Of a stretch of 64,000 nucleotides of DNA, positions 1 to 64,000 are shown one piece after another (position 1 is the first letter of the stretch; each line of letters starts with the position of its first letter). The notes below the pieces were generated by a model. It did not search any database, was not told the origin of the DNA, and saw nothing but the letters and a program-made list of their open reading frames with translations. Location: assembly GCF_035083965.1 (NCBI RefSeq), contig NC_089730.1, positions 18,104,242 to 18,168,241 of the forward strand, written 5' to 3'. The DNA comes from Branchiostoma lanceolatum. Lineage: Eukaryota > Chordata > Leptocardii > Amphioxiformes > Branchiostomatidae. Both the position numbers and the translations under genes were made by a program.

Positions 1-147
1 GCCAGACCAGTGATTCCACGATCTTGGGTACTTTCTGTGGATCCACACTTCCCCAGACCATGAGCACGGTTGGAAATACTATGACGGTTCGGTTCCGCAC
101 TGACGGCAGTGTTCAACGGACAGGGTTCAAGGCCAAGTACAGCATTA
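1..147 (+). CDS. CUB domain, 3' half exon (partial)
   Basis: Open from the window start in the frame beginning at base 3; contains FCGSTLP, then a stretch ending GFKAKYSI, the typical second half of a CUB domain (FCG, then x-V-x-F-x-[ST]D, then GFxAxY). A GTAAGT donor follows at 148 and the phase is 1, matching the EGF exon downstream. The first half of this domain and the signal peptide must lie to the left of the window. Confidence 0.7.
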
Positions 148-3100
148 GTAAGTATTTTAGTCAACTTGTTGGTGAATTTTTTTGCGACATAATCCAGTCT
201 TGTCCCAAAAATGTGCGCGTCCTACAAAATAAAGGCAACTATAAAAAGCAATAAAGAAGCAATCAGATGTGTTGCCCTCCTGTGGCTTCGTTTTGGAACA
301 AGCACATGTTTATCCTGGATGTTTAAATAAAGAAAGGCATCACCTTGCAGTATCTGAACTTAGCGTTGGATTCTTTCCATATACATTTAATTGTGTACTT
401 TTCTTTAAAGATGCCGATGAATGTGTGACCTCTCCGTGTCACAACAACGCTTCCTGCACCAACACGGACGGGTCGTTTGTGTGTAACTGTACTGACGGGT
501 ACAGTGGGGACGGCTTCAACTGTAAAGGTATGTAAAAACTTGAATTAGCAAAATAGGATTTAATTAATGGTCTTTTTTTCTTTACATGTATTAACACATA
601 TTGATGATTGCATGAACTCTCCGTGTTACGACAAAGGCACCTGCATTAATACGGACGTTCGTTTGTGTATAACTGTACTTACAGTACTGGCAACTCTGCT
701 TTGATTTTGCTATAATCTGAAAGAAATTCGATTAAATGTCCGTTTTGTTTATGTGCCGTTACTGTAATACAGATGTGAATGAATGCATGCACTCTCCGTG
801 TGACGACAAAGCCACCTGCACCAACACGGACGGGTCTTTTACTTGCAACTGCTCGGTCGGATACACAGGAGACGGATTCAATTGTACAGGTGTGCTATTT
901 CAATTTTTTCTTTAAGCCTTAAACTCACATAGAAAAGAAAAGTCTTAGGGATGAAGACATCATTGAAATTTACTAATTATTTGATATTGAGAAAATGTGA
1001 GAACATGCATAATATTATTTTGTGGACAAGTATCGTTAATAGAAGAAAGAATTGAATGCCTGTTAAAAAGACTTTCAACTGGCAACATTTCACGAGCTAC
1101 TTTTTGCTGCAATGGCTATTACCTCCAATATGCAATAAACTAGGCTCTTTTTAATGCTAGCAAATACCAGTGAATAAATTCTACATCCTCCACAGACGTT
1201 GATGAGTGTATGACCTCGCCGTGTCACAACAACGCCGCCTGCACCAACACGGACGGGTCGTTTGTGTGTAACTGTACTGATGGGTACAGCGGGGACGGCT
1301 TCAACTGTACAGGTATGTTATAGACTGATAAAGTGACAGGTCCACGTTGATTTCTGTTATAGTATTAACTTCCAAAAATCAAAGTAATTGTCGTGTACAT
1401 TACATTACATGAATGGTTTCAGATATCGATGAATGTATGAACTCTCCGTGCCACGTCAACGCCACCTGCACCAACACGGACGGGTCTTTTAGTTGCAACT
1501 GCTCGGTCGGATACACAGGAGACGAGTTCAACTGTACAGGTGCGGAATTTACTCTATATCTTAATAATGAACTTGTCATTTATCAAGAATATCATTCAGA
1601 AGAATTTGGCATTATGAAAAGCTTCTTATTAATTTGAATTTAGAAAAAAAAATAAGAGCATACATAAGAGGTGTTTTTGGACGAGTATTGTGAATGACAG
1701 AAGAGACTGAAGATCTAAATGCCTTAGAAACCTTATAAGTATTTTTCACGTGGTCATTTTTGTTGCCGATGCTCAGTTGCCTCGATGTTAAGTAAATACA
1801 TTTGAAGACATCCCAGTAACATACCGGTATATGTACTCTACATCCTCCACAGATGTCGATGAGTGCATGACCTCTCCGTGTCACAACAACGCCGCCTGCA
1901 CCAACACGGACGGGTCGTTTGTGTGTAACTGTACTGATGGGTACAGCGGGGATGGCTTCAACTGTACAGGTATGTAAACATTTACTAACAAGCTTCCAAC
2001 CCTGGGGGGGGGGGGCGTTGTGAAAGAGTGAAATTGAGCTGATTAACGTCTTGTTTATTCTAGATGTCAATGAATGCATGAACTCTCCGTGCCACGACAA
2101 CGCCGCCTGCACCAACACGGACGGGTCGTTTGTGTGTAACTGTACTGATGGGTACAGCGGGGATGGCTTCAACTGTACAGGTATGTAAACATTTACTAAC
2201 AAGCTTCCAACCCTGGGGGGGGGGGGCGTTGTGAAAGAGTGAAATTGAGCTGATTAACGTCTTGTTTATTCTAGATGTCAATGAATGCATGAACTCTCCG
2301 TGCCACGACAGCGCCACCTGCACCAACACGGACGGGTCGTTTGTGTGTAACTGTACTGATGGGTACAGCGGGAACGGCTTCATTTGTACAGGTAAGGAAA
2401 AACTTACTAGTACGTTTGCATTTTCTTGGTTGTAATTTGAATTAGTAAAGTAAGAGTAAAATTGTTGTTGCCTACCTTTACTACAGATGTCAATGGATGC
2501 CGTGTTTGTTTACATGATTTTACTGATATCGATGAATGCATGGCCTCTCCATGTCACGACAACGCCGTCTGCACCAACACGGACGGGTCGTCTGTGTGTA
2601 ACTGTTCAGTCGGATACACAGGAGATGGGTTCAATTGTACAGGTGTCCTTTTTCATTATTTTTCTTTAAGCAAAGAAAGTTCTTAGTTACTTCTTACGTA
2701 TGAAGACATTATTGAAATTCACTAATTTCTTGATATTGAGAAAATGTAAGAATATACATAATAGTATTTTGTGGGAAAGTATCGTGAATAGAAGAAAGAC
2801 GGAATATAATATGTCTATTAAAAAGCAGTTCAACTGACAACATTTCACGAGCTAATTTCAGCTGCCGATATGCAGTAACTTTTGTTGCTAGCAGATACGA
2901 GTGAAAGTATTCTACATCCTCCACAGATGTGGATGAATGCATGACCTCTCCGTGTCACAACAACGCCGCCTGCACCAACACGGACGGGTCGTTTGTTTGT
3001 AACTGTACTGATGGGTATAGCGGGGACGGCTTGGAATGTACAGGTACATACCGACTATCAACTACAATATGCAGTAAACTGTGCTATTTCTAATGCTAGT

Positions 3101-6100
3101 AAATACCAGTGAATAAATTATACATCCTCCTCAGATGTCGATGAGTGCATGACCTCTCCGTGTGACGTACGTAACGCCGCCTGCACCAACACGGACGGGT
3201 CGTTTGTGTGTAACTGTACTGATGGGTACAGCGGGGACGGCTATGAATGTACAGATATGTAAAAATTTACTAATAAGCTTACAAACTTGGGGGGGGGGCA
3301 TGAATCAGTGAAATTGAACTGATTAACGTGTGTTTTCCTTTTTTCCTTTACTAGAAATTGCAACAATTCAATACACAGTGGATCGCCAGGCAGACAAGCT
3401 GATGTTGTGGACCACTCAACATTACAATTACATGATTAACGTGTTATTTATTTTAGATGTCAACGAATGCATGCACTCTCCGTGTGACGACAACGCCACC
3501 TGCACCAACACGGTCGGGTCATTCAGTTGCAACTGTACTGATGGGTACAGCGGGGACGGCTTCATCTGTACAGGTAAGGAAAAACTCACTAGCACGTTTG
3601 CATTTTCTTGGTTGTAATTTGAATTAGTAAAGTAAGAGTAAAATGCCGTGTGTTGTTGCCTACCTTTACTACAGATGTCAATGGATGCCGTGTTTGTTTA
3701 CATGATTTTACAGATATCGATGAATGTATGAACTCTCCGTGCCACGACAAGGCCGTCTGCACCAACACGGACGGGTCGTTTTGTTGTAACTGCTCGGTGG
3801 GATACGCAGGAGATGGGTTCAATTGTAAAGGTGCGCTATTTAAATTTTTGTCTTTAAGCAGTAAATGCAAGAACGTTCTTAGGTATGAAGACATTATTGA
3901 AATTACTAATCACTTGACATTGCGAAAATGTCAGAACATGCATGATAGTATTTTGTGGACAAGTATCGTGAATATAAGAAAGAATTGGATGCCTTTTAAA
4001 ACGCCGTTCAACTTACAGCATATCACGAGCTACTTTCTGCTCACAGGCTGTCAACTACAATATTCAGTAAACTGTGTTATTTCTAATGCTAGTAAATACC
4101 AGTATAAATTCTACATCCTCCTCAGACGTTGATGAATGTATGACCTCGCCATGTCACAACAACGCCGCCTGCACCAACACGGACGGGTCGTTTGTGTGTA
4201 ACTGTACTGATGGGTACAGCGGGGACGGCTTCATCTGTACAGGTATGTACACATTTACTAACAAGCTTGCAAACTGGGGGAGGGGGGGGGGCGTTATGAA
4301 AGAGTGAAATTGAACTGATTAACGTCTTGTTTATTCTAGATGTCAATGAATGCATGAACTCTCCGTGCCACGACAACGCCGCCTGCACCAACACGGACGG
4401 GTCGTTTGTGTGTAACTGTACTGATGGGTACAGTGGGGACGGCTTCATCTGTACAGGTATGTAAAATTTACTGGCAGGCTTGCAAACTTGGGGGGGGGGG
4501 GCGTGAGATTGAACTGATTAACGTGTTGTTTATTCTAGATGTCAATGAATGCATGACCTCTCCGTGTCACGACAACGCTACCTGCACCAACACAGACGGG
4601 TCTTTTTCTTGTAACTGTTCAGTCGGATACACAGGAGACGGGTTCAACTGTGCAGGTCCGTAATTTGCTTTATACCTTAAATAATGAACTTGTCATTTCA
4701 TCAGGAAATACACTTAGAATAAAAAGGGCATGGTGGAAAGTTATTAACCACTTTGAATTTAAAAAGATGTAAGGGAGTACGACGAGTATTGTGAATGAAA
4801 GGAGAGACTGAAAATATGCCGTAAGCATCTGATTGCCAAAGTATATTTTACGTGGTCATTTCTGTTGCCGATGCTCAGTTGCCTCGATGTTAAGTAAATA
4901 CATTTGAAAAAATCCCAGTAGCATACCGGTATGTGTATTCTACATCCTCCTCAGATGTCGATGAATGCATGACCTCTCCGTGTCACGACAACGCCGCCTG
5001 CACCAACACGGACGGGTCGTTTGTGTGCAACTGTACTGATGGGTACAGTGGGAACGGCTTTGAATGTACAGGTACGTTATAGACTGATAAAGTGACAGGT
5101 CCACGTTGATTTCTTCTATAGTATAGATCTAAAAAAAACTAAGTAATTGTCGTGTACGTTACATTACATTACATGTACGGTTTCAGATATCGATGAATGC
5201 ATGACCTGTCCGTGCCACGTCAAGGCCACCTGCACCAACACGGACGGGTCTTTTTGTTGCAACTGCTCGGTCGGTTACACAGGAGACGGATTCAACTGTA
5301 CAGGTGCGTAATTTGCTCTATACCTTACTTTAGATAATGAACTTTTAATTTCATTAGGAATATCATTCAGAAGAATATGGCATTGGGAAAAGTTACTTAC
5401 CGCTTATACAAAAAAATAAGGGCATTCATAAGAGCTGTTTTGGGACGAGTATTATGAATGAATGACGAGATTGAAAATACTAATGCCTTAGAAACCTAAT
5501 TGCCAAAGTATTTTGCACGTTGTCATTTCTGTTGCCGATGCTCAGTTGCCTTCGGTGTTAAGTAAATACATTCGAAAAGACCCTAGTAACATACCGGTAT
5601 GTGTACTCTACATCCTCCACAGATATCGATGAGTGCATGACCTCTCCGTGTCACGACAACGCCGCCTACACCAACACGGACGGGTCGTTTAGTTGTAACT
5701 GTACTAATGGGTACAGCGGGGACGGCTTCAACTGTACAGGTATGTGGAAAATTTATTGCAAGCAATTTGATTTTGTTGTAATTTAATAAACAAAATGGGA
5801 ATTAAATGATGTGTGTGTTTACGCGTGTCTTGAAAGATGTTTCTGAATGTATGAAATTGTACAGGTTTGTAATTTTTGTCTCAAGCGTCAACGGTTAACA
5901 TTTCACCCAACTTCACCGGAAAATATCATGGAACACATTGTGAAATGTCAATAAAGACAGGAATATCAACATCTTTTAGCAGAGCCCACAACAGAGCAAC
6001 CGACGACAGTTTTGACGGAGCCAATCCACACCCTTCCCCCCACTGAAGAGGCAACCGCTTTGTCTTACACGACGTCAGAAGCGACCCCTAGCGTCACGGT

Positions 6101-7585
6101 ACAAACTGATCCGGAGATGACCAGCGCAAGTACCGCCACCGGCAGCACTTATAGTGTAGAGCCAAGCACAATTCAGATGACCACGGTTGGTACCACGACA
6201 GCCACTGACTACCAAAACCCGTCTACATCTAGCCGGGAGACCACTGACATGCCGCCGACAACACTGGCGGCCTCACTAGTGGTGCCTGTAACAGGTTGTT
6301 GAAGCTTTCACCATTCCTCCTCCTTCTCCACACCAAAAAGTCATATTAACAACGTACAATCTACAATATGAATAGATTCTCTAGTAATGACGGATGCATT
6401 GCTATGAACATTCACAAAAAATTGCCTATGTGGTGGTTTTCTGGTATTCTCCAAGTAGGGGTTTCGATCGGAGGGCTGGAGCTAGTAGTGCCCGGGATTT
6501 TTAACGTTTCTCTCTCTCCAAGGAATAGAGGGCAGCGTTAAAAATCCCGGCCACTACTACTCCAGCCCTCCGATCGAAACTCCTGTTTGGAGAATAGTTT
6601 TCTCACGGTGGCTGTGGATATAAGACAATTCATCTTCTACTGTTCTTGCAGACTGCAGGGTAGACCGTTACGTTCCTGGTGCAGGTATAGACATCATCAC
6701 CTCCCACGACTACCCCAAACTGTACCCCTCCAACCTGGACTGCTGGTACGTCATCACCACAGACCCAGGGTACGCCTTGCACGTCACTATTCTGAACTTT
6801 GACCTGCCGGACAGCTCTTCAAACGACAACGCCAGTGAATGCACGGATGATTATTTGGAAATTCATGCGTACGTCAAGAAAATCATGTGACTTCACTATC
6901 TACTTTTGAATTCATGTTGTTTTCTGTACATATGTCACACAGGTAACACTTTAAATTATTGATCATAAAAAAGCACAGCAACAACAACCAACTACTAAGA
7001 AGTATTTCATCTTTTACGTCGATGGAGGTACAACATGTAAGACATGCTGGCAATAAGATAAGCAAGGTAACATCTACTCAAGCAACTGTATAAAATTTGA
7101 AAACAGTCAGAGTCAGACGCTTGGAAACGGTAAGACTCAAGTTTGTCCGTAAGTCACAAATGTTTTCATCAATTTAGACAATGTGCTTTGTGAAAGTTTG
7201 TATTGAACTTACTTTGTATATTGTTCAGTTACCAGGGCTAACACTGAATAGCCTTCGGTTAGTTGGGCAGGCCTGGCTGTACTCAGTTTTTTTTTACCGC
7301 CGTACTTAGATAAATCTAATCAAAGACAGCGGACGCTCTCTTAAACGTCCGACCGTTTCCAAATCTTATCCAGTTTCTTGAGTAACCGTTATCTTGTATT
7401 TCATATTGTATTTCAGACCGCTTGGAGCCCCGCCCTCCCAGCGCTATTGCGGGCAGGCATTTTCTCCCGGGACAACATTTCCGTCAGGCACGAGGTTCGC
7501 CCTGCACTTCGTGACGGACAGAGAGGACACCTGGGGAGGATTCAGCGCCCTCGTTACCAGTGTTTCTGCTTCATCGATTGTTTGA
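1..7585 (+). CDS. CUB / EGF(18) / mucin-like / CUB secreted protein, 5' partial
   Basis: Multi-exon gene cut by the left window edge. In order it encodes the end of a CUB domain, 18 EGF exons, a Thr/Ser/Pro-rich exon and a complete CUB domain with stop TGA. All EGF exons are phase 1-1, so they can be gained, lost or skipped without shifting the frame. The visible model is about 1010 residues if every EGF exon is used. EGF repeats carry the calcium-binding D-x-[DN]-E-C start and the CxNxxxxFxCxC pattern associated with Asp/Asn hydroxylation. No transmembrane segment is seen in the visible part, so secretion or matrix location is inferred. Resemblance is to the fibropellin/fibrillin style of protein; I cannot assign an orthologue. 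A polyadenylation signal AATAAA lies at 7625-7630. Confidence 0.85.
411..5739 (+). CDS. Array of 18 calcium-binding EGF exons
   Basis: Exons: 411-527, 773-889, 1196-1312, 1423-1539, 1853-1969, 2064-2180, 2275-2391, 2487-2642, 2927-3043, 3135-3254, 3457-3573, 3675-3830, 4126-4242, 4340-4456, 4539-4655, 4955-5071, 5187-5303, 5623-5739. Most are exactly 117 nt and encode one six-cysteine EGF repeat of 39 residues beginning DVDEC or DIDEC. The 8th and 12th (156 nt) carry a 13-residue extension before DIDEC. The 10th has one extra codon and no GT at its expected donor (ATATGT instead). The 12th and 17th carry extra cysteines; the 18th has Tyr for a core Cys. Many repeats contain N-C-[ST] sequons. 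Very high similarity between repeats and their introns points to recent tandem duplication. Confidence 0.88.
599..690 (+). pseudogene. Decayed EGF exon
   Basis: Between EGF exons 1 and 2 lies DNA that reads [13 protein letters not shown] and then CINTD like its neighbours, but one base is missing after the TNTDG position, so the frame is lost. No AG acceptor is seen directly before it and no GTATGT donor follows. It is an EGF exon of the array that has died in place. Confidence 0.65.
5837..5868 (+). pseudogene. Remnant of an EGF exon (first codons only)
   Basis: After the 18th EGF exon, an AAAG acceptor-like site is followed by codons for DVSECM and then directly by TGTACAG/GTTTGT, the last bases and donor of an EGF exon. 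The middle of the domain is deleted. It could be an internally collapsed EGF exon; use in mRNA is doubtful. Confidence 0.45.
5980..6294 (+). CDS. Thr/Ser/Pro-rich mucin-like linker exon
   Basis: A 315-nt phase 1-1 exon between the EGF array and the terminal CUB. It starts after a CTTTTAG acceptor and ends ACAG/GTTGTT. The translation is dominated by Thr, Ser, Pro, Ala and Glu with no cysteines (for example [25 protein letters not shown]), as expected of an O-glycosylated stalk that spaces the EGF rod from the CUB domain. Confidence 0.8.
6447..6594. mobile_element. 148-bp foldback element, TA-flanked
   Basis: Two arms of about 60 bp are near-perfect reverse complements (left from TTCTCCAAGTAGG, right ending CTGTTTGGAGAA), separated by a short TCTCTCTCC spacer. 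It is flanked on both sides by TA, as for Tc1/mariner-type insertions. It has no coding capacity, and lies in the intron before the CUB exons. Confidence 0.75.
6652..7585 (+). CDS. C-terminal CUB domain (two exons) and stop
   Basis: Exon 6652-6868 follows TTCTTGCAG, starts with the CUB first cysteine (DCRV) and includes [16 protein letters not shown] and DDYLEIHA. Exon 7417-7585 follows TATTTCAG in matching phase 2 and supplies [19 protein letters not shown] and the final [10 protein letters not shown] before TGA. Four-cysteine CUB pattern, about 110 residues. CUB domains bind proteins or calcium in extracellular complexes; the ligand here is unknown. The intron between the two exons is occupied by a TA-flanked inverted-repeat element (7077-7382). 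Confidence 0.85.
7077..7382. mobile_element. 306-bp inverted-repeat element with TA duplication
   Basis: Left end CTCAAGCAACTGTATAAAAT and right end (reverse complement) CTCAAGAAACTGGATAAGAT match over about 30 bp, with TA on both sides (7075-7076 and 7383-7384). It has no ORF. A left-end copy of the same family is at 35291 in a receptor phosphatase intron, reading CTCAAGCAACTGGATAAAAT. It looks like a non-autonomous mariner-type element. Confidence 0.7.
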
Positions 7586-7624
7586 TCGATTAAGGGGAGT
7601 CCAACCAATTAGCAAGGGACCATT

Positions 7625-7630
7625 AATAAA
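7625..7630 (+). promoter_or_regulatory. Polyadenylation signal of the CUB-EGF gene
   Basis: AATAAA 40 bp after the TGA stop, followed by a GTTTGTTGG GT-rich stretch. It would give a very short 3' UTR. Confidence 0.6.
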
Positions 7631-7654
7631 GTTTGTTGGATCAACGTAAAGCAT

Positions 7655-8226
7655 AATCGCTACCGGCTACACCGTGAATCTCAAAGATAGAAGCTGTTCA
7701 GAAAAGAGCTGCCAGCTTTGTTACAAGTTCATACTACACTATGATACACATGACAGGAGCACTAAACTAGTATCTGACTTGGGATAGGATACGTTAGGAA
7801 ACAGAAGAATATGTATTATTTACAATATTACAGAAAGCAAGGCAATACAAAGTAGCCCTGCCGTTCGCCTCGCTTGATGCCTGCCCCGAGCCAATCGCTA
7901 CACAATCATGAAAATAATGACATGACTCTACCGTTTCATCATAGACTGCTATAGATACTCCTACTACCCTCAGACAGTGAGAGATTGGAACTCACTTCCA
8001 CAGGACATTGCAGACATCACCGAATTACCTGCCAAGTTTAAGGAAGCTGTGATCCGCTAGCCTGAGTGCCAGCCTCAGTTTTAGCTTCCGTCCGCTACCC
8101 AAACTCCGCTGCACTACCTTGAAGCTCCGCTGCCGGCCAGTATCGGAGCTTGGGTAGCGTACGGAAGCTAAAAAGGCTGGAACTCAGGCTAGTGCTCCGG
8201 CACCTGAGGGAGCAATAACTTTGCAC
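7655..8226 (+). mobile_element. Decayed LINE 3' end (ORF2 C-terminal part)
   Basis: Fragments of a non-LTR retrotransposon ORF2 tail are readable: a KRAASFVTS-like stretch near 7700, a diverged middle with frame changes, then YYPQTVRDWNSLPQDIADIT ending FKEAVIR at 7962-8056. The pattern [FY]xPxTVxDWNSLP is typical of the C-terminus of animal LINE polymerases. A foldback element interrupts the end; the frame VLRHLREQ-stop resumes directly after it (8192-8218). It is 5'-truncated and dead. Confidence 0.7.
8058..8191. mobile_element. 134-bp foldback element nested in the LINE tail
   Basis: Arms beginning TAGCCTGAGTGCCAGCCT and ending AGGCTGGAACTCAGGCTA pair over about 42 bp, including TTAGCTTCCGT and GCTACCC. 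The element begins and ends with TA, which may be the target duplication. It sits inside the LINE coding tail, so it is younger than the LINE copy. Confidence 0.7.
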
Positions 8227-8980
8227 TAAAGTGTTGCTTTGATAATAGACTGCGGTTAGTACCCGATCAAGAATACTACACGTATACGCAACGAATAATA
8301 AAGACAAACGTCATGATACAAAAGACGTCTTCCTTTTTTTTTACGAAAGGTAAAGATTTTATAATGTATCATCCGCCAACCTTTCTAGATTATTTTTTCC
8401 CTATAGCTATCTTCCCAAGGATATTAGGAAATATTAAGCCTTTGCCCTCAAAAGTTGACTTCCTGAAAACGAATAGTTCATTAGAGACGCGTAGCGGAAT
8501 GGAGGAGTACTGCAGAAGTGAAACCAACTAAACACCGGCTGGCTGGCTCGTGTTGGGATATGTTCAAAATCTCAAAAGTTTAGAGTAAGTATCGGCGAAT
8601 TGATGTTTCTGGCACTATAGTTTGATTCTTGATAACTTTTTCACTACGCTGCAGTGTCTTTGGTTCAAATCATATGAAGGAGAATTGGTCAACAGACCGA
8701 CATCGACAAAATTGGGGGAGGGGGGCGACGACAACATGTGGGGGAGGGGGGCAGTCTTACTAAAAGTTCATATTTCGCCTTGATTTTTTTGCAAAATTGG
8801 ACATTTTACATGTGTAGCCTTAAGTATGGACACTGATTTTTGGTTACTCATTATAATAATAATCATAACAAGTTTAACAACGAATAATTCGATCTCTTTT
8901 CTTATTTACGAAAATTTCAGGAAGTATCAGAGAGTTTCAAAATGTATTGACACTTGTCATTTTTCTGTATGTATTATTGC
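8193..8980. other. Non-coding flank upstream of GUCD1 homologue
   Basis: After the end of the LINE remnant this stretch is AT-rich with short G-runs near 8710-8750. I see no exon except that an acceptor-like TTATTGCAG at 8976-8984 could close a 5' UTR intron of the next gene. Confidence 0.4.
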
Positions 8981-9063
8981 AGACTGAAGCAGTTTCCAAT
9001 ATCTACCAACTCCCAAGAGTCGGCAAGGGTTGTTTTGGTTCTGTTTGCTGTATAGTGTTTCTG

Positions 9064-10239
9064 ATGAATTTTAAAATGGATGAACTGCACAATGATGTCG
9101 AAGAGTCCACCGAGCAAAGGGACAAGGACAACTGTCGCCCCGGCAACAAACCTCCCTCTAATACACCGCCTCTTACTAACTCTTCATCCAACAACAGTCC
9201 TCGCCACGAGGGAAGCCAACACACAGCTAGAGCACGTGCACAACAAGTACTGTTAAACGTCCCACACATACAGCAACACTCGGAGTGGGACTGCGGACTG
9301 GCGTGCTCCCAAATGGTCCTCCAACACGTCCTACAATCACCGCCGTCTGCTGACACTTTCCGCGCCCTCTGTGAGAAGATGGATTTCGGCTGCAGCGTGT
9401 GGACCGTCGACCTAGCTCGTATCATGGCCCACTTTGACGTCCCCCATCTCCTGTGTACGCTAACTCTTGGAGTGGACAACGGGTACCAACAAGAGAGCTA
9501 CTATCTTGACCACTTCGACAAAGATAAACAAAGAGTTAACCGCCTGTTTACCAACGCAGCGTCCTTGGGAATACGTACAGAGAAAAAGGCTGTAACCATA
9601 GAACACATACGGGATCATCTAACGGAGGGGAACGTTGCCATTGTGTTGGTGGACTCCTCTAAACTCCACTGTGTTTGGTGCAAGGAGAGTAAGGATTGCT
9701 GTTGCTGGCCTTGCTACGTGTTGTTTTCCTGCTTATCCGAAAGCTTAGATGAAGAAGAAGTTTTCGTGGCCTACAAAACAAACGAGAAAGAGATTACGAG
9801 TGGCAAGAACCCTCCTGACTCTAAAGATGTGAAAGAAGATGCAAATGTGCCATTAGGAGAAAGACATCCTGTCAAAAATGTAGACGCTGTTGCACAAACC
9901 TCAGGTGACAGCCTTATAGATCAAAACAACACTAAGTCTGAGCATAGCCATACATCGGAAGAGAAATCTCGCACTATACAACAAGAGGGCACAGAAAAGG
10001 AGGGGAAATCTATAGAAGTCGACAAAGACAAATCTGACAAGTCCGGCTACCAGGGACATTTCATTGTTGTTTGTGGGTACAGCGAAGAAGGGATCTTGTA
10101 CAGAAACCCCGGACTGGCTACGGACCTGTGCTGTTGTACACTTCAGAGTTTTGAAGACGCCAGAAAGAGTTACGGTACGGACGAAGATATCCTTTTTGTC
10201 TATCAGCAAGAAGGCAGTGGTAGCACAGGCAGTATGTAA
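9064..10239 (+). CDS. GUCD1: GUCD1 homologue, coding sequence in one exon
   Basis: Protein of 391 residues from ATG 9064 (alternative Met four codons later). It matches the guanylyl cyclase domain-containing protein 1 family end to end: VPHIQQHSEWDCGLACSQMV near residues 67-86, SVWTVDLARIMAHF, TLGVDNGYQQESYY, HLTEGNVAIVLVDSSKLHC, YQGHFIVVCGY and SYGTDEDILFVYQ at the C-terminus. The WDCGLAC segment (Cys about residue 77) resembles a C39-type peptidase-like core; the biochemical role of the family is uncertain despite its name. Vertebrate GUCD1 is about 240 residues and multi-exon. This one has no intron and carries an extra N-terminal Ser/Pro/Asn-rich stretch plus about 100 acidic, low-complexity residues between the CCCWPC region and YQGHF. 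The frame is open further upstream to 8947, but a probable acceptor at 8983-8984 suggests that part is intron and 5' UTR. Confidence 0.88.
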   Translation: MNFKMDELHNDVEESTEQRDKDNCRPGNKPPSNTPPLTNSSSNNSPRHEGSQHTARARAQQVLLNVPHIQQHSEWDCGLACSQMVLQHVLQSPPSADTFRALCEKMDFGCSVWTVDLARIMAHFDVPHLLCTLTLGVDNGYQQESYYLDHFDKDKQRVNRLFTNAASLGIRTEKKAVTIEHIRDHLTEGNVAIVLVDSSKLHCVWCKESKDCCCWPCYVLFSCLSESLDEEEVFVAYKTNEKEITSGKNPPDSKDVKEDANVPLGERHPVKNVDAVAQTSGDSLIDQNNTKSEHSHTSEEKSRTIQQEGTEKEGKSIEVDKDKSDKSGYQGHFIVVCGYSEEGILYRNPGLATDLCCCTLQSFEDARKSYGTDEDILFVYQQEGSGSTGSM

Positions 10240-11231
10240 ATTTGTGGTTGATTAGACATCAACTTCATGCGCCATGTAAAATGTTGGTGATATCTCTAGC
10301 TTTTCCTCGATGCTGTGACTCAATCACGATTTTCATGCATTTGTGATAGATATTCCCATGGCCACATACTGAATATCTAAAGGTAAGACTCAAGGATGTT
10401 TTTTTTTAAACTAAAAGGACACCCACTGGCTTGCACAGAAGTCTTGTTTTTATGTAACAAGATTAGTCATGTTTTATGCAACATTAGAGTCATGTTTCTG
10501 CGAAATCATGTTTGTTTAGATTTTTTACCTGTTGCTATATAAAGTCAGACATTGATCAGAATTGTGTGAGAATGGTACTAGTAAAAAAGTAAAAATGTCT
10601 CAGAATGAAATGCTTACTTTAGTTACAGCTTTATTTATGGCAAAGCTTCCAAAGTGTCATTAAATTTGTTTGAAATTGAAATAATGTTCTGTGAGTCCTG
10701 TATCTAGCATGTATGTTCAAGCTCCAATATTAAGATAATTTTTAAAAATTTTACAGTTTTTAAATTAAATGTCAGTTTGTAGATTTTGTAACTTCCCCTT
10801 GCCCCTTGCAAACATAACCTTTTTTGTTGTTAATATGGTCATAAACAGACACAGACAGACAGACACACATGCACACACAAAAGCTTCAGCATCTCACTCC
10901 CTTCAGTTTTACTATTGACAGATTTATCAAAAAAAGGACTAAAACTAGTAAAACTGCAATTCACTTAAGTCTTAAGGATGTTATTTTGAAAAGGCTCAAT
11001 TTTGAAACTAATGATTTACGATCATTAGCTTAGGGTTAAGTGATATCTTTTTTTATTGAAGGTGCAAATGCTTTGTTTGAGATTGTGACTTAAACAAAAC
11101 CATACGGTCTTTGTATAGCCAGCTGTGATTGGTAGATCCTTGAGGATCCAACGGTTTGCCAAAATTTCATCATTTGAAAAAAAAAAATGCGGCTGAGTTT
11201 GATGTAAACAACATCGAAGTCGTGCCCTGCG
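10240..11231. other. 3' flank of GUCD1 homologue and intergenic DNA
   Basis: AT-rich, with no coding signal. It holds a short (ACAG)n/(CACA)n simple repeat at about 10848-10880 and ATTAAA at about 10658, a possible weak poly(A) signal for GUCD1. Confidence 0.4.
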
Positions 11232-11239
11232 TGACGTCA
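11232..11239 (+). promoter_or_regulatory. CRE-like palindrome TGACGTCA
   Basis: Perfect cAMP-response-element palindrome about 200 bp upstream of the receptor phosphatase start codon, in a locally GC-richer stretch. CREB/ATF binding is inferred from the motif only. Confidence 0.35.
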
Positions 11240-11442
11240 CCTGTTGAATAGACATAGACATGATTGTCTGGCTGCCTCTCATGCGTATGTATGCATAACC
11301 GCGCAGTCATTTTTATCCCGATAGTTTTCTATTGTGGATGGCGTAGACTTGTGCCATGATTCGGGCTATAGTTAACAGAACTCCGGCCATATTTCGACCT
11401 GAGTTTTGAGAGTTCCAACCGCTGAGGAGAGGTCTACCAATT

Positions 11443-14400
11443 ATGTGGACTTCCGTGGCGGACAGGAAACCTGGGTCTTCGAGAATCAAGGTAAGACGCT
11501 TTTTCCTCTTAGCCAGACATCTTGCCACACCCTTTTTCTTGGATAGAAAAAAAAGACCAATTTGATTGTATCTAAGAACCCATTGTAAGTGACCTGTAAT
11601 AATGTATAAATCCTGCTATAGTGGCACATTGCAATATTACAAATACTTTAGCTGGAGGAATTTGAATGTAAACCAGGTGTATTTTGTGATATTTCAGATT
11701 GCTGTTGGACAGTGGCTGGCCATCTTGTGCCTGTGCCTGGCAGTGGCTCCTTCTTGCGCTGGTAGGAGCCCGATTGGTGATAGTGGCGGCTTCAGCTTAG
11801 AACTGGGCCTGACGCTCAGAGGGGGGTACTATGCAAACAACACCTATATCGGTGAGTACTGTGAATTACTAGATCCAAGCAGAGGTTCTGCTACGGATGG
11901 TTTTTGACATGTTTTTAGGCGTTTTTGTCAGGCTTCATACTTTGTCCCCTTTTCTTTATTTTGTTTAACTTGGTGACATAAAGAAAATGGGAAAAATAAA
12001 GCCTGAAACATTTACAATCCTTTTAATGAAATTTAAGGAAATTTTCCTAACTTAATATCTATGACCATGAGTAAAAAATCATATTATTTTTAATTTGTGT
12101 TTGAATCATTCTATTCTAGATAACCACATCCCAACCTATGTTTACATCTAGAATCACCAATAGACAAGAAGAAGCTATGTTTCTTTGCTATACAATGTAC
12201 ATGTATTAGTAGTTTTTTAAGCCCATGTTTATTGTGACAGTCATTTCATTGTATCAAAAGTCCTGTCACATATCACTAATTTGTACTTGTATGTCTCTAT
12301 GTTAGTCTGATAGAAAATGAATGTCCGATGATGTTTACTACGATTGTTATAATCAAAATTATTGTTTAAATGCAGTGAACATCACCCATGATGGGACCCC
12401 CCTATCTGATAAGAGGACTCTGCAGTACCTAGACTATGGCGACAGGTACACCCAGCAGCTGGGGGCCAACTTCGACAAGATCGGTCTGGAAGCTCGCGGC
12501 GCCAGCTACACTGACCCTAGGCCTGTTGGCACGTTTTTGGAGCTGCCCTATAGCTCCATGAGGACGTGCAGAGATCTGATCATGAGCAGGACAGGGGTGA
12601 GTAACAGGATTCCGAGTTGATGGGGACAGACCTATGTACGGAAACCCCTATGTTCCAACATCCCTATGTTCATCCAACACCCTTAAATGTCCGGACACTC
12701 CTATGTTCCGACATCCCTATGTTCATCCAACACCCTTAAATGTTCAGACACCCCTATATGTTCCGACATCCCTATGTTCATCCAACACCCTTAAATGTTC
12801 AGACACTCCTATGTTCCAACATCCCTATGTTCATCCAACAACCCTATGTTCATCCAACACAGTTAAATGTTCAGACACTCCTATGTTCCGACATCCCTTT
12901 GCTCATCCAACAACCCTATGTTCCACCAACACCCTTAAATGTCCGGACACATCCCTAAATCAGTTCTATGTTCTAACACCCCTATGTCCCGACTCCCCTA
13001 CCTGACATATGGGTGTCAAGACATATAGGTGTGTCCTAACATGTCAGGATGTCAGATCATATTGGTTGTTGGAACATAGGGGTGTTCATACATACATGTA
13101 GGGGTACATGAACACAGGGGTGTCCGAACATAGGGGTGTCCAAAAATAGGGGATGCGGATGCTATGTACAATATTTACCTGTTCATTTCAATTCACCTAG
13201 AGTCCTAGGACATTCGACAAATGAAATGAACAGTGGACCTCGGCTAATAAATGTCCCGTCCTAAGGCTTGAACCCTTTCCATGGAGTAGTGTGCATGTTG
13301 GATGAGTGACAACTGTCTGTATTCAAACTCCCAGACATGTTCCGGAGGCAGGGTTGCTGTCCTCTGGACTAGACATGCTATTTTGTACTGTACATTGAAT
13401 GTGGCCTCACCTCTGCCTACATAACAGGGCTCGAAATTCATTTTTGGAAATAGGTGCACTAGTGCACCCAACCAAAAGATTCGGTGCACAGAAAGGTATT
13501 TGGGTGCACCACATCTGTATCTGTATCTGTATCTATATAGCCGGTATAACCGCCATCAGGCGTAACACACCAGCTTCGCAGGCACGCGGCGCGGCAGCAG
13601 CTGGTCATATTACACCGAACGGTCTGTTACACCTAGTCTTTGCATATCTGACTGCAACCGTTCTTTAAAGCTACATAAAGTAAAATTGAATGTCAAAACA
13701 TAATTACAAAGTTTAATAAGTTAACGCTCTTCTAACTATGATCAAGAACTTCAATCTGTAATTCTATGGCTGAATTCCAAATTTCAAACAAGTAATACAT
13801 TGTACATCAAATAAAGTGCAACAAAGGGTTATATTGCTTTTTCTGATACTTACATTTCAAGAATATTATGTACACTTAAGTGTACAATTATAGTACCTAT
13901 AGCCTACAACAATATCTAGGTTCACTGGTGCACCCACAGTCAAAAATTAGGTGCACAGCTCCAATTATTTGATGCACACAGGTGCACATGCACACAGTAT
14001 TTCGAGCTCTGCATAACATTATTTATTTATGTACGTCTTTGTTTCTGCATGGTTCTTATAGGCACAGATTCTGGATGGAAGAGGCTGCTTCAACATCCAC
14101 TTTCCCCTGACCGTCACATGGAAGGCTCCAAAGCAGGATGTTGGGAAAATCAGCTTCATGTAAGTTTTTCTCAATACATTTACCTCCCATAAATACGATT
14201 ATTCCTACAGCGGTCATTTATGAATTATAATTCAGTAAATTCATCCAGGCTAACGTTTGTATGTCTGCAAGGTTGGTATTCGAGTAAACTAGAATTGAAT
14301 CAAATTGAATACCTGGACAGTGTCTATTGTATTGTAGTTACTCTAATTTACTATTAAAATCATTCACAATTCTTATATGTTTTGAGAAATAAAACGAACA

Positions 14401-17286
14401 AATAAGCAACTTATGAGACTAATATAATCATTAACTGCCACAATGAATTGTCAAAGACTGTCCAACACAAATAATAGTCTGATCAAAAGCACTGCCTGGA
14501 TTATTGCTACTGTTATATTGTTCCTATACTTCCATGAAGCTTATGTTTGAAAAAAGTAATGTGTACCCAAAATGTTTCTTTTTTCATAAAATCTGAAAGT
14601 ATGTGTCTCTAGTACATGTAGGCAGCTCTGCTGTTTTCTAGGAAATACACATCTGCACTGAATCTATTCAGTGCATTTGTTTCTTGTTGCAATGTTTTCC
14701 TGTCTTTGCTCTCTCCTTTTTCACGACACAGTACAGATTGTCTGGCTTCTAAGTACGAAACTTAATATTCATGATGGAAGCAATGACTCCAGCAGGCATA
14801 TAATGACTCATGCCTTTGTCTATTGTCAGTCTAGAACTGTCTTGTATTTCAAGAATTGGACCAGTCCGTTACAAAATACATTTTTGTAAAATTTAGAGCA
14901 AGTGAAAATCATAAATTAATGCCTTAGTTGGAGATTAAGTTTTAATTTGACATGTATGAAGTTTTGTGAATTTGGCTGTAGTTTATTGCATGGTGACATG
15001 TAAAGCCGCATGAATCTTACCTGTCACACATACTGTAAATCTAATGCAGAAATATTCGCGGATCTCTATTTTGCGGGAGAAAATTAAGTGTTCGCTGTGG
15101 TTTTGACTTCTGTTTGAAACAATAGTAGCGCTGGTGTCACACAATGAAATGGCTTTTCGCATTGGTTTTAAGTTTGTGGTATCAAAAGAGTTCACCGCGA
15201 AAAACCGTGAACCAAACCACTGCGATCATTTCTGCTGCATTTACAGTACATGTTTTAGACCATAGCCTCCCGACCTGCTCCAGACCATGGTTAGGAGCTA
15301 GTTGTGATCAAGGTCGTCTCTGGTTGTAAAATGCATGTAGTCAACGAGGTTACCTACTAGTCTTTTAAGATTTCTGGGATTGCCGACTATGATTTTGACA
15401 AATCAAACTCAAGAAAGACAAAATTCTTCTTCTTTGATATGATAAGAGGAGCAAACTGGAGCTAGAATAGGTTGGATTCCAGGCCAGGAGACTGAGCCGG
15501 GTTGGGGAGTGGCCAGGAGTAAAGTTGTGGGAAGGTCCTGTATGTGTGACAGGGGCTGAAGGCAACAGAATGCATACTATCTGTTTTATTATGCTATTTT
15601 GGTTAAGATTTTTGAAGGTATACGGAAAAGTGCACCATGGAATAAAAGTCAAGTCCTAAGGCCACACTAATTCAATTTCTTGGTCAACGGAATTTGAAAA
15701 AGAATGCTAGATTGGAAAATCAACATGAAAACAGAATCTCAGAGGAAAGTCTGGACCAAGGTGTACACAGTTTCAGGGAGTGAACAGAGTCAGGTGCAGG
15801 TTTTCACCCCAGCCTTCTGTTTTCATGACGTCCTCGTGCTAAAATTTTACCAAAAAAACAAGAAATTAAATTGGTGTGGCCTAAGATACAAAAGAAAACA
15901 GACATGTTTCGAGCCACATTCGTCACAAAATCTTGCCATGAATAATCACGTAACCATAGTGATGACCCAGCACAATTGATTGTCTGGGCTCCCAGATGGT
16001 GACGGTGTTGTTTTATGTAATGATGATTGCAGGTTTTGTCTGTAGGTTTCAATTTTTTATACATTGTCTCTTATTATGCCATTGTTGAAAAATCAACACT
16101 AAGTTTTACATAATGGTTAGGGATGGTATATACCATAATTTTTGCATACAACTTCATTATGCACATCCGTCTCAGACTGTCTATATTTTTTGTTTTCTGC
16201 GATTCTCTGAATAAACGTCAGTACTAATCGTTCTACTTGGCTATCCAGATTCCCAACTAAAAATCAAATAGTATCGTTAGTGAACAATTAGAATGTCTAA
16301 GACTTGTACACCTGGTTATCTGAAGTCTTTTGCAATACATTATAACCTAAGGATTACTGATGCTGAACTTGTCCCTAGTAGATCTCTTTTAATTCCTTAT
16401 TTACCTGTTTAAAACATTTACCATATGATAAGTGTCTGGAATCAAAGGTTAATGTTTAAATATTTTTGTAGCTAGACAGGCAGCTTACCCTTTTCTTTGA
16501 TTGATTTTGATTGCACTGTGGTGTTCTTTCTCAATATAGACATGGCTTCTGCTTCCTACCAGTTTATATTACTTCTAGGGAGGGAAGTATTGTTTTGTGC
16601 CTGTCTGTCTCTGTCTCTGTGTGTTTCTGTGATTCTCATATCTCAACATTAACAAATGAAATGCATTCGTTTTTCTCTTCTGAACAGGAGGGGTCATACA
16701 GTGTAAATCAGTATGGGTAAGGGGGGAAGTCTGCCAATTCTGATTGCCTTATAATTTTGATTACAATTTGCCCAGCAACAGAACTGTGTGATATGTATTT
16801 CAAGCTGATCTACCTACCTGCGTGTTCTGTTCTTTTTATTAGGGCAACAATCGAAAATCAGATGGATCGCTATCAAGTGATGTCTCCAACTGTGCCTGCA
16901 CTATCCCTACCGGTAAGAAACAATGCCATTTTTTCTTTGTCTTTTTCTCCTTTTGCTCCTCCTCACAAGAAGTGAAAATTCATCCATGTGGTTTCTAGAT
17001 TTTCAGGCACCACGATAACCAAGAATTTGTGGAGTTCTTTGTCAAACAAAAGCAGTAAAAGAAAGATTGAATGAAAACTGGAAATGCCTGTACCTGTTGG
17101 TAGGTGTTGTGAGTTCGCTGTAAAGTGACTACAGATATCCCCACTCGCTGTAGAAACCAACCATGCCTTATGACATTGTGTGCGCCACAGGGCTGGTAAT
17201 TAAAGCCATGGCAGTATATATTTAACAAAACTTTTGTGGCTGATTTTTTCAGGAGAAGAATGAAATCCCCCCTGAGTTGATGAACG
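11443..17286 (+). CDS. Receptor PTP module 1: signal peptide and Reeler-like region
   Basis: Exons 11443-11490, 11698-11851, 12376-12596, 14062-14159, 16843-16912, 17253-17286. Exon 1 ([16 protein letters not shown]) is hydrophilic; exon 2 starts [22 protein letters not shown], a good secretion signal with cleavage probably after SCA. The following about 130 residues contain [35 protein letters not shown] and GKISFMATIE. The pattern VGTF ... C ... H ... VTWxAP ... G-x-[IV]-x-F-x-AT fits the Reeler (reelin N-terminal) family; this assignment is by eye and should be treated as probable, not proven. The ATG at 11443 is chosen because its exon ends in a GTAAGA donor in phase 0 with exon 2. Confidence 0.7.
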
Positions 17287-20200
17287 GTATGTATATGATG
17301 GAATCTTATTCTTCATCTAACCATCAAGTTAAAGGCTATAAAGACATTTAGTGTACAGTTATGATGGGATGTTTTGAACTAACAAAATCATGCCTTAACT
17401 CATTTATCATTTTGTTAGTGATGATGCAGTATGTTATTTGTACAACATGATCTAGTTTGTAATTTGACTAATTTTTAAGTTGTGTACAATAACTGTCTTA
17501 GCTTTCAATGTTCTTTGTTTTATTCTCTTATGAAATTCTATTTATCATGCAACATCTTGTAGTTAACAACTTAAAGGTAGTGTGGTATAGTTAGCAATAT
17601 CTAACAGATAACCTATCACTAACCCAGGAACTGACCACACTGTAACTGTTTTTCTCCACAAACAGACCATGCCTACTTTGTTGTAGTGCCTGTGAACCAG
17701 TCTGTTGCACTGGGTAAGTAACAAAGTATTAATATGATCATAGTTTTACTGTTGTCTGCTCACTGCATTCAAAATTTGAAATACACTCATGCTAACAGTC
17801 ATGCCATCTCCAGTTCAGTAGTACATGTACATGTACTTGTATGGTTTTCACTTCTGTTATACTTTTTACCTCTGTGCAAACGGAATACGGTATTGTTGTC
17901 AGTTTGTCTGTTACTTTGTTTGTCTTGGTTTGGTTTGTTCGCAATAGCCTGGGTCCAAGGTTGGCCCATGTTCTGGAAAATGTTCTGAAGCTAAACAGTA
18001 CATGATGTATACATATAGCAAGTTTTAAAGTACTGTTCTTGTGCTATCTTCTGTGAACTACAAACACTTGATAGAGGTTATTGGAAAGGGTCAGATTATC
18101 TCCAGATATCCGAAAATGCCTCTGTCTGCTATGTTTCACTGAAATGCAAACAAAAAAGTCATATACGTCTGCCTCCATGCATGTTTTTGTGCATATGACA
18201 TCACAGTAAAATGCTCCATACTATACTCTGTAGTTCCATTTCACAACGTATGGTGCTTAGAACTGATTGTTATTTTCAATATTTTTTCCAGGTGAACCAG
18301 CCACCTTCCACTGTGAGGCTGTGGCTAAGACTGACATCATCATCACCTGGGCCTTCCATGGCGACAAGGACATCCCCCTGCCCTACAACTCCAGACACAG
18401 GCTGGACATTCACACCAGGGTACGGCAGCAGGACTTAATAGTCTTAGATTTGTCACACAAAATGATGAATAATGTCATCCTGAATCAAATTTGAGGTGGC
18501 ATAGTTATAATTTGTTGCTTCTTGGATTAGAGAAAGCAACATTTGGTCAGACCCTTGAAGTGCCTAGTGGCACATGGGAAAGGTTGTTTCCTTGCTGTTT
18601 CAGTTGCACGGTACTACAGGTTGGGGTTGCTTGTCCTTCTCCTTTAACATGCCTTCCTTTAACACGGGACCCCCCTTTTGCATTCCTTCCGAAAGAGTGC
18701 AGCCCCAACCCAGATTTCCGTACCCTGGTTTGAACAGAGGTCTCTTAGTCAGCATCTTATTGGAACCAAGATCTGAACTTTTAGGCTGCTACCAGTTGAG
18801 CTATAGAAACATCCCTAAAGACCACATGATATTATATGTTATATAATGCTGTATACATGTAGATAAACGTGGACACAGAGTCAAGTAGAAAGTTATATAT
18901 GAAGTTATTTTATTGTCAGGTTCAAGTGCAATACAGATTGGGAAGGTCCTTCAGTACTAAGGCCAGGGATGGTACAGGATACTACAGGGTGGGGGATGGT
19001 CCTTTAGTACTAAGGCTGGGGATGGTACAGGATAGTACATGGTGTGGATGGTCTTTCAGTACTAAGGGCAGGGATGGTACAGGATAGTACAGGGTGGGGA
19101 CGGTCTTTCAGTATTAAGGGCAGGGATTGTACAGGATAGCAGGGGGTGGGGATAGTCTTTCAGTACTAAGGCTGGGGATGGTGCAGGGTAGTACAGGGTG
19201 GGGATGGTCCTTCAGCACGAAGGTCAGGGATTGTACAGGATAGCAGGGGGTGGGGATAGTCTTTCAGTACTAAGGCTGGGGATGGTGCAGGGTAGTACAG
19301 GGTGGGGATGGTCCTTCAGCACGAAGGTCAGGGATGGTACAGGATAGTAGAGGGTGGGAATGGTCTTTCAGTACTAAGGCTGGGGATGGTTCAGGATAGT
19401 ACAGGGTGTGGATGGTCTTTCAGTACTAAGGGCAGGGATGGTACAGGATAGTACAGGGTGGGGATGGTCCTTCAGTACTAAGGGCAGGGATGGTACAGGA
19501 TAGTGGAGGGTGGGGATGGTCTTTCAGTACTAAGGCTGGGGATGGTTCAGGATAGTACAGGGTGGGGACGGTCTTTCAGTACTAAGGGCAGGGATTGTAC
19601 AGGATAGCAGGGGGTGGGGATAGTCTTTCAGTACTAAGGCTGGGGATGGTGCAGGGTAGTACAGGGTGGGGATGGTCCTTCAGCACGAAGGTCAGGGATT
19701 GTACAGGATAGCAGGGGGTGGGGATAGTCTTTCAGTACTAAGGCTGGGGATGGTGCAGGGTAGTACAGGGTGGGGATGGTCCTTCAGCACGAAGGTCAGG
19801 GATGGTACAGGATAGTAGAGGGTGGGGATTGTCTTTCAGTACTAAGGCTGAGGCATGATGGGGGAAGGCAGGGGCGGGAACCAGATAGTACAGGGTGGGG
19901 AAAGGACCTTCAGTACTAAGGATGGGGAGGGTACAGGATAGTACATGGTGGGGCATAGTCCTTCAGCACTAAGTATGGGGATGATGGGGATGGTCTTTCA
20001 GTACTAAGGCTGAGGACAGTACAGAAAAATACAGTGTGGGGATAGTCCTTCAGCACAAAAGCAGGGGAGGATGAAGAATAGTACAAGGAGGGGGAAGGTC
20101 CTTCAGCACCAAGGCTTGGCATTGTACATGATATTTCTGGTTGGGGGATGGTCCTTTAGCAGGCTGGGGATGGATCGGGATAGTACAGGATAGCACAGTG

Positions 20201-23200
20201 CATGGTAATATATACCTTCCAGCATCTTTAGACACATTACAAACTTCTAATGGTTGTTTGTTGAAACCTGGCTTGTTGACAGGACCTGACCATCCTGTCT
20301 GTAGAGGAGAGCGACCTCGGCAGGTACACTTGTCAGGTCAACACCAACAACTGGAAGCACCAGCAACATGCCTGGCTCTCCAAATATGGTAGGATATGGA
20401 GCATTTTCAGTCTTCTGATAGAGATAAAGCAAGCAGGTGCTGACCACCATGTTGATGTCCTTAGTTTGCATTTCAATGGACAGTAATGGTACACGCTTTC
20501 CAAAATTTTATCTGCTATTTTTTTTCCATTCTTCTGGACATCCTTTTTTGTGAGCTATACGTACTACATACCGCCTTTCTAGCCAACCACCTCTAATCAT
20601 AAGCAATTTAATTCTGAAAGCAATCTAATTCTCTATAGTAAAGGCACTCCATACTCTCTGGAGCAAACACCCTCAGGTCGCAAACCATTATTCCACAGAC
20701 ACTTGACTGTTTGTTAAAGCAAAGTTTAACTAATATCATTTTTTCACACAGTGAAGCCCAAAATCACCCACCATGTTGAGACCCTGAAAGTCAAGAAAGG
20801 AGAGAGGATGGTGTTGGAATGCCAGGCTACAGGAGTACCCCCACCAATCTACACCTGGCAGGTGGGAAACAAGGATGTCCGACAGCTAGGCTCCAGGTAC
20901 AAGGTGCGCCCGGACGGAGCTCTGGAGGTGAGGGCTATTCAGGTGGAGGATGCTGGGAGATACACGTGCGCGGCGCAAAACCTTCTGGGTGACGACAAGG
21001 CAGTTACTGATCTGGAAGTCTTGGGTGAGTTTGAAAGTATCCTTTTTTAACCTTTATTTAACCTTGAAAGTATACAACGATACACTCATTCGGCATATAA
21101 AGATAAGTCGACGATATAACATCATTTCCATATTAGGTAATCATAGTCAATCCATCATGTTACTCGTCGCAATATATTTTTAAATGTTGCAACTGAAGGC
21201 GATTGGTGGCTTAAGCTATTGGCCTAGCTTTAGGTAGTGGTTGCCACTTGGAAATTTGATGGTTTTCAGAGGGATACCCACTAGCCCCAGTATTTCAACA
21301 TAAAAATTGTGTTACATGAGTGGTACATGTTCACAGATACTTCAGTCTGTTCTTCTAGTTGAACTATCTGACTGTAGTGACCAGTCACTTTGAAATCCAT
21401 GACTACAAAAACATGATGAGTTACATTTGGTGTCAAATTGACAGCTGGTGTGTTATGCATACAGCTACAGATTAAGCTTTGCTGTCAGACTTTCCCATCA
21501 TGTTGAATAAATAATGTCACCTTAGACTTCTTCAAGCTTCAACTGTATTCTTCTTTTCATCCAACCAACTTCCAAAGATCCTCCCGAGATCTACGACCAG
21601 ATCCCCCCAACCCTGACGGTGCTGGAAGGCAGGGAGGTGTATCTGGAGTGCTTGGCCAGTGGGAACCCTCCCCCGGAATATGCATGGTTTGCCCCCAACA
21701 CCAGGTAATGACATTGCAGGAATCTTTTTATGTGTTGTGTCAATATATGTTAATGTAGAGGTTGCAATCTAGCAGAATTTTTAACTTTTTGTATAGTTTC
21801 TGTTGACACTCAATCTATTCAAAGTGCTCTGGTTCACTGTGCAAGTTTTGACCAATGTTCACAGGTTATCAAATTGAATGTAACTGCAGACTTTAAGGCT
21901 AGGAATATGCTCAGTTTTCTAGCAATTAAGAAATTTGGTGCTTCTGGCAATTCAAGGACTTGGCAGAAGTTCACTGACAGTATGACACAGTTGTAGTAGC
22001 TTTCCTGAATATGTCAGTCTTTCTAAATATTTTACCTCACAATACCGAATGAATCAATAGATTCCCCAAAACTAGAAATTTTTCACTGAGGTATGAGATC
22101 TTTAATGTTTTGTTTTCAGTGCGGTGATAAGAAACAATGGAGAACTGTCCATCGGTGCAGTGCAGCCGTCCGATGCTGGGGAATACATGTGTGAGGCAGT
22201 CAACAGTGAGGGGACGGATGAAACCATTGTGCTGCTGGTGGTACAAGGTAAATATTATTCCGAAATTTTTGAAAACTTAAAAGCTTTAGATTTACTCTAT
22301 GCTAGATCTGTTGAGAAAAATTGGTGTCATCACAATATGTTTTTTTTTTTTTTTAAATTAAGAAGTGGCAGGGCAAGAACAGGATTTTGATATTATAATT
22401 TTATTATAATTTTTATTCATTGAAAGCATTGCCACACCAACATGATGCATATATATGGGTATCAATCCCTGTGTCTGGGTGAATATTTCAATTTGCGAAT
22501 CCTTGAATGAATGGGAACCAGGCAGAGAAAGCTTCCATGATGCGGGTAGGATTTAAACCCTTCTGGAGTGCATTTGACAAACACTCCACCTGCTGAACAA
22601 TTGCAGCAGTAAAGAAAGTAATTTGTGTTAAACTGTTCTGTTTGTTTTTTGTTTCTTTATAAATTTCAGAGGCTCCAGAGTTTGCAAACAAGGTTCCACC
22701 CAACGTGTCTCTAGCGGTGAACGAATCTCTCCATGTCCTGTGCAATGCCACTGGAAACCCCAAACCAACTGTGACATGGCTGTTCAAGTCTGAGGAGGTA
22801 CGATTCTCTCAAGTTTAAACTTTCAAATACTATTGATGCAAACTGAAACAAGTACTTTGAAAGAAGCTGGCATTTTGGGCAAAGTGTGTTAAGGAAATTG
22901 AGACTGAGTGATTTGTGATTTGTGATTTAATGAAATTGCAAACGATACAATACACGTGGGCCACAGGCAGCTGTTGCTGGTGTCGTGGCCCACACACAAG
23001 ACAGTACAAAGCACATAGACTACAAATACAATCTAAAAAGCAGCGTTTTGGTGTAAAATAATGAAGATGAAGCAGTGACAATGCAATCTAAGATCATGGC
23101 TCAGTGTTTATTGGATATTCCTGTCAAGGATAATTTTTCTTGCACTTTTGACAGGAATAATTTTGTTAGGAACCAATAAGAGAATATCTTATGGCCTTTG

Positions 23201-26200
23201 ATAATCTTCAGAAGAACACCTCATGACCATGTTAACCCGTTTTACCCAGAAGAAAGAACTGCTCAAAAGGAAGAGCTCTAGATGTCTGAAAACCCTTGAG
23301 CTAGAATTTACTGAAATGCAAATGGCTGTGTCTGCCTTATGTGGTTTCCATAAGACGTCTAATGAAAATTCTGTATTTTCCATGCCAGGTGACATCGATG
23401 AGTGACGCTTCTGGAGCTGTCCTGGCCCTGGACCTGCTACAGAGGGAAGATGCAGGGAACTACACCTGCCTGGCATCAAGTCCTGTCGGCAGGATCACCA
23501 CAAACATGCAGCTCATCATTCAATGTACGCTTTTCTGACATTTGTTACTGTAACAGTTGTTGGTTTGATCAGCAAATACTGTAAGTCTTAAGCTATATAC
23601 CGTATTAGGCAGGGGCATTATTCACTACATTAATTTGTATATGACTTTGTATGATTATACGTACAACTAGCTGGAATGAAAGTAAGAAGGAAAGGATCAT
23701 AATTAGTTTGACATAATTAAGAATCTTAGATAATACTGTAACTTACATGCACACACACTTCCAGTAGATTCACCAATGGTTTTGGTTTGCAAATTGTTAA
23801 TAACATGCATACTTGTATTAGATTATACACAATTGCATTGTTGGGTCACAGGGTCCCACGTACCAGAGAGTTCACCAGGCAGGCTACCTTTCTTGTTATA
23901 AGGGAGGGGTTGTAGATTTGCGTATCATTGTTCTACCGGGATGTCTAAACATCTTCAACATGTTGTCGTCATTCTTCCTCCAGACCCCCCCAGTGCTGAA
24001 GTGTCTCCGGCTGATGTTGTGACTGAGGCAGGCCAGTCTGAGCTGGAACTCACGTGTCATGCATCTGGAAACCCCTCACCAGAGTAAGGAAATTTCTTTT
24101 TTCTTCCAGCTCGATCTGTCCTGCACCACAGTCTGAGTTGATCACCAGGAGAGCCCCTTGAACTCCAGGTGGTCTGACACTGTTCTCCTCTACGTGGTTT
24201 TGTGTCTGCCACTTTTTCTTTTCCCATCAGGTCTCCAGTCTAGGGCAACTTCTGTTATCCACCTCTCAGAACATGGCCAAACCTACTTTCCAAGCAGAGG
24301 AAGGGTTCTTGCTGGTTTTTGACATGTTTTTTCACATGGTTTTGGGTCTGTCTCTTTTCTTTTTTCCTATCAGGTCTTCAGTCTAGGGCAACTTCAGTTA
24401 TCTGCCATTCTCAGTACATGGCCAAGCCATTTCAGCCTTGTGCAAGTCATCTTAGTGGATAGTCATCTACACCCAGTTTTGCTATGCAGAGGGAGGGACT
24501 ATGAATCATTAGTAATAATAATGGTTTAATGGTCATAAATTACCCGTACAATGGCAGCCAATATTGAATTGCTGCAGGGTTTACAATCATGTAATACAGA
24601 ACAGATACATATTTTTGCTCCACACTTGCACTTGTGGAACTGTCGCAATGGTCTGGGCGGCTGCCATTCGGCGCTAGCAGGTGACCTCAATACGAATAGT
24701 TAACATTCATTACATGTTTGTGACTTCTTAACTTCAGACTGCGATGGTACAAGGATGGGAACCCACTGGTGACCGGAGACAGGATTAAGGCAGCCGGTAG
24801 TCAGCTGACTATCTACCACGTACACTCTAACGACACCGGGGAGTATGGCTGTGTTGCTGCCAACTACTTTGGCATGGCTCAAGCCTGGGCATATATCTTT
24901 GTCCAAGGTTGTACACTTTAATGTAATATTCGACAAAAAGTTATGAAACTTGAATTTACATTGATTATATTGCATCCCGGCACTTACCTTTGCTGTTATC
25001 AAGACCAAAATAAAGTTTTGGAACTTTTTGTGTCATGTTTTTTTTTAATTGTTAAGGCCACAGCAATTTGATTTGTGGTTCTCTTATTTGGAAACAAAAA
25101 GGTGCTGAACTGAAAGGTCAACATTTTGTAGTTTTGAGCAGAAGGAACTAAAATAAATATCATGTTAACCAACATTGTGGTTCTCTCATACAGAATTGTG
25201 AATAGAACACATTTTATATTTGATTGCATGCTCAGCCTTGGAAAGCAGATAACTCTAAGACTTGATAATGCACTGGGCAAGAGAGTCATTGCCTAATTCA
25301 CAACATTCCCAAGACTATGTTCTCATGGCAATGTGTTGCTTGCCCCCTGTGTTAAACATGATATTGTGATTTGAAAATAAGGACAATTCCAAATTAAGTG
25401 TTATTTATTGATTTTCTGTGTGCATTGTGTCATCAGTGCAACCCAGAATCCAGATCCGGCCCATGAATGCCTCGGTCCTCCCCGGTAAGAATGTGGAGTG
25501 GACTTGTGAAGCAACCGGCATCCCTGTGCCCACTGTGGTGTGGGACAAAGATGGCATGGACATCTACAGCTTGAATGGGTAACTTACAGTTGTTTTCTGC
25601 TTTACTGTATCACTTAAAACTTTTCCTAGAATGTCGTACTGCAAATACGTTTTACTTTTCCGGTGGTTTTATTTCACGGTTGAAACAATTCTGTAGTACA
25701 GTTACTGTTACAGTAAGTCATGCAATGTTGAAATAGACGGGGCTCGGTGACCTGAAGACCAATAAATCCTTGTAATTAAAATTCTAAAATATTGGGCAAT
25801 GATAAAAAGAACACTGGCCATATTAATCTACTCTTCTATGTGACGCCAGCTTTATGACAATGCTTGAGTCAGAATGCTGAAGGTGGTTTCCAATTAACCA
25901 TTATGGTTAAGACTAAAGATAAAGTATTTGACAGATCTACATGATTGTAATGACGGAGTTTCCCAGAACTAACTTAAAGGACTTTTTGTACAGGTCTCAG
26001 TACCAGGTGGGTGAGGACGGTGTTGTCCTGACTGTGATGGAGGCAGACCCTACCACTGCTGGGCTGTACACATGTCATGCCTACAGTGATGCAGGGGTGG
26101 ACACTGCTTCAGCCTGGCTCAAGATATACAGTAAGTAAAAAAAAGTAAAGGTTCCATAGCCTTTGAGGGGGTCTAGAGCAGTACTGGTTTTTCATCCGCC

Positions 26201-29200
26201 AATTGTATTGTGTCTTAGGTATTGGAAGATGGAGCCCATCCCTCTCCTTCAACCTTTAACTAAACTTAATGATTGCCAAATTTCAAAGTCAAGGTCATTC
26301 GAGTCTGAAAAACTCCATTTATAACTGGACTATAGCCTGATATAACATCTGTGGATCCCTCAAAATCATGCAGTGTTTGAGAAGACACTGGATGTACAAA
26401 TTTAGATGACTCAGTATACAGTATACATATATTGCTGCCAAAAATGTCCTTTTAGAGTTTGCAGACATGTTTGGGGAGCTAATTATCCTTCTGTGTAATG
26501 TCAGCTTTTATCGAACCGACTCTCAGCATGGTTTTGATAAATCATTGCCATCTAAAGAAGAATTTTACACTGCCAAAATACTTTAACGTTTGTAGTCCGT
26601 CATCAATATTTCTGTATCAATTCTAATGTTTAAACTATCTTTTATCCACAGCTGCTCCAACCCTGCTCTACAACTCTGAGAATGAGACGCACCTACAGGG
26701 TGACCCTGTGGAAGTGATCTGTCTTGCCGTGGGATATCCTGACTCACAGGTCACATGGACGTTTCAGGGGGAACCTCTCACAAACAAAATGGGACTGGTG
26801 GTGGAGGAGGCAGGCATTGTCTCTATTGAGAAGGTAGTTAAGTCTGACCTGTTCTGGTTTTGAACTGGGCATGCACAGTGGGATACCTTGCAGGTAACAT
26901 GTCAAAGTTGAAGGCCTCTGAGACATAAAACACGTCTGGACGTGGTGTCAATCATAATTACCATAGTCTTCACAAGAGCTGTTTACAATTTAGTTATAGC
27001 CCTTCACCTTTGCTCTCGCATATATACAGTTCAAATTGCAAACTGTCTAACTTATTGTCATTCATATTGTGTAGAGAAGTACAAGATTGATGTATGTATC
27101 ATTCACTAAATTATGATTCTCAATTGTGTACACGTAGAGATTGCGTTCTGGTTTAGAATCTGTGATTCTACTGGGTAGAGATCTTACAAAAATGCAATGG
27201 GAGTATCTCTTACCCTTCTACTAGAGATATTTAATATGGAACATTATTTTGATCTAACCGTTTTGCACTTCATACAAAGTTTAGACTGTATCCTATCAGT
27301 CAGATGGCTGAATTTACAAACATTGCATTAGAATAATCTTCTGTTTCTGTTTGATAAATCATAAACTCAAGAGAGAATCTATTGAAATTAATGCAAACTG
27401 AAGTATTTACAACATTATAGACAGTTGAACCAAAGTTTGCCTTTTTGTTTTTCAGGTGACCTTGGCAGATGCTGGTTTGTACCAGTGCAACGCCTCTAAC
27501 TTTGTTGGCTGGTCAGAAGCATCTGTGTACATCACAGTCCACAGTGAGTAATGTTACAATCATACACAGCATGCTAATTTAGATCAATTAATTTGACATG
27601 TTCAAGCCATACAATGCAGAATTCTACATCCAAAATAATGCAAATTTTTACTGAACTAATATATGGCTCACTAAGTATTATTGCCAAAGACATTTTCCGA
27701 CATCATTACCTGGAATTTCATTTCCCTTGTCATACTATGGGTTCATTATAAAAGACTTCTGTATTTTATGTGTCGCCCAAGTCTGCATTGTGCCAGCAAT
27801 TTATTTCTGATTTGAAAAAAAATGTATTAAAGAGCGCATTTAGATTTAGAGTGTAGTACCTCTGTTTTACAATTTCTTCATGCCCCCTTTTTTTCAATCA
27901 TTATTTTTCTTGAACAGTTATCACAACATAATGTTGCACCAGCTCTTATCATTTAAGTTAAAGTTAAAGTGTCCCATACATCTTGATCAGATGCGTTGGG
28001 GTGGCGCCCATCTCCATTTCTGTAGCCCTTGGGCCACACAAGTGAAAGTCACTACAGCAGGGGGCTGGTCCGCTGGTAGTGATGTGTGTTCAACTTCCAT
28101 ACTCTTTCCCAAATGCTGAGTGCTAAGCAGAGAAAGCAGTATGTAACATTTTTAGAGTCTTTGGTATGACCCGGCCGGGGTTCGAACTCACGACCTATAC
28201 CGTATGCAAGGCGAACACTCTACCCACTAGGCCATTGCACCTTATCATTTGCTAACAAGTATAACCGTCATCTTCCAGCTCTGCCCATGTTCACCCTCCG
28301 TCCGTCCGACCAAACCGTGTACCCTGGTGAGACGACCCACTTTCCATGTAACGCCACGGGGGTGCCAACTCCACAGATCTCATGGACATTCCATCCAAAG
28401 GTAACCCGATCCTCTTGACTAGTACTGTCACAAGAACAGAGTGCACTATCAAGATATTTGCTGTATTGTGATTGGTTAAGCCACCTAGGGCGCTATGCAT
28501 GCGCACTAATGGCCTAAAAAAGCCAGAACACACTGTAATGTGCTCATTCGAGCCTTGATCCTTGAGAAAGCCACACACAGGCGAAACATGTCGGTGTGGG
28601 CTCTAATAAAGTTCTAAACGGGAACTATACGCGGCTACAGCCTCTTTTCTGAAGATGTGGCGTGAGTGTGTATAGTTGGTTTGAGGTTGCCCACTACTAC
28701 TGCCATAGTACTGTCAATCATAATTAGCAGTTCAACCAATGGTAGCATGGCAATGAGCGGTTCGGCAGGTGAGAGAGGGGCTGTATGTTGGTCAAATTTT
28801 TGTTTGTTTTGATTATGGTGGGCAGGAGAATGGTCTATTCGGTTGGTTTATACATTAAGCGGAGTACCTTAAGACCACCATATTAGAGGGGGGACTTTAT
28901 TAAAGAGATCTACTTAAATGCAGCATCCCAGATTTATGCACGCTTTAGATATCTTTAGAGACTGAGGCCTCAATAACACAGTTTTTTTAGAAAGAAACCT
29001 TAGTTTAATTTGTCATACCATAAAAGATAAAACTTATGATGATGTACGGAATGTTGTTTCCATAAGATCTGTATACTATACCTTACTGTGTGTTCATTCA
29101 ATAATATTGATCAGTTTTGAGTACGACGACCTGGGACAAATGTGTCTGTGCCGTTAGTAAATCTCTTTCAATTCACATTTATAGTTAATGTGGCATTTCT

Positions 29201-32200
29201 TTTTTTTTTCAGACACCAGCAGCTGGACAGCTCCATCCAAACCAGTCCCTCGCTGGTGACCTGTGGATTGTGGCGGCAGGGTACGAGGATGAAGGGATAT
29301 ACCATTGTTCCGCTAGCAATGCAGCAGGCAACGTCACGACAACAGCAAGGCTGGATATCCTCAGTAAGACCTGCTAGGTCATTTAATACTGGTGTTCTGG
29401 ACTTGTGTGTATTTTGCGGTATCTCACGGGCTTCTGCTTTTATCCAGTGGGCTTCCATAGAATAATTTGAAAGTGCTTCAAACATGCTACAGTACTGGAT
29501 TTGGATGTTGGCATTGATGTTCTTATACATGTACATGTAGTAAGCAAATTTTGTTTGAGGAAACCAATTTACTGCAAAATTTCAATGCAGAAATGTTTGT
29601 GGTGGTTTAACACTTATGTTCAAGACTTTCGTGGTGACCGTTTCACTGCGAACTTAAAATCACCGCAGACATTTTTGTCCAATACCTTAGCAGTGACTAA
29701 CTAGTATATAGCATTCACAATGGTTTTAAGTTGGCGGCAGCACTATAGTCTATAGCGCTGCCGCGAACTTAAAACCACTGCGAATGCCCAATTTTTGTCT
29801 AAACGCAAAATAAAAACCACGCGAACTTGAAAGCATTCTCAACTTCTGGTGCATTTTTGAATGAATGACCATTAACATATTAAATGTCTTGTTCCAGCTC
29901 CTAGCAACATCACTGTCCCTCCTAGCAACCTCACCCTTGTCAAGGGGAGAACCGCCGAGTTTCCCTGTGGGGCGGTCGGCTTCCCTCTCCCAGACTTTAC
30001 ATGGACTTTCCGGAACACGACGATCGACCCCTCTGCTGATAAGTACATGATAGAGGAGACAGGTACACTCGTGGTGAGGGCTGTGGACCTGGGGGATGTA
30101 GGCTGGTACAGCTGTGCTGCTGACAATGGGGTGGGGAATGACACCGCATCGGCCTACATGACTGTACACGGTTAGCTAGACTGTTCTAAATAATATTCGT
30201 TCGCTTGTTCATTCATATATTTGTTCATTCATTAATTTTGTATGTCCATCCATAATCATTCATTCATTCTATCATTCTATCTTTCATTTATTCATTCACT
30301 CAGTCTGAAGCTTGCTACCTTCGTTAATCAGTTTTGTCTGTGAATGAATTTGAATAACATACTATTAGCAAGGTTGTAATTTTGGTTCAATCATTGTAAC
30401 TGCTATATATACATGATCCATTTGCCATCTCTCTGACACATTATGCTCTAAATCTGTTGCGGTGTTGTTGTTTTTTTTCTTCAGTTTTTGTGGTGACCTC
30501 AAATACAAATTCACAATGCCGCAAATATCCCTCCTTTGTATGACATACACTGCTAAAACCTTGAGGTTCTTTTTCCCCTCTTCTGTAACGTTGAAAAATT
30601 AAATGTTGTAGCTTAAGCTTGATACAACCTGAAATCCAATTTTGATCTTTTCCCACAGTACCTGCACATTTCAGGAGGCCCCCTCGCAGTCTGGCTGTGA
30701 ACAACACCCAAAACGTGGCCTTCTACTGTGAGGCAGGGGGCGTCCCCCCTCCCAGGCTGCACTGGTTATGGAACAACTCCCCTACCCTGGGGAAGGGCAT
30801 CCACGTGTTGCAGGACGGGCGCTCGCTGGTCATCCACTTCGCATCCTACTACCACGAGGGGAAGTACACCTGTGTGGCCAGCAATGCCTTGGGAAGCAGG
30901 AAAGAGGAAGCCTTCCTCAACATACACCGTGAGTTTTCTCCTTTTAGAACAGAGTTTAAACATTGTTGCAAGTTCAGTTCAGATCATCATCATCAGTGAA
31001 GTTACGCTCAACAAGTCCCAGTCTCAAACATGACAGAGCAAAGTGCATCATCCTAAAGTCCTGCATCCCCCCCAATTACCTTGTTTTGTGTAAAAAAAAG
31101 GGTGACCACATCTACAACTCTCAAAATGTGTCCTTGAGACCTAATTTCATGAATTTCTTGACCACACAGAATTTCAGACAGACTAGATCGGCTTCTTTTA
31201 TCTGTAAACTCACAATGTCGTACACTGTTAATGACATTCTCACTGCTGTCCTTTGTGCTGATTTGCATTTACGGTGCTCTCCTGATTTACAGTGCCTGTT
31301 TAAAGCATTGTACAGTAGAAACCGCTTATTTGCAATGCCTATTTGTCAGCGCAATTTTCCCTAGTACCCGGCTTTGCTGATTATGAGATGTTAGCTCAAA
31401 CTGACCCGATTGAATCTACGGGACAGTAAATCGAATGCAATGACACAAAAAATACAAACACGGCCATATTTAACGGTTATAATACAGTGAACTTTATTTA
31501 GATCAGTACATTTACTTGTAACATTTATAATTTTGTAACTGTTACAATAGCGTTGTTGTGGGTACAAATTTTTTGGATCTTAGGCTTTGTGTATATGGGG
31601 TTCGATAAACAATGGCGTCAATGGGAAACGGTTTGGGATTTCACAATCCTTTGCGATTGGCCGGTTTTTGCAACAAAGCGTATTGCAATTAACTGGTTTC
31701 TGCTGTATATCCTAACTCCAGGCAAGCCCAAGGTGACTTCCATCTCCAACCCCAGGCCGGTGAGAGAGGACGGCAACGTCATACTGCACTGTCCGCACGA
31801 TGGCTACCCCCCTCCCAAGGTACGCTGGATCCACAACAAGAGCAGGACCATCGTTCCCGATGAGGACAAGTACTTCGTGTCCGGGGAGGGCTCGCTGCAG
31901 ATCCACCCTGTGGCGTGGGGTGACTCGGGGCTGTACATGTGCGAGGTCTGGAACAGGCTCGGCTCCGATGTGGCCAAGACAGAACTGGTGGTCTGGGGTA
32001 GGTCATTTTGAGTCTTAAATGTTACATGTAGTACAAACCAGTGCCACTTGTGGATTCTGGGTAAGATCAGAAGTTAAGGCCCCTCAGAAGAAAAGTACTA
32101 TTTAATGTAATGTGGAATTCTTTACAAATACTGTAAATTATGTTGGACATGAAGCTTTTATGACCTTAGACGACAATTTATCATGACAGCACTTGGAACT

Positions 32201-35200
32201 ATGAGTTGGCCTGTTATGCTATAGTTTAATAGTATATTAGGGAGAAGTTGTTACGAACAACTGAAACTTCATCAATAGATTAACTTTGGACCTACACAAA
32301 TTTCAGCTGAGTACCTAGTGTCAAGAGACAAGCGGCAGAGACTGTTCCAGGAGTTCTATTGGTATCATAATAGTTTGCATGAATAGCCTTGATTGATTGA
32401 TTAATTGTATTGTACCCAATGTGCATATGTAAGGATATCAAATGTTATGATAAATGTAGGCATAATTCTTACCTTCAAACGACTTACCAACTTACTTTAA
32501 TGAAGCTACTATTACTGTGACAGTCTTGTTGTCAGCAGTTGATGATTGCTTGATGTTTGCTTGCTTGAATGATTGATTGATTGATTGATTATTGATTGAT
32601 TTTATTGTAACCCTAGTGGCACCGAGGTTCACCAAGCCTGAGCCTTATGGAACGAAGGAGATCTTTGTGTATGAGAAGAACGTGACGGTTGGCTGTCAGG
32701 CCATTGGCTCTCCTGCACCGTCCATCAAGTGGTACAGGGAGGGGCATGACGGGAAGGCCCTGGCACTGTCTCGTCATCAACTCCTCACTGTCACAGGTAG
32801 CAGAGGTATTTTTTGGTCTTTTCATCTAATCTTTATCAGTAATCAATAAACAGAAAAGTCATGACATAGATAAACTGATCATGATAATGTTGTAAGAAAA
32901 GGGATGAGCGCAACAGTCGAGTAGAACAGAAAGATTTTGTACTTTTATCTGTAAAACTTTGACTCTGTAAAACATGCTTCGAAAATTTTTTAAGCACTTG
33001 TAAGTATTTATTTCAGACTGCTTGATAGCATTCACAGAACTGTCATCTGTTTTAAAAGACATCCACAGTGCTGTCCTTGGTGTTGAGTGACATTCAAATA
33101 ATTGTCAATGGTGCTGATGGGCATTGATACTGTTGTCCCTGATGCTTAGCAACTTTCACAGTGCTGTCCGTTGTGCTGAATAACATTTACAGTGCTATCT
33201 TCACTGCTGAATAACATTCACCATAAATTACTGTCCTTGTCTATTGTCCTTGGTGCTAAATGATATTCAAATTGCTGTCACTTGTGCTTAATTACATTCA
33301 CAGTGCTGACCTTGGTGCTGAACAGCATTTGCAGTGCTTTCTTTGATGCACATCGACACTGCTGTCTTTGAGACTGAACAGCATTGACACTGCTGTCCTT
33401 TGTGCTTATCAACATCGACAGTGCTGTCCCTTGTGCTGTAAAAACACTAACAATGCTGTCCTTGGTGCTGAATAACACCGATGTTGCTGTCATTTGTACA
33501 TTCTAAGTAGAATCTTAACATTGATATTGATGTTCTTCCTTGTTCAGGAGATCTGATCTTTCTCCGTGTGACTGAGGATGACAAGGGAACTTATGTCTGC
33601 AATGCCTCCAGTGATGCTGGCTTCATCACTACCACAATCTTCATTGAGATTCTGGGTACGACATAGCTGCTGTATTCTCAATGATATTCCCCTGGATACA
33701 ATCAAAGGAAAATAGATTTACCCAGCCTAAATTTTGGACACTCATTAATATTTAGCCAGACAACAAAATTTAATTTGGATATGAAGTGCATTGGAAGAAA
33801 ATGTGCTGATAAAAAAATAAAGGCTGGATAAGGTTTTTTTTCTAATATCCAAGTATATGTCGTGTTGGAAGTTTGTAACATTCTCTGACACCATGAAGCT
33901 GGGTAGCTTTCAGAGAAAAAAAAAAGCAAAACAAAGTCTGGATATGACTACTAGAACCATTACTCCTGACCATTAACAACAACCTTTTCATTCTATCTGA
34001 TTCAGTTCCTCCACGGATTCACGAAAGCCCGTTCAACAGCACAGTGACCGTTGGCGGTACAGCTAAGTTCCGCTGCAAGGCCCACGGCCAGCCCAAGCCT
34101 GAGATCTCCTGGACCTACCGACCTGCGATGCCCATTCCGTTCGACCACGACCGGCACATCCGGACCACTCTGACCGACGGAGAAGAGCTGACCATTAGGC
34201 GCGTGACCCGTCATGACCAGGGGATCTACGTGTGCGAAGCATCGGGAGGCAGTGCTGGGAGAGACCGGGCCATGGCAAGCCTTACTGTGCACGGTGAGTG
34301 ACCCACATTTCTACAGCCTTTAGCCTGCTACAACTGATCTGACAGACTCAGGGATCTTTATTCTTCTAATGGTAGACTATTTCCACAGCCATGTCACCTG
34401 CCACAACTGATTTGACAGACTCTGCAATCTTTTTTTTTTCTAATGGTTTCACAGGTTTCATCATTTTTTTTATGACCACATGTCACAAGACTAGACATAT
34501 TTCTGTCTTCACCCTAAAAAAACTTACTACAATCTTGTAAAATGATATGTGTTTTTCCCATGCATGCAGGTCCTCCCATGATAGTTGAACATCCTCAAAG
34601 TGTGGTCGTCACCAGCAGAAAGAGGATCCTGTTGGCGTAAGCATAAAATGCTGCCCTTATATCACGTTATTCTTAACATGTTATATCTTTAGCAAACTGG
34701 GAGAGCATGGGTCCTGCTGCTGAGATTTAGCATCTCATGTAAGTTTCTGTTTGAAACAACACCGACAGAATATATTGTATATTAAGTTTTCTGGTGTAAT
34801 GAGTTTTATTTAAAACACTGCAAACTTAGAAACACCTTTGAAAGGTCAAAATGGACAGTGACTGAATTTCCATAAGTTTGTTTATAATTCTGATCAGGAT
34901 TTTACATACATGTATTGAGTTGGAAGAGAGTAACCAGGCTTGCAGTTATCTAGGACTGCTTTAATTTGTCCTTTACTCTCAGGATAAACAAAAATTATTG
35001 GCTGATCTTAAGATAGATTTTCTTTTCTGCAGCTGCTATGCCACAGGAGAGAGACCACTCAACTACATATGGAAGAGGAATGGCAAGTCTATTGGTACAG
35101 GAACAAGGTTGGTAAAATAGAATCTTGTGAACAAGGGAGGAAGAACGTAATTTCTTGATAATGTCCGTTCTTGTTTATCATCTAAGAGTCATCTTTTGGG

Positions 35201-38200
35201 GCAATTTTTACAACATATCTATTTATAACCTTATCTCTATTGGTTGATGAAAGTTACACATCCAGGTAGTAAGATACGCCAAAATAATTACTCAAGCAAC
35301 TGGATAAAATCTTGAAACAGTGAGACATTTCAGAGAGCATCCACTGTCTTTCGTCAGTGACTAACGATGGGACTGAGAACACCAGGTTTTGTACCAAAAC
35401 TCTGAATAGATATGTTAACGAGGTTAAGACAATTTAGGATGTTTTGTCTCTATTGCCTTACCCCATGACCAATACAACTTTGGTTCCAGATGGCTACCTT
35501 AGTGGACTGAAGATAATGCTTCATGTTGACATACACCCCTTCTACAGGATACTGCTGCCCAAAGATGTCTCGGATGCTCTCGGCTCCTACCACTGTGATG
35601 TGTCCAACAGCTATGGAACATCCAAGTCACGCACTGCCGTGGTTCGGACTCAAGGTTTGTTTTACTTTAATTACTGTATACTTCTGAAACACCGTATATG
35701 AATTGAATTTTCTGAAAAAAGCTTTTATTTCAATGTCATTGATGAATGGGAAAAATGCATGTACACATGTACATGTAGCAGCTAGAGAGACAAAGTCTAT
35801 CTCAAACTGATACCTGTAGTAAAATATTGAGTACTTTGGAGTTGATTCATATCCTATAATGATAAATAAATTATAGTACATTGTGATCATCATCTAGATC
35901 TGCTGGTCAGAACAGTACACAAGTTTGATACACTGTTTTTTGATTATCAGTTCAGCACATACACTTCACACCTGACTTTGTGATATATCATACCTATAAC
36001 ATTTTATTTATTTATCTTTTTCTTGAATACAGGGTATGGTAACATTCAACGTGAGCAGCTAAGTGTAAGTAAAAACCAAAGAAGACAATTTTAAGCCGAC
36101 TCCTTCTCCACATAACCTCCTTGTAAAAACCTTTTAAAGTCCTCAGGCAAGAAATACATCTATTTAGATGATGACTGTTTAACATACATCTGCATATTAG
36201 GCATATACAATGTCACTAAGTATAAATCAGACTCTGAAGCAGCATTTACTCACTGACAGGCAGAGGAATATGTACATTGTAGGGCTGCCATGCACACTGC
36301 TTCTTTCACTGCAGCAGCTGCTGTTTTGTCTGTGGGACTGGCAGTAAGTCAGTATGGGTAAGGGGGTGAAGTCAGCGATTTCTCATTGCATTGTTCAATC
36401 ATAATGCATGTAATAATTTTTCTTCTGTTGCAGACATTGCGATAACCTTGTTTTAATGATTTTTGTAGTTTGAAGCTGATGTGAAGATGACACATTTGGC
36501 AAACGAGAATCAGGGAAAGTTCTACCCCAGCCTGAGAGATCAGGTAATGACCAAATTAGATAAAAAACTGATGTTCTCTCTATGTTCAGATTGATTTTCG
36601 ATATGTAATGTTAATGAATTATCTATTGGTCAACAATTGTACATGGTACAATTGTATGGGAACGTTAAGTCAAAAGCAATAATACTGACAGAGGCTGATT
36701 TATTGATGAAAAGTATACATGTATAGTGAGCAAAGTCCCCCTGTATGGGGAAACCAGTTTGTGTTGTTCAAAATCGTCTATTGCGGTCCAACATCATTAT
36801 GTTTATCATCATTGTCAATGTGTGTCAGCTAATTTGTTTTTTCTGCCATGCATGTCTTTTAAATTTGTATTGTCTTTTTATCTGAAACAAACAAATGAAT
36901 TAATGAATCGAAAAACCTCTCCATCCCCCAACGTTAGCTGGCAAGCCTGCTGAAGATATCCACCAACAGGGTCGAGTACCTGCGGGTCTACAGGGGTATG
37001 CTGACCTTTGACCTGGTCCCGAGGGACGGCAAGAGCCAATCCGAGCCATCCTATTTGATGCTTTCATACGACCTGGAGCAGAGAAAGGTTGGGACAAGTT
37101 CAGACATTCACAAACTAGACATACAGCATTGATTGTGTCTGTTTTGAACAAAATACAACTATTGAGCTTTTTTGAATGCACTTAAACCTTTTAGATTAAG
37201 AATGCAAACTTTTTTGTTCCATTTGGGCACAATTATTTTTTCTGTGTTACTGTAAGTTTTGATATTTTGCTTGATGGAAAAGCATACTTTGTATCATTCA
37301 ATAATTATTCAAAGTATGTGGAAATATATAGAAACAGCAACTAGATGTGATTATATCTATCTAGTAGCTAAGGTTGATGTGCCAAATACCTTGTACTGTT
37401 TATTTATTAATTAGCAAATCATTAACCTAATATAGTGTCTGTTGCTTTTGATGTTGTAATTATCCTTATAGTTTTTTTTTGCAAGCATGATAATAGTCCA
37501 ACATGTAGAAGAAATCATAAAAGATATTTTTTATTCCTCTGTTTAATCGCACAGAGGGGTGAGCAGCTTATTGTGAAGTTTGGGGGAGACAAGTATGGCC
37601 TGACCTACATCCCACCTCCAGAGCCAACCCCACCCAAGCCAGGTCAGTCACAGATTCATTCTCATTGGGATCATCAAAATGGTGGTACTAACCAGCCAGT
37701 GGTAGTATAGGTCGTCCACAAATTGATATTTGGTAGTATAGGTTATCCACAAATTCCTCTGCTATATTAATTTTGTAGTTCTAGTGTCCTTCAGAGAGGT
37801 TTGTGTGATAAATCAACATATTGAGTTTAATGCAGGGTTTACACTACTGGTACTAAGGTCTAAACATTCTTTGATTTTTAAATAATATAATGAGGTTTGG
37901 AAGACCGGACAGAGTGGTGCAGAAGAACCCATTGTCTCCCGAGATGACATCACTAATGTCCTCGTTCAAGGTTCAAGGTTCAATGAGGTTTCTCTTCTCC
38001 TAGAATGGCATTGAATGTTTTTGGTCTGCCTTTTTTATTGTCAGTGGAAACCAGGACAGTGATCGTGGAGAAGAGAGTGCCGTATCGGGTGACAGTCCGT
38101 GTCCCGTGGAGGCCGACTACCACCCCACAGGCCTCCACGCAGGACGCAGGGCTGGATCAGAAAGTTGTGGTAGGTATCTGCATACATCTATGCATGGGCA

Positions 38201-41200
38201 CACACATACATACGCACAAACTCACGCACACCCACGCACACGTGGCCTCCACTCAGGACGCAGGGCTGGACCAGAATGTAGTGGTAGGTATCTACACACA
38301 TATATGCATGGGCACACACACACATGCACAAACTCAGGCACACACACACACACAAATGGCCTCCAGTCAGGACGCAGGGCTGGATCAGAAGGTTGTGGTA
38401 GGTATTTAGTAAACAAACTTATCAGACATTTTATCTATCTTTGAATAAACGTTCCCTGCACTCACTCCTGGCCTTTACGTAGGACTCAGAGCTGGTCAGG
38501 AGCATTATTTTACATCTTTCAGCAGAATTTGTTGATTGCCAGAAAGTTGCTGAATTGACCAGAGAGTCAACCATATTTTTCAATACCTACTCAAACACTT
38601 TAGACGAGGCTCAGTGACCATTGCGAATATTGGTTGATCCTTAAAAATCATGCAGTAATCGAGATGACACTAGATGTATTGCTGCTGAAAAGGTCCTAGA
38701 GAGCTTGCAGACTTGTTGGGCAAGCTATTTTCCTGTTGAGTGATGCTCTCTCAAATAAATGTAATATCCATTGATTTGCCATTGATGGAACTTCTAAATG
38801 ATTTAATGGATGTGTCAGCCCCAGGATGACGACATAGATGTGGGAGTGCTGGTGGGGACTGTCGTTGGTACCATTGTGTTCCTCAGCTGCATCTTCATAT
38901 CCATCACTGTCTGGTGAGTAGAACACACCATCATCATTAAACAAATTATTAACAAAACTGTATATTTATTAATTTTCATGGCGCCTGAATTTCGCAGTGG
39001 ATGGGGAAGGAAATGATTTAGTAGTGTGGTAACCATCACATTGGAATCGCATATTTATGGATTTGCAAAGGAGAGGTCACTATAAAAACCGCAAAACAGC
39101 CTCAGACTATACATGCGTCAATCTACTGGGCAGGTATCTGAAAGGTCGTACTGTGTGCAATAAGTTTCCCTAGAATATGTTGAAGTTTCCAATAGACTAA
39201 GTACACAATGGACATAATTAAGTCTACCTGTATATATTGAAGCCTCTATTTTGTGTCTGACTCAATAACTCCTATTAGTAGGTGATTGTACTATGTACAT
39301 GTACATGTAGGTTCCCTACAATGTATCAAAGTCTTCTAACATGTGTTAATGTACCTGTATCCTAGGAGATCGTACTTTGCGGACAAGAAGACCCCCAAGA
39401 CCCCCCACCAGCAGTTCTCGTTCCTGCAGCATGGGTTCGGTGTGGAGGGGTGGGGGAACAGGGGGGACCGCTTCGAGCTGGAGTATCACCCCCCTCCCAA
39501 CATGATCAAGTGAGACAACGTCATACAGTTATCATATTAAACCAGTTGTAAACACTATTACATTGTAAACTTCTTTTCTCTTGGGTAGAGATTGTGATCT
39601 GGTAGTATCACTGATTCTGCCATTAGAGATCTTGACCGTCTCTGTTGACAGAGACTTTGACCATGCAGGTGCTAGGATATAAATCATGATGATATAGACT
39701 GTTATAACACTAGTCTACAGACCCTATCTTTCTGGGGGTCACTTCTTCTTTGGAGATAGTGGCTAATGAATAGTCCCATGTTTTTAATGACTAGGTTTTA
39801 TGATTTTGGTGAAAATATTAGTTTTTGATACTTACATCTACCATTGAAAAAATTGCCAGACTTTGCTTTTCCCTTTTGTATACACTGATCCTTTAATCAT
39901 TGCTTGCTTTGAGAATACACACACACAGACCTTACAGTTTTGTGTTGTTCCTGTCGTTAGGTCGAAACCAATGGGGTACCTGACCTTGAAGAGAATGGTG
40001 GAGGACATTAAGAACGCAGATGACGGAGCGCTGGCAGTGCTGAAGCAGGAGTTTGAGGTGGGCGGGGTCATTGCCATGACAACTTCATCTTATCATGATA
40101 AACAATTTGCTTGTTTTGCTTTCTCATACTTGTTTTGAAACTTACTTACTCTTTTGAGCTGTGTACTTAAACACAATTTTATGCACTGGTACATGTACGT
40201 GCCCATACCTGTACCAGTCCTGAACTTCTTGTGTCATCTGTTTTACAGTCTGAGCCATTGTAATTTGTAGCACTCATTGTAAATCACTTGACTGATTTCT
40301 CAGTTTTTTATCAGAGCAGTATCAGAAAATGTTTTGAAAATTCTTGCCTTGCTGCACTTTGTTTCTCAACAGAGTGTTCCTCTGAACCAAGCCAAGATTC
40401 ACCACACACCGTGTGGCACTGAGCAGAAGAACCGCTACATGAATGTCCTGCCGAGTAAGTAAAATATATCCGTCTCAACTTTTCTTATGTTTTAATATCA
40501 TGTGTATTGTCCACTCCCATACATATATGTTAAGTGCACCATCTGTAAACTGTAACCTTATGAAACTCAAAGATACGGAATGTTTGTTGTTGTTTTCCAG
40601 ACCCGCACACCTCTGTGAAGTTGTTGCAGCTGAACTCTGATACCACCACTGAGTACATCAATGCCAACCACATCAGGGTACTGTTAACATACATATGTAT
40701 CTTATAATGTCTTTGATGTGGCACAGTCAAACTTCCATGGACACTAGAATCTGACATGGAATAAAGTGGCATCAGGCCTAGGAAAATTAATGCTGTATTA
40801 CCCATCAAACAATTAGGCCCCCAATAGCTTGGCACTGGTAGATTTTGATTTGTAAGGCGTATCAAAACCATCATCATGGTCATTCTTTCAGCTTATTTTC
40901 AATACATACACAGACTGTGATAATGATTATAATTGTGACAAATGCATTTCCATGTTCTGTCTCAGGGCTATGACCGTCGACAGAATGCCTACATCGCCGC
41001 ACAAGGTACCGTCATATTTCTTAACCAAGATAGAAGAAATTGGAGACTAAAGATTTGACTTCTGTCCTTTTATGTATTGCATCTAATCTCAGTTGTATTT
41101 CCCAGTACCATTGCTTACACTTTGTAGTTTATTGGTTAAGTTTTATAGGGAATATGAAAGCTGAAGGTTACAAATCAGTAATCATATCATATTCACTTGT

Positions 41201-44200
41201 TGTTGTGCGGTATACTTTTGTATTTGAGGCCAGGACAATAAGTATACATTTAGTTAGTTATATGCAAATTGTTCTAGTAGTAAGATGAAATACTAGAATT
41301 TTCAATCAAGAATATTTTCATCTCTGTTTGCTCCCTTTGCTGCATTTAATACCCTTTGCTACACCTAATTGAGGAGGTATTGTCCTTTTTCCTTCCCTTA
41401 CACCCCCTGTCTACAGGTCCCCTTGGTACGACCCGTCAGGACTTCTGGAGGATGGTGTGGGAGCAGAACGTGGACATCATCGTCATGACAACGGGGCTGG
41501 TGGAGAGAGATCGAGTGAGTCAGCATGAAGCTTATCAGCACACACACTATTTCAGGTTTCAATTTGAGGCTGCACGCCCTAAAGTCATGACTTTGTGGTG
41601 ATATTGACATGAGTTGACATTAATATTCTGTGCACTTGTAAGTTCATCTGTGTTGGTAGAAGTCATTCTGAATCAAATTTAACTGCAACTTGCCCACGCA
41701 AAGTTGTGCTCAATCAAATTTTCAACCAATCTGGGTTCTACAACCATCCCTCAACACAGACGAAGGCCGCCATAGACTTTTTGCAACTTATGATCCACTG
41801 CACACCAAGCCATGTGTCCTATGTGCATTAGTTGACGTCACAGATTCGGAAGAAGTGGATTGCTCATTACGTGACAGAGGCTGGAGCTGATAAGCCAAAA
41901 ATCTGGTTAATATTCTGTGTGTTTGTTCCTTCAGGTGAAGTGTGCCCGCTACTGGCCCAACTCGAGCGGCAAGACCAAACACGAGGACTACGGGGACCTG
42001 ATCGTCACGGTGCTGAGCGAGGACAAGAACCAGAAGTACGCCATCACCAGGATGGAGCTGCAACACAAGGTGGGTATACAGCACTGCTGGGGTGGGATGT
42101 CTTGTTCTTTACCCTTGCCAAGAAAGTCATATTTTTGGTTGCGTGTGTCTGTGTGAGTATGAATTGGACAACTCAAGAATGCCTTGGTAGATTGACTTTA
42201 TATTTGGTATGTGGGTAGGTCTTACTGTGACCTCAGTATGATTTGATTTTGGGGTCTTAAGACTTTCCACACCACGTAACAGACCTGCCCCTGGGGCTGA
42301 ACACATTTCACACCATATAACAGACCTGTCCCTGGTGCTGAACACATTTTACACCATGTAACAGACCTGCCCCTGTTGCTGAACACTAACTACACCATGT
42401 ACAGGCCTGTCCCTTGTGCTGAATATTAACCACACCATTTGAAATACCTGTCCTTGGTGCTGAACACTAACCACACCATGGAACAGACCTGTCTCTGGTG
42501 CTGAATATCCTTAACACCATGCAACAATGTAATCATCAGCGTTCTTTTTCTACAGGATGCCTCCGAGGTTCGTCACATCTGGCACTACTGGTACACATCC
42601 TGGCCAGACTTTGGTGAGTCTATTCAACTCAAAATAGGTATTAGAACTACATGTGTCAATCACGATTGTGAATAAAACATGGAAAATAGGAGTCAGGCAT
42701 TGACTCTTCTTAGCCCATATCAGAAATGGTTTGTTCCAACAGTCTAGCTCCTATGTTTATTTTTTTCTGCATTTAAGTTTGCAGGTTTTTATTTCGCGCC
42801 AAGGGGAAAATGGAGTGTTCGTAGTGGTTTTAAGTTTGCGGTGATACGGTCGCTGTGAAAATCGTGAACATAAAACCACTATGAATATTTCTGCATTTAC
42901 AGTGCTATGTAAGAAACTACGTATGGCTGAGAACTAATTGAATTGTGGGTTTTTTCTCCATTTTCCCTCATAAGGCGTTCCTGATGAACCAGACTACATC
43001 CTGGACCTGCTGGAGGACATGAACTGTCACCGCGCCCGCTCCAAACCTGTCATCGTTCACTGCAGGCATGAATCAATTTTTTTCCCTCTCTTTCTTTAAA
43101 AGAATTGTAACAATGATCAACTCTACTGTAACGTCAACTCAGGTTCCCTAAGACACCCTTTTTTTTAATGTCTTGGTCCTAGGGTATCCGGCAGAATTAT
43201 GGGAGTTGACATTACATGCAATTTCTTAGGAAGAGAATACATACCAAAAACACCAAAAAGTAAACTAAATGAACAATCGTACATCTTGTATTTTTAAAGG
43301 CAAGCCAGGTAAAGTCAAGCCAAGTGACTCCAAGGATAGTACTGTTGTTCTTGAGTAGTAACAGCTTGTTTCCTTTCTTGCACAGTGCTGGGCTGGGCAG
43401 AACTGGAGCCTTTATAGGCATTGACATGGGCATGGAGCAGGTACTGTCACATTTTATTGTCTGTATCTTAAAAGTTGTAGTTTTTTCCAGTTTTGCTATA
43501 ATACAAATTTTTATATGAGTTCAAAGCTCATTTTTTTAGATTTTATCTGATTCCATCTGCAACAATCTTTCACTGCAATGCTAAGTAACTGCTTTCTTTT
43601 TGATGATCTTTGTTCTTCCTTTTTTTTTCAAAACAGCTTTTTTTGGCCTTGTTGGTAAGGGTGTCCACTTTCAACAGATGTGGAACTAGCTTAATCCCAT
43701 GAAACTGTCTTCCGTAGATTCAGAATGAGAGCATTGTGGACCCCCTCCTGTACTTCACCAGGATCCGTCAGGACCGCGGGGGCTCTGTCCAGACTCTGGT
43801 AAGCCTTACATTTACATACTTGTATCTCCGTCTTGCTATTGCATTGATTACAACAGCCATGCTGACATGTGACCTATACTATTATTAACTATGCATGATA
43901 GCTAGTTTTAAAAGTTCAGTTTTGAGCTGTTACTTAATCTTCTTAGGTGTTGTACACTGCTATAAAATGCTGAAAGTTGAAGTCATTAACACTAGTGGAA
44001 AAGCTGTTTATAGTGTCACCCTCTGTCTGTAACTGATAAGTAAAAAATATCTCAGATTGTCAACTCGTGTGCTTCTGTACTACTGACTGTTGGACCCGCC
44101 TAGTGCAGTGAGCTTGTGTTATTGTATATGATTTCCTTTTAAATCCAAACCAAAAAAAAACTTTTAAGACTGTATTTTGTACATTCACTCGTAATGTAAA

Positions 44201-44645
44201 AAGTGTTTCCGTCACCACAAGGAGAAGACTGTACGATTTAAGTAAAAAGTATTTCCATCACCATAATCACCATTAGATTTATGTTCAAACCTGTCACCAA
44301 CAGAAGTAGATCTAGATCTTAGTACTTCGCTTAATTACTATCCTAGTATAGGTATTAACTATTGATATCAGTGTATTTATAATCTTCATTCATTACTAGA
44401 TGTGTTTGTAATGAGCCTTGAAGCATGTATTTACAATAACAATTATTATATATATAGAATTATCATTAATTTGTTTTGAATATTTCCCCCTCCAGGCACA
44501 GTACATCTTCATCCACCAGGTGCTGCTGCTGTACTTTGAGCGGAAGCGCAGCGAGCTGGCCATGCAGCCCGACCTGACCCGCCTGTCCATGAGCACCATG
44601 TCCCAGGGCGCCAGCTCGCTTACACAGCTCACAGCCATGCTCTAA
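11443..44645 (+). CDS. Receptor tyrosine phosphatase: Reeler-like, 14 Ig, TM, single PTP
   Basis: Forty-nine coding exons from ATG 11443 to TAA 44643-44645, total 6108 nt, 2035 residues; every junction keeps phase. Order: short N-terminus and hydrophobic signal (residues about 17-36), Reeler-like region (about 68-197), 14 Ig domains (about 209-1478), possible SEA-like region (about 1490-1594), Thr/Pro juxtamembrane (1594-1635), transmembrane helix (about 1643-1667) and one PTP domain (about 1760-2015) with WPDFGVP (D1909) and [10 protein letters not shown] (C1940, R1946). It should sit in the plasma membrane and dephosphorylate phosphotyrosine proteins in response to an extracellular partner. 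No fibronectin III repeats and no second PTP domain are present, unlike LAR-type receptors. Exons are listed in the module entries below. Introns carry several mobile elements and minisatellites. Confidence 0.9.
11872..11950. repeat. Copy of the CCAAGCAGAGG dispersed element
   Basis: Starts CCAAGCAGAGGTTCTGCTACG and continues TGGTTTTTGACATGTTTTTAGG and a TTTGTC-rich end. The same text occurs at 24285-24360 and, complete with inverted ends, at 47453-47574. It lies just after the exon 2 donor of the receptor phosphatase. Confidence 0.55.
12634..13150. repeat. Minisatellite with an inverted second half
   Basis: About seven imperfect units of roughly 50 bp built from CCTATGTTCCGACATCC and TATGTTCATCCAACACCC TTAAATGT up to about 12990, then units such as GAACATAGGGGTGTCC in the opposite orientation to about 13150. 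The two halves could form a long hairpin. It lies in the intron after exon 3 of the receptor phosphatase. Its open frames are repeat-derived and not genes. Confidence 0.7.
13425..14011. mobile_element. hAT-like inverted-repeat element with GTGCACC motifs
   Basis: Begins CAGGGCTCGAAATT and ends ATTTCGAGCTCTG, imperfect inverted ends; flanked by CATAA direct repeats (13420-13424 and 14012-14016). Subterminal GTGCACC/GGTGCAC motifs recur on both sides. CAGGG ends suggest hAT superfamily, although a full 8-bp duplication is not clear. It carries no transposase. A LINE 3' end is inserted at about 13504-13672. Confidence 0.6.
13504..13672 (-). mobile_element. 5'-truncated LINE 3' end with (ATACAG)n tail
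   Basis: On the minus strand it reads a coding tail ending DRSV-stop-like codons, then GACCAGCTGCTGCCGCGCCG, GCCTGCGAAGCTGGTGTG, GCGGTTATACCGGCTATAT and a tail of ATACAG repeats. The same 3' end occurs on the + strand at 57363-57482 with a longer coding part. It is nested inside the hAT-like element. Confidence 0.72.
15030..15255. repeat. Palindromic dispersed element (TGCAGAAATATTCGC family)
   Basis: Ends are near TACTGTAAATCTAATGCAG and CTGCATTTACAGTA in inverse orientation, with GTGGTTTT and CCGCGAAAAACC motifs between. Related stretches occur at about 29560-29840, 42770-42905 and 46175-46380. No coding capacity; probably a non-autonomous DNA element family. Confidence 0.5.
17666..35654 (+). 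CDS. Receptor PTP module 2: 14 immunoglobulin domains
   Basis: Exons: 17666-17713, 18292-18419, 20283-20388 (Ig1); 20752-21024 (Ig2); 21578-21704, 22120-22247 (Ig3); 22670-22797, 23389-23524 (Ig4); 23984-24083, 24738-24907 (Ig5); 25437-25578, 25994-26130 (Ig6); 26652-26833, 27456-27543 (Ig7); 28279-28400, 29213-29363 (Ig8); 29898-30170 (Ig9); 30659-30928 (Ig10); 31722-31997 (Ig11); 32617-32796, 33548-33655 (Ig12); 34006-34293 (Ig13); 34570-34636, 35033-35107, 35548-35654 (Ig14). Each domain has the Cys-x(10-15)-Trp core and a D-x-G-x-Y-x-C C-terminal motif (I-set, hemicentin-like), e.g. [13 protein letters not shown]. All domain borders are phase 1; internal splits are phase 0 or 2. Likely an adhesive or ligand-binding rod. 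Confidence 0.88.
18690..18815 (-). repeat. tRNA-derived SINE-like fragment
   Basis: The minus strand shows TAGCTCAACTGGTAGCAG (A-box like) followed about 35 bp later by CTTGGTTCCAATA (weak B-box like). It lacks a full cloverleaf, so it is not a tRNA gene. Confidence 0.35.
18905..20170. repeat. 52-bp minisatellite, about 23 units
   Basis: Tandem units of 52 bp such as AAGGCTGGGGATGGTGCAGG-GTAGTACAGGGTGGGGATGG-TCCTTCAGCACG, partly arranged as 104-bp pairs of two unit types. The array fills most of the intron between the second and third exons of Ig1 and ends about 110 bp before the acceptor at 20282. Many units contain TCTTTCAGTACTAAGG, which looks like an acceptor next to a branch-point-like TACTAAG. 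Frames within it are not genes. Confidence 0.88.
22495..22612 (-). repeat. tRNA-derived SINE-like fragment
   Basis: On the minus strand GTTCAGCAGGTGGAGTG (A-box like) precedes GGGTTTAAATCCTACCC (B-box like). No intact tRNA structure is seen; it is an intronic SINE remnant. Confidence 0.45.
24190..24440. repeat. Direct duplication plus CCAAGCAGAGG element in an Ig5 intron
   Basis: A stretch with CCATCAGGTCTCCAGTCTAG and GGGCAACTTCTGTTATC recurs about 147 bp later as CCTATCAGGTCTTCAGTCTA and GGGCAACTTCAGTTATC. Between them lies a copy of the CCAAGCAGAGG element with TGGTTTTTGACATG. A local duplication appears to have trapped part of the element. Confidence 0.55.
27950..28245 (-). mobile_element. 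tRNA-derived SINE
   Basis: The minus strand begins GGTGCAATGGCCTAGTGGGT with A box TGGCCTAGTGGGTAGAG (28218-28235) and B box GAGTTCGAACCCC (28178-28190), then a tRNA-unrelated body of about 200 bp. A related, more diverged copy is at 56700-56868. It lies in the intron between the two halves of the Ig7/Ig8 region. A functional tRNA is excluded by the lack of an acceptor stem. Confidence 0.75.
29560..29840. repeat. Copies of the palindromic TGCAGAAAT/CCACTGCGAA family
   Basis: Contains CAATGCAGAAATGTTTGTGG, TTTCACTGCGAACTTAAAAT and, further on, CGCGAACTTAAAACCACTGC, all belonging to the family seen at 15030-15255 and 42770-42905. It ends about 55 bp before the Ig9 exon. Confidence 0.45.
31313..31705. 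mobile_element. pogo/Tigger-like non-autonomous element, 393 bp
   Basis: Left end CAGTAGAAACCGCTTATTTG and right end (reverse complement) CAGCAGAAACCAGTTAATTG match over about 20 bp, each flanked by TA (31311-31312, 31706-31707). CAGTAGAAACC ends and TA duplications fit the pogo/Tigger group of the Tc1/mariner superfamily. It ends only 16 bp before the Ig11 exon at 31722. Confidence 0.72.
33060..33500. repeat. Minisatellite of about 30-bp units in the Ig12 intron
   Basis: Imperfect repeats of TGCTGTCCTTGGTGCTGAA followed by ACATTCACAG-type text, roughly 13 units. They lie between the two Ig12 exons and end about 50 bp before the acceptor. Confidence 0.75.
36033..38913 (+). CDS. Receptor PTP module 3: SEA-like region, juxtamembrane, TM
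   Basis: Exons 36033-36064, 36469-36543, 36938-37087, 37555-37642, 38045-38169, 38819-38913. The segment [10 protein letters not shown] ... [20 protein letters not shown] ... [10 protein letters not shown] resembles the alpha-helix then beta-strand layout of SEA or ferredoxin-like membrane-proximal domains; this is a structural guess. It is followed by a proline stretch ([10 protein letters not shown]) and a Thr/Pro segment. Exon 38819-38913 encodes [10 protein letters not shown] then a hydrophobic run ([20 protein letters not shown]), the single transmembrane helix. The exon ending at 38169 has two further copies of its 3' end and donor downstream (see tandem repeat 38107-38403). Confidence 0.78.
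38107..38403 (+). repeat. Triplicated exon end with 5' splice site, 114-bp period
   Basis: Three copies of GCCTCCA-x-x-CAGGACGCAGGGCTG, then GTG/GTAGGTAT, have donors at 38170, 38284 and 38398, exactly 114 bp apart. Between copies is CA-rich sequence (CACACACAT...). The coding frame stays open through all three copies, stopping only at 38407-38409. Each donor is phase 0, so any of the three can join the transmembrane exon. Confidence 0.85.
39366..44645 (+). CDS. Receptor PTP module 4: cytoplasmic tyrosine phosphatase domain
   Basis: Exons 39366-39509, 39961-40057, 40373-40454, 40601-40677, 40966-41005, 41417-41514, 41935-42069, 42556-42613, 42975-43065, 43386-43440, 43718-43798, 44496-44645. 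Signature motifs are all present: [71 protein letters not shown] (general acid D1909), [12 protein letters not shown] (nucleophile C1940, R1946) and [11 protein letters not shown] (Q-loop). The domain should be catalytically active. There is one domain only; no D2 domain follows. The intron after 43065 begins with GC instead of GT. The last codons (LTQLTAML) belong to the first unit of a 3' minisatellite. Confidence 0.92.
42255..42535. repeat. Minisatellite of about 37-bp units in a PTP intron
   Basis: About seven units of CACACCATGTAACAGACCTG followed by TCCCTGGTGCTGAACA. It lies just before the exon that carries the WPD loop (starts 42556). Confidence 0.75.
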
Positions 44646-45480
44646 CTCACACAGCCCACAGCCATGCTCTGACTCACACAGCCCACAGCCATGCTCTGAC
44701 TCACCAGGGGACCAGGACTCACACAGCTTACAGCCATGCTCTAACTCACACAGCCCACAGCCATGCTCTAACTCACACAGCCCACAGCCATGCTCAGACT
44801 CACACAGCCCACAGCCATGCTCTGACTCACCAGGGGACCAGGACTCACACAGCCCACAGCCATGCTCTAACTCACACAGCCCACAGCCATGCTCTAACTC
44901 ACACAGCCCACAGCCATGCTCTAACTCACACAGCCCACAGCCATGCTCAGACTCACACAGCCCACAGCCATGCTCTAACTCACACAGCCCACAGCCATGC
45001 TCTGACTCACACCACCAGGACTCACACAGCTCACAGCCATGCTCTGACTCACACCGCCAGGGCACCAGGACACCAGCTTGCTCACACAGCTCACAGCCAT
45101 GCTCTGATTTACACAGCTCACACCACCATGTCCCAGGTCGCTGACTCACTCACACAGCTCACAGCCATGCTCTGACTCACAGCATACAGGCTCACACAGG
45201 CCACAGCTATGCTCTGACTCAAAGCACAAGGACTCACACAGCTCACATCACATCTTCTGACTCACAGCCAGACCTGCCCCACAAGGGCACCAACTAACTC
45301 TCACAGCTCATGGTCATGGTCTGACTCGTAGCACCAGGTTACCAGCTTGCTCACACAGCTTACAGCTATGCTCTAACTCACAGCATACAGGCTCACACAG
45401 GCCACAGCCATGCTCTGACTCAAAGCACAAGGACTCATACAGCCCACAGCCATGCTCAGACTCACGGCATACAGGCTAGA
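44595..45480 (+). repeat. 27-bp minisatellite starting inside the last exon
   Basis: Unit CACACAGCCCACAGCCATGC then TCTAACT; 27 bp, so the frame is kept from unit to unit. The first unit encodes LTQLTAML and the TAA stop of the receptor phosphatase; later units carry TAA or TGA at the same place. Some units are joined by CACCAGGGGACCAGGACT. The array becomes irregular after about 45150. Its opposite strand has a 227-codon open frame of pure repeat. Confidence 0.88.
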
Positions 45481-48460
45481 CACATGAAGTCAGTATTCTC
45501 CTGCTTATTTTTCATCCTCACAGATTTACCAACATGTTTTGTTTTGTGAACTTCTTCGTTTACATCTATTAAATGCTATACTGTTGCAATGATATAATTA
45601 TGTTAGCTGAAACCTAAGGCAGAAATTTTTCCTCACAAGGAATTATGCCACTTGTGGCATACTTATATCTTCAGACAAAAGATTACAATTCTCAATCTGA
45701 GTGTCACATTTTCTTAGATGTCAATGAATGAATGCTATGCTGTTGTTACTTCTGACTTGATGACTGATATAGATTACATAAGGGGGAATCTTAACTTAAA
45801 ATATAAAAAAAAAATGGTATGAACATCAAAAATCTACAGAATGCACAAAGAAGTACTAGTCAATTAAAGTAGCCAAGTGACAAAAACTGTTTGGAAAAAA
45901 AAACTAAAAACAATTGGATTTGGGAATCAGTTATTCCTAGTAAGAAAAAATTATGTCACTTTAAAGAAAGAAATAGGTCTACGTAGACAATGACTTTCAT
46001 TCTCTTTATATTCAATGTATTCATTTATATATTAATACTTTATGATGGGCAGTATATCATTAAATGCTTACTAATGTTAGTAATCAATTTACAAATAGTT
46101 TTTAGATGAAATGAATACAGTGGACAGTTGGTAAACCACTAGAACACAATTCTTTACACACAAAGTAAATTAAATGCATGGTGCTTTTAGTGTTCGTGGT
46201 TTTCGCAGGACCAATGCATACTTTTAAAATAGCACCACATAAATGCTGGATCTGTCATCTGCTTGCCTACCATCTAGTTTCAACTACAAATTAAAAACCA
46301 CCACAAACACATCATTTCCTCTCTTACGCAAAAATTAAATCACCCCAAACTTTAATGCATTTTACAGTATTTCATATTTATTACGTACTTATAGCTTTGT
46401 TATCCAGGAGGCAGGGCAGTATCATTTGAGAAAAATTTCATGTACATGAAATCTAGAAATTTAGGAATTTCAAACTAAGATGAGCAGTACTATATATAGA
46501 ATTGCAGACTGTCTCCTCACAACGCAGAATATTTGATGGAGATGTAGGGGTTTGATACACATGGTAGCCTCTTTAGCAGGCTCTGACATCAGCAAAACAC
46601 AGTCATTAATATCAACATGCTGGCTGTTGCTTAGTGCCTGGTACGGAGGCTATGGTATATAATGGGCAATTTAGTCATGCCGTACTGCATGTGCATTACT
46701 ACTTTATTTTGATGTGGTACATTTGTAATGGTGACATACAATTGATTTGATTGTATATAAATTGTATTAATAAGTAGTTTTATTGATTTTCGCAATTAGA
46801 TGGTCGCATAGTGACTTAATAATCTTTTGCCACTGTGTTTGATGCACCTTTGCTGCTTTTTTTTTTCAAGCACAAGCCGATGTGATGTCAAATTCAATGT
46901 AATTTGGTTCCAATAGTACACTGTATCAACTATTGTATCTGGTTGAAATTTAGAGAAACAGATAGTAGGAATAGTCATGTGAAGTCATGTCAAAGACATT
47001 TGTGGTAACACCAGTGATGGCAAGAGCTTAGTACATTCTTGAAGAGAATACCCGCACATTGTATTTCTCGGTTATATCTCTATTTCTTGGGTTACAATTT
47101 CTCTTTTTACTTCGACCAAGTTCAACTGTAACTATTATGATGATAGTCAACAAAAATACTCTTCTTTAGAGCTATAATGCTATATGCTCTATTATTCCTA
47201 GTCGCCATATTCATACATGTAAGGACCTTAGCAAACAAGTTTTATTTAACAGGACCTTGAAACAACACATTTACATGTAAGTGGAATGCGTAGCAATATT
47301 AAACTTGAATTTGGGACAAAAGACTCAGATTTTGTCAATTCTCACAATTCTGTTGGGTATTCTAAGACCTCCAAGTTAAAAACATCGAAAGTGATCTACA
47401 AATGCAGCATCAGTAATACCTGAGGTATGCACACTTCATATATCCAGGTACCCTCCAAGCAGAGGAGGGGTTAACGTTCCGGCTGGTTTTTGACGTGTTT
47501 TTAGGCTTTGCCAGCTTTCTACTTTGTCATTTTGTTGTCTCTTCAAACCCCACGAAAAAATCCTCTGCTTGGAGAGTAATATGCAGGTATTCAAGACATT
47601 CTTGAAAAGGCTTCAAGTACACCTTTTGTTAATGTAGCAGTCTTAGGGCACCTTCTGTGATGAGTTAAAGTTACCGTTTTGTGGAAGTAAAGCGTACTTT
47701 GAAAGTAAATCAAAATACGACTACTGATTAAAGTCATAAGGAGAAGTAACTTTTACATGTTGGCCATGTGTTACTGACTAAACTATTTGTAGTTGGTTTA
47801 ATTAAGTTTACCTTTTCAGCTGTTCAAGCAACCTCCGCTTTTGATGGAAAGATTCTAGAATAAAACGGACTGCTTGTCCCTGCAATCCTTATCTCCTTTG
47901 CCATGACGGCAACATGAAGTTTTCCCACTCTTTCTCTACTTTCTGGTCCCTTAATTATGACGTTTTGAGACAAGCTGTCGCATTCATGAACAGAAAAGCC
48001 CCACGTGAACTAAGCAAAAGAACTGAAGACAAGAGTTCGGAAACCTCAGATCTCCATGAAATATTTTGATTATGCACATGACTTCCACATTTGCATAATT
48101 TATGCTTGGCCAGTTATACCTTTAACTGACTTACACAGGTCACAATATTAACAGTCCTATAATTTATCACTTAGAAGAATTATGACACTTTCGTAATAAT
48201 TATCACTTTCGTGAAAACGCCAGGTGAACCATTTTCGAAGTTGACCTTCGTTCCCACTACTATTAACCTACCAAAAATCACGAAGATCCATCAAAGGTTT
48301 CTCGAGTTATGCTCTTGACATACATACAGACCCACTCCACAGCTGGTGTAACCGATAATGTAACCTTCTTGGCGAAGGTAATGATTAATAGATGATATTC
48401 GATGACGCAATCTGCCCCTGCCGGGCCTTGCAAATTTAATGTGACCATAGCATAACGCGG
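45481..48460. other. 3' flank of receptor phosphatase and intergenic DNA
   Basis: AT-rich, with no coding signal. ATTAAA at about 45568 could serve as a poly(A) signal. It includes a TGCAGAAAT-family relic at about 46175-46380 and the inverted-repeat element at 47453-47574. Confidence 0.45.
47453..47574. mobile_element. 122-bp inverted-repeat element (CTCCAAGCAGAGGA ends)
   Basis: Left CTCCAAGCAGAGGA and right TCCTCTGCTTGGAG are perfect inverse copies, with TA close outside each end. The middle has GGCTGGTTTTTGACGTG and TTTTTAGGC. It is the most complete copy of the family also found at 11872 and 24285. Confidence 0.75.
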
Positions 48461-48469
48461 ATGCCAGTC

Positions 48470-48645
48470 TGTGGTTATAGAGGATATTATTGGGTAATCA
48501 GGTTTACTTTGCGGTCATGGGTTGCAAAGGTCAAAGGTTGCTGGTTGAAGGGAATTCTGCGGTGTGATCAGAAAGAATTTCTTGTCTTTGCTGTCGCTTC
48601 ACACGGCAAACGGACCGTTTTCTTCGGAAAATATTCTACACGACG
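48470..48645 (+). other. Probable 5' UTR exon of the BTB-zinc finger gene
   Basis: A GC-richer stretch ending CTACACGACG/GTAAGTGTG, a strong donor; the next acceptor CCTTTCCAG ends at 48980, 11 bp before the start codon of the BTB gene. The 5' limit is a guess. Confidence 0.45.
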
Positions 48646-48991
48646 GTAAGTGTGTAATCTTACGTTCATTCTCATTTGAATACTTGAATTATTTATGTGT
48701 TCGTGTGGCTTTTGGGCGTTACCTCTGCTCATGATCAAGGGAGGGGAGGGGGGCAGAAATTTAAAGCCACATAGAAAATCATTCTGGGCGGCTACCGGCT
48801 GCAACCTATTGTTTTAGCTTTACTATAAACATTTGCAACGTTACTATTGATTAAGATTTGATAGGAATTTTTATTTAATCACTTTTGAAAACACGGAGCC
48901 TATGACTACAAGAAATTTGCGTGGAGGTAAATGAATGAGTTTGTCACAGATCATTAACGTTACACATGCACCTTTCCAGTTTTGCTGAAAC

Positions 48992-50885
48992 ATGGCGACA
49001 CATCCGCCGTACGTCCACCGACTGATGTCGTCCGGTCTACAGAGGAGGCTCAACCAGCAGCGACTTGCAGGTGAGGCACTATGTCACTATGGAATTTCTG
49101 TCTGCAAACCTGTGGTGTTTACTATTAAACAACTTTGAAATACCATAATTGAACAATTACTCATCAATTTGTCTGCTTTGGTAAAAAGACAGTTATGTTT
49201 TACTACTAGTAACCTTCTTGGTCGAAAATAAGATCTTTCCTCTCAATCAGTGAGGAGTTCCTGTATGTAAATATTACAAGTTATTGTAAAGATACACATA
49301 CCAGTACTATGTTTTATAATGATGCCACTCTGTTCCAGTAAAGGTTAGGAAATGACTAATATAGTAATAGTAATAAAGGGCCTAGAATGTCAGGATTCTA
49401 ATGCTAAATCTGTTCCATGTACAACATATGTGGGTGAGACAGAATGGATATTTTAATCCATGCCTAAGTACATTTATTGGGGATTTGGGGGCCAAAGGGT
49501 AAAACAATGTTAATTAGATGCAAACCCTGATCCCATGTCCCAGCGGGGTTCTTCACAGATTAAATGATTTACCAAGCCCACCCCTCTGTAATCATTGTCT
49601 GTAAGGGAGAGTGCAGATAAATTTTGGTAAATTACAGGCCTTACAAGTCATTCATCATGATCTGTCTATTGCAGGACAATACTGTGACTTGACCATCAGG
49701 GTGCGGGATGGGTCGTTCCATCTTCACAGATGTGTGTTTGCTGCCTTCTCCTCCTACATCACCCAAATGGACTCTTCCAGCCAATCCCTTCTCATAGAGC
49801 TCCCAGCCCTCACGTGCCGAGGTGTCCAGCCCCTTGTTTCATTCCTCTACACCTCAAAACTACAGCTGGATAGCGATAACATCTTTGAGGTGTACACGGC
49901 AGCCGGGTACCTCCACCTTCAAGAGGCAATCAAAGACTGCGTCGACTTTCTCCAGAAAGTAAAGAAGCAGACGGCAAGCTCGGAAGGACAAGGGGACGTC
50001 TTAGAGGCCACAAGCACAAGTAGAAGTGAAGATGGTTCGGAGACGGCAGATCCTACGGCTGTTGTCTCTGCTAGCCCACATCCCTCCACAGTCACCTGTA
50101 GTCCTGCAGGTCCAAGTGAAGCAGAATCAGGGTCCCCGGTTATAAAGATTGAGGACTCAGGAAGCTGTACAGGCTGGGAGGAGTTCGCTGGGTTAGAGGA
50201 CCTTAGAGACAATACAGAGACGGAGCAAATTGTATCAGCAGAGCATGGCATTACAGAGGCAAGGGCGGAAAACTTGGACCAAGAAACAAACAGCTTGGAT
50301 AAAAAACAGTTCTCAGTCAGCAAACAATCATTCCCTGAAGCAGAGAGCTTAGACACAAGAGATGATCTGAGCATGGCACTGCCACACCAGTACATAGTCG
50401 TAAACCCTGAAGACCAGCATAGACAGAATACTGGGATGGACACTGCTGTCAGTGCAAGCACAGACAACATGTTGGGCCCCAGTGTCAGCATGGTAGGTCC
50501 ACATGTTGTTGATAATCCTACATCATATTCCGTGGCAGATGCATCCAACCCAGGCTACACATACGTGTATGGCCCTGCTCTTATGCATGCCGGAGCCAGC
50601 AGCGGTGTGAATGCAGGGCACAATGGAAGCGAGTGCATCTGCCCGCTGTGCGGGTGCGGGTTCAGCCGGAAGTCGACCCTGAAGGTGCACATGCGGACGC
50701 ACACGGGCGAGAAGCCGTACCACTGCAGCATGTGTCCCGCGCGCTTCTCGGTGAAGTGTAACCTGAAGCAGCACGTGAAGAGCATGCACCTGCGCGACAG
50801 ACCGTTCAAATGTGACCTGTGTCCGGCCGACTTCACGCAGCGCCAGCGGCTCGTACGACACGTCTCTGAGTACCATCATGCCTGA
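48992..50885 (+). CDS. BTB domain protein with three C2H2 zinc fingers
   Basis: Exons 48992-49070 and 49675-50885, joined in phase 1 (CTTGCAG/GTGAGG; TATTGCAG/GACAA), giving 429 residues. Residues 1-26 include a basic helix-like start; 27-120 form a BTB/POZ domain (YCDLTIRV, FHLHRCVFAAFSSYI, LVSFLYTSKLQL, AAGYLHLQEAI). An acidic, Ser/Thr-rich linker (about 120-340) follows with VIKIEDSG, which fits the sumoylation motif. Residues about 347-427 hold three C2H2 fingers (CPLCGCGFSRKSTLKVHMRT, TGEKPYHCSMC, RPFKCDLCPADF) with one TGEKPY linker. By family it is a nuclear transcription factor of the ZBTB class, dimerising through BTB. I cannot name the vertebrate orthologue. Confidence 0.92.
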
Positions 50886-51150
50886 ACAACGCAACGTTTT
50901 CTGAGTACATATATTCATGTGGTGAAGAGCACCTTAACGATGATGATAGATAAACGAGCCAGGTTGTTTTAATATGACCTGTGACCGGCGGACTTTACAT
51001 AGCGCCAGCGGACACGTCTCCGAGTATCATGCATGAACAATTGGTGTCATAAAACTCAAGACACAACATTTTCTGAGTGGTTTATATTCATGTGGTGAAG
51101 AGCCTCTTAAAGATGATGATATATAAACGAGCCAGGTTGCTGTAATGTGA
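50813..51150 (+). repeat. 162-bp tandem duplication of the last zinc finger end and 3' UTR
   Basis: TGACCTGTGTCCGGCCGACT at 50813 recurs as TGACCTGTGACCGGCGGACT at 50975, and the following GCGCCAGCGG, CACGTCTC, TTTTCTGAGT, ATTCATGTGGTGAAGAGC and AAACGAGCCAGGTTG recur in order. The second copy is downstream of the stop and is shortened in the finger part. A third, more diverged copy starts near 51146 and AACTGGTGTTATGAAACTC-like text appears again at about 51812. Confidence 0.82.
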
Positions 51151-51885
51151 CAATGACTCTTAAGACATGTTTCAGATTATCATACATCAACAGCAACAAC
51201 AAATACTCAGCGATTTCAAGTTTATAAAGCCTTATGCTAAATTTAAGGTTACCATGTTAAAAGTGATAATTTGGGGATGTACAGCTTACTAAGTAAGTTT
51301 AAGGTTCCAATGAGAAAAAACTCAGTATTTAGCAATGTTATGGCATCCTTTCGTATACATGTGTATTACTTTATGTATAGCTATGAAGAAAGACTAAAAA
51401 TGTATGTCAGTGAATATTTCTGAAGGCTATGTTTAACTTAGTAAAAATAATCTTTGACCACTGTTCTTTCAAAGGATACCTGAATTTTGTTGGCCATAAG
51501 GACTGTAAAGAATGCCCTAAATTCGATTTTGTAAAACTATTGCATATGTAGGATGTGGCCAAACCCCTTACTCTATTTTTTTTCTTCATTTTAAGGATTA
51601 CCACGTTGAAAGATTTTATTTGAGATAATTTGTAACTGGACATTCTTACTCACTGGGTGTACAATTAGCTCTAAGTACATGTAGTATTGTGTATCCAATA
51701 GTATTATGGTATCTTTGTTTTATTAATGTCATGTTTTATATCGTTATGAAGAGGTATGACTGTTAACATTACTCAAGTGTTAGAATTTTGTAAAGTCTTA
51801 GAGTATTTAAACAACTGGTGTTATGAAACTCATATGGCACAATATTTTCGAAACACTTTATACACATGTAGATTATACCGGTAGT

Positions 51886-51891
51886 AATAAA
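51886..51891 (+). promoter_or_regulatory. Polyadenylation signal, BTB-zinc finger gene
   Basis: AATAAA about 1 kb after the stop, followed by a T-rich stretch (GTCCTCCAGTTATTTTTATT). Probable end of the 3' UTR. Confidence 0.5.
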
Positions 51892-51899
51892 ACTTTCAA

Positions 51900-54800
51900 C
51901 GATATTTATGTCCTCCAGTTATTTTTATTAAAGACAAACTGGTTGTTTTCTGTTATTGAAACACAACAAGTTTAAGGACCTCGATTTGTATTTCAAAATA
52001 ATAGTAAGAGTGAAATTTTCTTTCCTTGGTTTTGAAAATTTATGAACTAAGTGTTAAAGTGATAAAGGATCAACTAAACGTTTCAACTGCATCTGTTTTC
52101 GAGATACCATTAATGTTAACTTTCTAAACACAGCACTCAATGTTTTTCAGGATATAAGAAGTAGAAAGAGAGAAGTTACTTTTCTATAATGGTTTATACC
52201 AGACTAACAACGTTTGCTATAGAGAGAATATTTGCCAGGGGAGTTTGGCCACCACAGGATAACATTTGCCTGCGGGTCCGGACTGGCTCTTCTGTCATCA
52301 TTTATTCACCGTATTTTTGCTGAATTCTAGTGCCCATACCTCTGTAGGAAGGACTGGAGTAGGACAATTTTGCTATGCCACTGGCAAGTAATTACCAACC
52401 TAAGAATGCTTTTCTTCCTTATCTGCTGAAATACTCGCACGAAGTCGTCCACACACCGCAGCTAAAGCGTGATTGATGGAAAGGTGCCCTGTATTCAATA
52501 AGAACATCATCTATTTGCTGTGGTATGAACAAGAGACTTATGTCAACAAAAACCAAATCGCTCTATCCGTGCTAATCCGTACTAAGGTCAGATCTAAGTT
52601 CGTGTTGCTTGCGCTTTCTTCCGTGCGCGCCATTCTCTATAATGGCCGAGAAAAAAGACAAAAGCATTCCTCTGCCGTATCAGAACCATTTATCTAACAA
52701 TTAAAGATACCCGCGTTGTAGTTTCTTTGTGGCAATGAACGCAAATTCTACACTGCCCAAGCTTAATGTGGACTTTGTTTGGACCTTATAATTAAGTCTT
52801 GGTCCGAATATACAACCTTTGACTAACCCCTCAATGCTTGAATTGAATGTCACGTGAGTTCAATACGTCATATTTAGTTTTTGGAACACGTGATTGGCCT
52901 AGCAAACAATTCAACGTCCCCTTCGGCGTTCGCTGTGCGACCGTACAGCGACCAAAACTGGATTTGTGTGACAATTGATCTCGTAAATGGAAAATAGTAC
53001 ACGATGTAAAAAAAAGATATGATTTTAAGGCCAACAACACATACAAAACCTGAAAATACCCGTTCTTTATCTACAAATGTCGTGAAACCTTAAGCCACTC
53101 AGTGGTCGCATCGCTGCCTCTGGTAGCAAGGGTGTTACGGACATGCGCACAACAACCGTCGTTTAGCGTCAGTAACAAGCCAGTTACAACAGGTTTCTCG
53201 TCTCCATCGTGACGCCTGCAAAATTTTCCGTGGATCAACAAACCAAAGAGTCCCGTAGGAGTTATAAGGCGAGTCATACTTAATCACATTGTTTTGTTTT
53301 CAAGCTTTTATTAGTTCTTCGCCGTTTAGAATCCAGCTTATCTGTTGAAATCGAATGGGATATACATGTACACTTCAGACTGGCAGAATAGAATCCGTAG
53401 GGCCGGGTTCACGTACATTTGAACTTACACTGTAGAAGTAATTTATGAACGGATGAATGGAGGAAAATCGTAACGCTTTTGTGCTAGTAGAGAAAAAGAA
53501 GTATATATTTCCCCTTGGTTTGGCCAAAGGTGGACGGGAAAACACAGATTAACTTCCTAATACACGTTGATCAAAATCGAGTCGTCATGGCAACGGAAAA
53601 CTACTTTCAATTACTTACCCTTGTTTTGTTCACACAGATTCGCGTTTATTCGATGATTTTTTTTTTCGTTTTTAGAACAAAGGGCAAGTTTTTAAATCAC
53701 AAGCTAATCGAACGGTAAAAACAACCTGTTTTGGCAGACCCAGGCTCAATTCTTATCATTATGCACTTCAGCCCTTTAAACCCCTCGAAGATATCAGATA
53801 ATGAGGTCAAAAGCGGCAGCCTTATCATGTTTGTTCATACTTTCTAGCCCAAACAACCGTTTAGACTTTAGATTAGGGTCTAGAATGGCAGACTTGATAA
53901 ATTAGAAATGCCACAATGCTTTCTGTAAAACATAGTATAAAAGTCAATCATGAAAACCGTACATCTATCACATGTAGTCATTTATCCCTAATTGTATCTA
54001 AATGCGAATCCGCACAAAAAAATTCGAAGCAAATGTATCTTATATTATTGATCCAGAGCTAGTTGTACCATTTTTCAGCTCTAGTTTCTATAGTACGAAA
54101 CTAGAATGGATCAAAAACGCTATATTGGGACTTTTTTACCGCGACAAAGGTCTTTAAGTCGGAAACATCGAGATAAAAGAATAGTTGTTCAGCGGCATGG
54201 GAACCTACGCAGCTTTTGCGGAAAGTCCAAAGCGGGTGAATAGCTGTTATCTTTCAGTAAATACTTCTTTCATTAGCCGTCACAAAGTCTGAAAGTTGAC
54301 AATGTGTCAGTCTGTTAAAGGAATGATTAAGCTCCAAATACAGTCCAAAAGGTAGCTTTACTGGCGCAATGTTTGCACGCTACTTTAAAAATTGCCCCAC
54401 GCGGACTTCAAAGGTCCTACTTTATTTCAAATACCTTTGACTTCTAACGGTCGTTCATACCACTAAGATATGCGTGCTTGATGAAAATCACACCTGACTA
54501 TAACATTATAGCATAGTTTCCTTGGAAACCCACATGGTTTATTCAAACAATCTTACATTCAGAGATTTTTTTCCACAGGTGCCCGCAAATGCGTGCAAAG
54601 TCAGCTTTCTTGCATTTCTTATACAAGAAAATACTATTTCCAGCCCAGGGGAAGTTAACACACTACTGTAACAAACTTATCTGTGTAATTTACAATATTT
54701 GAATGATTTATGTTGTTTGACGGCTCCTTAAAAGTTTTCATTAACAGCACGCCCGTGACTCGCCTTGATTGTTCGCACTTTATTGGATGCGTGGCTTTTT

Positions 54801-55688
54801 TATTTATTTATTTATTCATTAATCTTAAGGGTGATCCCTCCAGTTAACTAAATGACTGATTTCTAAGGGAACTTTATGAAGACAACACCTGACTCTACCC
54901 TTATAGCGTTTTTCTCACTCTTGTTATTTCTGAAATTGTCAGGGAATGTATCGCAACACGAGCTGATAAAGGATGAAAATCATGTCACAAATTGCAGAAA
55001 CTTGATAAGAGATACCAACGCTATAACAATTTTTTTTGCAGCTTGTATAGAACAGTAAGACTTTATTATAATTTGCACTGATCCTGGAAAAAGATTCGGT
55101 TTATTTCTACTTACAAGATATTCTTGTTTTCGAAGGTCACTCCAATATGTTTAAAAAATCACATCACCTTTGACAACGTCAGAAAAACAATGCATACATG
55201 GAAATGGAATACTTTGGGTGTGTATTTACTTGGCGATGTTTGTGAAGCACAACATTGAAACAAATGGCTGACGTTTAACCCTTTGGAACGTGACGTTTTG
55301 TCCCTCATGTCAGCTCAATTCCTCATTACTGCACTTGAAAAAGACATAAATGTTTTACTTCGTGGAAAACAAACCTGTAGCTTTGTAATTTATCGAAACT
55401 TCTTTTCAGAATTGGAGTAAATGTGAGAAAGCTACTGTTAGACATGGATAGGCTTGTTTGATTAATAGAATATGGCTTTTTCAGTTGTTCGTTTCTATTG
55501 TTTTCTATCCAATTGGTTGTATAGCCCTCGACATATAAACACTTTTGTGATAATGTTGGTTGCCAGGATCAGAGGGACATTTCCTGGAAGAACTGTACCT
55601 TGTTTGTATTAAGCGCTTTAAGCCTTGAACTTGAAATAACGGTTCTTCATTAAGAGCCAATGGAAACAAAGTTTTTTTCCGTTTTCAG
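51900..55688. other. Intergenic DNA and possible 5' region of MS4A-like gene 1
   Basis: No coding exon seen. An E-box CACGTG next to an inverted CCAAT box (52887-52897) and a stretch with ATGCGCACAACAA at about 53142 resemble the block upstream of the second MS4A-like gene (60872-60990), so a promoter and first non-coding exon may lie at about 52880-53280. A further shared block lies at 54733-54783. Confidence 0.4.
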
Positions 55689-55703
55689 CACATCTACTAG
55701 AAC

Positions 55704-58700
55704 ATGGCCGGTTTCCCGTACGGCTCTGCCCGAGGGCTGGGCGGTATGCAGATCTTCCTGGGGCTCGCTGCCATGGGACTGGGGAGCGGTGACCTTGTTA
55801 TGGGTTTAACAGCCAGCAGATACGCAAGCCGTTACTTCTTCAACTTTTCCATCCTGGGCACCGGTATCTGGACGGGCCTTTTTGTAAGCACATCAATATC
55901 ATTTGAGATATTAATTTTACTCGCCTACAGTTATAAGTTCGTACCATGCACTGAACCGCCCAAGGATTGTCTTTCCAAAGTAAATAAATGACTAGATTTG
56001 AAAATGTCACGTTCACGGTATTCACCATTGACGTGTAACAAGTCTACACTTTAAGAGTAACGAAATATTCTATACTAATTTGTATATGTGGTATTTATAG
56101 TCCATTTGAAAGTATAGTAAGGTTGATATCTAAAATGCATTTTGTTTTGAAATCTTAATTAAACAAAAGTGAATAATTAGCAAAGGAAGATTCGGTAGGT
56201 CATATTCTGTGATTGAACAGGAAGCTATCTTTTTCAGAAGTACGTGCAGCAAACGACAGAACTGTTTTGTTATTCCGCAAATTCAGTATATTGCGCTATA
56301 AAACAAACACTAATTCGTCTTTGGGAATTTACGTCTTCATCTGCTTATGCTAGGGTCACATTTCCAATCCGGGCCCGGCCGGGCAGTCTTTGGGAACGAA
56401 AAGTATGACATAAAAGACAACAAAAACACAAAACGTACCCAAACATATTTAAGAGCATAGCTTGTGCAAATCTATGGACATACACTTAGATTTTTCGTTT
56501 CCGCAAACAGCCCGGTCGGGCCCCGGTTAAGAAATGTGACCCTACTATAAATATGTCGTGTCCTCTTTCTCCATGGTAAGTTCCTGATAGCTGGCAGCCT
56601 GGCAGCTTCGATCCGGGAGGGGCGAACTGCGGGTTGTAAGGTAAACGTGACAATTTGTTTCGCAAATGATGTACATGTAATTATAATGTGTGTAGATCAC
56701 TACGGCGAGGGGCTAGCTATAGTCGGTTGGTATTGATGAGTTTGTTCCAACTATTAAGCAGAGAAAGTAGTACTAGTCTGCACCATTTCTAAAGTACTCG
56801 GTATGACTCGACCGGGGATCGACCTACTGAATGCAAGGTGTTCATTCAATCGGCTATTGCACCGATTTATCAAAGACAAATATTGATGTGGGTACGCACC
56901 TTCATTTCAGATCGGCGCCGCGCAAACCATGTCCCTGCTTAACACCTTCATCTTCGCACCTGGCCTGACTGGAGTTACAGCAATGAGCGTTATCTGGGTA
57001 ACATATCAACAATCGCATCAAATTTCCCTCTTACACTGGTGCTAGTGTCACCAAAATGAAAACAGATCTGCAGTGGATGTCACTCGAGGAGAGAAGGAAA
57101 ATGTCCAGACTATGCATGATGTACAAAATGACTAATAAATTGGTGGACGTACCAACTAATAAGTATCTAATACCAGCTCAGAAAAGGACAAGAAATAGCC
57201 ATGCCTTTAAGTATCAGACTTTTCAACCTAGGATTGATGTGTTTAAAAATTCGTATTTTCCTAGAACGATCGTAGAGTGGAACTCGTTACAACCAAGTAC
57301 AGTGGAAGCATCCTCATTAGATAGCTTTAAACAATGCATGCAGTTAGATATGCGAAGGTTAGACGTGACAGGTCGTTCGGTGTAATATAACCAGCTGCTG
57401 CCGCGCCGCGTGCCTGCGAAGCTGGTGTGTTACGCCGAATGGCGGTTATACCGGCTATATAGATACAGATACAGATACAGATTACACAGTTACTATGTGA
57501 GACATACGTGTACTTACTAGCCAACTCTCTTATCTATAAGAAGACGCTGCTATCCTCCACGGTAGCTTTTCAGTAAAACGGGACAGTCGGAAAAGTTCCT
57601 TCTAAACTGTCGTAACAGGTTCTATTTCTTGTGCAGCGTCCCAGTAGAGACTTCTTGTTATACATATTTCCCTTAGAGCTCCGCACAAACTGACATACTT
57701 TAGCCATCATCAGATTATGATATCATTTTAAAAATGTCAGCAAAATGTTGTCAATGATTTTACGTTAAAATGAAATCATTCTATTCCTGTTTTGACTATT
57801 ATACTTGCGACACAACTGTAACTGTCATTGAAAACATGACACTGTCATGAAAAAGTTTAAGATGGATGTTTTGCTCTTTAGCACCCATACGTGTTGTCAT
57901 ACTCAATTGAGTGACAATATCATTAATTTTGCAGAGCTACAATGAAATGGTGCACGGCTCTTACGACATCTACGGCAATTACGTCTACATCTATCCCGGG
58001 TTCCGTCTGATGTTCTACCTGGAGATCACCCTTGCCGTTGTTGGAGGGTTGGAGTTCATCTTCTCCATAGCGACGGCTTCTGTGTGCTGCTGCGGTGGTC
58101 CGTACGACCAGCCTGCTGTTAACCAGGTATGGTTTTTCTTTTCAACTTCATTGACGATTGACGGTACTGCATTTACGATTGGTTTCATTTAAGAATAATA
58201 ATGTTTCTATCTTCCTTTATCGCATTCTTGTTATTGCACTGAGCATACATAGCTTTCAACATTGTACCAAATTTCAATTTAACCACACAAATGCAAATTC
58301 ATTTAGCAACGCAAATACGCACTTCAACAAATAAACAATTGCATCCAAAAACAACTAATCTAAACATATCTTACTCTTAGACTAGCAGACATAATGTAAA
58401 TTTGTTGGTGGTATTGTGCATTAAGTAGAATTTTTTTCTTGTGTAATAGTCAATTTGCACATGCAGCTCAAATCGCAATTGAAGGAAATGACATACAATT
58501 ACAAAAAATATGTTCCTTTTTACCCCAGGTTGTCCCGATGCCAATGATGGCTTTCCCCACTACTATGCAGCAGCCTGTAGCACCTGCACCCAGGCCGTCA
58601 TACGGCTTTGCTGAAAGGTAAGAAGACCAGAAAGTTACCTTTGACTAGTGGGAAAATGCAAAAAAAATTGCCTATCGTTTCCATTAAAGGCACCCAGAGC

Positions 58701-59466
58701 ATTTTTGAATGAATGAAAAACTCCAATTACTATTACTAGTCATTTCTACACATAGTAAGTTTCAATAACACTATACCATTAAGTATCGACATTAAAGTAG
58801 CAAAGATACGATGTCGTTGTGTGGTGAGAACTGATAGGAAAATCCAAGCCCTAATAGACTGATCCTGACTGTCCATTACAATTAGCGGTTCGACCATGAG
58901 AGAGTGACTGCATGCAAATATTTGCATTTTTATGTTTTAATTTTGCATTTCTACGTTTTGACGGAGGTGGGCGGGGCTATGGTATCGATCTATTTACACT
59001 GGGCGCGTGAAACTAAAAGATCACCATGTAGCTTATTTTTGTGCCGCTTTTGAGCACTTTTGATACGAAATCCGCACGCAAATGTGGTTAACAGTGGCAT
59101 TAAATGTCAATTTCATAAAGATTACAGCAACTAAAATATTTCCAGTTTTCAAGCCTCATAAAATGCTCTGGGTGCCTTTAACTGCAGCTATGCTTACATT
59201 CACATGTTTGGGGGTCAGCATCCCTTGGCGTTTAACCTGTCTCCATTTAGATTATGTTTTTGTCAATACAATTGGTACAGGTTTGTTCGCAAAAAGCCTA
59301 ATAGTTATTTTGTTGACATTGTAGGCCCGGGACTTCCTGGAACACGGGCGGTCCTACCACCTCCGTGCCACCGAGCGGGGCCACAGGAGGCGACGGGCAG
59401 ATGGTGACCCTCCCCGCCGCCGAGCTCGGCGTGCTGTACGCTAAAGCCAACAACGGTGCCGAGTAG
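55704..59466 (+). CDS. MS4A (CD20)-like four-transmembrane protein, gene 1
   Basis: Exons 55704-55883, 56581-56640, 56911-56997, 57935-58126, 58529-58617, 59325-59466; 249 residues, phases consistent. ATG follows an acceptor at 55687-55688. Hydrophobic segments at about 12-31 (LGGMQIFLGLAAMGLGSGDL), 48-72, 82-109 and 131-158 give four membrane helices with both ends probably cytoplasmic; the GLGGMQIFLGL pattern is the MS4A/CD20 first-helix signature. A CCC cluster after helix 4 may be palmitoylated. The tail is Pro/Met/Ala-rich and then Gly/Thr-rich, ending AKANNGAE. MS4A-type proteins act in membrane microdomains and ion or receptor signalling; the role here is unknown. Introns carry a mariner-like element, a SINE, a LINE tail and a TTAA element. 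Confidence 0.82.
56353..56542. mobile_element. 190-bp inverted-repeat element with TA duplication
   Basis: GGGTCACATTTCCAATCCGG at the left pairs with CCGGTTAAGAAATGTGACCC at the right; inner GGCCCGGCCGGGC/GCCCGGTCGGGCC also pair. Flanked by TA (56351-56352, 56543-56544). It lies just before exon 2 of MS4A-like gene 1. Confidence 0.75.
56700..56868 (-). repeat. Diverged tRNA-derived SINE copy
   Basis: The minus strand starts GGTGCAATAGCCGATTGAAT and has a B-box-like CGATCCCCGGTCGAG, with the AAGCAGAGAAAG body text also found in the SINE at 27950-28245. It lies about 40 bp before exon 3 of MS4A-like gene 1. Confidence 0.6.
57040..57483 (+). mobile_element. 5'-truncated LINE: ORF2 C-terminus, short 3' UTR, (ATACAG)n
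   Basis: Open for 109 codons to TAA 57383-57385: LEERRKMSRLCMMYKMTNKL, NSYFPRTIVEWNSLQPSTVE and SSLDSFKQCMQLDMRRL, the standard C-terminal region of animal non-LTR retrotransposon polymerases. A GC-rich 3' end and a tail of GATACA repeats follow. The short 3' end is shared with the nested copy at 13504-13672. The frame is intact to its stop, so this copy is fairly young. It sits in intron 3 of MS4A-like gene 1. Confidence 0.82.
58688..59177. mobile_element. 490-bp TTAA-flanked inverted-repeat element
   Basis: Left AGGCACCCAGAGCATTTT and right AAAATGCTCTGGGTGCCT are perfect inverted repeats; both sides carry TTAA (58684-58687, 59178-59181), the piggyBac-type target. No coding capacity. It is in the last intron of MS4A-like gene 1, about 150 bp before the final exon. 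Confidence 0.82.
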
Positions 59467-60880
59467 GGCCTGCAAAGGCGTTGGGAAATCTGAAGGCGTT
59501 TTCACGTTCAGTTTGCTTGTGTTCTTAAATGCTTAATGCTTTGAACACGTTTTGGCTACTTGCACTAATATAGTAATGATTAGGAAATCTGATTGTGTAT
59601 TTAGATATAGTTTTACCCAATGCAAGCCACATTTGGAAGGCCTTTTTTGGGATCTGTTTCCGGTTTAAGTGTAATGCATGCTCTGATAATTTTTTGAAAA
59701 GAAAGCGTTTTGTTGTAGTCGTTTTGAATATCTGATTGTGTTTTTACACGCAGTTCAGTTTTATGAAAAAGACTAATCAACTCTGTGAGAATCTTATGCC
59801 ATGATCACTTTTATTGAAATCATTTATAACCAGTAACACAGTAATCTAAAACCGCACGATTGGGCTTAGCGAGTGGAGTAGAATTCAAAGTGATATATAT
59901 TAGATTGCTAAAGGTACTAATATTAAAAAAAATATTTTGTTATTGCAACAAACAAATGTGTTCCATTATTACGATTTTACATTTATACATACCTTTAATG
60001 AGGCATTGTTACCGACATCCTCTTCTGGTACGATCGTCATTGTTATCAAACCAGGGAAAAGTCCGAAGATCAACGTGATAGGCGTCTTTGTAATCAATTG
60101 TTGTCGCGAGTGTTTGAAGAAGCAAAGTAATAAAGAGCTTTCAAAGTTCCCTTGATTGTTTTGTACCAATTATATTGTACCCGTTACAAATATATCACTA
60201 GTCTGAATCTGTTTCAAAGTGCATCTCTGCACTTTCAACATCTGAGTGTGAAATGTTTCTCAAAGACATATTGCATTTGGCCATTCCCCAGCTGATCATG
60301 AATCTCTTCTAGACAGGCATGTTTTGGCTGAAGTAGCGTTTCACGTCATTCATGTACATACCTTAAAGAGGGAAATGTGTTTTCTTATCTGATTAGTTGC
60401 ATAATGATGAGTTTTAGGTTGATTTCTAACTTGCACTTTCACCTATAGTTCAGAGTACTATTATGTGTTTCCGCCATCAAATGAATACCGGTAGCCGTAC
60501 TCTACCATTAAGTTTGTCCTACTGCCACCTACCGAGATACAAAGAAATTGCAGTTATGGTCTTTTGAGGCCATGATAGTTAACAGTAACGATAGTGTCGA
60601 CTATTGTCATGGGCAGCAGTTACCTGTTATAACGCTAATCTAGCCAGTCATTGTTGACTTGAAAGGGTTCATCGGTGTTGGTAGTAGAAATCATAGAAGA
60701 TGACCTCTAAATAGAAGGGGATTCAACTTACTCAATACCATGCACTGTATGGCATCTTGCAGGAATAATAGAAAAAACACACAGCACATAAATCTAGTTG
60801 CTAACATGCGTTTAATGATTGTTGCTATGAGATTATCTGAGTTGTTTTTCTACATGTTTTCTTTTGTAACACGTGACGAT
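59467..60880. other. 3' UTR of MS4A-like gene 1 and intergenic DNA
   Basis: AATAAA at 60129-60134 followed by GATTGTTTTG is the probable poly(A) site, about 660 bp after the stop. No other gene signal is seen up to the conserved block near 60870. Confidence 0.5.
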
Positions 60881-61010
60881 GGGCCGTCCTCTTGAGCATG
60901 CGCACAACAAGCTTTGCCAAGCTGCAGCAGGTTTCACCATGGCGTCCACTCTCCAAGGTCACGGCTGGTGAACAGCTACTGGTTTTCAAGGACAACGGGT
61001 AAACTGCGTT
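60870..61010 (+). promoter_or_regulatory. Possible promoter / 5' non-coding exon of MS4A-like gene 2
   Basis: E-box CACGTG at 60872, then CATGCGCACAACAAGC and CAGCAGGTTTCACC, resembling the block at about 53135-53215 upstream of gene 1. The stretch ends ACAACGG/GTAAAC, a possible donor; a short upstream frame (MASTLQGHGW) is present. Assignment as a first exon is inferred from paralogue similarity. Confidence 0.35.
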
Positions 61011-62033
61011 TCTTTAATGTTATTTCTTTTACCGACACAACAGCGTAGATTGCCGAATGTTCCTTTTCTGTGAAATGTGAGCGTTATTACCTTGCAAGGT
61101 GGTTATCAGTCATTTATGACCGATACTATTCTAAACCGAACCAGACTTCCTCCTTATAATGACATATAATACCTTTGGAACCATGGTAAAATTTTAAGAC
61201 GGAAGAGGTACAATTTCAACTTTCTTGGATTTGTTAGTGCTTTTCCTACCCAGGCGACCATAAAGACTGTAGATTAGAAGTCTGTTGGATAAGAACTGAA
61301 ATGCTCAATACAATAAAAAAATGTGTTGTTTGAACACTCTTTATAAAGTCTTCATCAACAACACGTCCGTGACTCGACTTGTTTGTTCGCACTGTTTGTG
61401 GCCCCTTGTTAAGTAAAGTGATTTATTGCAATAGCTGCGTAATCAAACACTTGATCCGTTGTTTCCTATAGCTGGGTACAATGAGTTGTTCCTTGCGTGC
61501 TGTTTGCATCCATGTAACTTAAAAATTGGTCCTCGCTGAATGGCCCCACTAAACAAAGTAAAAGAAGTTTACAAGAAACGTTTTGATCCCAGTTACGTTA
61601 GGCCATGTAAATTTGACTTCGAATGACTTGATGTAGAAAGTATCGTTGTGTTCATTATATCAATTAAATTTCTCATTACTGCATGCGAAAAAAAACCTTC
61701 TCATACTTATGCCTTTCATTGAGTATAAATCGTAAGTTACTGGGTTATTCATTGTTACTTCCATTCAGAGTTAGGGATAACATATCATTGCTGCCTGTGA
61801 AAAGTTTTGATTAACGACAATGGTCAATGAATCAATTGCAATTTTTTTTTATTGCTTTTAACTTCTACTGCATCACTCGACGTAAACATGTTTCTTGTTT
61901 GCTCGGAACGTCGGGTAGTTGTTTGAGAAGAACCACCGGTATCGTGACGGTTTAACCTGGCGTTTTGAGCCCCGGGCTTTAGGTCTGGTAAAGATTTGAA
62001 GTTAATCGCGCGATCGTCTTTACCGATTCCAGC
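61011..62033. other. Putative first intron of MS4A-like gene 2
   Basis: Non-coding. It contains a block AACACGTCCGTGACTCGACT-TGTTTGTTCGCAC (61357-61390) that matches AGCACGCCCGTGACTCGCCT-TGATTGTTCGCAC upstream of gene 1 (54746-54779). No other feature seen. Confidence 0.4.
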
Positions 62034-62047
62034 ACATTTAGTCGGAC

Positions 62048-63853
62048 ATGGCCAGTTTCCCGTACGGCGCTGCCCGAGGCCTGGGCGGCATGCAGATCTT
62101 TCTGGGACTCGCTGCTATGGGTCTGGGGATCGGCGATGTGGTCATAGGTGTTTCTACCAACAGAGCCATCGGTTACTGGTTCAGACTCTACATGCTAGGC
62201 ACCGGCATCTGGACAGGCCTATTTGTAAGAAACCTCAATATTATTTCTATATATCTATAGATAGAGATATCTATTTTACTCGCCTTCAATATTAGAGTCA
62301 TAACATACACTGATTCATTACGGTCTATTATTATATTTAAGGGTAAGAAGGTATTTTTATCACAAAGGTATGCAGTTAGGGAGTTTAATACATGGACTAT
62401 GTGGTGTTAGGAATCGTAAAGGAAAGAAAATTATCATTTCTACAATTACTGCTTCTCTCTAAAATTTGCCGTGTCTGTTGCTCTGAGCTAAGTTCCTGAT
62501 GGCGGGCAGCCTGGCAGCCTCTATCAGCGAGGGGCGAACGGTGGGATGTAAGGTGGGTCTAACGGTCATTTATCATTTCGTTACATGTTGTAAAACATGC
62601 ATTGTACACACGTTGGTATAAGATTTCTAACTGCTCCTGTTATTGTGGTGAAGTATTATCTATCTTATTGTACTAAAGCTTCAGGCTGTGTTCTTTTACT
62701 TCAGATCGGCGCCGCCCAAACCATGTCTCTGCTCAACGCCATTGTCTTCGCACCTGGACTGGTTACAGTAGCAGCCATAAGTGCTGTCTTGGTAATATCT
62801 AGCTACCTGTTAAGTTTAACGTTAACAATTCACGTCGGCATCACTCGCCTTGCATAATGGTAACGATATAAGACATTCTTAGCAGTGTGACTAATTTACA
62901 AGTACATGTTGCTACCCTAGTTCTATTTTACGGCCTATTACTAACATCTGGACATTCAGAAAAGTTAGAATGTTTACTTCTGACTATTTCAGTTTATTCC
63001 TGAGTTATCTATGATTTGTTTTCATTAAAATTAACTATGACGATTAAAAACACATATCTCTAAAATACGTGTAAACTGATTTCCCATATATATATATATA
63101 CATATATAAATATTTCATGTTTATGGGAAATCAGTTTACACGTATTTTGTAATCTTTCGACACAAACGATAATGTCATAGACAACATGTCATGGGGAAGC
63201 GGATACGCTCATGATACGGGTACGGACAATTCAGTCAGACCGGTAATAATGCATGATGTCATTGTATGCAGAGCTACAGCTACGGATACTGGTACAACGG
63301 ATACTGGTGGGACAGTGTGTTCGCTCTGGAGGGGTCACCTTGCCGTTGTTGGGTTCTTGGAGTTCATCTTCTCCATAGCAACGGCTTCGGTCTGCTGCTG
63401 CGGCGATCCGTACGAGCAACCTGCAGCCAATCAGGTACCACTTTTCAATGGCGACTGAAGGTACTACTAATTAATACAAAAGGGTTTAGTGGCATTGAAT
63501 GTCTATTAGTTGCATTCTTGCTGCATTAGTTACTCATTATAATCACTGCATTGAACACACATAGCATTTGTTAACACTTTATAATCCACTTTAAAGGCCG
63601 TTGCCTTGAACACTTGAGCACTTTCACTATCTTGAAATCCAACATAATGTCAATTTTTTCATGTACAGCAAGTATAATATATAAGATGTAATTTAAACAA
63701 ATCAAGTCGCAAAGCAAGCAGCTTACCTGGTAAAACACCACTTGCCCTTTCCATTTTACTTCAGGTGGGCCCCATGGCCATGATGGCGTACCCCACCATC
63801 ATCCAGCAACCCGCCGGACATGCGCCCATGCAGCCTTATGGCTATGCCCAAAG
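62048..63853 (+). CDS. MS4A-like protein, gene 2 (frameshifted exon 4; 3' end outside window)
   Basis: Tandem paralogue of gene 1: exons 62048-62224, 62493-62552, 62705-62791, 63272-63434, 63765-63853, with the last exon beyond 64000. Exon sizes 60, 87 and 89 nt match gene 1 exactly. Residues are close (MASFPYGAARGLGGMQIFLG; FLMAGSLAASISEGRTVGCK; IGAAQTMSLLN). Exon 4 starts SYSYGYWYNGYWWDSVFALE in frame, but HLAVVGFLEFIFSIATASVC follows only in the next frame; its length is 163 nt instead of a multiple of three, and a GGGG run at about 63336 holds the probable extra base. Either an allele or assembly error, or a decaying gene. ATG lies 15 bp after a probable CAG acceptor, like gene 1. Confidence 0.75.
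63062..63148. repeat. Perfect 27-bp inverted repeat with AT loop
   Basis: AAAATACGTGTAAACTGATT plus TCCCATA is repeated in reverse complement at 63122-63148, around a (TA)n-rich loop of about 33 bp. It lies in intron 3 of MS4A-like gene 2. Probably a very young foldback element or a hairpin-forming end of one. Confidence 0.8.
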
Positions 63854-64000
63854 GTAATGAACCAGAAAGCCAACATATGATCCAAGCCATTGTAAAGTAT
63901 TTTCTTTTCGTGTTTAGCGGAACGTTCTGTCAAAGTAAAGACATCAAATCTTTTAACTGTTTGTCATAGTGCTAACATTTTGTAAAATTGTCTTTAACTA

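Follow-up and report, generated by a model that had tools for sequence, protein, structure and literature searches.

A predicted lancelet receptor phosphatase with a Reeler-tipped rod of 14 Ig domains and a PTP domain that groups with R7

The stretch of lancelet DNA analysed here (64,000 bases, hereafter the window) carries on its forward strand a predicted gene of 49 exons, the product of which is quite probably a single-pass receptor-type protein tyrosine phosphatase (PTP) with one PTP domain that groups with the R7 enzymes and a Reeler-tipped rod of 14 immunoglobulin (Ig) domains that positions the phosphatase. The gene model, its domains, the catalytic motifs and the position of the PTP domain in the tree were all computed, and the parts of the gene are as follows.

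11443..44645, forward strand: whole gene model, 49 exons and 2031 aa; ends matched by the gene finder at three of four settings
11443..11851, forward strand: exons 1-2, with the start ATG, a signal peptide (predicted) and the beginning of the head
12376..16912, forward strand: exons 3-5, Reeler domain (residues 95-184 of 2031; Pfam PF02014)
17253..17286, forward strand: exon 6, a short linker (gene model)
17666..35654, forward strand: exons 7-31, 14 I-set Ig domains (residues 209-1478; Pfam and motif spacing)
36033..38169, forward strand: exons 32-36, membrane-proximal region without cysteine (residues 1479-1635)
38825..38913, forward strand: exon 37, transmembrane helix by hydropathy (residues ~1639-1666, the last ones in exon 38)
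39366..39509, forward strand: exon 38, cytoplasmic juxtamembrane stretch without an RRGSN-type KIM core
39961..44645, forward strand: exons 39-49, single PTP domain, short tail and stop (Pfam and motifs)

The combination of a Reeler domain, a 14-Ig rod and a PTP domain is not known from human receptor phosphatases. A search of the open-licence literature (titles and abstract starts) gave no Reeler-Ig-PTP protein among the matches listed, and in the excerpts of PMC6208332 and PMC5117596 drawn on here Reeler and Ig or PTP occur in separate proteins.

A preliminary description of this DNA had proposed one long in-frame gene of 49 exons, and our independent rebuilding returned the same exon count and the same ends (11443-44645, forward strand). 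The exons again sum in frame, although the coding sequence is 6096 nt including the stop, 12 nt shorter than the 6108 nt given originally. The sole stop is at the end, and an in-frame stop lies at 11407, upstream of the start ATG at 11443. All 48 introns end in AG and 47 begin with GT, the exception beginning with GC (43066, after exon 46); their lengths are 146-2683 nt, with a median of 452. Splice scores are weak at the donors of exons 16 (-0.3) and 46 (1.1) and at the acceptor of exon 11 (0.4). The gene finder combined log-odds for codons, based on human codon usage, with consensus splice matrices and phase-aware chaining, and the remaining exon edges were placed by hand, guided by frame and domain pattern; single exon edges may therefore be wrong. 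Run on 11001-49600 without protein evidence, it returned one gene, with ends at 11443 and 44645 at three settings and an extension to 49563 at the fourth, and matched 38, 39, 39 and 31 of the 49 exons exactly at the four settings. On 11001-45500 it scored 389.7 on the forward strand; the reverse strand scored 75.9, and five first-order Markov copies 4.5-11.4. We infer a transcript from this model, and consider a gene with this unusual domain combination credible.

The predicted protein begins with a hydrophobic stretch taken by hydropathy as a signal peptide (residues 15-35). A Reeler-like start had been suggested for it, and the profile search bears this out: Pfam Reeler (PF02014) matches at 25.2 bits, above its curated cut-off of 21 (E 2.5e-5; 37-129 of the 131 profile positions), and matches a shorter trimmed piece at E 1.7e-5. 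Against PDB sequences the same region gave only one chance-level match, to an unrelated protein (E 0.069).

Behind the Reeler domain, Pfam I-set matches 14 stretches (E 3.6e-202). Of 17 matches to the C..W pattern, three begin at a second cysteine; the 14 others, which begin at a first cysteine, are accompanied by 14 Y.C motifs. Fibronectin III (FN3) is absent from the matches listed for the four protein pieces searched in Pfam (for the Ig piece, the best 25 families, E to ~0.1), and the count of 14 Ig repeats without FN3 is thereby retained. Cut at exon edges, the Ig domains measure 83-96 aa and share a median pairwise identity of 25.6% (maximum 39.8%), from which the array looks old rather than recently duplicated. 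The 25 N-glycosylation sequons reach up to residue 1310, and the rod is probably glycosylated. The ectodomain has ~1600 residues; an Ig domain is ~4 nm long, giving an estimated ~50-60 nm for the 14-Ig rod. All 15 of the Ig-domain boundaries are phase-1 introns, in agreement with the Ig-module exon shuffling described for lancelets in the part of PMC4284660 used here, which states that 1-1 phased exons account for nearly all of the Ig-domain expansion in lancelets and vertebrates. The intron splitting the first Ig domain contains a 52-bp minisatellite of 17.5 copies (18940-19848).

For the stretch between the rod and the membrane (residues 1479-1635), neither Pfam nor the PDB sequences gave a credible match. 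Residues 1490-1594 had been put forward as a SEA domain, a proposal that we do not uphold, the profile search giving no SEA match in Pfam and none in PDB. Neither SEA nor an IA-2-like membrane-proximal family is among the Pfam matches for the region, which consist of a single bacterial family of no relevance (BtrH_N, falling far short of its cut-off at E 0.058); two trimmed pieces have no Pfam match up to E 10, and the region has none in PDB sequences up to E 10. By eye, the succession of probable strands and helices is reminiscent of SEA, as is a YRGMLTFD stretch, which we offer as a guess. The R8 receptor IA-2, the ectodomain of which is SEA-related, has a single PTP domain and a membrane-proximal region roughly as long, and its signature carries D in place of A. 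The window protein differs from it in an ectodomain without sequence similarity to that of IA-2, alignments to which match those of shuffles (1490 of 2000 score as high locally and 425 of 1000 end-to-end). No furin site (R.[KR]R) was found. A 114-bp tandem repeat of 2.4 copies (38130-38405, forward strand) duplicates the end of exon 36 together with its splice donor; read-through of the repeat stays open, so that a longer stalk could arise by use of alternative donors.

Apart from the signal peptide, hydropathy gives a single transmembrane stretch (~1639-1666), in line with the one helix first described. Beyond it there is one Y_phosphatase match (E 4.8e-76), and every motif sought is present, again as first described. 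The catalytic motifs of classical PTPs are KNRY, WPD, HCSAGxGRTG and QTxxQ, and all are intact (KNRY at 1764, EYINAN at 1790, WPD at 1905, the 10-residue signature motif at 1937 and QT..Q at 1980); their presence makes an active phosphatase likely. The protein has a signal peptide, a single transmembrane helix and a cytoplasmic PTP domain, as classical receptor-type PTPs do, in a topology predicted from hydropathy, domain order and Pfam. Tandem repeats of 27/126 bp (44622-45477) begin shortly before the predicted stop codon (44643-44645), and the C-terminus may therefore differ between alleles.

The kinship of the PTP domain was examined in maximum-likelihood trees of 15 or 17 rows, which besides the window's row are apparently all vertebrate. 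In the 15-row tree the window domain joins R7 (PTPRR, PTPN5/STEP and PTPN7/HePTP) at 97/95, as sister to all three vertebrate R7 enzymes, and in the 17-row tree, with two additional unchecked rows, it does so at 98/96. The grouping is recovered in all five tree variants (97/95; 95/95; 100/99 without PTPN6; 44/50 for the N half; 93/92 for the C half) and in 7/7 trees altogether, the values ranging from 95/95 to 100/99 where the full-length domain was used (five trees). AU tests, with alternatives chosen after the first tree had been seen, reject placing the window domain with R2A (LAR) D1 (0.0035), R2B (0.0026), R5 (0.0067), R4 D1 (0.0143) or R3 (0.0147, R3 being represented by the single row PTPRJ), and do not reject placing it with PTPN6 (SHP-1; p-AU 0.0507). 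The comparison with LAR-type receptors made in the preliminary description thus gives way to one with R7.

Plain similarity is less discriminating, the identity of the PTP domain to PTPRR (43.8%) being barely higher than that to PTPRS D1 (42.7%). Among the best 60 of 256 PDB matches the tandem PTPRS and LAR chains stand on top by whole-chain score, because two domains are summed; per domain, the same matches give PTPRR 211 bits, PTPRT 200, PTPN5 197, PTPRS D1 193-198 and LAR D1 186, so that PTPRR is the top single-domain chain. Columns found only in R7 were also considered as added proof of kinship: the window domain shares 6/26, PTPN6 6/32, PTPRG 3/29 and PTPRE 1/27, and 8 of the 11 controls share none. 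We set these columns aside as weak because PTPN6 does equally well.

Along with the single PTP domain, the window protein and the R7 enzymes have LPNP, INAN.IRGY and DRGG stretches in common. The core of the kinase interaction motif (KIM) of R7 enzymes is of the RRGSN type, and no such core was found in residues 1665-1745, between the transmembrane helix and the PTP domain; the window protein also differs from R7 in its WPD loop, which is the ordinary WPDxGVP and not WPDxKTP/QTP. A candidate MAP-kinase docking motif was rejected, since its loose pattern matches twice here and at least once in 1302 of 2000 shuffles. The single PTP domain had been regarded as an oddity, whereas it is expected, R7 proteins having one according to section 8 of PMC10815196; the same section describes a short ectodomain for the receptor form of PTPRR, compared with ~1600 residues in the window protein. 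What is truly odd is that an R7-like enzyme without a detected KIM core should carry a long rod of Ig domains.

Other receptors resemble the window protein in part. The R2A receptors (LAR, PTPRS and PTPRD) share the catalytic PTP domain, but two PTP domains were matched in the LAR and PTPRS PDB chains and the window protein stops at 44645 after one. R2A ectodomains consist of N-terminal Ig domains and FN3 repeats, unlike that of the window protein, which has no FN3 among the matches listed. Hemicentin-type rods resemble it in a long I-set run; hemicentin is a secreted matrix protein with VWA and EGF domains, whereas the window protein has a transmembrane helix and a PTP domain. R3 receptors (CD148, VE-PTP and PTPRQ) likewise combine a single PTP domain with a long rod of repeats, but their rod is of FN3 repeats in the part of PMC5336234 cited here, which also reports that no R3 orthologue was found in amphioxus; the window protein has an Ig rod, and the R3 placing is the one rejected above.

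Could the model have fused two genes, such as one for a secreted Reeler-Ig protein with one for a receptor phosphatase? Architecture differences between the predicted proteins of two lancelets have been traced to prediction errors, false fusions included (PMC4967905, in the portion cited), and 10 of the 49 exons of our model differ from the best run of the gene finder. We nevertheless consider such a fusion very unlikely, as the frame is open on one strand across all 48 introns, and where the modules meet the introns measure just 379 nt (upstream of the Ig array), 378 and 404 nt (downstream of it) and 655 nt (upstream of the transmembrane exon), leaving little room for a gene end and a new start.

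A single gene leaves the lineage of the PTP domain to be weighed, and that this domain belongs to an orphan or SHP-related lineage, the R7 grouping arising from sparse sampling and long branches, has a low though appreciable probability. The few and apparently otherwise vertebrate rows of the trees speak for it, as do the unrejected PTPN6 placing, the equal number of R7-only columns in PTPN6 and the 44/50 of the N half alone; the recovery of R7 in every tree, the high values of the full-length ones and the rank of PTPRR among single-domain PDB chains speak against it. Within R7, the sister position to all three vertebrate enzymes would also suit a direct counterpart of PTPRR, STEP and HePTP in its lineage that acts on MAP kinases likewise, but the KIM core was not found where it was sought and the two docking-site-like matches are uninformative, and we regard such a counterpart as improbable.

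For the receptor that we favour, with its Reeler-tipped Ig rod and R7-grouping PTP domain, the domain order suggests a ligand or matrix partner, or exclusion by size. The Reeler domain would sit on the tip of the long extracellular rod, and the rod most likely either binds a cell-surface or matrix ligand or, by its length, is excluded from narrow cell contacts; it would thereby decide where the phosphatase reaches phosphotyrosine on neighbouring proteins. Positioning by ectodomain size has been described for CD45 and CD148 (PMC10815196, section 5.2), and we infer by length the same for this rod. Domain composition is the basis on which the 21 receptor phosphatases of humans are divided into subgroups R1-R8 (PMC10815196, introduction), and the window protein is best filed among receptor phosphatases as a variant with an R7-like catalytic domain. 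More tentatively, and with rather less than an even chance, it may stand for a separate receptor class, in which an active PTP derived from R7 lost MAP-kinase docking while phase-1 exon shuffling supplied its Reeler-14-Ig rod, and which is conserved among cephalochordates or beyond them but was lost in vertebrates. If an R7-like enzyme does carry so long a rod of Ig domains, a catalytic subfamily can be re-paired with another type of ectodomain, and the protein would serve as a natural test of whether the length of the ectodomain is sufficient on its own to position a phosphatase. The gene also bears on the dispute, as it appears in the parts of PMC4284660 and PMC4967905 cited, about the reality of the odd domain combinations seen in gene models of lancelets.

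The window has a GC content of 39-44% in 4 kb steps and a CpG observed/expected ratio of 0.57, a composition that together with its intron-rich genes would suit a lancelet, and scans of its 64 kb with Rfam and for tRNAs (the latter at a bacterial setting) gave no match. Upstream of the phosphatase gene lies an EGF-repeat gene (81-6281, forward strand), perhaps cut by the window edge, in which many very similar 117-nt exons of calcium-binding-EGF type are followed by a Thr/Ser-rich stretch and part of which is a 211-bp tandem unit with 95% matches (1851-2409). It is followed by one long exon (9018-10174, forward strand) the product of which matches Guanylate_cyc_2 (PF09778, E 4.4e-64) and is presumably GUCD1-like. 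Far downstream, an open frame at 57002-57382 (forward strand) resembles the end of a retrotransposon protein by eye, with no Pfam match at E 0.001, and 57935-63969 (forward strand) holds two possible multi-helix membrane proteins, one of which was scanned and matches CD20-like at E 4e-4, below the curated cut-off. Closer to the phosphatase gene, 49675-50885 (forward strand) encodes a BTB and C2H2 zinc-finger protein (BTB E 1.4e-17).
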